Origin: Microglena sp. YARC
Lineage: Eukaryota > Chlorophyta > Chlorophyceae > Chlamydomonadales > Chlamydomonadaceae
Direction of reading: 5' to 3'
Length of the DNA: 64,000 nt
Assembly (NCBI GenBank): GCA_022414725.1
Contig: CM039462.1
Coordinates: 60,771,642 to 60,835,641 of the forward strand
Shown here: in pieces, positions 1 through 64,000 of the stretch
Position numbering within the stretch: the stretch's first letter is position 1
Layout: every line of letters starts with the position of its first letter
The notes under the pieces: model-generated
The model's database searches: none
The model's input: the letters and a program-made list of their open reading frames with translations, nothing else
What the model was told of the DNA's origin: nothing
Program-made: the position numbers and the translations under genes

Positions 1-1424
1 GTCTCTTTGCTTACATGTTATTGTCACATTTCCTTGTTACATGCCCAACAAGTAGTCTGCCTTAGCTTGCTGTAAACCATGTAACAATTCAAATCAGGAG
101 CATTAAACTTGCTAGGGCTTAGTAACCAGACAGGGACACGGCTTCTGCCAGCCAAATTGCTGGCTGGAGCCATATAAACAAGTTCAATGTCAAGTAAAAT
201 AGAAACAACTTTGACTTCCATGAGGGGATGGGAATCTTGGACCCTTTTTTCGAAGACCTAAGAGTTCTTTTTATGAGAGTTCCTTGCCTCTACCTCGGCT
301 CCAGTCCAGGAGAGCCTTCACACAGGTGTTCCCCTGGGGGGACGGCTTTGTTGGGCGGGCTGTGTATGGGCTGTGGGCGGTTTTTATGGACATGTTTGTT
401 GGACAGGCTTTGGGTAGGTTTGCCATCTTAAACCCATGTTTTGCCTGGTTATACCCGGGTTTGCCTTGGGGGGAGGGGGGGGGGGGGGGGGGGGGGGGGG
501 CAGTAACGGTGCGGGTGAGTTACGGTACCATGTACGACAACTTAACAGGCGGATACCTGAAGGATGACACACCTACGGCCGACGACCGACGAGCCCACAC
601 AAGTCACTCATTCACAATTAGCAGCAGTGCTACGGTGCAGCACTGCAGCAGCCTGGAGAGCCGTGGAGTGAGCAATTCTGTCATGATTTCGGTTCGCCGA
701 AAAATGTCTGACACCGCTGATTGAATTATGATTACCGTCCGCCCGTCCGGACCCTACGAGGGCCGAACCTCCGTACAACACCCCTAGTAGGCGGAGGCAG
801 AGTCAGGCAGGCAGGCAATTCTACCACCTTGCAGCCCGAGCTACATGATGCAACCACAATCAATCTCCCAATCTCTCAATTCCTTTATTACTAGCCGACA
901 TGGGCACACAGGAAATAAGGGACGGTCACGTCCCGGTTGTAGTGAGGAGGTTGACCGGTCACCCCAGGTAGGGGGAAGCTAGAGTGGGGTGACCCACTCT
1001 TTCGTGGGGTGAACGTGTTCCGGTGCGGCAGCCTGGGAAGCCACGTAGCTATACCCCCCGCGCGCGCCCACCATTAAATTTGAACCAGCTTCGCCGGAAC
1101 ACATTCCACATGCACCGGAAGCCAACACTTTGGCCCAGATTGGCGATCACCCCCTTTCTTGAGCGACAATTACATAGCGTCCCCCGGGAATACTTCATAT
1201 ATTCATTTTCCTACAACCACGCCGCTTGGCGGTCTGTTTTCTTCTTTTCTATTCTCGAGCGCTCTTCCTTTATCGCCATTGCCACCCTGGAGCGCGATCG
1301 GCAACAATTAGCTGCTGCTAGCTTGCTCACTCAAACTGCAAGCAATCCTCCGCCTTCAACATTTATCTGCTTCTTCCCCTATTGAAGCAGCGGCCCTGAT
1401 TTATTGCGGCGCAGAATCGGGGCA
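1..1424. other. 5' flank of the oxidase gene, no gene recognised
   Basis: No convincing gene is seen. Bases about 145-200 hold one copy of the dispersed repeat with the near-palindromic core CAGCCAAATTGCTGGCTG. Bases 475-500 are a run of 26 G. The open frames here have low-complexity or frame-shadow translations. The stretch 1020-1420 lies just upstream of the oxidase start and would hold its promoter and leader; I see no clear TATA box. Confidence 0.5.
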
Positions 1425-4400
1425 ATGCACTCCGCTAGCACAAAACGAACAGGCTTGCTGCCTGTACTGCTCCTCTTAGCTATCTCCTGCGGCGTTTCAG
1501 TGCACTGCCAGGATGTATCCGATGCGAATGGGAGGAGCCTACAACAATCCGGAGCAGGAACAGTAGTAATATTTGCAAAATCACCTCCTCCGTCTCCTGC
1601 TCCTCCCCCCTGACCCTCAATAGCCCAACCCCCCTGGTAACCCCCCGCCATGGTGGACTGTATCCCCTCCCCCTTCCCCCGCCCCCCCCCCCACCCCTCT
1701 CCCCGCCATGGTGGACTGTATCCCCTACCCCATCCTCGCCCTCCCCCACCCCTCTCCCCCCCATGGTGGACAGTATCCCCTCCCCCTCCCCCAATCCTCC
1801 TCCCCCCCCGCCCCCCCCTCCCTGGTGGACTCTAGTCTCACCCCACCCCCTTCCCCCCCACCCCGACCCCTTTCCCCCTCCCCCCACCCCCATCCTCCCG
1901 TCCCCCCTCCCTCCCCCACCCAAACCTCCTCAAAGCTCCAGCCCCCCATTCATCAGCCAGGGCAATGGACAAGGCACAGGCCGTACTGACCTAAAATACT
2001 CAAACTTTGAGATCCTCCCAGAGCTGAGCAACGTGGTAGCAGTGCACATGGTGATTGTCCCTGGTACCAACAAGATCCTCTTCATGGAGCGTCCCAGTGG
2101 CTACCACCCCGACAACTCCCGATCCATCGCCGGCACCATTGACCTAGACACTATGGAGTGGCAACACATCACTTCGCCTGACGGTCTGTTCTGCTGTGGA
2201 CACACCTTTACCTCGGACGGGCAGGTGATCGTGGTGGGCGGCCACCAGGACAACGCTGGCTGGCCCAGTGGTATGAAATCTATTCGCATTCTCAGTGTGG
2301 AAACATCCCAGCTGGAGAAGATCACCGAAATGTCATGGAACAGATGGTACCCTAGCGCCACCATCCTACCAAACCGCAAGGTGCTCGTCATGGGTGGAAC
2401 CCAGGCTGTGGGTGCTGGCTCCAGGAACAACCCGATGTATGAAATCTGGGACCCGGAGAGCCCCTACAGTATCCCTCAGCAGTTACAGGTCAATGAGCGC
2501 TTCCTCCGCCGCATCAACCAGAACTATTACCCTTTCAATTACATCATGCCAAGCGGTGACCTGTTTACCTTCTGCGGACGCCATGGGACCATCATGGACC
2601 CTTACAATGGTGAACTGGGTTGATTGGTTCATTTGATGTGTGTGCATGTTGTCGGGTGGGAGGGTGGGTGTGGGCATGGTTCCGGTGTGGTAGGTTGATT
2701 GGTTCATTTGATGTGTGTGTGCATGTTGTCGGGTGGGAGTGTGTGTGTGTGCATGGTTCTGGTGTGGTGGGTTGATTAGTTCATTTGATGTGTGTGTGCA
2801 TGTTGTCGGGTGGGAGGGTGTGTGTGTGTGCATGGTTCTGGTGTGGTGGGTTGATTGGTTCATTTGATGTGTGTGTGCATGTTGTCGGGTGGGAGGGTGT
2901 GTGTGTGTGCATGGTTCTGGTGTGGTGGGTTGATGGGTTCTTTTGATGTGTGTGTGCATGTTGTCGGTGGGAGGGAGTGTGTTGTGTGCATGGTTTCTGG
3001 TGTGTGGGTTGATTGGTTCATTTGATGTGTGTGTGCATGTTGTCGGGTGGGAGGTTGTGTGTGTGTGCATGGTTCTGGTGTGGTGGGTTGATTGGTTCAT
3101 TTGATGTGTGTGTGCATGTTGTCGGGTGGGAGGGAGTGTGTGTGTGCATGGTTCTGGTGTGGTGGGTTGATTGGTTCATTTGATGTGTGTGTGCATGTTG
3201 TCGGGTGTGAAGGTGTGTGTGTGCATGGTTCTGGTGGAAGGGAGGGTGTGGGCGTGGTTCCTGTTTACCTTCTGCGGACGCCATGGGACCATCATGGACC
3301 CTTACAATGGTGAGCTGGGTTGATTGCTTATTTTGATGTGTGTGTGTGCATGTTGTCGGGTGGAAGTGTGCGTGTAGTTTGTGGTTCCAGTGTGGTGGGG
3401 GCATGCTATTATGGGTGTGTGCATGTTGTTGGGTGGGAGGGTGGGCGTGGGCGTGATTCCGGTGTGGTGGGGCCATGCTATACTGGGTGTGTGCATGTTG
3501 TCGGGTGGGAGGGTGGGCGTGGTTCTGGTGTGGTGGGGGCATGCTATTATGGGTGTGTGCATGTTGTCGGGTGGGAAAGTGGGTGTGGGCGTGGTTCTGG
3601 TGTGGTGGGGCCATGCTATAATGGGTGTGCGCATGATCTTTGTATTGTCGACTTATGAATACTATACGCATGCATCTCTGATGTACAATATATTACTACA
3701 TGCAAAGATACTTAAATACAACTTATATATATCTTATATACAACTATGTTACACTATATGCAACTTATATACAACAAGTATACAATATATACATATATTC
3801 AATGTATACGTATATGCAATGTACAGCACTGTGGGGGTAGAAACGTAGGTTGAAAGGTAGATGTGAGGGATGCGTTTTTTGACCCCACCATACCACAACC
3901 ACACCACACCACCTCCCCTACTTCACACGTCCCCTTCCCTCACCACACCTCCTCCCCTTCCTTCACACGTCCCCTTCCCTCACCACACCATCCCACATCA
4001 CACCATCCCACCATCCGACATCACACCACACCATCCCACACCACACCATCCTACACACACACCTGACACCACACATGCTAACTGCTCTCTCCTGCCTACT
4101 CCTTCCCTGCAGCCAGCTTTACACCCTGCTGCCCAGGCGCAATGGTATGCCAAGCCTGCGCAGTACCCTTTACCGGTACCGGAGTGATGCTCATGCTGAA
4201 GCCCGAGGATGACTACCAAGTTCGAGTATGGTTTTTGGAGAGCCAATGAAGATACCACAAGAATCTGTCCAGGCCTGCTGGTAAATTTTCCTCCCGCATG
4301 ACCGTCACCCCTCCCGACAGCACTTTCCCCAACTACACCTTTGGCTCGGGATGGGTTACGGGAGATGATCGGCGAGAGGGTGATGGGAGACGCAACGCTT

Positions 4401-7221
4401 CTGCCTAACGGCCACGTGATCCTGGTCAATGGGGCCAAGGAGGGCCTGGCAGGGGACTCTGCTAATGGTGGTGAATCCAGGGCCAACTTCCCCCAGTTCT
4501 GGGCGGAGGAGTACAACCCCTATGCCCCTCTAGGCGAGCGCTTCACCAAGCTTTCCCGTTCTCAGATCCCCAGGATGTACCACTCTTCTGTAGTGCTCAC
4601 CCTGGATGGCAGGCTGTTAATCAGCGGTTGCGACAGGTGCAACCCTTTGCTGATTGTTTCGGACGAGACATTCATCCCCCCACCGGTAGGTAGCTTTGTT
4701 GTGCTGGTTTGCTTAGTTGTTCCATGCTTCAAGTGCTTATTTCGGGTTATTGGGGTGGGTGGGTGCAAGAGGTGCAAACCTTTGCTGATTGTGTTGGACG
4801 AGACGTTCATCCCCCCACGGGTAGGTAGCCTTGTTGTGCTGGCTTGCTTAGTTGTACAATGCTTCAAGTGCTAACAACAAGTTCTTCAAGTGCTTATTTC
4901 GGGTTATTGGGGTGGTGGGTGGGTCGATAGGTGCAAACCTTTGCTGATTTGTCGACGAGACGTTCATTCCCCACCAGTAGGTAGCCTTGTTTATGCTGGC
5001 TTGCTTAGTTGTACCATGCTTTAATTGATTCATTCAAGTGCTTGAATTGCTTACATCGAGTGCTTCAAGTGTCTTTTACGGGTTCTTATGGGTGGGTTTG
5101 TGGGTGGGGTCAGGGTAATACATTTCGTCATTTTGGTAATTGCTTTTGACGCAACTGCCTCCTTATGGGTTGCGCTTTTGACTCACCTGAAGACGGAAAT
5201 CTGCGCGCTGTGCCCAGAGGGGTTTTAACAAATTGCGTCAATTGGGCAGTCGGGCTCCAAAACCTTGCGCACTAGTGCGCAATAGCGCGCGTCATGTAGT
5301 ACCCTGGGGTGGGTGGGTGCAACATGTGCAATTTTTGGCTGCTGGTGTCAGACGAGGCATTTATCCCCTCACTGGTGGCGGGTGGCCTTGTTGTGCTGAC
5401 TTACACTGTATCATTTTTAGGGTTGAGGGTTTAGGATTTGTTGTGCTGACTTGCACTGTTTCATTTTTGGGCTAGCAGCTTCCACCCAGCTCCATTAGCC
5501 AGCGACTGAGTCAAGCCCGAAGATTACAGCTGCATTGGAATGCCTGTCATTTCAGCTTTCAGATGCACTAGCTAGCCTCAGGTTTGGTTCAAGTACAGAG
5601 ATAGGGAGCTGGCTAGAAGCTGCTATGCATAGCTAGAAACAGAAAGAGTGATCTTGTTTCTGCTGACCTTGCTTTAGTTGTACCTGAAAGAAGAAAGAAA
5701 AAAGTGATTTGTTCGAGTTAACATTTTCCTGGTAATTATTTATTTACTGCCGAAGACGGTGAGCAGCCAAATTGCTGGCTGAAGCTATGCACTTGTTAGT
5801 TGTACCTGTTCAAGTTCGAGTTAGTTGTACCTGTGTGGTGCTAAGTTGTTGTGTGCTATGTCATTCTGTGTTGTTGTGCTTGTGGCACAGAAAGCTGCTT
5901 TGTACCCAAAAGTGACATCAACAGGCTCTTACGTAGCAAAACCCCAAAACACCGAGGCACATCAATTTAGAACTTGTGCTGCATGTAGCACCTTCAAGAA
6001 AACTTTGCCAAACACCTGGAATCATGTCCTGTCCCATCGCTCACTCACTCACTCACTCACTCACTCACTCACTCACATCACTCACTCACTCACTCTCTCA
6101 CTCGCTCACTCACTCTCTCAACTGCACTCACTCACCCCTCACTCACTCCCACCTCACCCACTCACCCACTCACTCACTCACTCACCCACCCACCCACCCA
6201 CTCATCACTCACTCACTCACTCACTCACTCACTCACTCACTCACTCAATCAATCAATCAATCAATCATATGACTCACTCACTCACTCACTCACTCACTCA
6301 CTCACTCACTCACTCACTCACTCACTCACTCACTCACTCACTCACATCATCTCACTCACTCAATCACTCACTCACTCACTCACTCATCACTCACTCACCC
6401 ACCCACTCACTCACTCACTCACTCACTCACTCACTCACTCACTCACTCACTCACCCACCACCCACCCACCCACTCACCACCCACTCACTCACTCACTCAC
6501 TCACTCACTCACTCACTCACCTCACTCACTCACTCACCACTCACCTCACCCACTCACCCACCCACTCACTCACTCACACCCACCCACTCACCCACCCACT
6601 CACTCACTCACTCACTCACTCACTCACTCAATTAATCAATCAATGGACTCACTCACTCACTCACTCACTCACTCACCACTCACTCACTCACTCACTCACT
6701 CACTCACTCACTCACTCACCCACCACCCACCACCACCCACTCACTCACCCACCACTCACTCACTCACTCACGTCAATCACCCACCCACTTGCTCGCTCAC
6801 ACACTCACGTCACTTCACTCACTCACTTTCTTCTCCCCCTCTCCCCTCCCCTGTGAAGGCCGAGTACCGTATGGAGTACTTCTACCCCACATACTGGTAC
6901 AACTTCGAGAACAAGCCCAAGATCACCAACAACCCCCCCATCGTCACCTACAACCAGCAGTTCCTGGTGTCCTACACTGGAGAAATTACCGACTTCGTCA
7001 CGGTCACTTCAGCAGTGCTCGTAGCCCCCAGCTCCACCACTCACAGCTGGAACACCAACCAGCGTGTGGTGAAGATGGTGATTGCTGGTCATGATACCGC
7101 TGCCCAAACACTGCTGCTTGTGTCACCACCCAACAGCAGGATCGCCCCGCCTCAGATGTTCATGTTGTTCTTGCTGAACGGTGATACATACTCGAAGGGA
7201 ACCTGGATCAAGCTAGGATAG
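1425..7221 (+). CDS. Glyoxal/galactose-oxidase-like copper radical oxidase, frame disrupted
   Basis: A secreted oxidase of the galactose oxidase/glyoxal oxidase family (AA5), which oxidises aldehydes or alcohols and makes hydrogen peroxide. Exon 1 begins at ATG 1425 with a hydrophobic signal peptide ending near VHC. Exon 2 (about 1961-2609) carries LFCCGH, matching the radical-site Cys, and RWYPSA, matching the cross-linked Tyr. Exon 3 (about 4113-4685) has RVMGDATLLPNG and PRMYHSS, supplying the axial Tyr and a copper His. The last exon (6859-7221) has TTHSWNTNQR, the second copper His, then the family C-terminus. The exon 2/3 and 3/last junctions are phase compatible. Exon 1 reaches an in-frame TGA at 1611 and its donor is unresolved. 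Between 4200 and 4360 the homology moves through at least three frames, so this copy is either a pseudogene or carries assembly indels. Confidence 0.8.
1640..1850. repeat. C-rich tandem repeat in intron 1 of the oxidase gene
   Basis: Four to five units contain CCATGGTGGACTGTATCCCC separated by C-rich spacers. They lie between the signal-peptide exon and the catalytic exon. A proline-rich reading is open in several frames, so a proline-rich linker cannot be fully excluded. An intron is preferred because the reading frame from the signal peptide stops at 1611. Confidence 0.7.
2610..3655. repeat. Intron 2 minisatellite carrying a second copy of the exon 2 end
   Basis: About eight units of roughly 78 bp (core TTGATTGGTTCATTTGATGT) run from the exon 2 donor to about 3240. 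About five shorter units of roughly 61 bp follow at 3320-3640. Between the two blocks, 3262-3323 repeats the last 43 bases of exon 2 and its donor (2567-2625) almost unchanged. The first array unit starts with the intron's own donor-proximal sequence. Confidence 0.85.
3656..4112. other. Remainder of oxidase intron 2
   Basis: The first part (3650-3830) is AT-rich with repeated ATATAC/CTTATAT motifs. The second (3880-4075) is a CCACACCA/CCTTCCCTCACC microsatellite-like stretch. The acceptor is CTGCAG at 4107-4112. No gene is seen. Confidence 0.6.
4686..5420 (+). repeat. Tandem copies of the exon 3 end and donor of the oxidase gene
   Basis: The last 60-70 bases of exon 3 (encoding CNPLLIVSDETFIPPP) plus the donor GTAGGTAG recur, diverged, near 4765-4865, 4925-5035 and 5320-5405. 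Each copy keeps the exon-like part, a recognisable GACGAGAC or GACGAGGC core and intron-side sequence. The last two copies are separated by the MITE at 5111-5306. Confidence 0.85.
5111..5306 (-). mobile_element. hAT-like MITE, CAGGGTA family, copy 1
   Basis: The ends are CAGGGTAATACATTTCGTCA and its partner TGACGCG..TAGTACCCTG reading the other way. The 8-bp flanks (GGTGGGGT and GGGTGGGT) agree at 6 of 8 positions but lie in GGGT-rich DNA. Internal sequence is rich in GCGC and in 'tttttgacgcaa'-like segments shared with the other three copies. There is no coding capacity, so it depends on a transposase encoded elsewhere. It lies in the last oxidase intron. Confidence 0.75.
5690..5805 (+). repeat. 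Dispersed repeat with AAATTGCTGGCT palindrome
   Basis: A unit made of GTGATTTGTTCGAGTT, CCTGGTAAT, ACTGCCGAAGACGG and the near-palindrome CAGCCAAATTGCTGGCTGAA, followed by CAAGTTC repeats. Related copies lie at about 145-200, 8530-8650 (inverted), 8845-8970, 26430-26570, 26590-26680, 43680-43830 (inverted), 43930-43990 (inverted) and 49905-49960. Its class is not known; a short retroposon or MITE is possible. Confidence 0.75.
6040..6832 (+). repeat. (CTCA)n microsatellite in the last oxidase intron
   Basis: Nearly 800 bases of CTCA repeats, interrupted by CCCA, ATCA and AATC variants. It lies immediately upstream of the polypyrimidine tract and acceptor of the last exon (6859). The long open frame of Leu-Thr-His-Ser repeats is only this microsatellite translated. 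Confidence 0.95.
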
Positions 7222-7440
7222 ATATCCGGTCTACCCTAGATCTCAGATTGAATGCTGCTCGTGTCACCACCCTCCTCAGATGCTCATGCTGTTCTTGCTG
7301 AACAGCGGTGAATACTCTCGCGGAACCTGGATGAAACTAGGATAGATCTCCGTTTTAAACTGGATGAAACTAGGGTAGATCTCCGGTTTAGCCTGGATCA
7401 AATTAGGGTATACCTCCATTTTAAGGACCTAAACTCTAGC
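7222..7440 (+). repeat. 3' flank copies of the oxidase C-terminal codons
   Basis: Bases 7259-7345 repeat the end of the last exon, reading PQMLMLFLLN..GTWMKLG and a TAG stop, against PQMFMLFLLN..GTWIKLG in the gene. Two shorter copies of the terminal CTGGATGAAACTAGG segment follow at about 7357-7380 and 7398-7420. They lie in the 3' untranslated region or just beyond, and repeat the stop codon. Confidence 0.85.
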
Positions 7441-7449
7441 ATGTTGTAC

Positions 7450-7466
7450 ATGCGTGTGTGTGTGTG

Positions 7467-7510
<44 letters not shown>

Positions 7511-7511
7511 A
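7450..7511 (+). repeat. (GT)n/(GA)n microsatellite
   Basis: A short GT run is followed by about 19 GA dinucleotides, 7470-7508. Simple-sequence DNA with no gene. Confidence 0.9.
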
Positions 7512-7559
7512 CATTATTGCATTCTGGTTGTATAGCAGCATTCTTCTGCTGAATACATT

Positions 7560-7860
7560 AATAGTTGTTACGAGGCGTGAGGTTGAGGGGGCCAGCCCGT
7601 TTGCTTGCACTGAGGGCACCACCATTTTTTATGCGGAATTATTTATTGTGACCACCTCTAATATGTAGATTATTAGTGGCCCTGAACCCTAAGCTGATTC
7701 ATTGTCCTTTCCAGCAAGGCGTATTGCCTACTACTAGACTAGGGTGGGTAAGGGGCAGATACATACATGAGTAAATAGTTTGTCTTATAACGAGGCGTGA
7801 GGTTGAGTGGGCCAGCCCGGTAGCCTGCACTGGGTCCGACCACATACAGGTTAGGTGCAG
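7560..7860 (-). repeat. Dispersed repeat E (GGTTGGCCCCAGAGCAAGC family), two copies
   Basis: Two inverted copies (7565-7640 and 7790-7850) of a repeat read on the other strand as TGGTTGGCCCCAGAGCAAGC..CTCAACCTCACGCCTCGTAA. Other copies are at 12283-12310 (fragment), 28655-28740, 35635-35710 and four in a row at 50778-51210. The class is unknown. Confidence 0.7.
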
Positions 7861-7894
7861 TGCGGATGTTATTCACTTCAGGATTTGGACACAG

Positions 7895-8060
7895 GAATGT
7901 TATTCACTTCAGGGCCCCCGTCGGTTCAACGATTGTTTGGGGCTCAGTTCATCAGTGCTTTTTCTTTTTTAGCCCTTCCTAACGGTTGGGCAAGTCCCTT
8001 TTAGCCTATTTGGCCTACCCCTGGACTGTAACATACATGCATACAGGATTTGGACCTAAA
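7895..8060 (-). repeat. Dispersed repeat B (ACAGTCCAGGGGTAGGCC family)
   Basis: A nearly full inverted copy. Read on the minus strand it runs TTACAGTCCAGGGGTAGGCC, AATAGGCTAAAGGGACTTGC, then CAATCGTT and ACGGGGGCCCTGA. Other copies: 8415-8510, 9095-9235 (inverted), 32880-32930, 42060-42120 (inverted), 42955-43000, 43180-43260 (inverted), 43498-43660, 43840-43880, 49310-49450, 50075-50130, 50303-50390, 51735-51775 and 51935-51975. It is probably a short retroposon tail, because different heads precede it. Confidence 0.75.
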
Positions 8061-8147
8061 CGTATAAAATCGGGCTGCCAAAATGCTCCGGTTGACCGAA
8101 TGCATTATGGATTGGTTCATAATGATGGATGCATGAGGGATGGATTC

Positions 8148-8334
8148 CAGGGTACTTCCATTGTCCAAATTGGCCAGCGCTTCAGCACACTTGAAACAAA
8201 CAAAACTGCGCTTTGTAGTGCAAAAAGCGCAAAAATTGCTTGCTGCGCCAACAGGGGGGTGCCAAAATCTGCGCGCAACGCGCAGTGGGGCTGAAAAAGG
8301 CAGCGCGCAAAAGCGCGCGCTTGGAAGTACCCTG
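8148..8334. mobile_element. hAT-like MITE, CAGGGTA family, copy 2
   Basis: Perfect 13-bp terminal inverted repeats CAGGGTACTTCCA/TGGAAGTACCCTG enclose 187 bp. A perfect 8-bp target duplication, ATGGATTC, lies at 8140-8147 and 8335-8342. CAGGG termini and 8-bp duplications are the signature of the hAT superfamily. The interior is rich in GCGC/AAAGCGC and has no transposase. This is the clearest copy of the family here. Confidence 0.9.
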
Positions 8335-8844
8335 ATGGATTCATGATGATGGATGCATGATGGATAACTTATTGCAGAGCCTATTTGATTGCTACTCATG
8401 TAACACACTGTTTGTACGCATGTTACAGTCCAGGGGTAGGCCCAATAGGTTAAAGGGACTTGCCCAACCGTTGTAGGAAGGGCTTCAAAAGAAAAAGCAT
8501 TGATGAACTGAACCTGCCTCTTCTTGTTTCCTGAACTTGAACTTGGGTTCATAGCTTCAGCCAGCAAATTGGCTGCTCACTGTATCCGGCAGTAAAAACA
8601 AATCTTCTTGTTACTCATGTCGTCCTGAGCTTGAACGTGGTTACATATATCGCCTGGTTCTTTGCAGTAGCATACATCATACAATCATTCACTGATATAT
8701 ACAGAGGCAAGATATCACGGCTTTCCAACTCCGGATTGCACATCAAGTAATCGTTCTGGGAGATGCGACGCAGGACGCAGCATCATGAACAACGACTCGT
8801 CATGATGCCACCCTTGGTTCGTTTTTTTTCGGAAATATGAAAAA

Positions 8845-9235
8845 TGAAAAAATGAAGGGGGGAAAAGTGATTTGTTCCAGCTTACATTTTCTGATAATAA
8901 TGTTTTTTTACTGCCGAAGAAAGCGAGCAGCCAAATTGCTGGCTGAAGCTATGTAACAAAGTTCAAGTTCAAGTAGTTCGGTTTGGTCATGTGGCCTGCC
9001 AGTTTTCAAACAGCTCACATTCTCCAGGTTGCATCCAGTTTCTTCATTCAATTAACTTGGTTACCGGTAAGAATTAAATGATCACTGTAGCACGAACTCA
9101 GGGCCCCCGTTGGTAAAACGATCGTTCGGGGTTCAGTTCATCAATGCTTTTTATTTTTAAGCCCTTCCTATCACGGTTGGGCAAGTCCATTAAGCCTATT
9201 TGGCCTACCCCTGGACTGTAACATACATACATACT
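8845..9235. repeat. Dispersed repeats D and B
   Basis: 8845-8970 is a copy of the AAATTGCTGGCT repeat in plus orientation. 9095-9235 is an inverted copy of repeat B, ending in 'ggactgtaacatacatac'. An element-like ATTAAATGATCACTGTAGCACGAACTCA segment (9074-9101) abuts it and recurs at 32203-32231. Confidence 0.7.
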
Positions 9236-9615
9236 TAACATAACTTCAACTTAGTACAAAAAAGGCTACAGTCAGCAATTTGGCTGCTCTCCTTCCTCGG
9301 TTGTTACTCTCCGTTCATACAATCATCCTTCACCGACCATCCTAGTGCAATTTCCTGTATGACGCCCTGCAGCCATGAGCCCATGACGTCAAAATATATG
9401 AAGTACTTGAACTTGATCATACCTATTGAAATTGTTACATCCGTGAAATACAGTTACTCACAGGATGTGATGTTAAGGACACCACAGCGTAAGCCGGAGC
9501 TAGCTATAGTCACCGTAGGACCACCACATTGAGAAGAATCACCGCCGATGCAAACACCGTTGGCCAGATCATACCTACATTACCTAGATTATAACTCTAC
9601 TCCAATAGTACGCTG
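9236..9615. other. No gene recognised
   Basis: Mixed-complexity DNA with a short palindromic repeat-D fragment at 9265-9290. No exon or RNA gene could be supported. Confidence 0.4.
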
Positions 9616-9810
9616 CAGGGTAATTCAAAGCGCGCACTTTTGTGCTTTTGAGCGCTGACTTTTTGACCGCCTCTGCGCTTTAAGCGCAGTTTTTTGCAAC
9701 CCTGTGTGGGCGCTGCAAGCAATTTCTGCGCTTTTTGCACTACACAGCGCCTTTTTTTTGTTTTCAAGTGCGCTAAAGCGCTGGCCAATTTGGCCATTTG
9801 AAGTACCCTG
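9616..9810. mobile_element. hAT-like MITE, CAGGGTA family, copy 3
   Basis: Ends CAGGGTAATTCAAA and TTTGAAGTACCCTG. The flanking octamers GTACGCTG (9608-9615) and GTACCTTG (9811-9818) agree at 6 of 8 bases. The interior shares the GCGC-rich text and the GCCAATTTGGCC segment with copy 2. Non-coding, 195 bp. Confidence 0.85.
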
Positions 9811-10289
9811 GTACCTTGGATCATCCCAATACCGACCGGTTTGTTCTACCCTGCCCTGGTGCTGGCGAAACCGGATAGTTTTTGAAGACAAAAGTGCGGT
9901 ACTAAAAAATGACCCCAAAAGTGCTCCGGAAGGGTAAAAACAGAGTTCCAGTACTGCCAGCACATTTCAGGAAGGCCACTGTCGAAAATTAGTATGCCAT
10001 GCCACAGGAGTGAGATTGAGGGATCCCTACCGTTTCATACATATGTACATACTGGAGAATAGCTATCATGTTGGGTTTATTTGGTTTTGCAGCCCCCCTG
10101 CGCCATTGTCCTACCCTGCTTGTATTAGCGTCTGTCAAAAGAGGAATCAAATGAAGGAAATTCGTTCTTAGCGAAGGTAGGTTGAAAATGTTCTGCTGGG
10201 GCAGCACCCTCGCGTACCTTTCCTTCGGCCACGAGGCTTGTGCGTTAGTTTTCTTTGTATCTATCACGATACTCGGATACTCCGATACC
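9811..10289. other. No gene recognised
   Basis: Apparently unique sequence between a MITE and the ARP2 3'-flank array. Nothing could be assigned. Confidence 0.4.
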
Positions 10290-11207
10290 TGGTGCACTAG
10301 AAGCAGCAGCAGTAGGGGCAGCCCACGCTACACCACACTGCACTTCTTCAATGCCCTGCTGCACTAGCAGCAGCAGCAGCAGTAGGGGCAGCCCACGCTA
10401 CACCACACTGCACTTCTTCAATGCCCTGCTGCACTAGCAGCAGCAGCAGCAGCAGTAGGGGCAGCCCACGCTACACCACACTGCACTTGTTCAATGCCCT
10501 GCTGCACTAGCAGCAGCAGCAGCAGTAGGGGCAGCCCACGCTACACCACACTGCACTTCTTCAATGCCCTGCTGCACTAGCAGCAGCAGCAGCAGTAGGG
10601 GCAGCCCTCGCTACACCACACTGCACTTGTTCAATGCCCTGCTGCACTAGCAGCAGCAGCAGTAGGGGCAGCCCACGCTACACCACACTGCACTTCTTCA
10701 ATGCCCTGCTGCACTAGCAGCAGCAGCAGCACTAGCAGCAATAGGGCAGCCCTCGCTACACCACACTGCACTTGTTCAATGCCCTGCTACACTAGCAGCA
10801 GCAGCAGTAGGGGCAGCCCACGCTACACCATATTGCACTTCTTCAATGCCCTGCTGCACTAGCAGCAGCAGCAGCAGGAGTAGGGGCAGCCCACGCTAAA
10901 CCACACTGCACTTCTTCAATGCCCTGCTGCACTAGCAGCAGCAGCAGTAGGGGCAGCCCACGCTACACCACACTGCACTTCTTCAATGCCCTGCTGCACT
11001 AGCAGCAGCAGCAGCAGCAGCAGTAGGGGCAGCCCACGCTACACCACACTGCACTTCTTCAATGCCCTGCTGCACTAGCAGCAGCAGTAGGGGCAGCCCA
11101 CGCTACACCACACTGCACTTCTTCAATGCCCTGCTGCACTAGCAGCAGCAGCAGTAGGGGCAGCCCACGCTACACCACACTGCACTTCTTCTATGCCCTG
11201 CTGCACT

Positions 11208-11245
<38 letters not shown>

Positions 11246-12175
11246 GGGCAGCCTACGCTACACCACACTGCACTTCTTCAATGCCCTGCTGCACTAGCAG
11301 CAGCAGATGTAGGGGCAGCCCACGCTACACCACACTGCACTTCTTCAATGCCCTGCTGCACTAGCAGGAGCAGCAGCAGCAGTAGGGGCAGCCCTCGCTA
11401 CACCACACTGCACTTGTTCAATGCCCTGCTGCACTAGCAGCAGCAGCAGTAGGGGCAGCCCTCGCTACACCATACTGCACTTCTTCAATGCCCTGCTGCA
11501 CTAGCAGCAGCAGCAGTAGGGGCAGCCCACGCTACACCACACTGCACTTGTTCAATGCCCTGCTGCACTAGCAGCAGCAGCAGCACTAGCAGCAATAGGG
11601 CAGCCCTCGCTAAACCACACTGCACTTCTTCAATGCCCTGCTGCACTAGCAGCAGCAAGCAGCAGTAGGGCGCAGCCTCTGCTACACCACACTGCACTTC
11701 TTCAATGGCCCTGCTGCACTATCACTAGCAGCAGCAGTAGGGGCAGCCCACGCTACACCACACTGCACTTCTTCAATGCCCTGCTGCACTATCACTAGCA
11801 GCAGCAGTAGGGGCAGCCCACGCTACACCACACTGCACTTCTTCAATGCCCTGCTGCACTAGCACTAGCAGCAGCAGTAGGGGCAGCCCACGCTACACCA
11901 CACTGCACTTCTTCAATGCCCTGCTGCACTAGCAGCAGCAGCAGCAGCAGTAGGGGCAGCCCACGCTACACCACACTGCACTTCTTCAATGCCCTGCTGC
12001 ACTATCACTAGCAGCAGCAGTAGGGGCAGCCCACGCTACACCACACTGCACTTCTTCAATGCCCTGCTGCACTAGCAGCAGCAGCAGCAGCAGCAGTAGG
12101 GGCAGCCCACGCTACACCACACTGCACTTCTCCAATGCCCTGCTGCACTATCACTAGCAGCAGCGGGTGGCCTTG
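10290..12175 (-). repeat. Array amplified from the last codons and stop of ARP2
   Basis: About 25 units of 65-95 bp. Read on the minus strand each contains GGGCATTGAAGAAGTGCAGT and GTGGTGTAG, then GCGTGGGCTGCCCCTACTGC with a variable (TGC)n tract. This aligns with the end of ARP2 exon 9: the gene reads GALANCHLV-stop and the units read GALKKCSVV-stop in the same register. The array starts directly after the ARP2 stop codon. The variable CAG/CTG tracts give each unit its own length. Confidence 0.85.
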
Positions 12176-15100
12176 TTACACCAAATGGCAATTTGCCAAT
12201 GCCCCGCGAGGATCCTCCTCATAATCAGCGCGGGTGATCCAAAAGCCTTCTTCTCGGTCCTGTATACATAAATAAATAGTACGCCTTGTTAATAGGCGCG
12301 AGGTTGATTTCTTTCTTCTCAGTCCTGTAAGCAGCATGTTCAGTTCGCCAATTGTTTATTTACCAAGTTGGTTCCCTCCTCACCTGGACTGTATTTGGGT
12401 GGCTGGTTGCAAGCAGGGTACTACATGACGCGCGCTATTGCGTGGTAGCGCGCAAGGTTTTGGAGCCTGGCTGCACGATAAACGTAATTTTTACCCCCCC
12501 CCCCCCCCTGGGTGCAGCGCGCAGATTTCCGTTTTCAGTTCAAGATGTCCGTTTTCAGTTCAGTCAAAAGCGCAACCCAAAATGACGAAATTTAGTACCC
12601 TGGTCGCAAGCAATATAATGCAATGCAATGTGTATTTGACAAAGCAGTATGCAGAAATATAATGCAATGCAATATGTAATGATAACGCCTGGTGTGGGTG
12701 TGGGGGGGTGGGTGGGTGGGGGTGTGTGTGGGGGGGGGAGGGATGTGTGTGGGTCACCAGCTTAATGTGGAAGTTCTATGTAATGCCCGACCATGGAACG
12801 GAGGTAGTAATAATGATAACGCCTGGTGGGGCGTGGTGTCAAGGGAGCCCGTCGTACGCGGGTAGGGAGCGGTTTTCTACCTCAACTGGACAAGCTACCA
12901 TCGCGGTTGACGAAGACCTGCAACGCCAAGAGCGACCGAAGGGGGGATTGAACCCTCGACTCTTCATCCTCAGAGTGATTTAGTCTACCACTATACCAAT
13001 GTATATCACTGAAAGGGGCAATGCAATATGAATTTGACAAAGCAGTATGTGACAAAGCAGTACGTGACAAAGCAGTATGTGACAAAGCAGTATGTGACAA
13101 AGCAGTACGTGACAAATGCATGTTTCAGTATGCCCCCAAGGTGTATACTGTAACATACATTTGCATGAGAGAGACAGACCGTAACATGCATTTGCATGAG
13201 AGAGACAGACCGTAACATACATTTGCATGAGAGAGACAGACTGTAACATACATTTGCATGAGAGAGACAGACCGTAACATACATTTGCATGAGAGAGACA
13301 GACCGTAACATGCATTTGCATGAGAGAGACAGACCGTAACATACATTTGCATGAGAGAGACAGACCGTAACATACATTTGCATGAGAGAGACAGACCGTA
13401 ACATACATTTGCATGAGGGAGACAGACCGTAACATGCATTTGCATGAGAGAGACAGACCGTAACATACATTTGCATGAGAGAGACAGACCGTAACATGCA
13501 TTTGCATGAGAGAGACAGACCGTAACATACATTTGCATGAGAGAGACAGACCGTAACATGCATTTGCATGAGAGAGACAGACCGTAACATGCATTTGCAT
13601 GAGAGAGACAGACTGTAACATACATTTGCATGAGAGAGACAGACCGTAACATGCATTTGCATGAGAGAGACAGACTGTAACATACATTTGCATGAGAGAG
13701 ACAGACCTTAACATACATTTGCATGAGAGAGACAGACCGTAACATGCATTTGCATGAGAGAGACAGACCGTAACATGCATTTGCATGAGAGAGACAGACT
13801 GTAACATGCATTTGCATGAGAGAGACAGACCGTAACATACATTTGCATGAGAGAGACAGACCGTAACATGCATTTGCATGAGAGAGACAGACCGTAACAT
13901 ACATTTGCATGAGAGAGACAGACCGTAACATACATTTGCATGAGAGAGACAGACTGTAACATGCATTTGCATGAGAGAGACAGACCGTAACATACATTTG
14001 CATGAGAGAGACAGACCGTAACATGCATTTGCATGAGAGATACAGACCGTAACATGCATTTGCATGAGAGAGACAGACCTTAACATACATTTGCATGAGA
14101 GAGACAGACCGTAACATGCATTTGCATGAGAGAGACAGACCGTAACATGCATTTGCATGAGAGAGACAGACCGTAACATACATTTGCATGAGAGAGACAG
14201 ACCGTAACATACATTTGCATGAGAGAGACAGACCGTAACATGCATTTGCATGAGAGAGAAATCTAGCGTCAGGTTTAGCCGAAGGACAGGTCAAGGGAGA
14301 TGCCTAGATGCTGCTACAAGCAGCTCCAAAAAGGAACGGTGGTAGGCAGCAGTATTACCCCACACACTACTACCTCCAGGCTGTAACATACATTTGCATG
14401 AGAGAGACAGACCGTAACATACATTTGCATGAGAGATAAATCTAGCGTCAGGTTTAGCCGCAGGACGGGTAAAGGGAGCTGCCTAGAAGCTGCTACATGC
14501 AGCTCCAAAAAGGAAGGAGATAGGCAGCACTATTACCCCAAACTAACACTACTACCTCCAGGCTGTAATGAACATTTGCATGGCAGAGAAGACAACAGGA
14601 AGACAGGTTGAATATAAACAGAAAGCAATGCACAGGCATGTATATATGCATAAACTCATGGACAGCGTTTATAGCTTTTTATAGCTGTAGAGGGTAATTT
14701 AGGGCCAACACGTTTTTGAACAGCGGCAATTTGGGCTAAAACGGTGTCAAAAAGAACAATCACTTTATTTGGCGGAATATCCCTGTTAACAACTATACAC
14801 AGTGTGCACCTGCTTTCATGATTAACATGGTACAAGCAATGTATAGGGGCAAATACCTTATGCCTCATCAGTATGATTTCACGTCATGCATTACATTACA
14901 TCACGTTGTCATTGACAGACCATAGTTGACCCAAAACGAGCCCGCTCCACAACATCCGGGGGGGTTCTCCAACCAGCCTCAAAATCACAGGGTACAAGCA
15001 ATGCATTGGGGTATGTCCCAGAAGCCTAATTCATATTGTTTTACATTATGCATATGTTCAACATTATCCCCAAATCAACCCAACCCAACCTTCATGATTA

Positions 15101-18100
15101 ACATGGTACAAGCAATGTATTGGGTCAAATCCCATTAGCCTTATTAATATAATTTTGCATAACGCATATTTTTTACATCATCCCCAACCCAATCCAACCC
15201 AACTATTTTTTGACATTATTCCCAACCCAACCCAAATCAATATCCCCAACCCATCCCAATTAATTGTTTACATTATCCCCACCCAACCCAACTCATTATC
15301 CCCAATCCAACCCAAAACATTGCCCACCCACCTTCATGATTGCTCCAAGCGCGGACCCACCACGGAAGACCATATTTGCTCTGTTGGGTGGATCAGACAC
15401 GTTGATCTTCACCTTGCTACCCAGCTTGCTTTCGTCTCCCTGGACACGAGGAGCCAGAGCATACAGGCTGGTGATACAATGTGTGTGTTGATAAGGGTTG
15501 GGTTGGGTTGGGGAGGAGGGGAGGGGGGTGTTATGAAAGGTAGGGTAGGGTTGGGTTGAGTTGGGTTGGGGAGGAGGGGATGGTGGTGTGTGTGTGTGTT
15601 GAAAGGTAGGGTTGGGATGGGCAGGTGGGAAGGTGGGAAGGTGTGTGATACAATGTGTGTGTTGATAAGGGTTGGGTTGGGGAGGAGGGGATGAGGGAGG
15701 GGGGTGTTATGAAAGGTAGGGTAGGGTTGGGTTGAGTTGGGTTGGGGAGGAGGGGATGGTGGTGTGTGTGTTGATAAGGGTTGGGTTAGGTTGGGGTGAG
15801 AGGAGGAGGGGGGGGAGGGGGAGGGTGCTGTGAAAGGTTGGGTTGGGGGTTGGGTTGGGATGGGATGGGCAGGTGGGAAGGTGTGTGTGTTTGTGTGTGA
15901 TACGATGTGTGTGTTGATAAGGGTTGGGTTGAGTTGGGTTGGGAAGGAGGGGACGAGGGAGGGGGTGTTGTGAAAGGTAGGGTTGGGTTGGGTTGGGGAG
16001 GAGGGAGGGGGGTGCTGTGAAAGGTTGGGTTGGGTTGGGATGGCGCGGTGGGAAGGTGTGTGTGTTTGTGTGTGATACAATGTATGTGTTGAGAAGGGTT
16101 GGGTTGGGTTGGGTTGGGTTGGGAAGGAGGGGACGAGGGAGGGGGGTGTTGTGAAAGGTAGGGTTGGGTTGGGTTGGGGAGGAGGGAGGGGGGTGCTGTG
16201 AAAGGTTGGGTTGGGTTGGGATGGATGGGCAGGTGGGAAGGTGTGTGTGTTTGTGTGTGATACAATGTGTGTGTTTGAGAAGGGTTGGGTTGGGTTGGGT
16301 TGGGAAGGAGGGGACGAGGGAGGGGGGTGTTGTGAAAGGTAGGGTTGGGTTGGGTTGGGGAGGAGGGAGGGGGTGCTGTGAAAGGTTGGGTTGGGTTGGG
16401 TTGGCATGGCGGGTGGGAAGGTGTGTGTGTTCGTGTGTGATACAATGTATGTGTTTAGAAGGGTTGGGTTGGGTTGGGGAGGAGGGGGGTTGGGGAGGGG
16501 GGTGTTATGAAAGGTAGGGTTGGGTTGGGTTGAGTTGGGTTGGGGAGGAGGGGGTGATGGTGTGTGTGTTGAGAAGAGTTGGGTTGGGTTGGGTTGGGGA
16601 GGAGGGAGGGGGGTGCTGTGACAGGTTGGGTTGGGTTGGGATGGGATGGGATGGGCGGGTGGATAGGTGTGTGTGTTTGTGTGTGAGACAATGTATGTGT
16701 TTAGAAGGGTTGGGTTGGGTTGGGATGGGATGGGATGGGCGGGTGGATAGGTGTGTGTGTTTGTGTGTGAGACAATGTGTGTGTTGATAAGGGTTGGGTT
16801 GACTTGGGTTGGGAAGGAGAGAATGAGGGAGGGGGGTGTTATGAAAGGTAGGGTAGGGTTGGGTTGAGTTGTGTTGGGGAGGAGGGGATGGTAGTGTGTG
16901 TGTGTTGAGAAGGGTTGGGTTAGGTTGGGGAGGAGGGGAGGAGAGAGGGGGCTGTTGCGAAAGGTTGGGTCGGGTTGGGTTGGGATGGGCAGGTGGGAAG
17001 GAGTGTGCGTTTGTGTGTGACGCAGTGCGTGTGATGAGAAGGGTTGGGTTGGGTCGGGGAGGAGGGGATGAGGGAGGGGGGTGTTGTGAAAGGTAGGGTA
17101 GGGTTGGGTTGGGTTGGGATGGGCAGGTGGGAAGGTGTGTGTGTTTGTGTGTGATACAGTGTGTGTGATGATAAGGGCTGGGCTGGGTTGGGTTGGGTTG
17201 GGGATGAGGGAGGGGGTGTTGTGAAATGTAGGGTTGAGTTGGGTTGGGATGGGCAGGTGGGAAGGTGCGTGTGTTTGTGTGTGATACAGTGTGTGTGATG
17301 ATAAAGGTTGGGTTGGGTTGGGGAAGGGATGAGGGAGGGGGTGGTGTGAAAGGTAGGGTTGGGTTGGACTGGGCTGGGCAGGTGGGAAGGTTTGTGTTTG
17401 TGTGTGTGTGTGTTGAGAAGGGTCGGGTTGGGGAGGTGGGGATGCATGTTTGTGTTGTGAAACGTAGGGTTGGGTTGGGATGGGCAGGTGGGAAGGTGTG
17501 TGTATGTGTGTGTGTCTTGAGAAAGGATGGGTTCGGTTGGGTTTGGTCGGAGCGGAGGGGAGGTATGTGGGGGGTGGGGGTGGAAGGCAGGGTGGGGGGC
17601 AGGGGGAGTGATGTTGGTCTAGAAGCTAGATACAAGTAGCCAAAAACAGAAACACTTGTCCTCCCCCCCCTTGATGGCGCTGGATAAAGGCGTACCTTCA
17701 AAATGTGCTTGCAGTACAAGCTGCCCAGCTCATTCTGCAGGCGTGTTGGGAAACCCAGAAACATGGTGGAGCCCCCGGAGACAAGAACATTTTCATACAA
17801 GCAGCGCCTGTTATCCATCGACATTTTCTGCAGGGAATTGGGTTTATTGATGGAGTGAATGGTGGTGATTGATGCATATATGGATGTATTGTAAATGTTC
17901 ATACAAGCAGCGCCTGTTATCCATCGACATTTCCTGCAGGGAATTGGGTTTATTGATGGAGTGAATGGTGGTGATTGATGCATATGTGGATGTATTGCAA
18001 ATGTTCATACAAGCAGCGCCTGTTATCAATAGACATATCCTGCAGGGAATGGAGGTGATTGATGGCGTGAATGGGGGTGATTGATGGATTGGTGGTGGTG

Positions 18101-21100
18101 ATTGATGCATGTATGGATGCAATGCAAATATCCATACACGCAGCGCCTGTTATCGATCGACATATCCTGCAGGGAATGGAGGTGATTGATGCATGTATGG
18201 ATGCAATGCAAATATCCATACACGCAGCGCCTGTTATTGATCGACATATCATACGGGGAATGGAGGGGGTTGATAGAGTGGTAGTGGTGATTGATGCATG
18301 TATGCATGCAATAGAAATGTTCATACAAGCAGCGCTTGTTATCGATCGACATATCATACGGGGAATGGAGGGCGTTGATAGAGTGGTAGAAGTGATTGAT
18401 GCACGTATGCATGCAATGGAAATGTTCATACAAGCAGCGCTTGTTATCGATCGACATATCACACGGGGAATGGAGGGCGTTGATGGAGTGGTGGTGGTGA
18501 TTGATGCATGTATGGATGCAATGCAAATGTTTATACAAGCAGCGCTTGTTATCGATCGACATATTTTGAGGGGAATGGAGGGCGTTGATGGAGTGGTGGT
18601 GGTGATTGATGCATGTATGGATGCAATGCAAATGTTCATACAAGCAGCGCTTGTTATCGATCGACATATTTTGAGGGGAATGGAGGGTATTGATGCAGTA
18701 GATGGGGGTCATTGATGGAGTGGTGAAGGTGTGAACAAATGGAATTCTAATTATATAAACATGTATACAAATTTGTAAATAAATGTGATTCCTTACTTAT
18801 ATTGATACTATTAAAGGCCATGCCCACCAGTGGAGGTGTGAACAAATGCATTTATTGCTATATAATACATTTATAACTATGCATATACATGTATAACTAA
18901 AATAATATTCCTTACTTACGCTGAAGGTCATGTCCACCATAGAAGGTTTGAACAAATGCAATTATTATTATATAACACATTTATAACTTTGTATATGCAT
19001 TTATAACTAAAATAATATTCCTTCCTTACATTGATACTACTAAAGGCCATGTCTGCAATGCCAGGTCTCTGCTGGTCCACCAGGGAAGGTGTGAACAAGG
19101 ATTCAGGTGCCATGAATCTCTCCGTGCCGATTTTGATGATGCGCCCATCGGGTAGAGTATAAGACTTCATGATGCACGTGGTCTCCCGTGCCAGCTACAC
19201 AGTTGGGTGGGTGACAGCTACACAGTTAGGACACTGGGTGGGTGACAGATTGGGTGGGTGAAATGTTGGGAGGGTGAAAGGTGCCATGAACCTCTCTGTG
19301 CCGACTTCGATGATGCGCCCATCGGGAAGGCTTCATGATGCATGTGGTCTCTCGTGCTAACGACACAGTTGGGTGGGTGACAGGTTGGGTGCCATGAACC
19401 TGCCCAAGCCGACTTCGATGATGTGCCCATCAGGTAGTGAGTAAGACTTCATGATGCACGTGGTCTCCCGCGCTAGCTACGCAGTTAGGTGGGTGACAGG
19501 TTGAGTGGGTGACAGGTTGGGTAGGTGGCAGGTTGAGTGGGTGGCAGGTTGAGTGGAAGGCAGGTTGGGTGGGTGAAAGGTTGGGTGCCATGAACCTCTC
19601 AGTGCCGAATTTGATGATGCGCCCATCCTGTTGACTGTAAGACTTCATGATGCACGTCGTCTCCCGTGCCAGCCACACAGTTGGGTGGGTGACAGGTTGG
19701 GTGACTGGTACACAGTTAAGACGCTGGGTAGGTGAAAGGTTGGGTGACAGCTACACAGTTGTGTGGGTGGCAGGTTGGGAGGGTGACAGGTTGTGTGGGT
19801 GACAGGTTGTGTGGGTGACAGGTTGGGTGGGTGACAGGTTGGGTGGGTGACAGGTTGTGTGGGTGACAGGTTGTGTGGGTGACAGGTTGTGTGGGTGACA
19901 GGTTGTGTGGGTGACAGGTTGTGTGGGTGGCAGGTTGTGTGGGTGACAGGTTGTGTGGGTGACAGATTGTGTGGGTGACAGGTTGTGTGGGTGACAGGTT
20001 GTGTGGGTGACAGGTTGGGTGAGTGACAGGTACACAGTTGTTTGGGTGACAGATACACAGTTGTGTGGGTGACAAGTTGGGTACCATGAACCTGTCTGTG
20101 CCGACTTTGTTGTTCCCATCGGGAAGGGTGTAAGACATCACGATGCATGTGGTCTCACTCGCCAGCTACACAATGGAAAGTTGAGTGGCAGGCAGGAGGC
20201 TAAAGGCACAGTCATAAAATGTGAACGACTATTATAAGGCTGGGCTAATGATTGGTTGAGAAGACTTGCTTCTGAATGATGCGCCCATCAGACAGGGTGC
20301 ATGAGTTCATGATGCACATGGCATCTTGCGCCAGCTACACAATGGAAGGTTGAGTGGGTGACAGGTTGGGTAACGGCTACACAGTTAAGACGTCAGGTGG
20401 CAGGCAGGAGGCTAAAGGCACAGTCATCAAGTGTGAACGACTATAATAAGGCTGGGCTAATGATTGGTTGAGAAGACTTGCTTCTGAATGATGCACCCAT
20501 CAGGCAGGGTGTATGACTTCATGATGCATGTGGTATCACTCACCAGCTACACAATGGAAGGTTGGGTGACAGGTTGGGTGCCAGCTACACAGTTAAGATG
20601 TTGGGTTACAGGCAGTAGGCAGGAGACACAGTCATCAAGTGTGAAGGACTGTAAAAAGGCTGGGCTAATGATTGGTTGAGAAGAATTGCTTATGAATTAT
20701 GCGCCCATCGGACAGGGTGTAAGACTTCATGATGCAAGTGGTCCCCCGTGCCAGCTACGCATTGAGAGGTCGGGTGAGTATTAGTGAGTACCGGCAGTTA
20801 TAAACAGGGAACGGCAATATGATATCATACTTTCACCCATAATGCACCCTTTCAAGCCAGGCATTAAAAGGGTGCCAAAGACCCCCCCACAACAGTATCA
20901 CACAGTCATAAGTACAGCAGTATCACACAGTCATATGTACAGCAGTATCACACAGTCATATGTACAGCAGTATCACACAGTCATATGTACAGCAGTATCA
21001 CACAGTCATATGTACAACAGTATCACACAGTCAATATGTACAACAGTATCACACATCATATGTACAGGTATCACACAGTCATATGTACAACAGTATCACA

Positions 21101-24100
21101 CAGTCATATGTACAGCAGTATCACACAGTCATATGTACAACAGTATCACACAGTCATATGTACAACAGTATCACACAGTCATATGTACAGCAGTATCACA
21201 CAGTCATATGTACAACAGTATCACACAGTCATATGTACAACAGTATCACACAGTCATATGTACAACAGTATCACACAGTCATATGTACAGCAGTATCACA
21301 CAGTCATATGTACAACAGTATCACACAGTCATATGTACAACAGTATCACACAGTCATATGTACAGCAGTATCACACAGTCATATGTACAGCAGTATCACA
21401 CAGTCATATGTACAACAGTATCACACAGTCATATGTACAACAGTATCACACAGTCATATGTACAGCAGTATCACACAGTCATATGTACAGCAGTATCACA
21501 CAGTCATATGTACAACAGTATCACACAGTCATATGTACAGCAGTATCACACAGTCATATGTACAGCAGTATCACACAGTCATATGTACAGCAGTATCACA
21601 CAGTCATATGTACAGCAGTATCACACAGTCATATGTACAGCAGTATCACACAGTCATATGTACAGCAGTATCACACAGTCATATGTACAACAGTATCACA
21701 CAGTCATATGTACAGCAGTATCACACAGTCATATGTACAGCAGTATCACACAGTCATATGTACAGCAGTATCACACAGTCATATGTACAACAGTATCACA
21801 CAGTCATATGAACAACAGTATCACACAGTCATATGTACAGCAGTATCACACAGTCATATGTACAACAGTATCACACAGTCATATGAACAACAGTATCACA
21901 CAGTCATATGTACAGCAGTATCACACAGTCATATGTAGGGAACATCGATATGATATGATATCATCATATGATGCCGGCAGTCTGACTAGGCCAAAGTTAC
22001 CCTTTACATACAATATCATATGATGCAATTTGTATGACAACATATGATATCACACTCCCCTTTGGCCAGCATCATATAATTTGCCGGTCCCTAGTTATAA
22101 ATGGAAGTCCCCCTTGACTCCTCCAAGCCTAGGCCACATTTGGAGTCAAGTAGGGCACTAGGAAAAATCTAATCATCGCCATCATCATCATCATCATCTT
22201 CATAAATGACTCCTGGTACTGAAGTAGGTATCTATTGTGAATGATCATTATGAGTTGCGCCAGCTGCATCGTGCTAGCTACGCAGTGGGAGGTCGGGTGA
22301 ATAACAGTGACTAGTTATAAATGACTCCTGGTACTGGAGTAAGGATCAACTGGGAATGATCATAATGAATGAGTTGCTCGCAGGACAAGGTGGCTGAATT
22401 CATGATGCATGTTGTCAACCGTGCCACCTACACCGAGAGAGGTCGGGTGAGGAACAGTGGCTAGTTATAAATGTAAGTCCCCCTTGACTCCATCAAGCTG
22501 AGGGTGCATTGGGAGTCCAGTAGGGCATCAGGAAAATTCAAATTCAAACTAAAACTGCGCAACTGACATGACAGCTCTATTCCAGAACTGCAGGTGTGGA
22601 ACTATGGATATCCGAGAAATCACCTCCTCCCTTTGGGGAGTATACATGAATAATTAGTCATGCATATCGTTTCAAATCAAGCCCCCCTTGAATTCTTCAA
22701 GCTGAGGGTACATTTGGAGTCCAGTGGGGCACCAGGAAAAATGTAATCATCACCATCATCATCATCTGAAGGGTGTATCCTCACCATCATCACCATCACA
22801 ATCATCACCATCATCATCATCTGAAGGGTCCATCATCATCATCTGAAGAGTTCATGACGCTCGTGGTCTATCTCGCCAGCCACATTGTGAGAGGTCCGGT
22901 GAGTAACAGCGACTAGTTATAAAATACTCCTGGTAGTAACTGACTCCTGATAAGTAAGGATCTACTGGGAATGATGATTATGAATGAGTTGTGCGTAGGT
23001 CAAGGTGACTGAATTCACGATACATGTGGTCTATCGTGCCAGCTACACCTTGGGAGGTCGGGTGAGGAACAGTGACTAGTTGTAAGCGACTCCTGGTAAT
23101 CAGGTAAGTATCTATTGTGAATGATCATTATGAATGAGTTGCCCATTGGGCAAGGTGACTGAATTGAAGGTCTATTACGCCAGCTGCATCGAGAGAGGCC
23201 GGGTGAGTAACAGTGACTAGTTAGAAATGACTCCTGGTACTGAAGTAAGGATCTATTGTTAAAGATGATTACGAATGCACTTGGTCTATCGCGCCAGCTA
23301 GACAGTAAGAGGTCGGGTGAGGAGCAGTGACTAATTATAAGCGACTCCTGGTAATGGAGTAGGGATCTATTGTGAACTATATCATTATGAATGAGTTGTG
23401 CGTAGGCCAAGGTGACTGAATTCATAATGCACGTGGTCTACCGCGCCAGCTACACCGTGGGAGGTCGGGTGAGTAACAGTGACTACATTTACTTACTCAT
23501 TTATAATATAGGGAACGGCAATATGATACCATATGATGCCGGCAGTCTGACTAGGCAGAAGTTACCATTTATATACAAAATCATATGATACAGTTTAGAT
23601 GATATTATATTATATCATAATTGCCGCTGGTCAACATCATATGATATGTCGGTCCCTATAAATGAGTAATGAAGCAAGGATCAATTATGTAGAATTTCAA
23701 TTTATATGTATAATATCTAGATGTATATCATTATATATAATTTCATGAACCAAGGATCAATTATGAATGGTCGCTATGATGAATAGCCCATAGGGCAGGG
23801 TGTACATAGGGCAGGGTGTATACATGGAAGTCAGAATGCCAATATTCACGTTGAATGCCGTGTAAAAAAGCTTCTCCTTGACCTCCCACACCAACTCTGC
23901 ATCTCTTGCAGCGTGCATATCTTAGCCTCGTCTTTTCAACAGGTTCACCAAGTGTGCAGTGACCGCACCTATTGAGATGGAAAACACTTGGTAGCAAGTA
24001 CTCCTTCACTTCCCACCCACCTTCATCCTCTGTTCTCGTTGACTACTATGTAGAAAAGCTACTCCTTCACCTTCCACACATATTGAGAAGGGAAACACCT

Positions 24101-27100
24101 GGTGGCTACAACGCCTACACTTCCCACCCACCTTCATTTCTTTATCCACGTTGACTGCCGTGTAGCAAAGCTTTTCCTTCACCTCCCGCACCAGCTCTGC
24201 ATCTCTTGCAGCGTTAAAATTGTAGCCTCGCCTTTTAAGCAGGTCCACCAGGTGTGCAGTGACCGCAGCGCCACCAACGTCAGAGCACTTGGTGGCGTGA
24301 GGGAATGCGATGCCGTCGATCACTGGTACAGTGGTGGTCCTGCCTTCGCCCGAGTCCACGACCAAGCCGGTGGTGGAACCTGCAACCCAGAAAGCCAGGA
24401 CCACGTTCATCATCATCATCATCATCATTCATCTTGCCCTCCCCCTGATCATTTTCATCATCATCATCATCATCATCATCATTCATCTCCACCTCCTCCT
24501 GATCACCATCATCAGTCATCATTATTCATCTTCACATCCAGCCCCTCCTGACCACCATCAACATCATCGTCATCATCATCATTATTCATCTACACCTCCT
24601 CCTCCTCCTCTTGATCACCATAATGTTCAACATCATCATCATCATTATTCATTTCACCTCCTCCTCCTCCTGATCATTATCATCATCATTATTCATCTTC
24701 ACCTCCTCCTTGTGATCACCATCATTTTCATCACCATCACCATCATTTTCACCACCATTGCCATCATCATTATTCATCTTCACCTCCTCCTCTTCTTCAT
24801 CATCCTCATCCTCTCACTCATCATCCTTACACTCATCATCACTCATCATCCTTATAATCATCTTCCACATGTACCCTCACTTTGGCCATTTAAAGAGATT
24901 ATGGCTGGCAGCCGCAAAGCCTTCATCATCATTACCCTCACCATCATCATCGCCATCACCCCCCCACCATTATCATCGCCCTCATCATTACCCTCATCAT
25001 TTTCATCCTTGTCCTAAACATCCTCCTCCCATGCACTCTCGCCTTGGCCATTTAGAAAGAGGATGGCTTGGAAATGTAGGTTAGCAGCCGCAAAGCCTTC
25101 ATCGTCATTACCCTCACCATCACCATCATCATGGCCATCACCCCCCCCCCCCCACACACACACACACACACCCACGATTATCATCGCCCTCTTGGTCATC
25201 ATCATCACCCTCATCCTCATCATCGCCATCCCTGTCCAAAACATCCGCCTCCCATGTACTTCAGCCTTGGCCATATAGATAGAGGATGGCTTGGGGATGT
25301 AGGTTGGCAGCCGCAAAGCCATCATCATCATTACCTTCAACCTCATACTCCTCCTCATCAGCATATCCTTGTCCTAAACATGCATATCACATGTACCCCC
25401 ACCTTCTCTTTATAGAGAGAAGATGGCTTGGAGTTGTAGCCTGACAGCCACAAAGCCATACCGTTCAAACATCATCATCACCCTCCTCCTCCTCATCACC
25501 TTCCTCCTCGTTCTCCTCCTCCTCCTCATCATCACCCTCCCCCTCCTCACCATCACCCTCCCCCTTCTCATCATCACCCTCCTCCTCATCATCATTACCT
25601 TCTACCTCATACTCCTCCTCATCAGCATATCCTTGTCCTAAACATGCATATCACATGTACCCCCACCTTCTCTATATAGAGAGAAGATGGCTTGGAGTTG
25701 TAGCCTGACAGCCGCAAAGCCATACCTTTCAAACATCATCATAATCACCATCCTCCTCCTCATCCCCCTCCCCCTCCTCCTCATCACCCTCCTCTTCCTC
25801 CTCCTCCTCATCACCTTCCTCCTCATCACAATCCTTGTCATAAGCATACATATCACATGTACCCTCACCTTGCCCATACAGAGAGAGGATGGCTTAGAGC
25901 TGTAGCTTTACAGCCGCAAAGCCATCATCATCATCATCATCATCATTACCTTCACCATCATCATCGCCATCACCCCCCCCATTATCATCGCCCTTCTCCT
26001 CCTCATCATCATCACCTTCATCCTCCTTATCACCCTCACCCTCATCATAACCTTTGTCATAAGCATACATATCACATGTACCCTCACCTTGGCCATATAG
26101 AGAGAGGATGGCATGGGGCTGTAGCTTAACAGCCTCAAAGCCATCATCATCATCATCATCATTACCTTCACCATCATCATCGCCATCACCCCCCCCCCCC
26201 CCCCCATTATCATCGCCCTTCTCCTCCTCCTCATCATCACCTTCATCCTCCTTATCACCCTCACCATAACCCTTGTCATAAGCATACATATCACATTTAC
26301 CCTCACCTTGGCCATATAGAGAGAGGATGGCTTGGAGCTGTAACTTGACAGCTGCAAATCCATACCGCTCAAACATCATCTCTAAAGTCTTCTCCCGGTT
26401 GGTTAACGGGTTTAGGACTGGGTCAGAAAGCAACACCTGGATGAAAAAATGAAAAAATGAAAAAAGTGATTTGTTCGCGTCTACAATTTCCTGGTAATAC
26501 TTTTTTTTACTGCCAAAGACGGCGAGCAGCCAAATTGCTGGCTGAAGCTATGAAACCAAGTTCAAGTTCAGAAAGCAACACCTGCAAGTAGCATAATTGT
26601 TTTTACTGTCGAGGACGGCGAGCAGCAAAATTGCTGGCTGAAGCTATGTAACCAAGTTCAAGTTCAAGTTCAAATAGCAACACCTGGATGTAACAGTGCG
26701 GGATGCTTAACACCCACCCACCCACCCAAACACTCTCTGCCCGGTCACCCACCCACCCACCTTACAGTCCGTGGGATTGATCTTGTGCTCATGCTCGAAC
26801 GTGCGTTCCCAAACCCGTTCCATCTTCCCACCCACCCACCCACCTTACAGTCCGAGGCATTGACCTAGAATTCATGCGGATTAGCCCCCACCCACCTTAC
26901 CCACCCAGGCCCACTCTCTGCCTGGTCTCCCACCCACCCACCCACCTTGCAGTCTGTGGGGTTGATCTTGAGCTCATGCTCGAAGGTACGTTCCCAAACG
27001 CGCTCCATCCTCCCCCAGTGGGTGATGAGGCCATCGTGCATGGGGTACGTTATTTCCACATTTTGGTCAGAGCTTGAACAATCTGACCCAACCTGCATGC

Positions 27101-30100
27101 AACAACGAACAAGCAAGCAGGCATGTCCATATACAGGCCAGAGGATGAGGGTGAAGATACATTACGCAGTCAATCTTAGCACCTGTGTGGAGCTACATTT
27201 CCACATTTTGGTCAGAGGTTGTGCAATCTGACCCAACCTGCATGCAGCATCAAACACGCAAAATTATATTAGACAGTAAAATCATAATACGTTGAACCTG
27301 ATCACGCATGGTCCCACCACCATCACCATCCTCTCTATCATCATCATCACCACCACCACTGCCATCATCACCACCATCACCACCATCATCAGCACCCATC
27401 ATCACCACCACCACCATCTCCACCATCATCACCACTACCATCACCACCACCATCTCCAGCATCATCACCACCACCATAGCCACCATCATCACCACCACCA
27501 TCACCACCACCACCACTATCTCCACCATCACCGCCACCACCATCATCACCACCACCACCACTATCATCACCACCACCACCATTCTCACCACCACCATCAT
27601 CACCACCACTGTCAGCATCACCACCATCATCACCACCACCACCACCACCATCATCAGTACCACCATCATCACCACCACCACCACCATCATCATCACCACC
27701 ATCACCACCACCACCACTGTCATCATCATCACCACCACTATCTCCACCATCATCACCACCATCATCTCCATCACCATCACCACCCCCATCATCACCACCA
27801 CCACTGCCATCATCATCACCACCATCATCGCCACCATCATCACCATCACCACCACCATCATCACCACCTGTACCACCCCCATCATCACCACCACCATCAA
27901 CTTCACCACCTGCACCACCATCATCACCACCACCATCAACATCACCATCATCAGTACCGACCTTGCTCCTAAGGGTGCATGGGAGCGATGAGCGCGGCAA
28001 TGAGTCTCCAGCAAATCCACATTTTACAACCTGCTCAACACATGCAAGGGTCAGGACAAGGCACATACTGTCAGAATGTTTTTTGCTCTTCGGAGTTCAC
28101 AAAGAGGGACAAGTAGTTGCGGTACACATGCAAGGCGCAAGATAAGGCACTTAGGTTGGTTTCATTACATGGTATATCAGCTTCCAGGATGAGCAGCGCA
28201 TGGAAGGGTCGGCACAAGGCACTTAGGTTGGTTCGATGACAATGAGTCTCCAGCGAATACACACTTTATGATCTGCTCAACACATGCAAGGGGCAGGACA
28301 AGGCACAAACTGTTAGAATATTTTTGTTTTTTGGGGTGCACCAAGAGGAACAAGTAGTTGCGGTACACATGCAAGGGGCAGCACAAGGCACTTCGGTTGG
28401 TTTCATGACAATGTCGGCATATCACATTTTACGATCTGCTCAAAAAAGGTAATGATAACGCCTGGTGGGGCGTGGTGTTAAGGGAACCTGTTGTACGCGG
28501 GTAGGGAGCGGTCTTCTACCTCAACTGGACAAGCTACCATCGCGGTGGACAACGACCTGCAACGCCAAGAGCGACAGAAGGGGGAATCTGCTCAACACAA
28601 TCTGCTCATCACATGCAAGGGGCATTACAAGGCAATTAGGTGGGGTTAATTATCGTTTGGTGGTTGGCCCCAGAGCAAGCAAACAGGCTGGTTCCCTCAA
28701 CCTTAAGCCTCGTAATTAGGCGTACTATTTACTTAGTTATTTATTTATTGGTTTTATATATTAGTTTTGTATATTGATTGATTGGTTTGATGACATGGCC
28801 AATCAGCTGTCAGGCCGAATCCACATTTTATGATCTGCTAAACACATGCAAGTGGCGGGGCAAGGCAATTCGGTTGGGTTGGTGACATGGTCTATCATCC
28901 TTCAGGCTGATCGGCGAATGGTTGGGGCGGCACAAGTCATTCAATGTCTGTGTGCTATTCAGAGGACGAAAAAAGGAAAAAGGATATGGAACAAGAATAT
29001 ATATGAAACAAGAACAGTTGCGGAACACATGCACTAGGCAGCATATTAAGCACAAGCCACATAGGTTGGTTCGATTTCTGCTTTCAGAGTATAACAGGAA
29101 ATATGATATGAAACAATCGGTTGCAGAACGAATGCTAGGGGCGGCATAAGACACATAGGCTATTTTGATTCCTGCTTTCAGAGTATAACAACAGGAAATA
29201 GGATATGGAACAATCTGTTGCAGAACGCATGCAGGGGGCGGCATAAGACACATAGGTTGATTTGATGTCTGCTTTTGGAGTATACAAACAGGACAAGAAT
29301 ATGAAACAATCGGTTGCGGAACGCATGGATGGGGCAGCACAAGCCACATAGGTTGGTTCGATTTCTGTTTTCAGAAAATACAAACAGGAAAAAGGATATA
29401 AAAGTAGTAGGGTGCCCTGGCGGGTCCACTGGAGGTCGGCCCCGGGGTGGTGTAATGTTCGTCAAGCAGCAGTGGCAGCCTCCTTGGTGATAGATGCACA
29501 AGCAGTTGCTTACTTATCCGTACAATTTAATATTGGGGGGGTCAAGAATCAATGTAGTATGGCATGGCCTTATTATTCAACTTGGTGGCCTGTAAGGCTA
29601 ATGAATTTATTAGCTCACTGACTTCCCGAAGTTCCATGCATGCAGGTGCAGCAACTCCCGAGGCTACAGTTGCTACTTCGCAACCTGCAGGAACTAGTGC
29701 GAAAGAGCAGATTTCCACAACGCGCTGATGCAATGAGCTACAAGAGTCACTAAGAAGCGAATTCTTCAAGGGGAAATCGTAGACATGCTCCAAGTCCCTA
29801 GATTGAGTCCACAGGACAGGAGGGAAACGACAAATGAAAGCGCCACGTCCACAGTCCGCAACCCTGAGATGCGTACTCGAAAAAGTGCCCTCGGAGGTAA
29901 TCCGCACCCGACGGGAATCGAACACGAGTCGGTAAGATTTCAGGCCAGTCAGATTAACCGTCAATTTTGACCGGCGTTCTTGGGAAAATGTGAAGATGTG
30001 AAGATTTGACGATTTCGCGTAAGTATCGCATAGGTCTGTCCCCCATAGGGGGCCGACCAACCAGAAAATACAGGAAAAAGGATGCGAAAGTCAGGAACAA

Positions 30101-33098
30101 GTCCTATGCAGCGTCGCAAGCGACGCGGAAAATTGGCGGAGTGTGTTGGCAACGGAACGAAAGGTGGCAACGATGGAGCTGACCGAAGCGAGTTAGTCAC
30201 GCGACCGTTGGCTGACATGTCGGGCTTCAATTTTTTTTCTTCTTTTACTGTCGGACAGACAAATGGGTAAACATGGGGGCTCCCGCCCCCCTTGAAGAAG
30301 GGGCTCCGCCAAAAAGGATATGAAACAAGCTGTTGCGGAACACATGCAATTGGCAGCAGATTGAGCACAAGCCACATAGGTTGGTTTGATTTCTGCTTTC
30401 AGAGTAAAACAACAGGACGACGACAAGAAACATACCATTCCGGAGTACATGCAACGGGGCAGCTTACAACACATGAGTTGGTTCGATTTCTGCTTTCAGA
30501 GTACACAAACAGGAAAAAGGATATTCCAAACAGGAAAATGGATATGAAAAAGCAGAAAAAGGATATGAAACAAGAGAAGTTGCGGAACACATGCACTAGG
30601 CAGCATATTAAGCACAGGCCACATAGGTTAGTTCGATTTCTGTTTTCAGAATATACAAACAGGAAAAAGGATATTAAAAACAGGAAAATACAGGAAAAAG
30701 GATATGAAACAAGAACAGTTGCCGAACAAATGCACTAGGCAGCATATTAAGCACAGGCCACATAGATAAGTTCGATTTCTGTTTTCGGAATATACAAACA
30801 GGAAAAAGGATATCAAAAACAGGAAAAAATATAGGAAACAAGAACAGTTGCGGAACACATGCACTAGGCAGCATATTAAGCACAGGCCACATAGGTTGGT
30901 TCAATTTCTAGTTTCAGAATACACAAACAGGAAAAAGGATATGAGAAACAGGAAAATACAGGAAAAAGGATGTGAAACAAGAATAGTTGCGGAACACATG
31001 CACTAGGCAGCATATTAAGCACAGGCCACATAGGTTAGTTCGATTTCTATTTTCAGAATATACAAACAGGAAAAAGGACATGAAAAACAGGAAAATACAG
31101 GAAAAAGGATATGAAACAAGAACAGTTGCGGAACACATGCACTAGGCAGCATATTAAGCACAGGCCACATAGGTTAGTTCGATTTCTGCTTTCAGAATAT
31201 ACAAACAGGAAAAAGGACATGAAAAACAGGAAAATACAGGAAAAAGGATCCGAAAAACAGGAAAAAGGATATGAATCAAGCCGTTGCGGAACACATGCAA
31301 TTGGCAGCATATTAAGCTCACGCCACATAGGTGGTTTTGATTACATGGTGTATCAGTCTTCAGGCAGCTCACTGTCCGCAGGCGGAGTAAACTTGGGTAG
31401 TGCAAACACTACCCCTACTTATATACATATTTCTACACCACACATAGGCTGATTGCACGACATGGTCTATCAGCCTTCTTGCTGCTCTAAGTCTGCTTGA
31501 GGAGTAATCTTGGGTAGTGTAAACACCACTCCTACTGTTACACCTATTTCTACACCACAAATAGGGCGGGACCGGCATATCATATGATGTTGACCTAAGG
31601 TGAGTATGGTATTATATGCTATCATACAAATGACATCTTATGATATTGTATAAAAATGGTCACTTTAGCCTAGCCAGCCTGCCGGCATCATATGATAGCA
31701 TATGGCCAACACATAGGTCGGTTGGATTTTTTTGTTTTTAGTAGTGAAAGGATTTTCACCCCAGGAGGTGGGCCTCCCGACACAAACCAACGACTCGGAG
31801 TATTCAGTTTGAATGGCGTTGCCTCTACTACAATAAAGTTGGCGCACTTAAGATCGGTGGGAGGTACCAATCCTCGGCCAAACGGACATTCACCACTACC
31901 CTTATTGACCACGGCAGACAAGTGGATGACAAGGTCTATCAGCTTTCTCAATACTCACAGTCTGCTGCAGGTGTGGACATGGATATTATAACATCATTTT
32001 GGCTGAGTTCGTTGAAATCAGGCAGAAGGTGTGTGGTTTGAATCCCTACAGGTGCGCTTTAGTGTTCGTGGTCGTTGTCAACCGCCATGGCAGCCCTGTC
32101 CAGGTAAAGTAGCCGCCCGTTCTCTACCGACGTAAGACAGGGCTCCCTTAATCCCACGCCCCACCAGGCATTATCATTACTTTTAACACCACTTATTGTA
32201 GAATTAAATGATCACTGTAGCACGAACTCACGGAGATAGATGTCAATGTGTATATCATATTAATATGATATATATAGAGATATATGACAATTTGTATATC
32301 ATATTAATATGATATATATAGAGATATATGTCAATTTGTATATCATATTAATATGATATATATATAGATATATGTCATATTAAATTATCATACTAATTTT
32401 GTGCTAATCATATTGAATCATACAAATATGATATAAGTACATCTTGAATATCTAGTTGGCACTAAGAAGTTCCATGGTGATATTGCAGGATTGTTTTTGC
32501 ATCTTTGCTTCCTTGCTTCTTTGGAGTACATATGGGTTCTATACACCACTGCACTACCATAACACTACTACCACAATACACCACACGGTTGAATGCAAGC
32601 ACCTGGACTGTTTAAAAACATGTCCAGGTCACTTTCCCTCCACCATGCCACATGATGATGGATAAAAGATATCAGCACATCTTGAATATCAGGTTTGCAC
32701 CATGGAGGTCCACAATAGAAATGCAGGATTGTTTTTTGCTTCTTTGCTTCGTTGTTTCTTTTCCCTATTGCTTAGTTCTTGCTGGTATCCTTAGCTCCTT
32801 CGCTAAAAACTTGTTGGAAGACCCCCTCGGATGGGTGGAGGGGGCTTCTACTGGGTCAATAAAATATTGTCTGGTTATGTATGTTACAGCCCAGCGGGTA
32901 GCCAATTAGGCTGAAGGGACTTGCTCAAGCTCAAATGATTAAGATCATTCTAGACTTCTAGGAGGGGCTATACAAATTATTGTATGTCTTGGTCCCCAAA
33001 CAATCGAGATGACAAGAAAATGTAATTATGGCTAGCTTGCTGCCCCTTACCCCCGAGCCGGAGTCACACACGACCACTTGACTATGTGCTTGGGCCAT
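12176..33098 (-). CDS. ARP2: Actin-related protein 2 (Arp2/3 complex subunit), nine exons
   Basis: ARP2 is the actin-like subunit of the Arp2/3 complex that nucleates branched actin filaments in the cytoplasm. Exons on the minus strand: 33098-33051 (MAQAHSQVVVCDSGSG, the first nucleotide-binding loop), 28030-27962, 27092-26946, 26436-26307, 24379-24132 (GLVVDSGEG, second phosphate loop), 19194-19030 (SYTLPDGRIIKIG), 17827-17696 (VLVSGGSTMFLGFPTRL), 15439-15332 and 12259-12176 (GFWITRADYEE, stop TAA). All nine have GT-AG borders and join in phase to 376 codons. Animal and plant ARP2 is about 390; alignment suggests about 17 residues missing between exons 2 and 3. LPSRL-type residues after the SGGST loop separate it from actin, ARP1 and ARP3. 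The introns are filled with arrays and hold several transposons. Confidence 0.93.
12414..12602. mobile_element. hAT-like MITE, CAGGGTA family, copy 4
   Basis: Ends CAGGGTACTACATGACG and CGAAATTTAGTACCCTG. The flanking octamers GTTGCAAG (12406-12413) and GTCGCAAG (12603-12610) agree at 7 of 8. The interior has a C-run and GCGCGC blocks. It lies upstream of ARP2 exon 9, inside the last ARP2 intron. Confidence 0.87.
12677..13017 (-). mobile_element. tRNA-derived SINE with an internally expanded 3' end
   Basis: Read on the minus strand, a tRNA-like head (A box TGGTATAGTGGTAGA, B box GGTTCAATCCC) is followed by a body ending GCGTTATCATTA. A 13-bp target duplication, GCAATGCAATATG, lies at 12664-12676 and 13018-13030. 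The 3' end is present twice (12677-12694 and 12811-12830), with GT/G-rich simple sequence between, so the end expanded after insertion. Other copies lie at 28450, 32190, 46265, 50625 and 56280. Confidence 0.85.
13018..14260. repeat. 31-bp tandem array, about 36 copies
   Basis: It starts with six copies of GACAAAGCAGTATGT (13036-13110). From about 13140 the 31-bp unit TAACATACATTTGCATGAGAG plus AGACAGACCG is repeated with few variants (TGCATTTG for TACATTTG, ACTG for ACCG). The unit length is not a multiple of three, which is why all minus-strand frames stay open; none is a gene. It lies in the last ARP2 intron. Confidence 0.95.
14262..14575. repeat. Direct duplication after the 31-bp array
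   Basis: A 120-130 base segment beginning AAATCTAGCGTCAGGTTTAG and ending ACTACTACCTCCAGGCTGTAA occurs at 14262-14385 and 14437-14567. Two array units lie between, so array and flank were duplicated together. Confidence 0.8.
14680..15331 (-). repeat. Copies of the ARP2 exon 8 end in the last intron
   Basis: Exon 8 ends CTTGGAGCAATCATGAAG followed by GTGGGT. Diverged versions with TTAATCATGAAGG or TTAATCATGAAAG occur near 15093-15120 and 14815-14840, each preceded by CTTGTACCATG. C-rich CCCAACCCAA simple sequence fills 15060-15330. The segment 14925-15000 (CCGCTCCACAACATC..CACAGGGTACAAGCAAT) recurs at 34200-34345. Confidence 0.7.
15480..17640. repeat. GGTTGGGT-rich minisatellite in ARP2 intron 7
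   Basis: Units of 90-220 bp are built from GGGTTGGGTTGGGTTGGG, GAAAGGTAGGG, GGGCAGGTGGGAAGGTGTGT and TGTGATACAATGTGTGTG. The last element matches the sequence just inside the intron at the exon 8 acceptor (minus strand CACATTGTATCACCAG), so the units derive from the acceptor-side intron end. The plus strand has repeated G3 tracts. The long Pro-Asn-Pro-Thr open frames are translations of the array. Confidence 0.85.
17828..18725 (-). repeat. Array carrying the ARP2 exon 7 start and acceptor
   Basis: About nine units of 75-120 bp. Read on the minus strand each holds CTGCAG (or CGTATG, TCAAAA variants), then ATGTCGATNGATAACAGGCG and CTGCTTGTATGAACAT, matching the first 40 bases of exon 7. Intron-like CATTCACTCCATCAAT sequence follows. 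The near copies keep the CTGCAG acceptor; distant ones have lost it. Confidence 0.9.
18760..19029 (-). repeat. Two copies of the ARP2 exon 6 3' end and donor
   Basis: 18780-18850 and 18895-18955 resemble the end of exon 6. Read on the minus strand they hold GTTCACACCTCC, GGCATGGCCTTTAATAGTAT and then ATAAGTAAGG or GTAAGTAAGG. AT-rich TATATAAC sequence separates them. Exon 6 thus has copies of both of its ends, one set on each side. Confidence 0.8.
19195..20780 (-). repeat. Array of ARP2 exon 6 starts, proximal part
   Basis: Eight or so copies of the exon 6 start. The minus strand encodes variants of RETTCIMKSYTLPDGRIIK at about 19350, 19475, 19670, 20160, 20335, 20545 and 20755. They are separated by GTGACAGGTTGGGTGG repeats, about 20 units of which fill 19680-20040. 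Many copies keep an AG at the acceptor position, and reading frames are open over the exon-like part. Confidence 0.9.
20890..21935. repeat. 25-bp tandem array, about 41 copies
   Basis: The unit CAGTATCACACAGTCATATG plus TACAG/TACAA is repeated with almost no change apart from the G/A alternation. Because 25 is not a multiple of three, all plus frames are open. It lies within the exon 6 start array of ARP2 intron 5. It has no spacers, so it is not a CRISPR-like array. Confidence 0.95.
21936..22093. mobile_element. TAGGG-ended MITE with CATATGAT-rich arms
   Basis: Ends TAGGGAACATCGATATGATA and GCATCATATAATTTGCCGGTCCCTA form imperfect inverted repeats. The 8-bp flanks match weakly (5 of 8). The interior ATGCCGGCAGTCTGACTAGG is shared with the copy at 23509-23658. 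Non-coding. Confidence 0.7.
22230..23485 (-). repeat. Array of ARP2 exon 6 starts, distal diverged part
   Basis: About seven strongly diverged units of 100-230 bp. Each holds, on the minus strand, an acceptor-like CTCACCCGACCTC..GTAG, then GTGGCACGG..CATGAATTCAG related to the exon 6 start, and on the plus strand CAGTGACTAGTTATAAATGA and GACTCCTGGTACTG spacers. CATCAT triplets occur at 22165-22200 and 22750-22835. Confidence 0.75.
23509..23658. mobile_element. TAGGG-ended MITE, second copy
   Basis: Begins TAGGGAACGGCAATATGATA and ends CATATGATATGTCGGTCCCTA; the two ends are inverted repeats over about 25 bases with mismatches. It shares ATGCCGGCAGTCTGACTAGG with the copy at 21936. No convincing target duplication is visible. 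Confidence 0.7.
23840..24131 (-). repeat. Two copies of the ARP2 exon 5 3' end
   Basis: 24000-24060 repeats the end of exon 5 and its donor context (minus strand AAGCTTTTCTAC..ATGAAGGTGGGTGGGAAG). 23850-23970 is a longer copy of about 120 bases matching the stretch around TAHLVDLLKRRGY to EKLCYTA, with small indels that break its frame. Confidence 0.88.
24404..24890. repeat. (ATC)n/(CTCCTC)n triplet tract in ARP2 intron 4
   Basis: Degenerate CATCAT, CACCTCCTCCTC and ATTATTCATC triplets just upstream of the exon 5 acceptor. Poly-His, poly-Ile and poly-Asp open frames here are products of the triplet repeat. Confidence 0.9.
24870..26306 (-). repeat. Array of ARP2 exon 4 ends with donors
   Basis: Seven units of about 200 bp. 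The minus strand encodes variants of GFAAVKLQLQAILSLYGQG, each followed by GTGAGGGT or GTGGGGGT, at about 26150-26080, 25930-25860, 25735-25660, 25470-25390, 25330-25250, 25100-25030 and 24925-24870. The two copies reading MMFERYGFAAVRLQLQAI extend further 5'. CTC/ATC triplets separate the units. Several copies keep the consensus donor at the right place. Confidence 0.93.
26430..26690 (+). repeat. Two copies of dispersed repeat D
   Basis: 26437-26570 and 26590-26680 each contain ACTGCC/ACTGTC, GACGGCGAGCAGC, the AAATTGCTGGCTGAAGCTAT core and a CAAGTTCAAGTTC tail. The first abuts the exon 4 acceptor of ARP2. A short AGCAACACCTGGATG match to the acceptor region separates and follows them, so the junction was duplicated here too. 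Confidence 0.8.
26690..26945 (-). repeat. Copies of the ARP2 exon 3 end with donor
   Basis: 26763-26825 repeats the end of exon 3 almost exactly (minus strand ATGGAACGGGTTTGGGAACG to GACTGTAAG and GTGGGTGGG). A shorter diverged copy lies at 26845-26880. CCCACCCA repeats separate them. Confidence 0.92.
27093..27260 (-). repeat. Copy of the ARP2 exon 3 start and acceptor
   Basis: 27195-27250 repeats, on the minus strand, GCATGCAG then GTTGGGTCAGATTG and GACCAAAATGTGGAAAT, which are the acceptor and first 40 bases of exon 3. Confidence 0.9.
27300..27961. repeat. (CAC/ATC)n triplet array in ARP2 intron 2
   Basis: About 660 bases of CACCAC and CATCAT triplets adjoining the exon 2 donor. All frames are open as poly-His, poly-Thr, poly-Val or Gly-Asp runs, with no sign of a gene. 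A small exon coding for the roughly 17 residues missing from ARP2 would be expected in this intron but is not visible. Confidence 0.93.
28031..28850 (-). repeat. Copies of the ARP2 exon 2 start and acceptor
   Basis: Units of 100-200 bp at about 28120, 28255, 28430, 28600 and 28825 hold the minus-strand text CTTGCATGTGTTGAGCAG followed by TNTAAAATGTG and CTGGAGACTCATTG, the acceptor and first codons (VVKCGFAGDS) of exon 2. The copy at 28205-28300 still reads IKCVFAGDSL. Confidence 0.88.
28450..28592 (-). mobile_element. Truncated tRNA-derived SINE copy
   Basis: Plus-strand TAATGATAACGCCTGGTGGG to GCGACAGAAGGGGGAA, corresponding to the SINE body without its tRNA head. It is cut where it meets an exon 2 junction repeat. 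Confidence 0.85.
29400..30089. other. Unassigned insert within the intron 1 array
   Basis: Sequence unlike the surrounding array. A minus-strand open frame of 172 codons (30060-29542) is not recognised and may be chance. A tRNA-B-box-like GGGAATCGAACACGAGTC lies at 29921-29938. No function is claimed. Confidence 0.35.
30090..30312 (+). repeat. Inverted-pair repeat, left copy
   Basis: Matches 36663-36898 in inverted orientation at roughly three quarters of bases, with no indel over the first 140 bases. Plus-strand reading gives GTSPMQRRKRRGKLAE and GGNDGADRSELVTRPLAD. It ends in a hairpin-forming GGGGGCTCCCGCCCC..GGGGCTCCGCC. Confidence 0.75.
31330..31735. repeat. Diverged repeat units and a MITE-like fragment
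   Basis: 31345-31560 holds two units of about 115 bp with TATCAG..TTC, AACTTGGGTAGTGTAAAC and CCACACATAGG. 31567-31705 starts TAGGGCGGGACCGGCATATC and contains CATCATATGATAGCATATGG, so it is a diverged TAGGG-ended MITE. Its right end is unclear. Confidence 0.55.
31735..31935 (+). repeat. Dispersed repeat C (GGAGGTGGGTCTCCCGACAC family)
   Basis: Contains TTTTCACCCCAGGAGGTGGG, CCTCCCGACACAAACCAACG and TTCAGTTTGAATGGCGTTGC. Related copies are at 36900-36965, 49495-49530, 51260-51440 (inverted) and 56925-57005. The inverted copy carries a tRNA-like head, so the family may be a second SINE. Confidence 0.65.
32030..32195 (+). mobile_element. tRNA-derived SINE, plus orientation, diverged
   Basis: Reads GGTTTGAATCCCTACAGGTG (B-box region), then CGTTGTCAACCGCCATGGCA and ends CACCAGGCATTATCATTACT, in the opposite orientation to the copies at 12677 and 56280. 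The head upstream of the B box is short or lost. Confidence 0.8.
32225..32430. repeat. AT-rich tandem repeat, three units
   Basis: About 57-bp units of TATATCATATTAATATGATA followed by TATATAGAGATATATGTCAAT. They lie in ARP2 intron 1. Confidence 0.9.
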
Positions 33099-33780
33099 CT
33101 CGCAGCCAAGGTCTTCAGCTTGAGCTCCTTGGTATTTAAATCTGAACTCCAAATTCGATTTGTACGACAGCTCTACTGCTGCTCACAATGCATTCCAGCT
33201 GATGCTCAAATGCTATGCACAAGGTTGGATGTTTGGCCTAACCCTATGCAAGGTTGGCTTTTTGACTGAAAGCTATTGAAATCCGATGGTCGAGGCTATA
33301 AAAGTTGCGTATTGGTGGGAGGCCACGCGCAGTGAAGTCTGGAAACAGTTTTGGGGCAACAAGAAGTGAAATGAAGTCTGGCGACAGCTTGCGAAACCTG
33401 CTACTATCGCTAGGCGGAATGAAACCCTGAACTTCGCAAGTGCTTGAAGGCCTACGGATAAATGTAAATTAACGCTATTATGTAGCACGAGTGAGAAGCG
33501 GGCGTGAACGAAGAAGTTTGAATTATCAACTGCAGTCTTCTGTGGTGCGACAAATTCGCGGCGGACCCGAATTGCCGACTAACCCCGCATAAATAGAGTG
33601 ACAAGGAAAGTCTCAGGACAGAGATATTATAAGTGCATTATGCTTTGCATCAGCATGTTCGACGGCAAATGTTGATTTCGCTTCGTCTCTGCATCTCTTC
33701 TTTTCGTTGTCTCGTCATGTTGACCTCACACGTTTCACCTTCTGCACCTTAGAGACTGCAATCTTCACCATAGCTTTTAC
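33099..33780 (-). promoter_or_regulatory. ARP2 5' flank
   Basis: The stretch upstream of the ARP2 start (33098) is free of tandem arrays. On the minus strand a TATTTATG sequence lies near 33590, about 490 bases before the ATG, and could be a TATA-like element. No transcript start can be fixed from sequence alone. Confidence 0.35.
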
Positions 33781-34059
33781 TAACAGCTTTAAGGCAGATG
33801 CCCTGTCTGGCTATTCAGCCAAACCAACTGGGACATATTGCACCTTTAGGCAGACACAATCAGCTATCCAGAACTGCTGAAATAATGGGGTTCAGCTCAG
33901 TGGCTGGCTCAAGGAGCTGCCTACCGATAGAAGATACTGCTCTCAGCTGAAAAAGATAGCTATGATCTTCACTTCTACAGTAATATGCCTCCTTCGGTCA
34001 CAAACCAAGGTATGTAGGCTGATGCCTGTAGCCTGTCAGGGAAAGATAATTTTATTCCA

Positions 34060-34200
34060 TTGTTGTAGATCCGCCATAGTCATCGGCCATAGTCATTCCA
34101 TAGTCATTCCATTGTTGTAGATCGGCCATAGTCATTGGCCATTGTTGTAGATCGGCCATAGTCATTCCATTGTTGTAGATCGACCTTAGTCATCCCAATC
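34060..34200. repeat. Short repeat of CATAGTCATTCCATTGTTGTAG
   Basis: Four to five partial units of GATCGGCCATAGTCATT and CCATTGTTGTAG. The following 34195-34345 shares CCGCTCCACAACATC and CGCAGGGTACAAGCAAT with 14945-15005. Confidence 0.8.
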
Positions 34201-34265
34201 CAAGACCGCTCCACAACATCTGGGGTGGTGGTGTGTGTGTGTGTGGTGGTGGTGGTGGTGTGTGT

Positions 34266-34295
34266 GGGGGGGGGGGGGGGGGGGGGGGGGGGGGG
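34266..34295 (+). repeat. Poly-G run of 30
   Basis: An uninterrupted G tract after GT-rich sequence. It is one of several long G or C tracts in the window, with 475-500, 50642-50673, 60431-60475 and 60961-60995. Its exact length is likely to be unreliable in any assembly. Confidence 0.9.
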
Positions 34296-34369
34296 CTTCC
34301 ATCCTCAAACAGAAAATCGCAGGGTACAAGCAATAACTCAACGAGGCAAAGAAAGATGCGATTTTATAT

Positions 34370-36142
34370 TCTTAATTATACGAAGTGGTTTATCTTGGAT
34401 GAGCTGCCGCACACAAGAGAGCAGCAGACAATTACAAATATAGTCACATGCAACTGCACCACTTTTCTACGCTACACATTGACTTTTCAAGCACACTAAG
34501 TGGTTTCTTATAGTGGAGCTGCCATGCACAAATGTAGTCACATGCAACTGTACATCAACTTATGAAGTCCACAAAGTGTTTTCTTATAGTGAATGTGCCA
34601 TGCATAAATACCGTCACATGCAACTGTACATCGAATTCTCAAGTGCACAAAGTGGTTTCTTATAGTGGAGCTGCCGTACACAAGAGATCAGCTTACACAC
34701 AAATTGTGTGCAAGGGTGTAGGCTGTTGGAATATTTGAATTGGAGGGGGGGGGGGGGGGGGGGGGCGGAGATATAAGCTTCTATCCGCGCAGAGGGGTCT
34801 ATTGTCTAAAATCTAAGTTGAAGACCTTCCTGAGGCGAGGGATCAACAGTTGAAAGCGGCGAGAGGACAGGGAGAAGAATTGATCACAATAATTGATTAT
34901 GTGAATTGATTACAAGAATTGATAACAAGAATTGATTACGAGAATTGATTACAAGAATTGATAACAAGAATTGATTACAAGAATTGATTATGTGAATTCA
35001 TTACAAGAATTGATTATGTGAATTCATTACAGAAATTGATTACAAGAATTGATTCTGTGAATTCATTACAAAAATTGATTACAAGAATTGATTATGTGAA
35101 TTCATTACAAAAATTGATTACAAGAATTGATTATGTGAATTCATTACAAAAGTTGATTACAATAATCGATTATGTGAATTCATTCCAAAAATTGATTAAA
35201 AAAAATGATTATGTGACCTGGTTCCTTCTGGTTGTGCTGCCATACACAAAAGACCTACCATGCACAAGCATCGTCACATTAATTTGGGGAACGGCAACTA
35301 ACTAATATTATAGTGTCACAATAATATATGTTTTTCAAATAAATTTAAAATTCTGGTGAGACGTATTCATTCGCTAATATTTACTAGCTCCACCTTCCCT
35401 ACATATATGTCGATCTCTAAATTACACAAAAGGGTTTCTTAAAGCTGAGCTGTCATGCTAAAATATAGTCACATGCGACTAAATATTGATCTCTAAATTA
35501 CACAAAGTGGTTTTTATAGCTGAGCTGTCATGCTCAAATATAGTAACATGCGACTATGTATCAATCTCTGAATTACACAAAGTGGTTTCTAATAGGTGAA
35601 CTACCATGCATGCACAAAATATTAACCTGCAATTGTTGTGGTTGCCCCCAGTGCAAGCCAACAAGCTGGTCCCCTCAACCTCACGCCTCACAATAAGGAG
35701 TACTATTTATTTATGTCATCACATGCAATTACATAGAATGATGGATTACATGAGCTGCTTCCTCTTGGAGGAGCATTCACCATCCATGTATAGACGGTCG
35801 GATTAAATGAACTAGTTCCCTCTTGGTTGAGCTGCCATTCACGAGAGAGCAGCTGACAAATATGAATTCAGATACAACTATATTTTGACTTCTTAATCAT
35901 GCAATTGGTTTATTTGATTTTGAGCTGCCAAACACAAGAGAGCAACTTCAACAAATATTGTGTGCAACTGTGTATAATTGGATGACATGAATTGGTCCAA
36001 TTCAGATTTAGCTGCCATGTACAAAAGAGCGGCTTCAACAAATATTGTGTGCAACTGTGTATAATTTGGATGGCATGAATTGGTCCGTTTTGATTGAGCT
36101 GCCATACACAAGAGAGTAGCTTAAACAAATGTTGTGTGCAAC
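34370..36142. repeat. Diverged tandem units of about 85-110 bp
   Basis: Units with CACAAAGTGGTTTCTTATAG, GAGCTGCCATGCACAA, ATAGTCACATGCAACTG and later TTGTGTGCAACTGTGTATAA. A block of AATTGATTACAAGAATTGAT repeats (16-bp core) occupies 34880-35215. No coding signal. Confidence 0.8.
35285..35401. mobile_element. TGGGG/TAGGG-ended MITE, GCAACTA subtype
   Basis: Starts TGGGGAACGGCAACTAACTA and ends CTCCACCTTCCCTA. The text ATAGTGTCACAATAA and AATTCTGGTGAGACG matches the MITE at 56242-56622 in inverted orientation. Flanks CATTAATT and CATATATG match at only 5 of 8. Confidence 0.65.
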
Positions 36143-36587
36143 CGAGGGGGGGGGGCAAGAAAAAAGCTGCCGTACCGCACCTTCGCTTTGGATAGAGCCT
36201 ATCCTCAAACTATATAAAAAAAAAAATTTTTTTTAGCCAAAAATGAAGTTGTACAAAAGTTAGAGGGTCCAATGTTTTTTTCAACCAAAGCGGCCCAAAT
36301 CTTAACTTCGCCATAAATCACGTTTGGGTAACCCCATGAAAGATGTAAGAGCATAACTGAAATGGGCTTTAAAAGATCTTTCGAATGACCCCCATTTTAG
36401 GGGGGGTAGTGTGAGGTAATTGGGTTTTAGGAGGGGGGTGGGGTGGGGTGGGGGGGGGAGTAAAAAAACTTTTAGCCAACTTTATTTTCCCCCTCTTTTT
36501 GTATGAAACGTCCACAATTCCAACTCCCATCTGAATCGGACACCATATCGAAGGTGCGGTCCAAAATCTGTCTTTCTGCCCCCCCCC
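36143..36587. mobile_element. MITE with G-run termini and 10-bp target duplication
   Basis: Terminal inverted repeats of about 45 bp, imperfect: a G tract, CAAGAAAAAAG or CAGAAAGACAG, then ACCGCACCTTCG. The array sequence TGTGTGCAAC is duplicated on both sides (36133-36142 and 36588-36597). The 445-bp interior has an A11-T8 tract and no open frame. Long terminal repeats with a 9-10 bp duplication resemble Mutator-like MITEs; that class is inferred. Confidence 0.8.
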
Positions 36588-36662
36588 TGTGTGCAACTGC
36601 GTATAATTTGGATGACATGAATTGGTCTGTTTTGATTAAGCTGCTATGCACGAGAGCGGCAT

Positions 36663-36898
36663 TTATCTACGTATTGGTGGAGCCCCCCCTTGAGGGGGGG
36701 CGAGAGCCCCCAGATTCACCCTGTTGTCTGTCTGTGCAAGCTACCGATCGAAGATACAAAGCCTGACAAGTCAGCCAACTGTCTAATAACTAACTGGCTT
36801 CGGTCAGCTCCATCGTTGCCACCTGTCGATCCATTGCTGACACTCTCCGCCAATTTTTTGTGTCGCTTGTAGCGCTGCAAAGGACTTGTTCCTATTGA
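36663..36898 (-). repeat. Inverted-pair repeat, right copy
   Basis: Minus strand reads GTSPLQRYKRHKKLAE and GGNDGADRSQLVIRQLAD, aligning without gaps to the left copy at 30090-30312. It ends in the same hairpin, GGGGGCTCTCGCCCC..GGGGGCTCCACC. The copies lie outward end to outward end, 6.4 kb apart. Confidence 0.75.
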
Positions 36899-37079
36899 AA
36901 TAATTTTCACCACAAGAAGTGGGGCCCCGTACACAAAACAGCGCCCACTGAGGATTCAGAAAAAAAGGCAGAGAAAGTCCTACAGAAGTAGGAAGCTAGC
37001 GTCGGAAAGGCCAACATGCAAATGAAGGCTCATGAAACCATCTCGACTTTTGAATTACACAAATACGTACATATATACA

Positions 37080-37970
37080 AACACATGGAACACTGCACCC
37101 TCACTGGATGAAGTAACACTAACACTCGACAGAAAGGAAGCACTCATACACAGGAGCGTGAAACTGAAGGCACTTATTCAATAACTCTAGCATTGAAGCT
37201 CTAAAATAAGGTCGACAGAGCACTGAGGGGGCACTTCAGGAAGCACTTGAAAAAGCAGTCATACACAGAAGTATGAGACTGAAGGCGCTCAGTACAGATC
37301 TGTAGCTTTAAAGGAGGGTTGTCAGATCACTGAGGGAGCACTTGAGAAAGCACTCAATAATAGAAGCGTGAGCCTGAAGGCGCTCAGTACAAAGTTGTTA
37401 GAGAACTGAGGGTGCGCAAAAGAAAGAACTCATTGACAAGAGCGTGAGCCTGAAGGCGCTCAGTACAAAGTTGTTAGAGAACTGAGGGAGCCCAAAAGAA
37501 AGAACTCAATAACAAGAGTGTGAGCCTTAAGGCGCTCAGCAGACAACTCAAGCTTTCAAGGAGGGTCGTCAGATCACTGAGGAATCACTTCAAGAATCAC
37601 TTGACGACGCACATAAAAAAGCACTCAAGAATGTGCATGAAGCACTCAAGAACTCAAGAATGCGCATGAAGAATCAATTCAGAAAGCACTGCCAAATACA
37701 CGGAAATCACTATAACATCCACACGAGCAAACGCTTTAGGGGGCACGTGGGAAAGCACATGGGAAAAAATCACGTGGGAACGCACTTGGGAGTTCAAGTG
37801 CACTGTGCAAACGATTCAGGCAGCACAAAAAGCACTTGTGAAAGCTCGTAAGAAACCAAGCAATGCGCGAAACAAACATGTCAGAAATAACTTTTAAATG
37901 TACAAATGAAATGAAAGCACGTAAGAAAGCTCTTAAGGAGTCTCCTTAGAGGAGCTGAACCCCAAGAATA
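37080..37970. repeat. Tandem units of about 90-130 bp
   Basis: Units contain GAGCGTGAGCCTGAAGGCGC, TCAGTACAAAGTTGTTAGAG and ACTGAGGG..CACTT..GAAAGCACT. The GCACTCAAGAA motif recurs to 37860. No gene is seen. Confidence 0.8.
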
Positions 37971-38359
37971 TGCTAGTGATGGGATACCTAGGATGGTTGT
38001 GGTTGGTGTGCTGCACGGAGTTGAATAAGAAGTCAGATTACTGTATGGTGGTGGTTTATGGAGGTGGTGATGGTGGGGTGGTGGTAGTGGTGGTATACTT
38101 AAGGAGTCTCTGAAGAGGAGCTGGACCCCAAGAGTCGTAGTTAACTCTTAAAGGCAGTGTGATGCTCTAAACTGCCTCTCCTGTGTTTAAGGTTGGGCAC
38201 GTCCGATCAATGTCGACTGGCGCTCGTAGTTTGAAATCTCTCTGGTGCTCTCTTGAATGCTGGGGATTTCTATTTTTACTAATATTCATAAGACAGCACT
38301 GCTTGGAGCACTTCATAAGTACTGGAGAAGGGCTTCTGTGCTAGTGCTCTTGTCCAACT

Positions 38360-38765
38360 TCAACAGCACACATACAAACACTTTTAAAAATACACGTGTA
38401 CATACACTCGTACTTGTACATACACTTTTACACCTACAAACACACACATACATCCACAAACACTCGTACACGTCCACACACACATAAATGTACATACATT
38501 CGTACACGTACATACACACATACATGTACACACGCCTGTAAACAGGGGTACGCTCTAGTGCAGACTCTCCATTCCCAAGATCCATCTGCATGGCTATCTC
38601 ACATCTAGTTTCATAGAATCACCTTCAATCTAGTTTCGTACTATCACCTTCAATCTAGTTCCATACAATCACCATAAATATAGTTTCATGCAATCACCAT
38701 AAATATAGTTGCATACAATCACCTTTGATCTAGTTTCATGCTATCACCTTGCCTCCTCTGCCTCA
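38360..38765. repeat. ACATACA microsatellite and a 31-bp tandem repeat
   Basis: 38365-38540 is rich in ACACATACA and CGTACA. 38605-38755 has five units of ATCTAGTTTCATACAATCAC with CTTCA or CATAA linkers. Confidence 0.85.
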
Positions 38766-39044
38766 TCATCACATCATCATCACATCATCTTGTCCTCCTC
38801 CTCTTCCTCCTCCTTCTCCCTCATCTTCCTATCTTGCATCTTCTTCTCCTCCTCCTTCATCTTCACCTTCCATCTTCTCTTCTCGTGAAACTATACATCA
38901 TAACTCATATGCCATGCGAGCGCCTATTCAGTCGTGCTCGCAATACACTAGCAATAGAACCCGCAATAAGCCGTGAACTGGGCTGATGGGCTTTAATCGT
39001 ACTCGCAATACACTAGCAATAGGACTAGTCACTAGCCACAACAC

Positions 39045-39260
39045 TTTTTCCAGGACAGCCAGCAGCTTATCCAGCTCGCCATCTGCCCGCTCATCATTAA
39101 CACCATCTCTTGGCCTTGTTACTGACAGCTAGATTGTCCAGGTCGCCCAGCAACGCATCAAGCTCGCCATGCATTATAGACTCTACCTGTTGGCCTTGTT
39201 ACAGACAGCTGGATTGTCCAGGTCACCCAGCAACGTATCCAGCTCGCTATCTACCCATGC
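39045..39260 (-). repeat. Three copies of the AP2-gene C-terminal codons
   Basis: Minus-strand translations ELDTLLGDLDN (39240-39190), ELDALLGDLDN (39165-39110) and ELDKLLAVLEK (39085-39045) copy ELDALLAVLDNSS at the end of the AP2 gene. They lie directly downstream of its stop codon and are separated from it only by a MITE. Confidence 0.88.
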
Positions 39261-39268
39261 ATTATAGG

Positions 39269-39424
39269 TAGGGGTCGGCACATCACATGAGATTGGCCAG
39301 ACCTGTATTTGTATCATTAAAAAATCGTCACATGATATCACATGGAAGCAGCTGTTTTTCTCGAGTCACACAGCAACATCATATGATGGCATGATATCAT
39401 ATGATATCATATTGCCTATCCCTA
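39269..39424. mobile_element. hAT-like MITE (TAGGG ends) at the AP2-gene stop codon
   Basis: Element TAGGGGTCGGCA..TGCCTATCCCTA, 156 bp, with a perfect 8-bp target duplication ATTATAGG at 39261-39268 and 39425-39432. The duplication overlaps the TAA stop codon of the AP2 gene (39426-39428). The interior is rich in CATATGATATCA, as in the copies at 21936 and 23509. Confidence 0.9.
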
Positions 39425-39425
39425 A

Positions 39426-42400
39426 TTATAGGCACCACTTGGGGGCCTTATGGGCCGCTTGGCTTGAATTGTCCAAGACAGCCAGCAGCGCATCAAGCTC
39501 GGGAGGGTCGTTAAAGCCTGGCCCATCCCACCAAGGTCGCTTTGCGCTTACTCTGCCAGGCCCGTGGAACAGAGCAGGCGGGGAGGCACATGATCTCTCC
39601 AGATTTGGGTATGCCTGCACCCCTCCATGCATTCGGGTTCCTCCACCAACCAGATCCCCTCCTGCCTCTCCACCACTCTGCTCCCTCCTCATCTGTGGCC
39701 CCTTGGTAGTCTGGGCTGTGACCCTGGGCGAAGGAGCAGAAGCATCTAGAACCAGGGAGGGTGGACCAAAACTGTGTGGAGGCTTCACAGCTTGCTGAAC
39801 GCACAGCTTTTCTGAGGAAACCAAGCCACTACTGTTACCAATAACAATGCCACTGCCGGCACCAGTGATTTGGCAGTTGCTGGGGTTGCCCACGCTGTTG
39901 GGGTGGTTAGTGGTGATGAGGGGGCTGGGGCTATGTTGCTGCCTGCCCAGGCTCTGGGTGAGGCTGACAGCGAGACTGGCAGCATTGGAGGTACCTAGCT
40001 GTTGACTCTTTCCCTGGCTGTCCCTGCCGTCCTTTTCAGTCATCTGCGCATCGTTGCTCTTGGCACCGCCTGGAGTGCTGTTGGGGACAGGGAAGTACCG
40101 GTAGGGTTGGCCTTTACCAACAGTTGTGTTGCTGTCTTTGGTGTTGGGGGCAGTGCCAGCACCAGCGTTGGCTGCCTTGCTGTCTTTGGAGGGGGAGGCC
40201 ACGCCAGCAGCAGCAGGTGACAGCCCATTCACGGTATCTCTCCCATGGTGGCTGCCGCGCGCATGACTAGGGTTCCTTAGGCCACTGTTTCTGTGGCTGG
40301 GTTCCCCTCCGTCCCTCTTGCCCATGTTGACTCCCTTCTTCTGGCCCCTGGCCGCAGGCACTGCCAAGTTCTCCTTGCTGGTATGAGGCTGGCGTGCCAC
40401 GACAGCCTTCGAATCACCTCCAGTCTGTTGGGCGGTGACAGCCTGGTTGGCACCCACCCGAGGGAGGGAGCCTGCACTCTGGGGCGAAGCAAAAGCCTGC
40501 TGGTGGGCACTAGCTGCCTGGTGCTGGCCCTGGGGGCCGTCTCCAGCCTGTTGCATCCTGCCAGCCTGGTTTCCATTTGCAGCCTGGTGCACACCCTCAG
40601 CCTGGTGGTCGTCTGCAGCCTGCTGCACCATATCACTCTCTTGATTGATCTCGCCAGCTAAGCCTTGAGTATACGCAGCATTGGCGGCGTCCTCGAAGCT
40701 CAGCATGTTGCCAGCAGCATCGTAGTACAGTGGCCGAGGAAGGTTTGTCACGCCACGCATCCCCCTGTGTTTTAGGACAGCCATGTCAAAGGCAATGGCC
40801 GCTTCGATCTCTGAGGGGAAGGCTCCCAGGTACTGCATCATAGTGGTGGGTGGGTGAGACGTTAGTTTGATTGTCTGTCTTCGAGTCTTTGGTCTGTTTA
40901 CCTGCCTATCTGTCTGTCTCTCTGTCCTTCTTTGTGTTACCTAGCATATCTTAGTTGTCTCACAATCTCACCAGGTATTTATCGCCGTCCAACCTTCCCA
41001 TGCTGGGCCTCTGTCTGTCTATCTGTCTGTCTGTCTGTCTGTAAACTATAATATTGTACTATAAACACAATGTCACCAGGTATTTATCGCCGCCTACCCT
41101 TTCCATGCGGGGCCTCTGTCTGTCTGTCTGCCTGTAAACTAGCATATTGTACTCTTCACACAATCTTACCAGGTATTTGTCGCCGTCCACCCTTCCCATG
41201 CGTGCCTCCCATCGTTTGTTTGGCTCGCTAGGCTGAGCTTGCCCGTTGGTGGACTGGTGCAGGGTAACACCTCGGTACCTGCGGATGTGGGATGGATGGC
41301 TTGGCGCTAGTTTTTCCTGCCCTCTACATGTCTGTACATCACATTCCTCTGTATTGTAACCTCTATATCTTAACAGTGTTATTTATTTGTATTGAACTCC
41401 TGTCATTTTCCATTCCCATCATTTTCATCAGCAAAAGTCTGGACCCATGTTCAAAATTGCATCACAGAATATTAAAGCTATTCAAGCTATTCAAAATTCT
41501 ATCATAAGTATCATTAGCTATTCAAGCTATTCAAAAGCTACTCGAGATATTCAGAATTCCATCAAAAGCATCATACTGAATTCAAGCTATTCATAGGCTA
41601 TTCAAGCTATTCAAAAATGCATCAGAAGCTCACTTTGAAACTCCTCGTGCAAAGCCACTGCTGCCTCGACGGAGAGCAGCGATGACTTCTTCTCTTGGAA
41701 GGTTTCTCAGGTCATCAATCTCCTCTGCATATGTGTCCAAACCTGCAGGGCAGTGCAAGGTGGTCGGTTCGGTACAGAAAGCGTGCAAGTAAGTTGGATG
41801 GTGAAATATTGAATGCAGTTATGCAGTTTGTGGTGGCTAGAGGCTCTGTTGGTGAGGGGAGGAGAGGGGATGGTCTATCCTCTTACCGATGTTGAGCTTG
41901 GCCGACTAAACTCTAAACCCTAAACCCTACAGTCACACATTGATATCCTCTTACCGAAGTTGAGCTTGGCCGACTCCCCCCAGAAAGCAATGGCTGCTCT
42001 GTCATAAGCCTGCGCCGCCTCCATCTCTGACGCGTATCCACCCAAGTAGACCTGCGGCATTGTCACGCAGACATGTCCTTTAGCCCATTTGGCTACCGGT
42101 GGACTGTAACATGCATACACATAGGAGGGAGCACGGAGGGAAGGTCTCTACCTCTTCCAAGGCGGAAAGTCTGAAATTTGTGAACCCGGCCAGGGCTCGA
42201 ACTGCCGACCCGTTTGTTTGATGCTGGGTAATACTATACCATAAAGCCAGAGCTCAATAAATGAAGATCAAGAAAGCGACTCTTGAATTTTGTTGGTTAA
42301 AGACTGGTTGAAAGACCCCCACGGATATTGTGGAGTGGTTGTGTCCTGGTTTAATAATGGCATGCCTGCCAAAGCAATAAATGTATATTGTCTGGAATAT

Positions 42401-44253
42401 ATATCATATGGAATTAATGCTGATAATAATGCTTGCTTGCTGCAATATTGACTCTATGTTGCTAAGGATTTGTTGGAGGTCCCCTCCCAGGTGTTGTGGA
42501 GCGGGCTTGTCTTGGGCCAACAATGGCCTGTCGATGACAATGTAATGTAATGTCAGCACGGATATATGTTACCGTACAGGGGGGAGCCAAATAAGTCAAG
42601 TAGGCTTAAAGACCTGTCTATGTCATTGTTATGAGCGTTAGCATGGATCGCTCACCTGCTTGCCACGGGATCGGCCGTTCTTGGCACCAGCCTTGGTGCT
42701 TTTTGCGCGGATAAAAGACGAATCCCACAAGTGAGCTTCCCACTTTCCAGTATGTCGATGGCGTGTGACTCCCCTGAAGGTGCTGCTGCCAGATCTGCCG
42801 CCAGATAAACAAGGTTTCAGGAGGGGTTTTCTGAAACCAACACGTGATGACGTGGTCATATCAATCGTGCGATCATGTTGTCGAGTTATGTTGAGCTTTT
42901 GGTAGTGAGGTGCGCCCCTCTCCTCATGTAGGTAGGTATTTACAGTCCTGGGGTAGCAAAATAGGCTTAAGGGACTTGCCCGAACTTAAAAATAGGACAG
43001 GCGGCAGAGCGAGCAATAGCCTGTCGATGACAAAGTTATGCAATGTTATTTAATGTAATGTTAGTTAAAGAAACAAGCCCTGGAAGTATGTATGTGACAG
43101 TCAAAGCGTTTCACAATCCTATGTGACAGTCAAAGCATTTCACAATCCTCATCTTGTCTCCCCCCGCGCAATCAATGCTCTTTCTATTTAGCCCATCCTG
43201 GCACGGTTGGGCGAGTCACTTTAGCTTATTTGGCCTACCTCTGGATTGTAACATGAATACATACTTGACTCACCCCGAGTACTTCCAGTTCTGGGTGGAT
43301 GCCCCAGGTTTTGAACCTTGTTTCCCCCCGGCTTGGGCCTGATTCGTAGACGCCTTCTTCGACGGCTTTCCTCCAGTAGACTTCTTGCTTCCTTTGCCAT
43401 CTTGACCTGTAATTTTTTTTGTACCAGATTTAGTGTTGATTAAACTAGACCCTCCTGTTAATCTAGAGTGTTCTTGTATGTATATAACTATGTATGTATA
43501 TTACAGTCCAGGGGTAGGCCAAATAGGCTGAAAGGACTTGCCCAACCGTGGTAGAAAGGGCTTCAAAATAAAAAGGAAATTGATGAACTGAACCCCAAAC
43601 AATCGTTTTACCGACGGGGGCCTTGAGTTCGTGCTACAGTGATCATCTAATTGTATAATATACTTCGAGGGTGTTCTTGGCAATTCGTCTTCCGCAGTAA
43701 AAACAAAATTACCAGGAAAATGTAGACACGAGCAAATCATTTTTATTTTTTACCCCTGGACTGTAGCATACATTTGCATGTCAGAGAAGACAAATTGACA
43801 TTGGTTACATAGCTTCAGCCAGCAATTTGGTGTGTATGTTACATTCCAGGGGTAGCCAAATAGGCTAAATGGACTTACCTACCCTTGATGCATAAATTGC
43901 AGTAATATAATTGAGCTTGGATACAGTACATAGCTCCAGCCAACAATTTGGCTAATCACCGTTTTCAGCAGTACACAAAAATAGCTGTAAAAGGCTACAA
44001 TGAAAAATGCAACATACACACCTTGACCTTGATCCTCATTGGAGTCGCCGTTGGGTGGTCCACCTAAGGCCAATTCTGAGCATACTTTCGGGAGGACCTC
44101 AACAGGGGTGTTGTTGTGGGGCCACTTGGGCCAGAGGATGGAGTCCAGTAGGGACTCGGAGGACAGGGGTGGGTGGGTGGAGCATTCAAAGTGCCTAGGG
44201 CTCCGCATATTGTTGATGTCTCCGGAACTGAAGAGGGCTGACGGTCTCGGCAT
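39426..44253 (-). CDS. Double-AP2 transcription factor, AINTEGUMENTA-like
   Basis: A nuclear DNA-binding regulator of the AP2/ANT group. Exons: 44253-44022, 43406-43274, 42794-42656, 42051-41955, 41742-41634, 41278-41170 and 40832-39426; all borders are GT-AG and phases join to 741 codons. AP2 repeat 1 is STFRGVTRHRHTGKWEAHLW to YLGGYASEMEAAQAYDRAAI. The linker YAEEIDDLRNLPREEVIAAL and SSGFARGVSK is typical of ANT/PLETHORA/WRI1. AP2 repeat 2 is YRGVTLHQ to RWEARMGRVDGDKYL and YLGAFPSEIEAAIAFDMAVL. A Lys/Ser-rich segment (exon 2) precedes repeat 1. The long last exon is rich in Gln, Ala and Ser and ends ELDALLAVLDN. The start at 44253 is the first ATG after an acceptor-like ACACAG, so an earlier exon is possible. 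Confidence 0.92.
40860..41169 (-). repeat. Two copies of the second-AP2-repeat exon end
   Basis: The end of the exon 41278-41170 (MGRVDGDKYL then GTAAGATTGTG) recurs at 41060-41115 and 40970-41010. Both still have GGCGATAAATACCTG followed by GTGACATTGTG or GTGAGATTGTG. CTGTCTGT repeats lie between. The nearer-to-consensus donor GTGAGA belongs to the copy farthest from the exon. Confidence 0.92.
41395..41633. repeat. ATTCAAGCTATTCAAAA repeat
   Basis: Eight or so imperfect units of GCTATTCAAGCTATTCA in the intron after the linker exon of the AP2 gene. No copy of that exon's end is evident. Confidence 0.8.
41870..41950 (-). repeat. Copy of the first-AP2-repeat exon end
   Basis: 41875-41910 repeats, on the minus strand, GTCGGCCAAGCTCAACNTCG and the donor GTAAGAGGAT of exon 42051-41955. 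A short CCCTAAACCCTA tract sits between the copies. Confidence 0.9.
42060..42265 (-). mobile_element. Second tRNA-like SINE
   Basis: Minus strand: TATGGTATAGTATTACCCAG (A-box region), GGCAGTTCGAGCCCTGGCCG (B-box region), then a body that ends in repeat B (ACAGTCCACCGGTAGCC, 42060-42115). This ties repeat B to a tRNA-derived head. The copy is inserted next to the acceptor of the AP2-gene exon at 42051. Confidence 0.65.
42300..42655. repeat. Related repeat fragments in the AP2-gene intron 3
   Basis: GTTGGAAGA/GTTGGAGGTCCCC and CAATGTAATGTAATG segments occur at 42305-42380 and 42460-42550. A diverged repeat B fragment lies at 42565-42625. No exon. Confidence 0.5.
43498..43880. repeat. Repeats B and D in AP2-gene intron 1
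   Basis: 43498-43660 is a long plus-orientation copy of repeat B, to GAGTTCGTGCTACAGTGATC. 43680-43830 is an inverted repeat D. 43838-43880 is a second, short repeat B, and 43930-43990 another inverted repeat D. Confidence 0.75.
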
Positions 44254-44582
44254 GATTTCTTCGAAGCTGCTGCTGTTTCGGGTGAAGTGACAAGATGCCT
44301 CCTGTGTAGATTGGAGAATAAGAATAAGACGGATTGTCTGAACTTGAACTGTTGAATGATTGCTTGAATTGATTACTTGGAATTTAAATTTAAATTTGAC
44401 TGTTGATTGAATAATAATAATTCAAATTATAGAGGATGAAGAATTATTTTATGGTCATATAAGCCTGCAGGCGTCTGACCATATGCAAAATAAAATGCGT
44501 CTTTCCATGCTTTACCCACGGAAACCAGGGAGTTCATGACTCCTGTGCTGATTGGTACGTGATTAGAGATGTATGCTTGTCA

Positions 44583-46012
44583 ATACATTACATTACATCA
44601 CATTACATTACATGTTAAAGTCTACTTGACACCGCGAGGGTGTATGAGACTCTGTGCTATAAACATAAAGGAAAAAGCACCCACAAAGCAAAAACCCCAT
44701 TACATCAGGGGTGTGTCGAGGACAAACAAACCAAACTCCCAACCACCGTTTTGGTGGCGTAGGTATTAAACCCCCTAGAGCAGGACCCAGATCTCAACCA
44801 CTTACAGTGGCGGAGGTAAGAAGCTAACAAATGAGAAGTCACAAGAAGAAAAAAAGGGATAATAAATTACGGTGCCACTAAGCAGTCCAGGGCTTCCTGT
44901 CTTGCTCTTCTACAAGTAGGAAGATAGTCGGCTAGGTTGCTCCAAAAAGACTTAGTGCCATTTCCATTCATAAAAGTTCTGAATGTGGAATCGCAGAATT
45001 CCACATTCCATACGGTTAAGTCGGTATCCTCATGGACATGCCTATAAATATCTGTAAACAGCTTCTGGTAGCGAAGGCGAATATCATTATAAAAAGGGCA
45101 CTCAAACATATGCATTTCATCCTCAGGTTTTTGGAACCCACACATTTGACAGTGCCTCATTGAGCGAGGGATGTGTGCTCTATCCACCACCCTCATTCTT
45201 TCTGTGTTCAGCCAATGGGAACCCATTCTAAACTGTGCTATAGAACGAATCTGATCCTGCTTATGTAAGGCGGATGTAAAGGGAATCAAGTCATTCTCAT
45301 CATTGCTGTTGGCTGCGAACCATTTTTGGTATCGGAGGCGTTTAAAGCCAACCCTTCTCTCATCAGGGATGTCTCTAACTGCATTGGTGTCACTTGGGTA
45401 CTTAAACCTCCATGACTCAAAAACTTCAGACATAATACCTTCGACATCGACAGCCTCCAAAATGTTGAGGTTTTTACTGGATCCTAGCTTGTGGAGAGCA
45501 CAACGTAAGTTATGAACCCAGCCAGTGTTGGAGTCAAAAGATTCCTCAAGAGCCATTCTAATGAGATCCTCAGGTTCTTTATGTATGGTCTTGTTCCAGA
45601 AGCGCAAAGCTTGTTTAAGCCAAGCAAAACACAACGGGGTTCTACCCAGCTCTTCCATGATAATATTAGATGTAGTAGATTGGCAAACACCCAACATTTG
45701 TTTAAGTATACCTCTATGCCATTTCTCACAAGCATGGTCATTTGCGATAAGTGTGTTGTTCATAATAGAAGGAGCCCACACCTCACAGCCAAAATTCAGG
45801 ATAGGTTGTACAAGAGAATCAAACAGGTGGGTGAGAATATCAATATTGTATATCTCCATAGTATGGCATCGCCTACGGAGCATGTGGTGTGCCTTTTGGG
45901 CCTTAGTGAGCATCCTAGAAAAAGCAGCTTTTGCACGATTGCTTGAGTCACCATCAATAGGAGAATGATAGGAAGCCCCATAAAAGTATCTTTGGGGCTT
46001 GGGTGCTGTTGG
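44583..46012 (-). mobile_element. 5'-truncated LINE with reverse-transcriptase C-terminal region
   Basis: A minus-strand open frame from about 46010 to 44867 (about 380 codons) encodes the end of a LINE ORF2 after the polymerase core: AKAAFSRMLTKAQKAHHMLR, FDSLVQPILNFGCEVW, then RMGSHWLNTERMR and a CxxC..HMFECP zinc-binding motif. An in-frame stop lies just above 46010, as expected of 5' truncation. The 3' tail of about 280 bases ends in TAATG-type repeats (44583-44615). No target duplication was found. The frame is intact, so the insertion may be fairly young. Confidence 0.88.
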
Positions 46013-46345
46013 TTAGTTTGGTTTGGTTACATGGTACATCAGTTTCCAGGCTGCTCAGGGTCTGCGGGCTGATTAAACATGGATAGTATTGACGCTACAC
46101 CACAAGTATAAAATATAATCAAACGACTGCAGGCAGTTGAAAACTTGAAATGCATGCCCAGCTCAATACTTCAGTAGCTTTATTGGAGAAAGGAGCCAAA
46201 TGGGAACAATAGGCATGGCTGGAGTCCAGTAGAGTAGATTTAATACCGGTATACATTAAAAATACAACGCCTGAAGGGGTGTGGTGTTAAGGGACCCTCC
46301 AGTACGCGCAGCTGGGGAAAGTCATACTGTCTACTGGTTTACACA
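46013..46345. repeat. Junction-type repeat and SINE fragment
   Basis: 46020-46095 resembles the ACATGGTNNATCAG..TTC repeat near 31345 and 31455. 46262-46320 is the 3' part of the SINE (AACGCCTGAAGGGGTGTGGT and GGGACCC). Confidence 0.6.
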
Positions 46346-49300
46346 CATGAGATCAGATGTCTGTGGGGCAAATCCACTCGACTATATGTGGAATGCGTGC
46401 AAACATTCAACGCTCACAAACGTCAAGCAAGCAGTCAGACGGTTATATTACCATTTCCTCGTCGAATTGATGCACCTCATCGATGAAAAGGTGGTCCAGG
46501 AAGTGGAGGTTCTCAGCCGTGGTGGTTGTGTTGGGGGATCCGGGGTCGCTGTACATTCCTCTTGATTGCAATCAGCAAGTTTGGAGATGAGATGAAGAAG
46601 ACACTAAAGGCCGATATGACCTGGAGTCCCCGAAGTCTGATGAAGAGAGGCCTCGCTGAATTCTGTTATTGCCCAGTTGAAATTTGTGGAGCTACCAGGG
46701 TATTGCTGCCAAGTTGACTGCGTTCTTGGATACTACAAACTATGGTTGCCGGGTTCTGGGAATAAATAATGGTTTGTTTCTTTTTTGTATGCGGGTAGGC
46801 AGTCGTAATTGTTTTTATTCTTTTCGGCGTTCGATTTGTATTTGTCCCCAAAAAGCATATACGCGTCTCAGCTGTCCCACCGTGATGTGACCCCTGACAC
46901 GACTGCTGTACGTGCATCGGGACGTACGCGGGTCTCACTGACGGCGACAGCTGTCGCAGGTGGTAGGTACCCACCAGGGTAACGGTGCCTCGTTCTGTGC
47001 AGTTGACTGCCGCTGCCGACTGACTGCCGCTGACGCCTGACGTGACCCCTTCACAGGCCCGGTACATACCCAATAGACCCCACAGGCGGACCAGAGACCC
47101 AGAATCGACTACTACGGGGTTTTCCGGACTCGAGACGGTAGTAAAAAGCACGATTCCAAAAAATGTGAAAAAGTGAAGTACCAGTACTTTTCTTGGATCG
47201 ATCCCTAGGGTGGGCTCGAAACCAACAACCCAATCGAATTCCTGCTGGCTAGCAAAATCCCAACGCAACCCAAAGGGCACTGGGATAATGTAATCAGTAC
47301 CATCACGCAGGTACGCTAGGTCTTCATAATAAATCACTCCATATTTGACACTTGCCCAGGTGGAATTTCTATAGTACGGATAGCCGAACTAACGGCCTTT
47401 AACTCGCAGATCTCACGCCCGACGCAGGTCTCCCTCTCTCTCGTGCGCGCATACCAAAACCTGTCCCCGAAACTATTCGCAGATTTGGGAGGGGCCAGTG
47501 CGTTAGAAACGTAGAATTTCGCTCGTGGGACGTAGATCATGGCTCACGAAACGCAGATTCTGAAGTACCCTTGAACCATCCTAGCACTCAGCCACTAGAG
47601 CGTAAACGAACACGCGAACCTGTTCTGTCTACGACACTGCAGCGTGATGTAGGGGTTGCCTACTAGCTAGGCTGACGGGACTTGCCCAAGCTCGAAAAAC
47701 CAAGTAAATCGCTAGATTCACCGGAGGGGCTAATTTAAACTACCAATAGTGATGAACTGGTCTTCTAGGGATAGGAAAGAAATAAAAATAATGCACAATC
47801 GGCTTGTCTGGAGGAACGCTACGCGAGGGCACCAAGAAGAACAGCATCAAGAATAAAAAGAAGAAGAAGCATTGTCGCCAACTCCAGGCTGCTAATCGTC
47901 TTCCGCTGGTTCGACCCCCGTGCGAAACCCACGGAAAACACTACGGGCTACGTGATACGCGTCTTCGTAAACACCATGGCATCGTGCTGTTGGCTCTTCC
48001 TGTCCCACACTAGCTATCAAAAACGACAGGGGTAGTTTACTGTGAACCATCAAACGCACTAGGGCATCGTGCTGTAGGCTCTTCACCTACTCCTGTACCA
48101 TACACGCTATCGAATATGGGACAGGGGGCTGGTGCGCCCGAATCCCCTTTCTCTACTCGCACCTGCTTAGCGGACGTAGGTCGGGTGTTGCAGGTTGTGG
48201 GGTGGCTGAAGTGTCTCGCCAAGCCAAGTCTCTTTACGTCCTCCGCCTTCCCTTGGCCGCTCCTGTAAGATTCAACCAGCAGTATGTGTAAGCCTTGTGT
48301 GTGTGCAAGCCTAGTGTGTGTAAGATACAACCGTGTGCGAGCCTTGAACCCGAGTCTCTAACTCGTTGAATGACTAGAATGACGATAGAGGCGCTACGGT
48401 GAGTGACAGGAAGGCCGATACAGGCTCGTCGGTGAATCCCAAGAAGACCGATAGAGGCTCTTCGGTACCCTGTGGTCCGCCCCTTACCTTACCCTCTATT
48501 TGCCGGGACGCTCCTTGCTGCTCTTTTCTCTGTCTTGTACACGCTGCTAGGGGGCAGGCGTGCGGGCTGCGGAAACGGTAATACGGATGGAAGGAATGCA
48601 AGCGTGCTCTACCCAGATGCTAAGTGTGCAATGTGGGCGCTGCTGCTGATGCTGTAAGGAAAAGCGGAGGAGAATATCGATCGATTCAAGCCTGGGCAGA
48701 CGCTCCTGGGTCAAATGCCCGATTGCCGGTGAAGTCGAACCACTGAATTCGTGGCGGGCGCTGGGCGCGGGTGTGTGCTCGAGTCCTTTCATCCTATCTG
48801 CAGTGATTCGCTGCTCTGCCGAAGTCCGATGGACTCGCAGATTTGGGTCGACCGGGTACGGTAGATCTTCCGACCGACCGGTCTGGTCCAAGTGATCTGG
48901 AATTTTAGTCGCTCCAATTATCCAAGGTGGAGGCCAAGTCCGTTCCCAGTCCGTGAAGGTCCGTTAGACGTCCGTTGGAAGTCCATTCATTGGAGTCCGC
49001 GATAGGGTTCGTAGAGTCCGGTAGAAGAGCGAGGGTCCAACTTGGGTTCACGAACCTCGATAGCCAAACGCTGCAAGCTTTCTTTGAGACTGTGACTATT
49101 TCGTGGCAATCGTGGGTCCTGGCCATGGCTGTTCAACACTTAACGTTTCACTTCTCAACAGAAGATTTCGGAGGGTCTGGCACGTTGCATACCGGTTCCT
49201 GCTCACGTAACGTAGATTTTGAAGTATCCTGTTGAACTGCGTCCAAGCCAAACAAGTGGTGCTTGCAAGAAACAGTATTTGTGTTCGTATCTATGTACGT
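46346..49300. other. Mixed unique sequence, no gene confirmed
   Basis: Higher-complexity DNA with no recognised exon. Two related 28-base segments containing GGCATCGTGCTGT lie at 47977-48005 and 48063-48090. B-box-like sequences, possibly tRNA-derived repeat remnants, lie at 47205-47222 (minus), 47908-47920 and 48330-48350 (minus). CAGATTCTGAAGTACCC (47552-47568) and GTAGATTTTGAAGTATCC (49211-49228) resemble ends of the CAGGGTA MITE, but partner ends were not found. Open frames of up to 223 codons are not recognised. Confidence 0.4.
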
Positions 49301-49309
49301 ATGATGCTG

Positions 49310-50400
49310 CAGTCCAGGGGTAGGTAGGCCCAATAGGCTAAAGGGACTTGCCCAACAGTGTAGGAAGGGCTTAAAAAGAAACGTCACTGATGAACTGCAG
49401 TACTGAACCTCAAACAATCGTTTATCGACGGGGGCCCTGAGTTCGTACTACTTTTATTTGCAGAACAGCTAACTTGCCTTTTTTTCAAATTGTGAAAGGC
49501 GCCTCAGGAGGTGGGTCTCCCTGCGTCGGAGATACCGACCCTGCTGACCGGATCCACCAGTAAGACATCAACGTCCAAATCATGGTTGTTCAGGAGGACC
49601 CCCCAGCTCTGCGTCCTCAGACGCAACCAATATTACAGCCTGCGACCTGAGACAACCAATTGCACTGCCTGAGTCCTGAAACGCAACCGACCCGCAATCG
49701 GCCCATAGCCTGCCTCCTGCGACGCAACCAACCCACTGAATCTGCATCTGCGTCGCAACGGACCCTTCGACGCAGAGTCCCTGAACAATCCTGGTTCCAT
49801 GTTGCCACTCAGAGAAGAATGCATTTTGTGTGATGTTTGATTTGTTACGAATTTGAATTGTTACATGGTTTGTCAATTGTCAGCCGACACTGGCCGTGAA
49901 GCCAAACTGCACTCAGCCAGCAGCCAAATTGCCAGCTTAAGCTATGTACCAAAGTGCAAGTTCAACACTGGGAGTCACCGACTGCCATTTTGTTTTGCTT
50001 TGTTACAGATCCTGGGGAAAACTAACAGGTTGTAAGGGGCCCAGTCTCACGCATAGTATAGGACTCCGTATGTATGTTACAGTCCAGGGGTAGGCCCAAA
50101 AGGCTAAAAGGACTTGCCCAATCGTGACAGGAGGAACCAGCAAGGAGTCAACAGGTCGACAACCATCCGTATAAGATCACTACGGGTGAACCTGTCTATG
50201 ACCACGATTTTGTTACAATTGTCATTATGACATAGCAAACAACTTAATAAAAACCAGATCAATACCACCTGTCCTAGTTCCCATGCGGTATGTGTGTATG
50301 CTATTACAGTCCAGGGGCAGGCCAAATAGGCTAACGGGACTTGCCCAACCGTGACTATGGTGACAGGAGGGGCTTAAGACGAAAAAGCATATACAAAACG
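49310..50400. repeat. Repeat B copies and repeat D fragment
   Basis: Repeat B lies at 49310-49450, 50075-50130 and 50303-50390. Repeat D lies at 49905-49960. A CCTGAGACGCAACC-like 40-base motif recurs four times between 49610 and 49785. Confidence 0.75.
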
Positions 50401-50559
50401 TTTTCCAACACAAATTGTCCATTTCATGTCGAGCGATCAAAGAACTGCACAACAAACAAACTGTCTAATCCGCTTAGTGTGCTCAAACCAAAGCAGTGAC
50501 TTCAAGTTCAAAGACTGCACACCATACAATCTGTAGTAGGTCCCACATGCCATGGTGAC

Positions 50560-50640
50560 TTTCCCCAGCTGCGGCGTACGGGAGTATCCCCTTAACACCA
50601 CGCCCTTGCAGACGTTATCTTTTTTTCCCATGGCATCGCA

Positions 50641-50680
<40 letters not shown>

Positions 50681-50700
50681 GAAGACGGTGAGCAGCCCAG
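50560..50700. repeat. SINE fragment and poly-G run of 32
   Basis: 50570-50625 holds the SINE 3' part (CCCCTTAACACCACGCCC then GACGTTATC). 50642-50673 is an uninterrupted G tract. Confidence 0.75.
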
Positions 50701-50777
50701 AGTTGGCTGACAACCCGTGTAAGAATATAATACAATCTTCATGAAATGCTTTATCTAGAGAACACATAATCCTACGT

Positions 50778-51210
50778 TGGTGGTTGGACCCAGAGCAAGC
50801 AAACAGGCGGGCCCCTTCAATCTCGCGCCTCGTAATAAGGCGCGCCATTCATATATATTTATTTACTTGGCAAAGCTATTCCTTCCGCTGGGTAGATGGC
50901 CTACATTGGTGGTTGGCCCCAGAGCAAGCTAACCGGCCACCCCCCTCAACCACATCCCTCATATAATATAAGGAGTAGCATATATTTAATTTATTCATTT
51001 GAATCCCCTATGACATTGGTGGTTGGCCCCAGAGCAAGCTAACAGGTTACCCCCCTCAACCTCATCCCTCATATAATATAAGGAGTAGCATATATTTAAT
51101 GTATTCATTTGAATCCCCTATGACATCGGTGGTTGGCCCCAGAGCAAGCTAACAGGCTACCCCCCTCAACCTCACGCCTCGTAATAAATATACAATTTAT
51201 TTATTTATTT
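50778..51210 (+). repeat. Four tandem copies of repeat E
   Basis: Units of 107-130 bp begin TTGGTGGTTGGCCCCAGAGC. They continue to CCCCTCAACCTCA..CCTCATATAATATAAGGAG or CCTCGTAATAA. Two middle units are nearly identical. Single copies elsewhere show it is also dispersed. Confidence 0.88.
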
Positions 51211-51259
51211 CTTTATTCGTAATTCCTACAATTGCTCTATTTCCCACGATGAATCATAT

Positions 51260-51440
51260 TTTTCAGATGGTTAGATATCCCTGTTCGGCGAATGGTTCAA
51301 TGGTAGATCATTTCGCTGGACTGAAGAAGGTGTTGGGTTCTTTTGTAGGAGTGGCAACGCCAATCGAACTGAATCCTCAGTGTGCCTGGTTTGTGTAGGA
51401 AGATCCACCTCCTGGGGTGAAATTCCATTCACAACTAAAA
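51260..51440 (+). mobile_element. tRNA-like head with inverted repeat C
   Basis: A GCGAATGGTTCAATGGTAGA A-box-like segment and GGTGTTGGGTTCTTTTG B-box-like segment are followed by repeat C in inverted orientation (GGAGTGGCAACGCCAATCGA to CACCTCCTGGGGTGAAA). It fits a second tRNA-derived SINE family; single-copy evidence only. Confidence 0.5.
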
Positions 51441-51444
51441 ACAA

Positions 51445-52305
51445 AAACAACCACCCTTTAGCTGCCACAGCAATTTTATTGTCTCCTACACTTGTTGCCT
51501 TCACCAGGTCATAGGTTGAACAGGATCAGAGCATGCACTGCTGCTGCTTTCTCTAACTCTTATGTCAGACCGCACTGATCCTGTGAGGATCTGTTATCAC
51601 CCTTGAGCTGCCGCAGCAAGTTTAGGGTCTCCCAGACTTGTTGCCTTCACCAGGTCATAGGTTGAGCTGGACCAGAGCAAACACTGTTGCCGCTGTCTCT
51701 TACTCAATTGCCAGACCACACTGATTCTGTATGTATGGTTAAGTCCAGGGGTAGGCCAAATAGGCTAAAAGGACTGATCCTGTAAGAATCCCTCCTTACC
51801 CTTGAGCTGCCGCAGCAATTTTATAGTCTCCTAGACTTGTTGCCTTCACCAGGTCATAGGTTGAACTGGATCAGAGCATACACTGCTGCTGCTTCCTCTA
51901 ACTCTTTCGTCAGACTGCACTGATCCTGTACGTATGTTACAGTCAAGGGGTAGGCCAAATGGGCTAAAGGGACTGATCCTGTGAGAATCCCTTCTCACCC
52001 TTGAGCTGACGCTGCAATTATACGGTCTCCTAGACTTGTTGCCTTCACTAGGTCATAGGTTGGACTGGACCAGAGCATACACTGCTGCTGCTGCTGCTGC
52101 TGCTGCTTCCTCTTACTCTCTTGTCAGACCGCACTGATCCTGTGAGAATCCCCCGTCAACCTTGAGCTGCCGCAGCAATTTTACGGTCTCCCAGGCTTGT
52201 TGCCTTCACTAGGTCATAGGTCGGACTGGACCAGAGCATACACTGCTGCTGCTTCCTCTAACTCTATTGTCAGACTGCACTGGTCCTGTGAGAATCCCTC
52301 CTCAC
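51445..52305 (-). repeat. Five copies of the last visible coiled-coil-gene exon end
   Basis: The end of exon 52849-52306 (YDLEKATSLGDRKIAAAAQG then GTGAGG) recurs at about 51465, 51605, 51800, 52000 and 52155. Translations such as MTLVKATSLGD.KIAAAAQG are retained. Donor positions read GTGGTT, GTGATA, GTAAGG, GTGAGA and a mutated TTGACG. Two short repeat B copies sit inside units, at 51735 and 51935. Confidence 0.9.
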
Positions 52306-53690
52306 CCTTGAGCTGCCGCTGCAATTTTACGATCTCCTAGACTTGTTGCCTTCTCCAGGTCATAGGTTGGACTACATCTGAGCATGCACTGCTGCTGCAA
52401 GCTAGTGCAGAAGCTGGCGGTCTCCAAGACAGCTGGGGCTAACATTTCAAGCACCATTTTCAAGGCAGAGCTCTGATCGCCCTGCAGTGGGAAATTCAGG
52501 TCCAGAGCCCGAGCGACAGATGCCACCACCCCCTGCTCGTCTACGCCGGCGTCCTGAAGGCTCGCCATGGCCGACGCGATCGAGATCACTGTGGTGGCGG
52601 GGTCTATCGAGGCGGCCGACGTCTCCGGAAGCGGAGCGGCTTCAGTCGCGGCGAGCTTTGCCAAGGCGTCAGAGCTCTGGCTCTCTACATCGGTCAGGTG
52701 CTGCTCTAGCAGTGTCGCAACGAACTCTCCCATCTCCAGGTGCTCGTCGTCCTCGTCGGTCACTACAGGGCTGTGAGCGCCCCCCAGCAGAGGCGGCAGC
52801 ACGTGGGGCTCCAGGGCTGCCAGGAGGTGCGCCAGGATTATGGTCTCACCTGCAGCGATGGGTGCAGGTCAGGGTCAGAGGTGTGCATGCAGGTGTGCGT
52901 GGGGTGGGTTGGGGCGAGCTGGGTGAAAGCTGGGTGCGGGTGTGTGTGAAACATCCCAAGGGCTGCCAGGAGGTGCGCCAGGATTATGGTCTCACCTGCA
53001 GCGATGGGTGCAGGTCAGGGTCAGAGGTGTGCGTGCAGGTGTGTGAGGGGTGGGTTGGGGCGAGCTGGGTGAAAGCTGGGTGCGTGTGTGTGTGAAACAT
53101 CCCAAGGGCTGCCAGGAGGTGCGCCAGGATTATGGTCTCACCTGCAGTGATAAGTGCAGCAGGGTCAGAGGTGGGGTGTGTGCGGTGGTGGTGGTGGTGG
53201 TGGTGGTGGTGGTGGTGGTGGTTGTGGTGGTTGTGGTGGTGGTGGTGGTGGTGGTTGTGGTGGTGGTGGTGGTTGTGGTGGTGGTTGTGGTGGTGGTGTG
53301 TGTGCGGTGGTGGTGTGTGTGGTGGTTGTGGTTGTGGTTGTGGTGGTGGGGTGGGGTTGAATTGGGTGGGGTGGGTGGGTGGGGGTGAGCTGGGTGGAAG
53401 CTGGGTGTGTGTTTGTGGAAGGGAGGGGGGGGAGGAGAGGGAGGGGGAGGCAGTGTTTGTGTGTGTGGAGGGGGAGGGGGTGTGTAGGGGGAGGGGGGGT
53501 GCGTGTTTGTGTGTTTGGAAGTGAACAGAAATGATGATCTTACCTCTGAACTGCGAAGCTAACGCCTCCTTCAGCTTATTCAGCTTGGTGTGGAGGGGGA
53601 GGCAGTGTTTGTGTTTGTGTTTGTGGAGGGGGTGCGGAGGGCGAGGTGGTGTGTGTGGAGGGGGAGGCAGTGTGTGTGTGGAGGGGGAGG

Positions 53691-53733
<43 letters not shown>

Positions 53734-55150
53734 TGTGCGGAGGGGGAGGGGGTGTGGAGTGTGTGTGTATGTGTGTGGAGGTGTGTGAGTGGAGGTGTGT
53801 GTGTGTGTGTGTGTGGAGGTGAACGAGGATTATGGTCTCACCTCTGAACTGCAAAGTCAACGCCTCCTTCAGCTTGTTCAGCTTGTAAGACACTCTACTC
53901 GGGAACATGGCATCTAGGATATCAAGCACGTCCTGGCTAGACACCCGCGGCGCGGCGCGCTCCTCGGGGCTGAGGAGAGCCTGGGCAGGGGCATCCTCTT
54001 GGCTGCTGGATGCCACGTCGCCCTCTGTTCCTGCCGGTTCAGTTGGCGTGGCCTCGCTTGGTGCAGCTGCGGAAGGGAACAAGTGGAAAAGAATACAATA
54101 AATATATAGAACGCCTGGGTACGCCCTCTATTTCTGCTGGATCAGTTGGCATAGCCTCGCTTGGTGCAGCTGCGGAAGGGAACAAGTGGAAACAAATACA
54201 ATAAATAAATGGCAAGGATGCCTTGGCGCCTTCTATTCCTGCCGAGTCAGTTGGCGTGGCCTCGGTTAGTGCAGCTAGGGAGGGGAGCAAGTGAGCAAGA
54301 ATACAATACATGAATGGTAAGGACGCCTTGGCGCCGTTTGTCCCTGCCGAGTCAGTCGGCGTGGCCTCGGTTAATGCAGCTAGGGAGAGGAGCAAGTGAG
54401 CAAGAATACAATACATAAATGGCAAGGATGCCATGGCAACTTCTATTCCTGTCGAGTCAGTTGGCGTGGCCTTGGTTAGTGCAGCTAGGGAGGGGAACAA
54501 GTGGAAACAAATACAATAAATAAATGGCAAGGATGCCTTGGCGCCTTCTATTCCTGCCGAGTCAGTTGGTGTGGCCTTGGTTAGTGCAGCTAGGTAGGGG
54601 AACAAGTGGAAACGAATACAATAAATAAATGGCAAGGATGCCTTGGCGCCTTCTATTCCTGCCGAGTCAGTTGGCGTGGCCTTGGTTAGTGCAGCTAGGG
54701 AGGGGAACAAGTGGAAACGAATACAATAAAACAATGGTAAGGATGCCATGGCGCCTTCTATTCCTGCCCAATCAGTTGGCGTGGCCTCGGTTAGTGCAGC
54801 TAGGGAGGGGAGCAAGTGAGCAAGAATACAATAGATAAATGGTAATGATGCCATGGCACCTTCTATTCCTGCCGAGTCAGTCAGCATGGCCTCGCTTAAT
54901 GCAGCTAGGGAGAGGAGCAAGTGAGCAAGAATACAATACATGAATGGTAAGGACGCCTTGGCGCCGTTTGTCCCTGCCCAATCAGTTGGCGCGGCCTTGC
55001 TTAGTGAAGCTAGGGAGGGGAGCAAGTGGACAAGAAAACAATAAATGAATGGTAAGGATGCCATGGCACCTTCTATTCCTGCCGGCTCAGTTAGCGTGGC
55101 CTCGCTTGGTGCAGCTGGGGAGGGGAACAAGAATACAATACATAAATAAG

Positions 55151-55225
<75 letters not shown>

Positions 55226-58200
55226 GAAAATAATGGTAAGGGTGCCTTTGCGCCTTCTGTTCCTTCTGGCTCAGTTGGCGTGGCCCCGCTTGGTGCAGCT
55301 GGGAAGGAAAACAAATGGACAAGAATACAATACATCAATGGTACAGTATGTGTTTAACCACATTCACATTCACATCCACGTGCTCAAGCACATGCCCACG
55401 TTCACAACTGCCATGTATATATCCAAGAATACACAAATGCTACGCCATGTATTTACCCACATTCACATCCACACACACACACATTCACATGCACACATTC
55501 ACATCCACATGCACACATTCACATCCGCGTGCAAACATTCACATCCACATGCACACATTCACATCCACATGCACACATTCACATCCACATGCACACATTC
55601 ACATCCACATGCACACATTCACATCCACACGCACACATTCACATCCACATGCACACATTCACATCCACACGCACACATTCACATGCACATGCACACATTC
55701 ACATCCACATGCACACATTCACATCCACATGCACACATTCACATCCACACGCACACATTCACATGCACACATTCACATCCACACGCACACGCACACATTC
55801 ACATGCACACATTCACATCCACACGCACACATTCACACGCACACATTCACATCCACATGCAAACATTCACATCCATATGCACACATTCACATCCAAACAT
55901 AAAAATCATATCCAAACACACACATATCCACACACACACTAAGTGTCATGGACACATTTTTACCCTCTGCTGGCAGCGCCGTCAAGGGCAGGCATGACAC
56001 CATGTGGCAGAGCACAGTCACCATGAGAACCACAATTCCACATCCAAACACACACACACACACACAAACTGTCATTGGCGTATTCTTACCTGCTGCTTGC
56101 AGCACTGCCAAGGGCAAGCGGGACACAATGTGGCGGAGCACAGTCACCACGAATACCACAATTCCGCATCCAAACACATATCCCCACATCCACAACTGTC
56201 CTGCCTTCATACTGCCACCAATATCCCATGTCACTTATATCCAGGGGTCGGCTATGTTATATAATATAAGTGAATACAGTAATGATAACGCCTGATGGGG
56301 CGTGGTGTTAAGGGAGCCCGTCGTACGCGGGTGGGGAGCGGTCTCCTACCTCAACTGGACAAGCTACCATCGCGGTTGACGACGACCTGCAACGCCAAGA
56401 GCGACCGAAGGGGGAGTCGAACCCCCGACTCTTCATTCTTTAGCGATCTGGTCTACCACTAGACCATTGTAAACCGCTAAAGAGGCTATATTATATAATA
56501 TAAGTCGGACGAGCCGTCTCACAAGAAATTTGAATTTATTTGGAAACTAACGTTATTGTGACACTATGATAATATCAGTTAATATCAGTTTTCCAAACAC
56601 CAATATTAGTTGCTGTTCCCTACTCATATCATCTGGGGAGGCCAGGTGTTATCTGGCAGGGGAAAGCCTGGTTCAATTACAAGGTCTTATATTTATTCGT
56701 TTACTTTACCTACCCTCTGCTGGCAGCAATGCTGAAGGGAGGCGTGACACCATGTGGCGGAGTGCAGTTACCACAGTCACCACAATTACACATCCAAACA
56801 CATTTACACACAACCACAACTGTCCTGCCTTCATACTGCCACCAATATCGTACGTCACCAATATCGTCTGGGGAACACGTGTTGTCAGGCACAATAACAA
56901 GTTTTTTTGAAGTTGGAAAAGGAATTATTAACACAAGGAGGTGGGTCTCCCGACACAAACCAGCGACACCGAGGATTCAGTTCGAATGGCATTGCCACTC
57001 CTTATCTTGTACTTATTCGTTTACTTCACTTACCCTCTGCTGGTAGCACCGCCAAGGGCAGGCGTGACACCGTGTGGCGATGCGCAGTTACCATGAGAGC
57101 CTGCTCCTCCTGCACCTCCTCGCTCACCAGCCCAGACAGCACTGGCCATAAGAGCCGGACGGTCGCACTAGACTGGGCGTGATCGGCGCAGGCCGCACAC
57201 GCACACACACACACAAACTGTCACGGACAAATTCTTACCTTCTGCTGGCAGCACTGCCAAGGGGAGGCGTGAGACCATGTGGCGGAGCGCAGTAACCATG
57301 AGAGCCTGCTCCTTCTGCACCTCCTCGCTCACCAGCCCAGACAGCACTGCCCAGAAGAGGCGGACGGTCGCACTAGACTGGGCGTGATCTGCGCAAGCTG
57401 CATACAAGCTGTAGGTGGAGGCTGCCACACGCTGGTGTGCGGTGCTTCCGGTGGGAGTCTGACCCAGGGCGGCCAGGTAGAAGGTGTAGAGGTAGGAGTG
57501 GAGGGGTTGGCCGACATGCGAGCGGTCGTACACCCGCTTTGCCTGCATGAAAGTGAGGGTTTGGTTTGGTTGGTTTTGGTTGGGTTGGGTTGGTTTTTGC
57601 CTGCAAGCGAGCGAGGGTTGGGTTGGGTGTGGTGTGCAGTGCTTCCGGTAGGAGTCTGACCCAGGGCGGCCAGGTAGAAGGTGTAGAGGTAAGAGTGGAG
57701 GGGTTGGCCGACATGGGTGCGGTCGTACACCCGCTTTGCCTGCATAAAAGCGAGGGTTGGGTTGGGGTTGGTTCGGTTGGGTTGGTTTTTGCCTGCAAGC
57801 GAGTGAGGGTTGGGTTGGGTTGGGTGCGGTGCGGTGTGCAGTGCTTCTGGTGGGAGCCTGCCCCAGGGCGGCCAAGTAAAAGGTGTAGAGATAGGAGTAG
57901 AGGGGTTGGCCGACATGCGTGCGGTCGTACACCCGCTTTGCCCTCATGAAAGAGAGCAAGGGTTGAGTTGGGTCGGTTGTGTTGGGTTGGGTTTTGCCTG
58001 CAAGTGAGCGAGGGTTGGGTTGGGTGTGGTGTGCGGTGCGTCCGGTAGGAGCCTACCCCAGGGCGGCCAGGTAGAAGGTGCAGAGGTAGGAGTAGAGGGG
58101 TTGGCCGACATGTGTGCAGTTGTGCACACGCTTTACCTGTAAGCGAGGGTTGGGTTGGGTTGGGTTGGGTAAGGTTGGGTTGGGTTGGGTTGAGTTGGAT

Positions 58201-60428
58201 TTTGCCTGCAAGCAAAGTATCGAAGCCATGCATATAAGTAATAATTACGCCCCCCCCCCCCCCCCCCCCCCCCTCCACACACACACACACACACACTACC
58301 ATCACAGAAACACAACTTCCAAATCTGGAGAATTTCATCCTCCAGGCGCGCTAGCGTGAAGGGTGCGAGGGTGATCTTCTCTCCCTTCACCCACTTAAGA
58401 CAGCGAGGAACACTGTGGGCCAGCCCCCCCCCCACACACACACACCCCCCCACCACCCCCCCCACCCCACCACCACAGAAACACACCTTCCAAATCTGGA
58501 GAATGTCGTCTCTCAGGCGGGCCAGGGTGAAGCGTGCGAGGGTTATCTTCTCTCCCTTCGCCCATCTAAGACAGCGAGGAACACTAGGGGCCAGACCCCC
58601 CCCCACCCACCCACCACCACCACCACCACCACCACAGAAACACACCTTCCAAATCTGGAGAATGTCATCTCTCAGGCGGGCCAGGGTGAAGCGTGCGAGG
58701 GTTATCTTCTCTCCCTTCGCCCATCTACGACAGCGAGGAACACTAGGGGCCAGACCCCCCCCCCACACACACACACCACCACCACCACACCGCCACAGAA
58801 ACACACCTTCCAAATCTGGAGAATGTCATCTCCCAGGCGGGCCAGGGTGAAGCGTGCGAGGGTTATCTTCTCTCCCTTCGCCCATCTAAGACAGCGAGGA
58901 ACACTAGGGGCCAGACCCCCCCCACCCCCACCCACCCCACAGAAACACACCTTCCAAATCTGGAGAATCGCATCCTCCAGGCGGGCCAGCGTGAAGTGTG
59001 CGAGGGTGATTTTCTCTCCCTTCGCCCATCTAAGACAGCGAGAAACACTAGGGGCCAGACCCAGGCCCTCAGCTTGACTAGGTGCGCGCTCCTTCTCATC
59101 GCCTTCTTCCTCGGTGATGAAATACGCAGAGGAGTCGGTGGTGATGGTGAGGGAGACCTCGTAGGGTAAGGGGTCAGGTGCGAGCAATGCCTCCAGAAGC
59201 TGGGCCTGTGGGTGTGTGTCAGTGGGTGTGTGTCAGTGTGTCAGTGGGTGTGTGTGGGTCAGTGTGTGGGGGTCAGTGTGTGTGGGAGGGGGGATAGGGC
59301 AGCGTGATAAGTATGGTGCAATGCAGCTGGTTCAGTACGCAGAGGAGTCGGTGGTAATTGTGAGGGAAACCTTGTAAGGTAAGGGGTCAGGTGCGAGCAT
59401 GCTCCAGAAAGCTGGGCCTGTGGGTGTGGGTCAGTGGGTGTGAATCGGTGGTGTGGGGAGGGAATACTTGTGGGGTAAGGAGTCAGGTGCGAGCAATGCC
59501 TCTTGAAGCTGGGCCTGTGGGAGTGAGTCAGTGTGTGTGTGGGTCAGTGGGTCAGGACAGCAATACCCACACACCCGCATTGACACCACTGCACTCAAGG
59601 CTTGCCACACATATATAGGACGCCAAAATGCTTTCTGTTCCGAGGCTAACTCAGTCACCTTCACTGCCGCGCGCAGATCGTCCCCTGCACCGTGCTGCCC
59701 CCCCCCCCCTCCCCATTCCCACCCACACATAAACCTTCCCCACCCCCCCCGCCACACACGCCGCACACCTCCCCTCCATACCCCCACCCCCCTGTAATTG
59801 ACACCCTTGCCCCCCCCCCCCCCCCCCCTCCCCATTCCACCCACACATAAACCTTCCCCACCCCACCCCCACACACGCCGCACACCTCCCTTCCATTACC
59901 CCCCCCCCCCTGTAATTGACACCCTTGCCCCCCCCCCCCCCCCCCCCCCCCCATTCCCACCCACACATAAACCTTCCCACCACCCCACCCCACCCCCACA
60001 CACGCCGACCCTCCCTTCGATTACCCCCACCCCCCTGTAATTGACACCTTGCCCCCCCCCCCCCCCCTCCCCCCCTCCCATTCCCACCCACACATAAACC
60101 TTCCCACCCCCACCGCCGGAGCACAACACCTCCCCTCCATACCCCCCCCCCCTGTAATTGACAACCCTTGCCCCCCCCCCCCCCCCCCTCCCCTCCCCCA
60201 TTCCCACCCACACATAAACCTTCCCCCCCCACCCCACCCCCACAACACGCCGCACCACCTCCCTCCATCCCCCCCCCCCCCACCACACCCCACGCCGCAC
60301 ACTCCCTGTAAATTGACACCCCTTAGCCCCCCCCCTCCCCCATTCCCACCCACGATAAACTTCCCCACCCCACCCACCCCCACGCCGCACACCTCCCTCA
60401 TACCCCCCCCCCCTGTAATTGACACCCT

Positions 60429-60465
<37 letters not shown>

Positions 60466-60697
60466 ACACACACACATAAACCTTCCCCCCCCCCCCCCCC
60501 CCCACCACGCCGCACTCCTCCCCTCCATACCCCCCCCCCCCCCTGTAATTGACACCCTTGCCCCCCCCCCCCCCCCCCCCCCCTCCCCCCCTCCCCCATT
60601 CCCACCCACACATAAACCTTCCCCCCCACCCACCCACCCACACGCCGCACACCTCCCCTCCATACCCCCCCCCCCCCCCCCCTGTAATTGACACCCT

Positions 60698-60731
<34 letters not shown>

Positions 60732-60959
60732 CCCCCCCCCCCCTCCCCCATTCCCACCCCACACATAAACCTTCCCACCCCACCCACCCACACGCCGCAC
60801 ACCTCCCCTCCATACCCCCCCCCCCCTGTAATTGACACCCTTGCGCCCCCCCCCCCCCTGCCAACACATACCTTGGACATCAAGGCTTTCTGTTCTGAGA
60901 CAAACTCCGCCAGCCTTGCTGCCGCCGCAAAGATCGTATCCTGCGTCTTGCTGCGACCC

Positions 60960-60998
<39 letters not shown>

Positions 60999-61347
60999 CC
61001 TCGTCATTGACACCCCTGCATTCACCGCCTGCCACACATACCTTGGAGGCCAAGTTCTTCTGTTTGGAGACAAACTCAGCCAGCCTTGCTGCTGCTGCAA
61101 AGACCGTATCCTGCGTCTTGCTGCCGACCTCCCCCCCCCCACCCCCCCACCACTAGTCATTGCATTCACCGCCTGCCACACATACATTTGACGTCAAGTC
61201 CTTCTGTCCTAAGGTAAACTCAGCAAGCCTTGGTGCCGCCTGCAAATATGGTCTCCTGCGTCTTGCTGCCCCCCCACCCACCCACCACCACCCCACCCAC
61301 CCACCCACCCACCCACACCTACATACACACGTCATTGCATTCACCGC

Positions 61348-61384
<37 letters not shown>

Positions 61385-61552
61385 CCCCACACATTAACCT
61401 CCCCCCCCCCCCCCACCCACACCTACATACACACGTCATTGCATTCACCGCCTGCCACATACCTTGGACGCCAAGTCCTTCTGATCTGAGACAAACTCAG
61501 CAAGCCTTGCTGCCGCCGCAAAGATCGTATTCTGCGTCTTGCTGCCAACCTC

Positions 61553-61604
<52 letters not shown>

Positions 61605-63975
61605 CATACACACGTCATTGCATTCACCGCCTGCCACACATACCTTGGACGCCAAGTCCTTCTGATCCGAGACAAACTCCGCCAGCCTTGCCGCCGCCGC
61701 AAAGACCGTATCCTGCGTCTTGCTGCCGATCTCAACGCCGTGCTTTTTAACCGGCTCCCAGCTTGGCCTCGGAGTCATGCTGCCCAGTCGCTCCATTAAG
61801 TTAGCCTTCTCCTTTTCCAGGTCCCTAATACGCTGCCGAGAAGCATCCTCTCCCTCTTTTAGCGCCTCCCGCAAGGCTTTCATTTTGTCTTTCAAAGATT
61901 CCAGTTCCTCTGGTGGTGGTGTGGGGTGGGTGGGGTGTGGGGGGGGGTAGTTGAGGTGTGTGTGAGTTTTACAGTCGCTCCATCAAGTTAGGCTTCTCCT
62001 TTTACAGTTCCCTGGTACGCTGCCGAGAAGCATCCTCGCCCTCCTTTAGCGCCTCACGCAAAGCTTTCATTTTGTCTTTCAAAGATTACAGTTCCTCTAG
62101 TGGTGGGGTGGGGTGGGGGTGGGGGGTAGAGGGGTGAGGCGTGTGTGGTGGTGGTTCATCGCTTCCCGCAAGGCTTTAACTTTGTCTTTTAAAAGATTCC
62201 AGTTCCTCTGGTGTGTGTGTGGGTGGGGGTGGGGAGGTAGGGGGGTGAGGTGTTGTGTGGAGGTGGTTCAGCGCTTCCCGCAGAGCTTTCATCTTGTCTT
62301 TCAAAGATTACAGTTCCTCTAGTGGTAGGGTGGGGTTGGGTTGGGTGGACGTGGTGGGGTATTGGGGTGAGGTGTGTTTGGTGGTGGTTCAGGTTTCCCA
62401 CAAGGCTTTCATCTTGTCTTTTAAAGATTCCAGTTCCTCTGGTGGTGGGTGGGGTGGGGTGACGTGGGCGTGGTGGGGTATTGGGGTGAGGTGTGTGTGG
62501 TGGTGGTTCAGCGCTTCCCAGAAGGCTTTCATCTTGTCTTTCAAAGATTCCAGTTCCTCTGGTGGTGTGTGGGGTGGCCGCATGGTGGTGGTGGTGTGTG
62601 GTGGTGGTGGTGGTGGTGGTGGTGTGTGGTGTGTGGGGGGGGTAAGATGGACTTTCATTTTGTCTTTGAAAGATTCAAGCTCCTCTGGTGGGTGGTGGTG
62701 GTGGTGGGTAAGGTGAGGAGGTTTTGTCTTGTTTTTGACTTGTGTTTTTGTTAAACTTAACCAGGCTAGACCTCACCTGGTGGCGGCCGCATGTTCAGCG
62801 CATGTTGCATGTCGCGTGTCTCGCGGTGGGCAGCCTCGGCAGCTTTGTTGGCTTCGCTTACTTGCTTGCTCATGTATGTCATGTTCTGATCACTGGCTAC
62901 CTGCGATGGGGTGGGGTGGGGTGAGGTGATAATGCGCTCAGTTCATTGTATGTTGCATGTAGCGTGTTTTGAAGTGGCCAGTGTTGTTGGCTTTGCTCAC
63001 TTGCTTGCTTATGTACGTCATGTTCTGATCACTGGCGACCTGTGGTGTGGTGATGAGGTGTGGTGTGGTGTGGTGTGGTGTGGTGTGGTGAGGTGGGGTG
63101 TGGTGAGGTGGGGTGATGTGTGGTGTGGTGTGGTGTGGTGTGGTGGTGTGGGGTGAGGTGAGGTGGGGTGATGTGAGGTGAGGTAAGGTGAGGTGTGGTG
63201 TGGTGTGGTGTGGTAAGGTCAGGAGAGGTGAGCTGAGGTGAGGTGAGGTGAGGTGAGGTGGGGTGAGGTGAGGTGAGGTGAGGTAAGGTAAGGTAAGGTA
63301 AGGTAAGGTAAGGTAAGGTAAGGTAAGGTAAGGTAAGGTAAGGTAAGGTAAGGTAAGGTAAGGTGAGGTGAGGTGAGGTGAGGTGCGGTGTGGTGAAGTT
63401 GGGTGGGGTGGGGTAGGGTAGGGTGGAGTGAGGTGATGTGTGGTGAAGTTGGGTGGGGTGGGTGTGGGTGGGGTGGGGTGGGGTAGGGTAGGGTAGGGTA
63501 GGGTAGGGTAGGGTAGGGTAGGGTAGGGTAGGGTAGTGTGGTGTGGTGTGGTGTGGTGTGGTGTGGTGTGGGTGAGGTGAGGTGAGGTGAGGTGGGTGTG
63601 GTGAGGTGGGGTGAGGTGAGGTGAAGTGAGGAGAGGAGAGGAGAGGTGGGGGTGGGGTGGGGTGGGGTGAGTGAGATGAGGTGAAGTGGGGTGGGGTGAT
63701 AATGCGCTCAGTTCAGTGTATGTTGCATGTCGCGTGTCTCGCAGTGGGCAGCCTCGGCAGCTTTTTTGGCTGAGCTTACTTGCTTGCTCATGTATGTCAT
63801 GTTCTGATCACTGGCTACCTGTGGTGGGGTGGGGAGGTGAGGTGGGGTGAAGTGAGGGTTTTTTCGGGGTGTCCTTTTCTGATACCAGCTCATCCCCCCC
63901 CCCACCACCACCACCACCACCACCACCACCATCACCTTAAGCTGAGCATGGGCTTCCATTTCTGATGCCAGCTCA
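52306..63975 (-). CDS. Uncharacterised coiled-coil protein gene, both ends missing
   Basis: Seven exons: (about 63975)-63936, 62900-62777, 61909-61644, 59205-58951, 57542-57239, 54066-53842 and 52849-52306; all have GT-AG borders and phases agree throughout, giving about 585 codons. The first three are charged and heptad-like (VASDQNMTYMSKQVSEANKA; EELESLKDKMKALREALKEG; RIRDLEKEKANLMERL), so a coiled coil. The next (RCLRWAKGEKITLAHFTLAR; AKRVYDRTHVGQPLHSYLYT; RLFWAVLSGLVSEEVQK) look helical and globular. The last is acidic and Ala/Ser-rich. I do not recognise the family; a cytoskeletal or ciliary protein is only a guess. The start lies beyond the right edge, and the 3' exon was not found left of 52306. 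Introns consist almost wholly of junction-copy arrays. Confidence 0.85.
52850..53165 (-). repeat. Copies of the acceptor and start of exon 52849
   Basis: Two further copies (starts near 52998 and 53142) of GCTGCAG then GTGAGACCATAATCCTGGCG and CACCTCCTGGCAGCCCTTGG, 130-150 bp apart. Plus-strand GGTGTGTGTGAAACATCCC and GGGGCGAGCTGGGTGAAAGC lie between. The same GTGAGACCATAATCCT text also follows the upstream exon's donor at 53841. Confidence 0.93.
53166..53520. repeat. (GGT)n/(GTT)n tract
   Basis: GGTGGT and GGTTGTGGT triplets from 53180 to 53350, then G-rich GTGTGTGGAGGGGGAGG units. Poly-Val and poly-Gly frames are repeat artefacts. Confidence 0.92.
53525..53841 (-). repeat. Copy of the exon 54066-53842 end, plus (GT)n
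   Basis: 53530-53590 repeats the exon end (minus strand AAGCTGAATAAGCTGAAGGA to CAGTTCAGAG and GTAAGATCAT). 53600-53690 has GTGTGTGGAGGGGGAGG units. 53697-53735 is (GT)n. Confidence 0.92.
54067..55320 (-). repeat. Array of the acceptor and start of exon 54066
   Basis: Eleven units of about 105-125 bp. On the minus strand each has TTGTTCCC or TTGCTCCC, TAGCTGCACNAA or CGCAGCTGCACC, GCGAGGCCACGCCAACTGA and CCGGCAGGAATAGAAGGCGC. Translations read variants of AAPSEATPTEPAGTEGAKAS. Several units keep the AG acceptor. The long minus frame through the units is maintained but includes intron-like text, so it is not taken as coding. (AAAT)n fills 55143-55224. Confidence 0.92.
55450..55930. repeat. 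CACATTCACATCCACATG minisatellite
   Basis: About 25 units of 18 bp (CACATTCACATCCACATG) with shorter 12-bp variants. Lies in the intron between exons 57239 and 54066. Confidence 0.95.
56242..56622. mobile_element. hAT-like MITE, GCAACTA subtype, split by a SINE
   Basis: Ends CAGGGGTCGGCTATG and CAGTTGC..GTTCCCTA (right end reads TAGGGAACAGCAACTA on the minus strand). The flanking octamers CTTATATC (56234-56241) and CTCATATC (56623-56630) agree at 7 of 8. Text GTCTCACAAGAAATTTGAAT and ATTGTGACACTAT matches the element at 35285 in inverted orientation. Without the SINE the element is about 155 bp. Confidence 0.85.
56280..56483 (-). mobile_element. tRNA-derived SINE, full-length, inside a MITE
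   Basis: Minus strand: a 7-bp acceptor-like stem (AGCGGTT with GGTCGCT), A box TGGTCTAGTGG, B box GGTTCGACTCC, then the body GCGTTGCAGGTCGTCGTCAA to GGCGTTATCATTA. A 22-base target duplication with one mismatch lies at 56250-56271 and 56484-56505, taken from MITE sequence. The best-preserved copy in the window and the reference for the family; transcribed, if at all, by RNA polymerase III from the A and B boxes. Confidence 0.93.
57543..58210 (-). repeat. Copies of the acceptor and start of exon 57542
   Basis: Three further units of 180-190 bp (starts near 57742, 57945 and 58135). Minus-strand CTTTTATGCAG then GCAAAGCGGGTGTACGACCG and translations AKRVYDRTHVGQPLHSYLYT and FYLAALGQTPTGS are retained. 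CCCAACCCAACC tracts separate units. The (GGTTGGGT)n at 58145-58200 is similar. Confidence 0.94.
58245..58950 (-). repeat. Copies of the exon 59205-58951 end with donor
   Basis: Four further copies (about 58330-58420, 58485-58590, 58640-58745, 58805-58910) encode variants of RCLRWAKGEKITLARFTLAR and DILQIWK, each followed by GTGTGTTTCTGTGG. C-run and CACACA tracts separate them, with 21-22 C at 58251-58272. Confidence 0.95.
59206..59560 (-). repeat. Copies of the acceptor and start of exon 59205
   Basis: Two diverged copies (about 59415-59335 and 59525-59460) of CACAG then GCCCAGCTTNNGGAGGCATT and GCTCGCACCTGACNCCTTAC. GTGGGTGTGTGTCAGTG repeats lie between. Confidence 0.9.
59561..61643 (-). 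repeat. Exon 61909-61644 end copies and a C-run minisatellite
   Basis: Copies of the exon end (SKTQDTVFAAAARLAEFVSD then QKDLASK and GTATGTGTGGCAGGCGGTGA) lie at about 61550-61460, 61265-61180, 61120-61035, 60955-60870 and 59685-59600. 59695-60855 is an array of about ten 110-120 bp units, CCTGTAATTGACACCCTTG, a C-run, CCATTCCCACCCACACATAA and ACCTTCCC..CACGCCGCACACCTCC. C-runs reach 45 bases (60431-60475). Confidence 0.93.
61910..62690 (-). repeat. Copies of the acceptor and start of exon 61909
   Basis: Seven units of 80-130 bp, each with minus-strand CCACCAG or CTAG, AGGAACTGNAATCTTTGAAA, GACAAGATGAAAGCC and T/GCGGGAAGCGC. The unit at 62098-61975 is longer and matches DASRQRIRDLEKEK..LMERL. 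Translations start EELESLKDKMKA. GGGGTGGTGTGTGGTGG spacers. Confidence 0.95.
62901..63935 (-). repeat. Copies of exon 62900 and pentanucleotide arrays
   Basis: Two further copies of the exon start (acceptor plus VASDQNMTYMSKQVSSAKKA, 63820-63710; and VASDQNMTYISKQVSKANNT, 63037-62945). Between them 63050-63700 is a mosaic of GGTGT, GGTGA, GGTAA (63283-63361) and GGGTA (63480-63535) pentanucleotides. A diverged copy of the most upstream exon's end lies at 63855-63895. Confidence 0.93.
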
Positions 63976-64000
63976 TCCCCCATCCCCCCCCCCCCCCCCC

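What the first reader, a model, noticed from the sequence alone, without database searches (positions are those of the whole stretch)
1425..63975. Tandem arrays built from copies of exon ends and splice sites, in every gene
In all four genes the arrays filling introns and 3' flanks carry diverged copies of the adjoining exon end, usually with the donor or acceptor. Examples: ARP2 exon 4 end (seven copies), exon 6 start (about fifteen), exon 7 start (about nine); coiled-coil gene, at all seven exons; AP2 gene, exon ends at 41170, 41955 and the C-terminus; oxidase exon 2, exon 3 and C-terminus. The copies sit on the correct side of the junction and diverge to different degrees, so this is recurrent local duplication spanning exon-intron borders, not insertion of foreign satellites. 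A genome-wide process anchored at splice junctions would be a new route of intron growth. I know of no named system of this kind.
Basis: seen in the sequence. Interest (0 to 1): 0.93.

Follow-up and report, generated by a model that had tools for sequence, protein, structure and literature searches.

The report
Intron arrays copying neighbouring exon ends
In this plant-lineage (probably green algal) genome, about half of the tested exon ends have been copied, often with the splice site, into tandem repeats in the neighbouring intron; the pattern is real and occurs in other genes too, but it looks like spill-over from very active local DNA duplication rather than a process aimed at splice sites, and a small-scale version was already known from amphioxus as 'mirages'.

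Summary
Observation confirmed. With exons fixed independently, 22 of 43 splice junctions have a same-strand copy of the 45-nt exon end in the adjoining intron; reversed or reverse-complemented introns give 0 of 43. I count 83 copies; the splice dinucleotide survives in 64 of the 78 that cover it. It is not local to this window: 40 of 86 exon ends in 14 actin- and TCP1-family genes on four large contigs show it.

Ordinary intron positions are duplicated at least as often (724 of 1087) as exon ends (62 of 129), and the two rates track each other across 18 genes (rho 0.84). Copies fade to zero about 150 nt into exons, also occur at stop-codon ends, and mostly straddle the junction. Best reading: pervasive local tandem duplication, tolerated when it spans a junction because the proximal splice site still works, with the exon kept intact by selection.

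A named precedent exists: 'mirage' minisatellites of amphioxus (PMC3087553). New here are the lineage and the scale. Automated gene models of this locus take several copies as exons.

The parts
12176..33098 (-). ARP2-like gene, 9 exons: 33098-33051, 28030-27962, 27092-26946, 26436-26307, 24379-24132, 19194-19030, 17827-17696, 15439-15332, 12259-12176 (376 aa, open)
   Evidence: tblastn with ARP2 and splice sites; homologs; EukProt gene26368-17462_t is an automated, partial model of it
24866..26144 (-). 7 copies of ARP2 exon 4 end (donor GT kept in 5, GC in 1, not covered in 1)
19279..23461 (-). 12 copies of ARP2 exon 6 start upstream of exon 6; acceptor AG kept in 9
   Evidence: the copy at 20172-20080 is used as an exon in EukProt gene26368-17462_t
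17895..18699 (-). 8 copies of ARP2 exon 7 start; acceptor AG kept in 3; nearest copy 97% identical
26735..26877 (-). 2 copies of ARP2 exon 3 end with donor GT
23843..24079 (-). 2 copies of ARP2 exon 5 end
18788..18955 (-). 3 short copies of ARP2 exon 6 end
28240..28302 (-). 1 copy of ARP2 exon 2 start with acceptor AG
27197..27261 (-). 1 copy of ARP2 exon 3 start with acceptor AG
52302..62900 (-). Coiled-coil gene exons X2-X7: 62900-62777, 61909-61644, 59205-58951, 57542-57239, 54066-53842, 52849-52302; N-terminal part (acyl-CoA-binding and ankyrin domains in gene26371-17465_t) lies beyond 64000
63936..63983 (-). Copy of the upstream exon end (DELASE.EAHAQLK) with donor, not the true exon
62941..63844 (-). 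2 copies of X2 start with acceptor AG; the distal one is the last exon of EukProt gene26371-17465_t, which splits the gene model
61972..62715 (-). 6 copies of X3 start with acceptor AG
59587..61552 (-). 5 copies of X3 end, donor GT kept in 4
   Evidence: the first is taken as an exon in gene26370-17464_t
59336..59541 (-). 2 copies of X4 start with acceptor AG
58303..58918 (-). 4 copies of X4 end, donor GT kept in 3
57630..58162 (-). 3 copies of X5 start, acceptor AG kept in 1
55934..57183 (-). 4 copies of X5 end with donor GT
54122..55328 (-). 11 copies of X6 start with acceptor AG
52850..53841 (-). Intron X6-X7: its first 27 nt match the start of exon X7 at 24 positions (AG|GT duplication, intron-birth signature); also 1 copy of X6 end and 2 of X7 start
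51452..52252 (-). 5 copies of the X7 C-terminal end beyond the stop codon (no splice site there)
39426..44302 (-). AP2 gene exons: N1 (start uncertain, end 44022), N2 43400-43274, A1 42794-42656, A2 42051-41955, A3 41742-41634, A4 41278-41170, A5 40832-39426
40942..41109 (-). 2 copies of AP2 exon A4 end with donor GT
41876..41907 (-). 1 copy of AP2 exon A2 end with donor GT
39046..39246 (-). 3 copies of the AP2 C-terminal end (no splice site)
1425..7221 (+). Glyoxal-oxidase-like gene; exons 1961-2609, 4113 (start uncertain)-4685, 6859-7221, first exon from 1425 (end uncertain)
   Evidence: Pfam Glyoxal_oxid_N
3260..3339 (+). Copy of oxidase exon 2 end with donor GT, 95% identical
4761..5007 (+). 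2 copies of oxidase exon 3 end with donor GT
7270..7365 (+). Copy of oxidase C-terminal end (no splice site)

Best explanation
The arrays are boundary-spanning tandem duplications of the kind called 'mirages' in amphioxus, produced by a high rate of local tandem duplication of DNA across this genome. Shown: introns of the sampled genes are largely made of direct local duplicates; exon ends are caught at a rate that follows the surrounding intron's rate; copies are direct only, mostly cross the junction, and vanish about 150 nt into exons. Inferred: a segment that starts in an exon and ends in an intron can be duplicated at no cost, because the proximal donor (or distal acceptor) still makes the same mRNA. 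The exon copy is then held constant by selection, so it stays recognisable and keeps acting as a template, while the intronic copies drift and are themselves re-duplicated. Duplications inside exons are removed by selection. Introns would thus grow mainly inward from both ends. In one intron (X6-X7) the same process appears to have created the intron itself, by duplicating an exonic AG|GT segment.
For: Direct only: 22 of 43 junctions versus 0 of 43 reversed and 0 of 43 reverse complement; elsewhere 40 of 86 versus 0 and 0 of 86. Spill-over: edge rate versus intronic rate per gene, Spearman 0.84, p=1.4e-5, 18 genes; pooled 62 of 129 versus 724 of 1087; Mantel-Haenszel odds ratio 0.70, z=-1.6. 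Decay from edge into exon, 23 of 40 at the edge to 0 of 17 at 150 nt. 71 of 84 splice-edge copies run >=10 nt past the junction. 9 copies lie at stop-codon ends of three genes. Copies decay as neutral DNA: exon part and intron flank retain dinucleotides alike (75.4% and 74.5%), splice dinucleotides 64 of 78 versus 75% background, p=0.19; 32 of 83 are frame-broken. Copy-to-copy identity exceeds a star expectation in 12 of 13 arrays, so copies are re-copied; in 8 of 9 arrays with at least four copies identity falls with distance from the exon. In 6 of 7 introns all donor-side copies precede all acceptor-side copies; the seventh departs only by the birth signature. Intron birth: 24 of 27 nt, score 39 against a highest null of 23.
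Against: No polymorphism or mutation-rate data, so the high duplication rate is inferred from standing copies. The nearest-is-most-similar trend could also come from homogenisation; only three single arrays reach p of about 0.05 or less. The birth signature is rare: one clear case of 21 window introns (two more score 18, just above their highest nulls of 14 and 16) and at most one weak case of 43 elsewhere (score 31; 4 of 1688 nulls also reach 30). Elsewhere 3 of 69 exon-interior 45-mers (>=100 nt from match ends) also have an intron match, so the exon interior is not wholly clean there. Intron positions tested exclude simple or shared repeats (209 of 582 and 335 of 1049 dropped), and edges in the 14 other genes are profile-match ends, not exact junctions. 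Introns with copies are longer (median 1408 versus 604 nt; 15 and 7 introns), but not significantly (p=0.24).
Confidence: 0.82

Rival explanations
1. A duplication process is targeted to splice junctions (for instance through R-loops or G-rich tracts at donors) and seeds arrays there.
For: About half of the tested exon ends are hit. Sense-strand GC skew is positive at intron starts and negative at intron ends (means +0.14 and -0.29, p=4e-4, 21 introns), so junction flanks are compositionally special.
Against: Exon ends are not enriched over intron positions; intron positions within 200 nt of a junction (62%) are less covered than deep ones (78%); stop-codon ends are copied too; junctions mostly lie inside the units.
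Confidence: 0.07
2. The copies are functional: alternative exons, decoy splice sites or splicing regulators kept by selection.
For: Splice dinucleotides kept in 64 of 78; automated models include several copies as in-frame exons; 51 of 83 exon parts are open.
Against: Splice sites are not retained significantly above background (p=0.19) and exon parts decay like intron flanks. Each copy carries one splice site only, and donor copies precede acceptor copies in 6 of 7 introns, so a complete new exon is rarely offered. The one ARP2 homolog aligned in full (P0002) has no such insertions.
Confidence: 0.07
3. The arrays are assembly artefacts of long repeats.
For: Repeat-rich regions are error-prone and no raw reads could be examined.
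Against: Copies are 72-100% identical to the exon, mean 86%, differ individually, and occur in unrelated genes on four large contigs.
Confidence: 0.02
4. Copies arise through RNA (reverse splicing or retro-insertion of splicing intermediates).
For: Copies were found on the sense strand and next to their source.
Against: Units carry both exon and intron sequence across an unspliced junction (71 of 84 by >=10 nt), sit in tandem, and none was found inverted. Stop-codon ends are copied in the same way.
Confidence: 0.02

Closest known systems
'Mirage' minisatellites of amphioxus (Adh3, globins BflGb6/BflGb9, troponin C, PGBD5)
   Same: [quoted passage not shown] many units keep AG/GT signals; unit identity 81-100% in BflGb6; concerted turnover within arrays; proposed as a source of introns (PMC3087553, section 16 read in full; PMC3902484, one passage read).
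   Different: Reported in what I read for single genes with few units; here about half of the tested exon ends in 18 genes, up to 12 copies per end, in a plant-lineage genome. Length instability and undisturbed splicing were reported there, and not tested here.
[quoted passage not shown] Hellsten et al., both known through citing papers; potato RdRp case)
   Same: Intron X6-X7 starts with a copy of the next exon's start at an AG|GT. The potato case is likewise a duplication crossing an intron-exon boundary (PMC4974935, abstract and section 5 read; PMC3443670, passages read).
   Different: Most copies here sit in existing introns and make them longer; they do not make new ones.
Internal tandem repeats at exon-intron boundaries of human segmental-duplication genes; introns from tandem arrays (Zhuo et al. 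2007, seen only as a citation)
   Same: Minisatellite units overlapping boundaries change intron structure (PMC2812944, passages read).
   Different: Restricted to recent human paralogs; 27 intron modifications in that study.
Tandem-repeat-rich introns of green algae (Chlamydomonas, Volvox)
   Same: Highest repeat density is in introns, with more repeats near intron ends (PMC3887541, abstract and passages read).
   Different: Top intron motifs there are GT/AC dinucleotides; the passages I read do not mention copies of exon ends.

Membership tests
Amphioxus-type 'mirage' minisatellites | Tandem direct repeats whose unit spans an exon-intron boundary | tested here: met
   22 of 43 junctions, 0 inverted; 71 of 84 copies cross the junction by >=10 nt
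Amphioxus-type 'mirage' minisatellites | Repeat units carry cryptic AG/GT splice signals | tested here: met
   64 of the 78 copies that cover the site
Amphioxus-type 'mirage' minisatellites | Array units re-copied among themselves (concerted turnover) | tested here: met
   Copy-copy identity above star expectation in 12 of 13 arrays with at least three copies, the other a tie; some margins are small
Amphioxus-type 'mirage' minisatellites | Normal splicing is not disturbed | not testable with these tools
   No RNA data; only that spliced models of ARP2, coiled-coil and AP2 genes using the proximal sites are open
Amphioxus-type 'mirage' minisatellites | Length instability or polymorphism between haplotypes | not testable with these tools
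   One assembly only
Tandem-genomic-duplication intron gain (AG|GT) | Intron 5' end duplicates the start of the downstream exon, or its 3' end the upstream exon's end | tested here: met
   Clearly only in intron X6-X7, 1 of 21 in the window; elsewhere at most 1 weak case of 43
Tandem-genomic-duplication intron gain (AG|GT) | Intron absent from relatives | not tested
   The only relatives found for the coiled-coil gene are this locus's own models
   62 of 129 versus 724 of 1087; odds ratio within genes 0.70, z=-1.6

The most novel reading that the evidence does not exclude
This genome is in a genome-wide 'mirage regime': constant local tandem duplication with coding exons as the only fixed points, so that roughly half of all exon ends are being copied outward and introns grow from both ends towards the middle, occasionally giving birth to new introns by the same step. 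Exon copies of known source and graded divergence would then be a datable record of how each intron grew.
Probability: 0.6. Interest if true: 0.72.

Novelty: new variant of a known kind. Interest (0 to 1): 0.56.

Why it matters
How introns become long is rarely visible, because their sequence decays without a reference. Here the neighbouring exon is a conserved reference, so the order, age and source of intron duplications can be read. It extends mirage arrays from amphioxus to the plant lineage and to a scale at which they touch 16 of 18 genes tested. It also warns annotators: automated models of two of these genes contain copies as exons, and one gene is split in two at such a copy.

Tried and rejected
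Rejected: splice-junction anchoring; selection keeping splice sites in copies; intron birth as a common event; a clear length difference between introns with and without copies (p=0.24). My first exon list wrongly took 63983-63936 as an exon and missed two AP2 introns; searches use that list, the corrected one (one search takes its copies). The intronic control pooled for the four window genes is (first list). In one search I left out two actin-family profile matches of one gene (G5) that hold several stops, one of which lies inside a tested gap, and merged two adjacent TCP1 matches into one exon.

Led nowhere: the species could not be named. I thought of Cymbomonas and Mesostigma and read passages on both, but assembly sizes differ (914 and 442 Mb against 568 Mb here). 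No tRNA or Rfam hit. A Plasmodiophora paper proved irrelevant. No test of microhomology at breakpoints was run; G-run junctions were only seen by eye.

Full report
What the window is. The window is 64 kb of a eukaryotic genome: bases 60771642-60835641 of contig C1 (195 Mb) of an unnamed 568 Mb assembly in 2390 contigs. It holds an ARP2-like gene, a coiled-coil gene, an AP2-domain gene and a glyoxal-oxidase-like gene. I built spliced models by homology and splice sites. ARP2 (376 aa, 9 exons), the coiled-coil gene and AP2 are open throughout; the oxidase has two uncertain exon ends. Searches returned automated EukProt models of this very locus: gene26368-17462_t (ARP2), gene26369-17463_t (AP2), gene26370-17464_t and gene26371-17465_t (two halves of the coiled-coil gene). 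They agree with my models over the coiled-coil gene, over AP2 apart from exon A2 and the two termini, and over the second half of ARP2; the ARP2 model misses exons 1, 2, 4, 9 and part of 5. The ARP2 and AP2 relatives point to the green plant lineage; the species is not determined.

The observation. For each splice junction I took the 45 coding bases at the exon end and searched the adjoining intron. On the corrected exon list 22 of 43 junctions have a copy scoring at least 30 and above 40 windows of other introns and 40 shuffles of the same intron. Reversed introns give 0 of 43, reverse-complemented introns 0 of 43, another intron reaches 30 in 1 of 43, and exon-interior 45-mers 0 of 43. By gene: ARP2 8 of 16, coiled-coil 10 of 11, AP2 2 of 12, oxidase 2 of 4. 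Counting every copy with BLAST gives 93 on the first list: 84 at splice ends and 9 beyond stop codons; the corrected list gives 83 at splice ends. Mean identity of the 84 to their source is 86%, range 72-100.

Not confined to this window. Using profile matches of the actin family and the TCP1 family I took 14 further multi-exon genes on contigs C1 to C4: nine actin-family genes, and five of the eleven TCP1-family loci I had meant to take. Of 86 exon-match ends, 40 have a same-strand copy in the neighbouring intron, again 0 reversed and 0 inverted; 12 of 14 genes have at least one. If matches with internal stops are dropped it is 30 of 66. For 6 of 86 ends another gene's intron also reached 30, and ends were counted only if their own intron scored higher. 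Three of 69 exon-interior 45-mers also matched. Two TCP1-family genes have none (0 of 6, 0 of 4). In an actin gene at C1:94.86-94.87 Mb, tblastn shows the start of one exon repeated five times upstream of the true exon. So the phenomenon is genome-wide as far as sampled.

Is it anchored at splice junctions? No. Non-simple 45-mers from inside the same introns have a copy elsewhere in that intron in 275 of 373 cases in the window and 449 of 714 in the other genes. Exon ends are lower, 62 of 129 against 724 of 1087 pooled. Within genes the Mantel-Haenszel odds ratio is 0.70 (z=-1.6), so exon ends are not favoured and may be slightly disfavoured; pooled Fisher p is 6e-5 in that direction. Exon-end rate follows intron rate across 18 genes with rho 0.84. 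Intronic positions near junctions (62%) are no richer than deep ones (78%). The share of exon segments with a copy falls from 23 of 40 at the edge to 0 of 17 at 150 nt. The junction usually lies inside the repeat unit (71 of 84 copies continue >=10 nt past it). Ends with stop codons, where no splice site exists, are copied too in the coiled-coil, AP2 and oxidase genes, though not in ARP2. A conserved exon partner should if anything make exon copies easier to detect, so the absence of enrichment is conservative.

How it most likely works. Local tandem duplication is abundant in introns here: Tandem Repeats Finder marks 58% of intronic bases, 11% of exonic ones and 27% of the rest. A duplication that starts in an exon and ends in the intron leaves the proximal donor working, and the mirror case leaves the distal acceptor working; both should be neutral. 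Duplications inside exons are not. The exon stays constant while the intronic copies drift: their exon part and intron flank retain dinucleotides alike (75.4% and 74.5%), splice dinucleotides are kept 64 of 78 times against 75% expected (p=0.19), and 32 of 83 are frame-broken. Copies resemble each other more than independent copies of the exon would in 12 of 13 arrays, so arrays also amplify from existing copies; in 8 of 9 arrays with at least four copies, similarity falls with distance from the exon. Donor-side copies come before acceptor-side copies in 6 of 7 introns that have both, as growth from the two ends predicts. 48% of intronic bases lie between a junction and its farthest copy. Steps not shown: the actual mutation mechanism, its present rate, and normal splicing.

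Intron birth. Intron X6-X7 begins GTGAGACCATAATCCT..CACCTCC, and exon X7 begins with nearly the same 27 bases (24 identical; score 39, best of 20 mismatched pairs 23). This is what duplication of an exonic AG|GT segment leaves. No other of the 21 window introns tested shows it clearly (two score 18, just above their highest nulls of 14 and 16), and elsewhere there is at most one weak case of 43. The process may make introns, but in what can be seen it mainly lengthens them.

What is known. [quoted passage not shown]), and in PGBD5 and troponin C (PMC3902484, one passage). The original Adh3 paper was not held and is known to me only by citation. Intron gain by tandem duplication is established, including a case where the duplication crosses a boundary (PMC4974935, abstract and section 5; PMC3443670, passages). 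Tandem repeats are known to be densest in introns, with more towards intron ends, in two green algae (PMC3887541, abstract and passages). My searches for boundary-spanning arrays listed no title or abstract opening that reports exon-end arrays on this scale or in algae; I opened only some of the papers listed, and subscription journals are mostly outside that library.

Consequences for annotation. The automated ARP2 model contains the intronic copy at 20172-20080 as an exon; the coiled-coil model contains copies from 61552, 59541 and 57183; and the same gene is cut in two because a copy of exon X2 at 63844 ends gene26371. That is at least 5 of the copies counted. Whether any of them is really spliced in cannot be told without RNA.

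Limits. One assembly, no reads, no RNA, no relatives. The 14 extra genes are two families chosen for conservation, not a random sample, and their exon ends are profile-match ends. Long gaps (11 and 21 kb in two actin-family genes) may hide unrecognised exons.

Noticed in passing
52850-53841: Intron X6-X7 looks born by tandem duplication of an exonic AG|GT segment: its first 27 nt repeat the start of the next exon.
   Followed up: yes
L024; G000:C1:60835900-60836900: Just upstream of the window the same gene has an exon start (DAIMRIEEQ..) five times in about 1 kb, and the automated model gene26371-17465_t carries that motif five times in its protein.
   Followed up: partly
introns of all four genes: Sense-strand GC skew is positive in the first 300 nt and negative in the last 300 nt of introns (means +0.14 and -0.29, 21 introns).
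   Followed up: partly
13150-14259 and 20889-21937: Very regular 31-bp (36 copies) and 25-bp (42 copies) arrays, 96% matches, younger-looking than most exon-copy arrays.
   Followed up: no
44870-46012, minus strand: 381-aa open frame that by eye resembles the C-terminal part of a non-LTR retrotransposon protein; no Pfam hit.
   Followed up: no
about 8000-8600, 9600-9970, 42500-43900: By eye, recurring short fragments of one dispersed repeat family, apparently in both orientations.
   Followed up: no
12176-33098: The ARP2-like protein is divergent (about 50% to the closest named green ARP2s) and lacks about 14 residues near its second exon compared with human ARP2 as I recalled it; it may be a paralog and not the main ARP2.
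   Followed up: partly
4113-4400: Start of oxidase exon 3 shows conserved-looking residues in more than one frame, suggesting a missed small intron, an indel or an assembly error.
   Followed up: no
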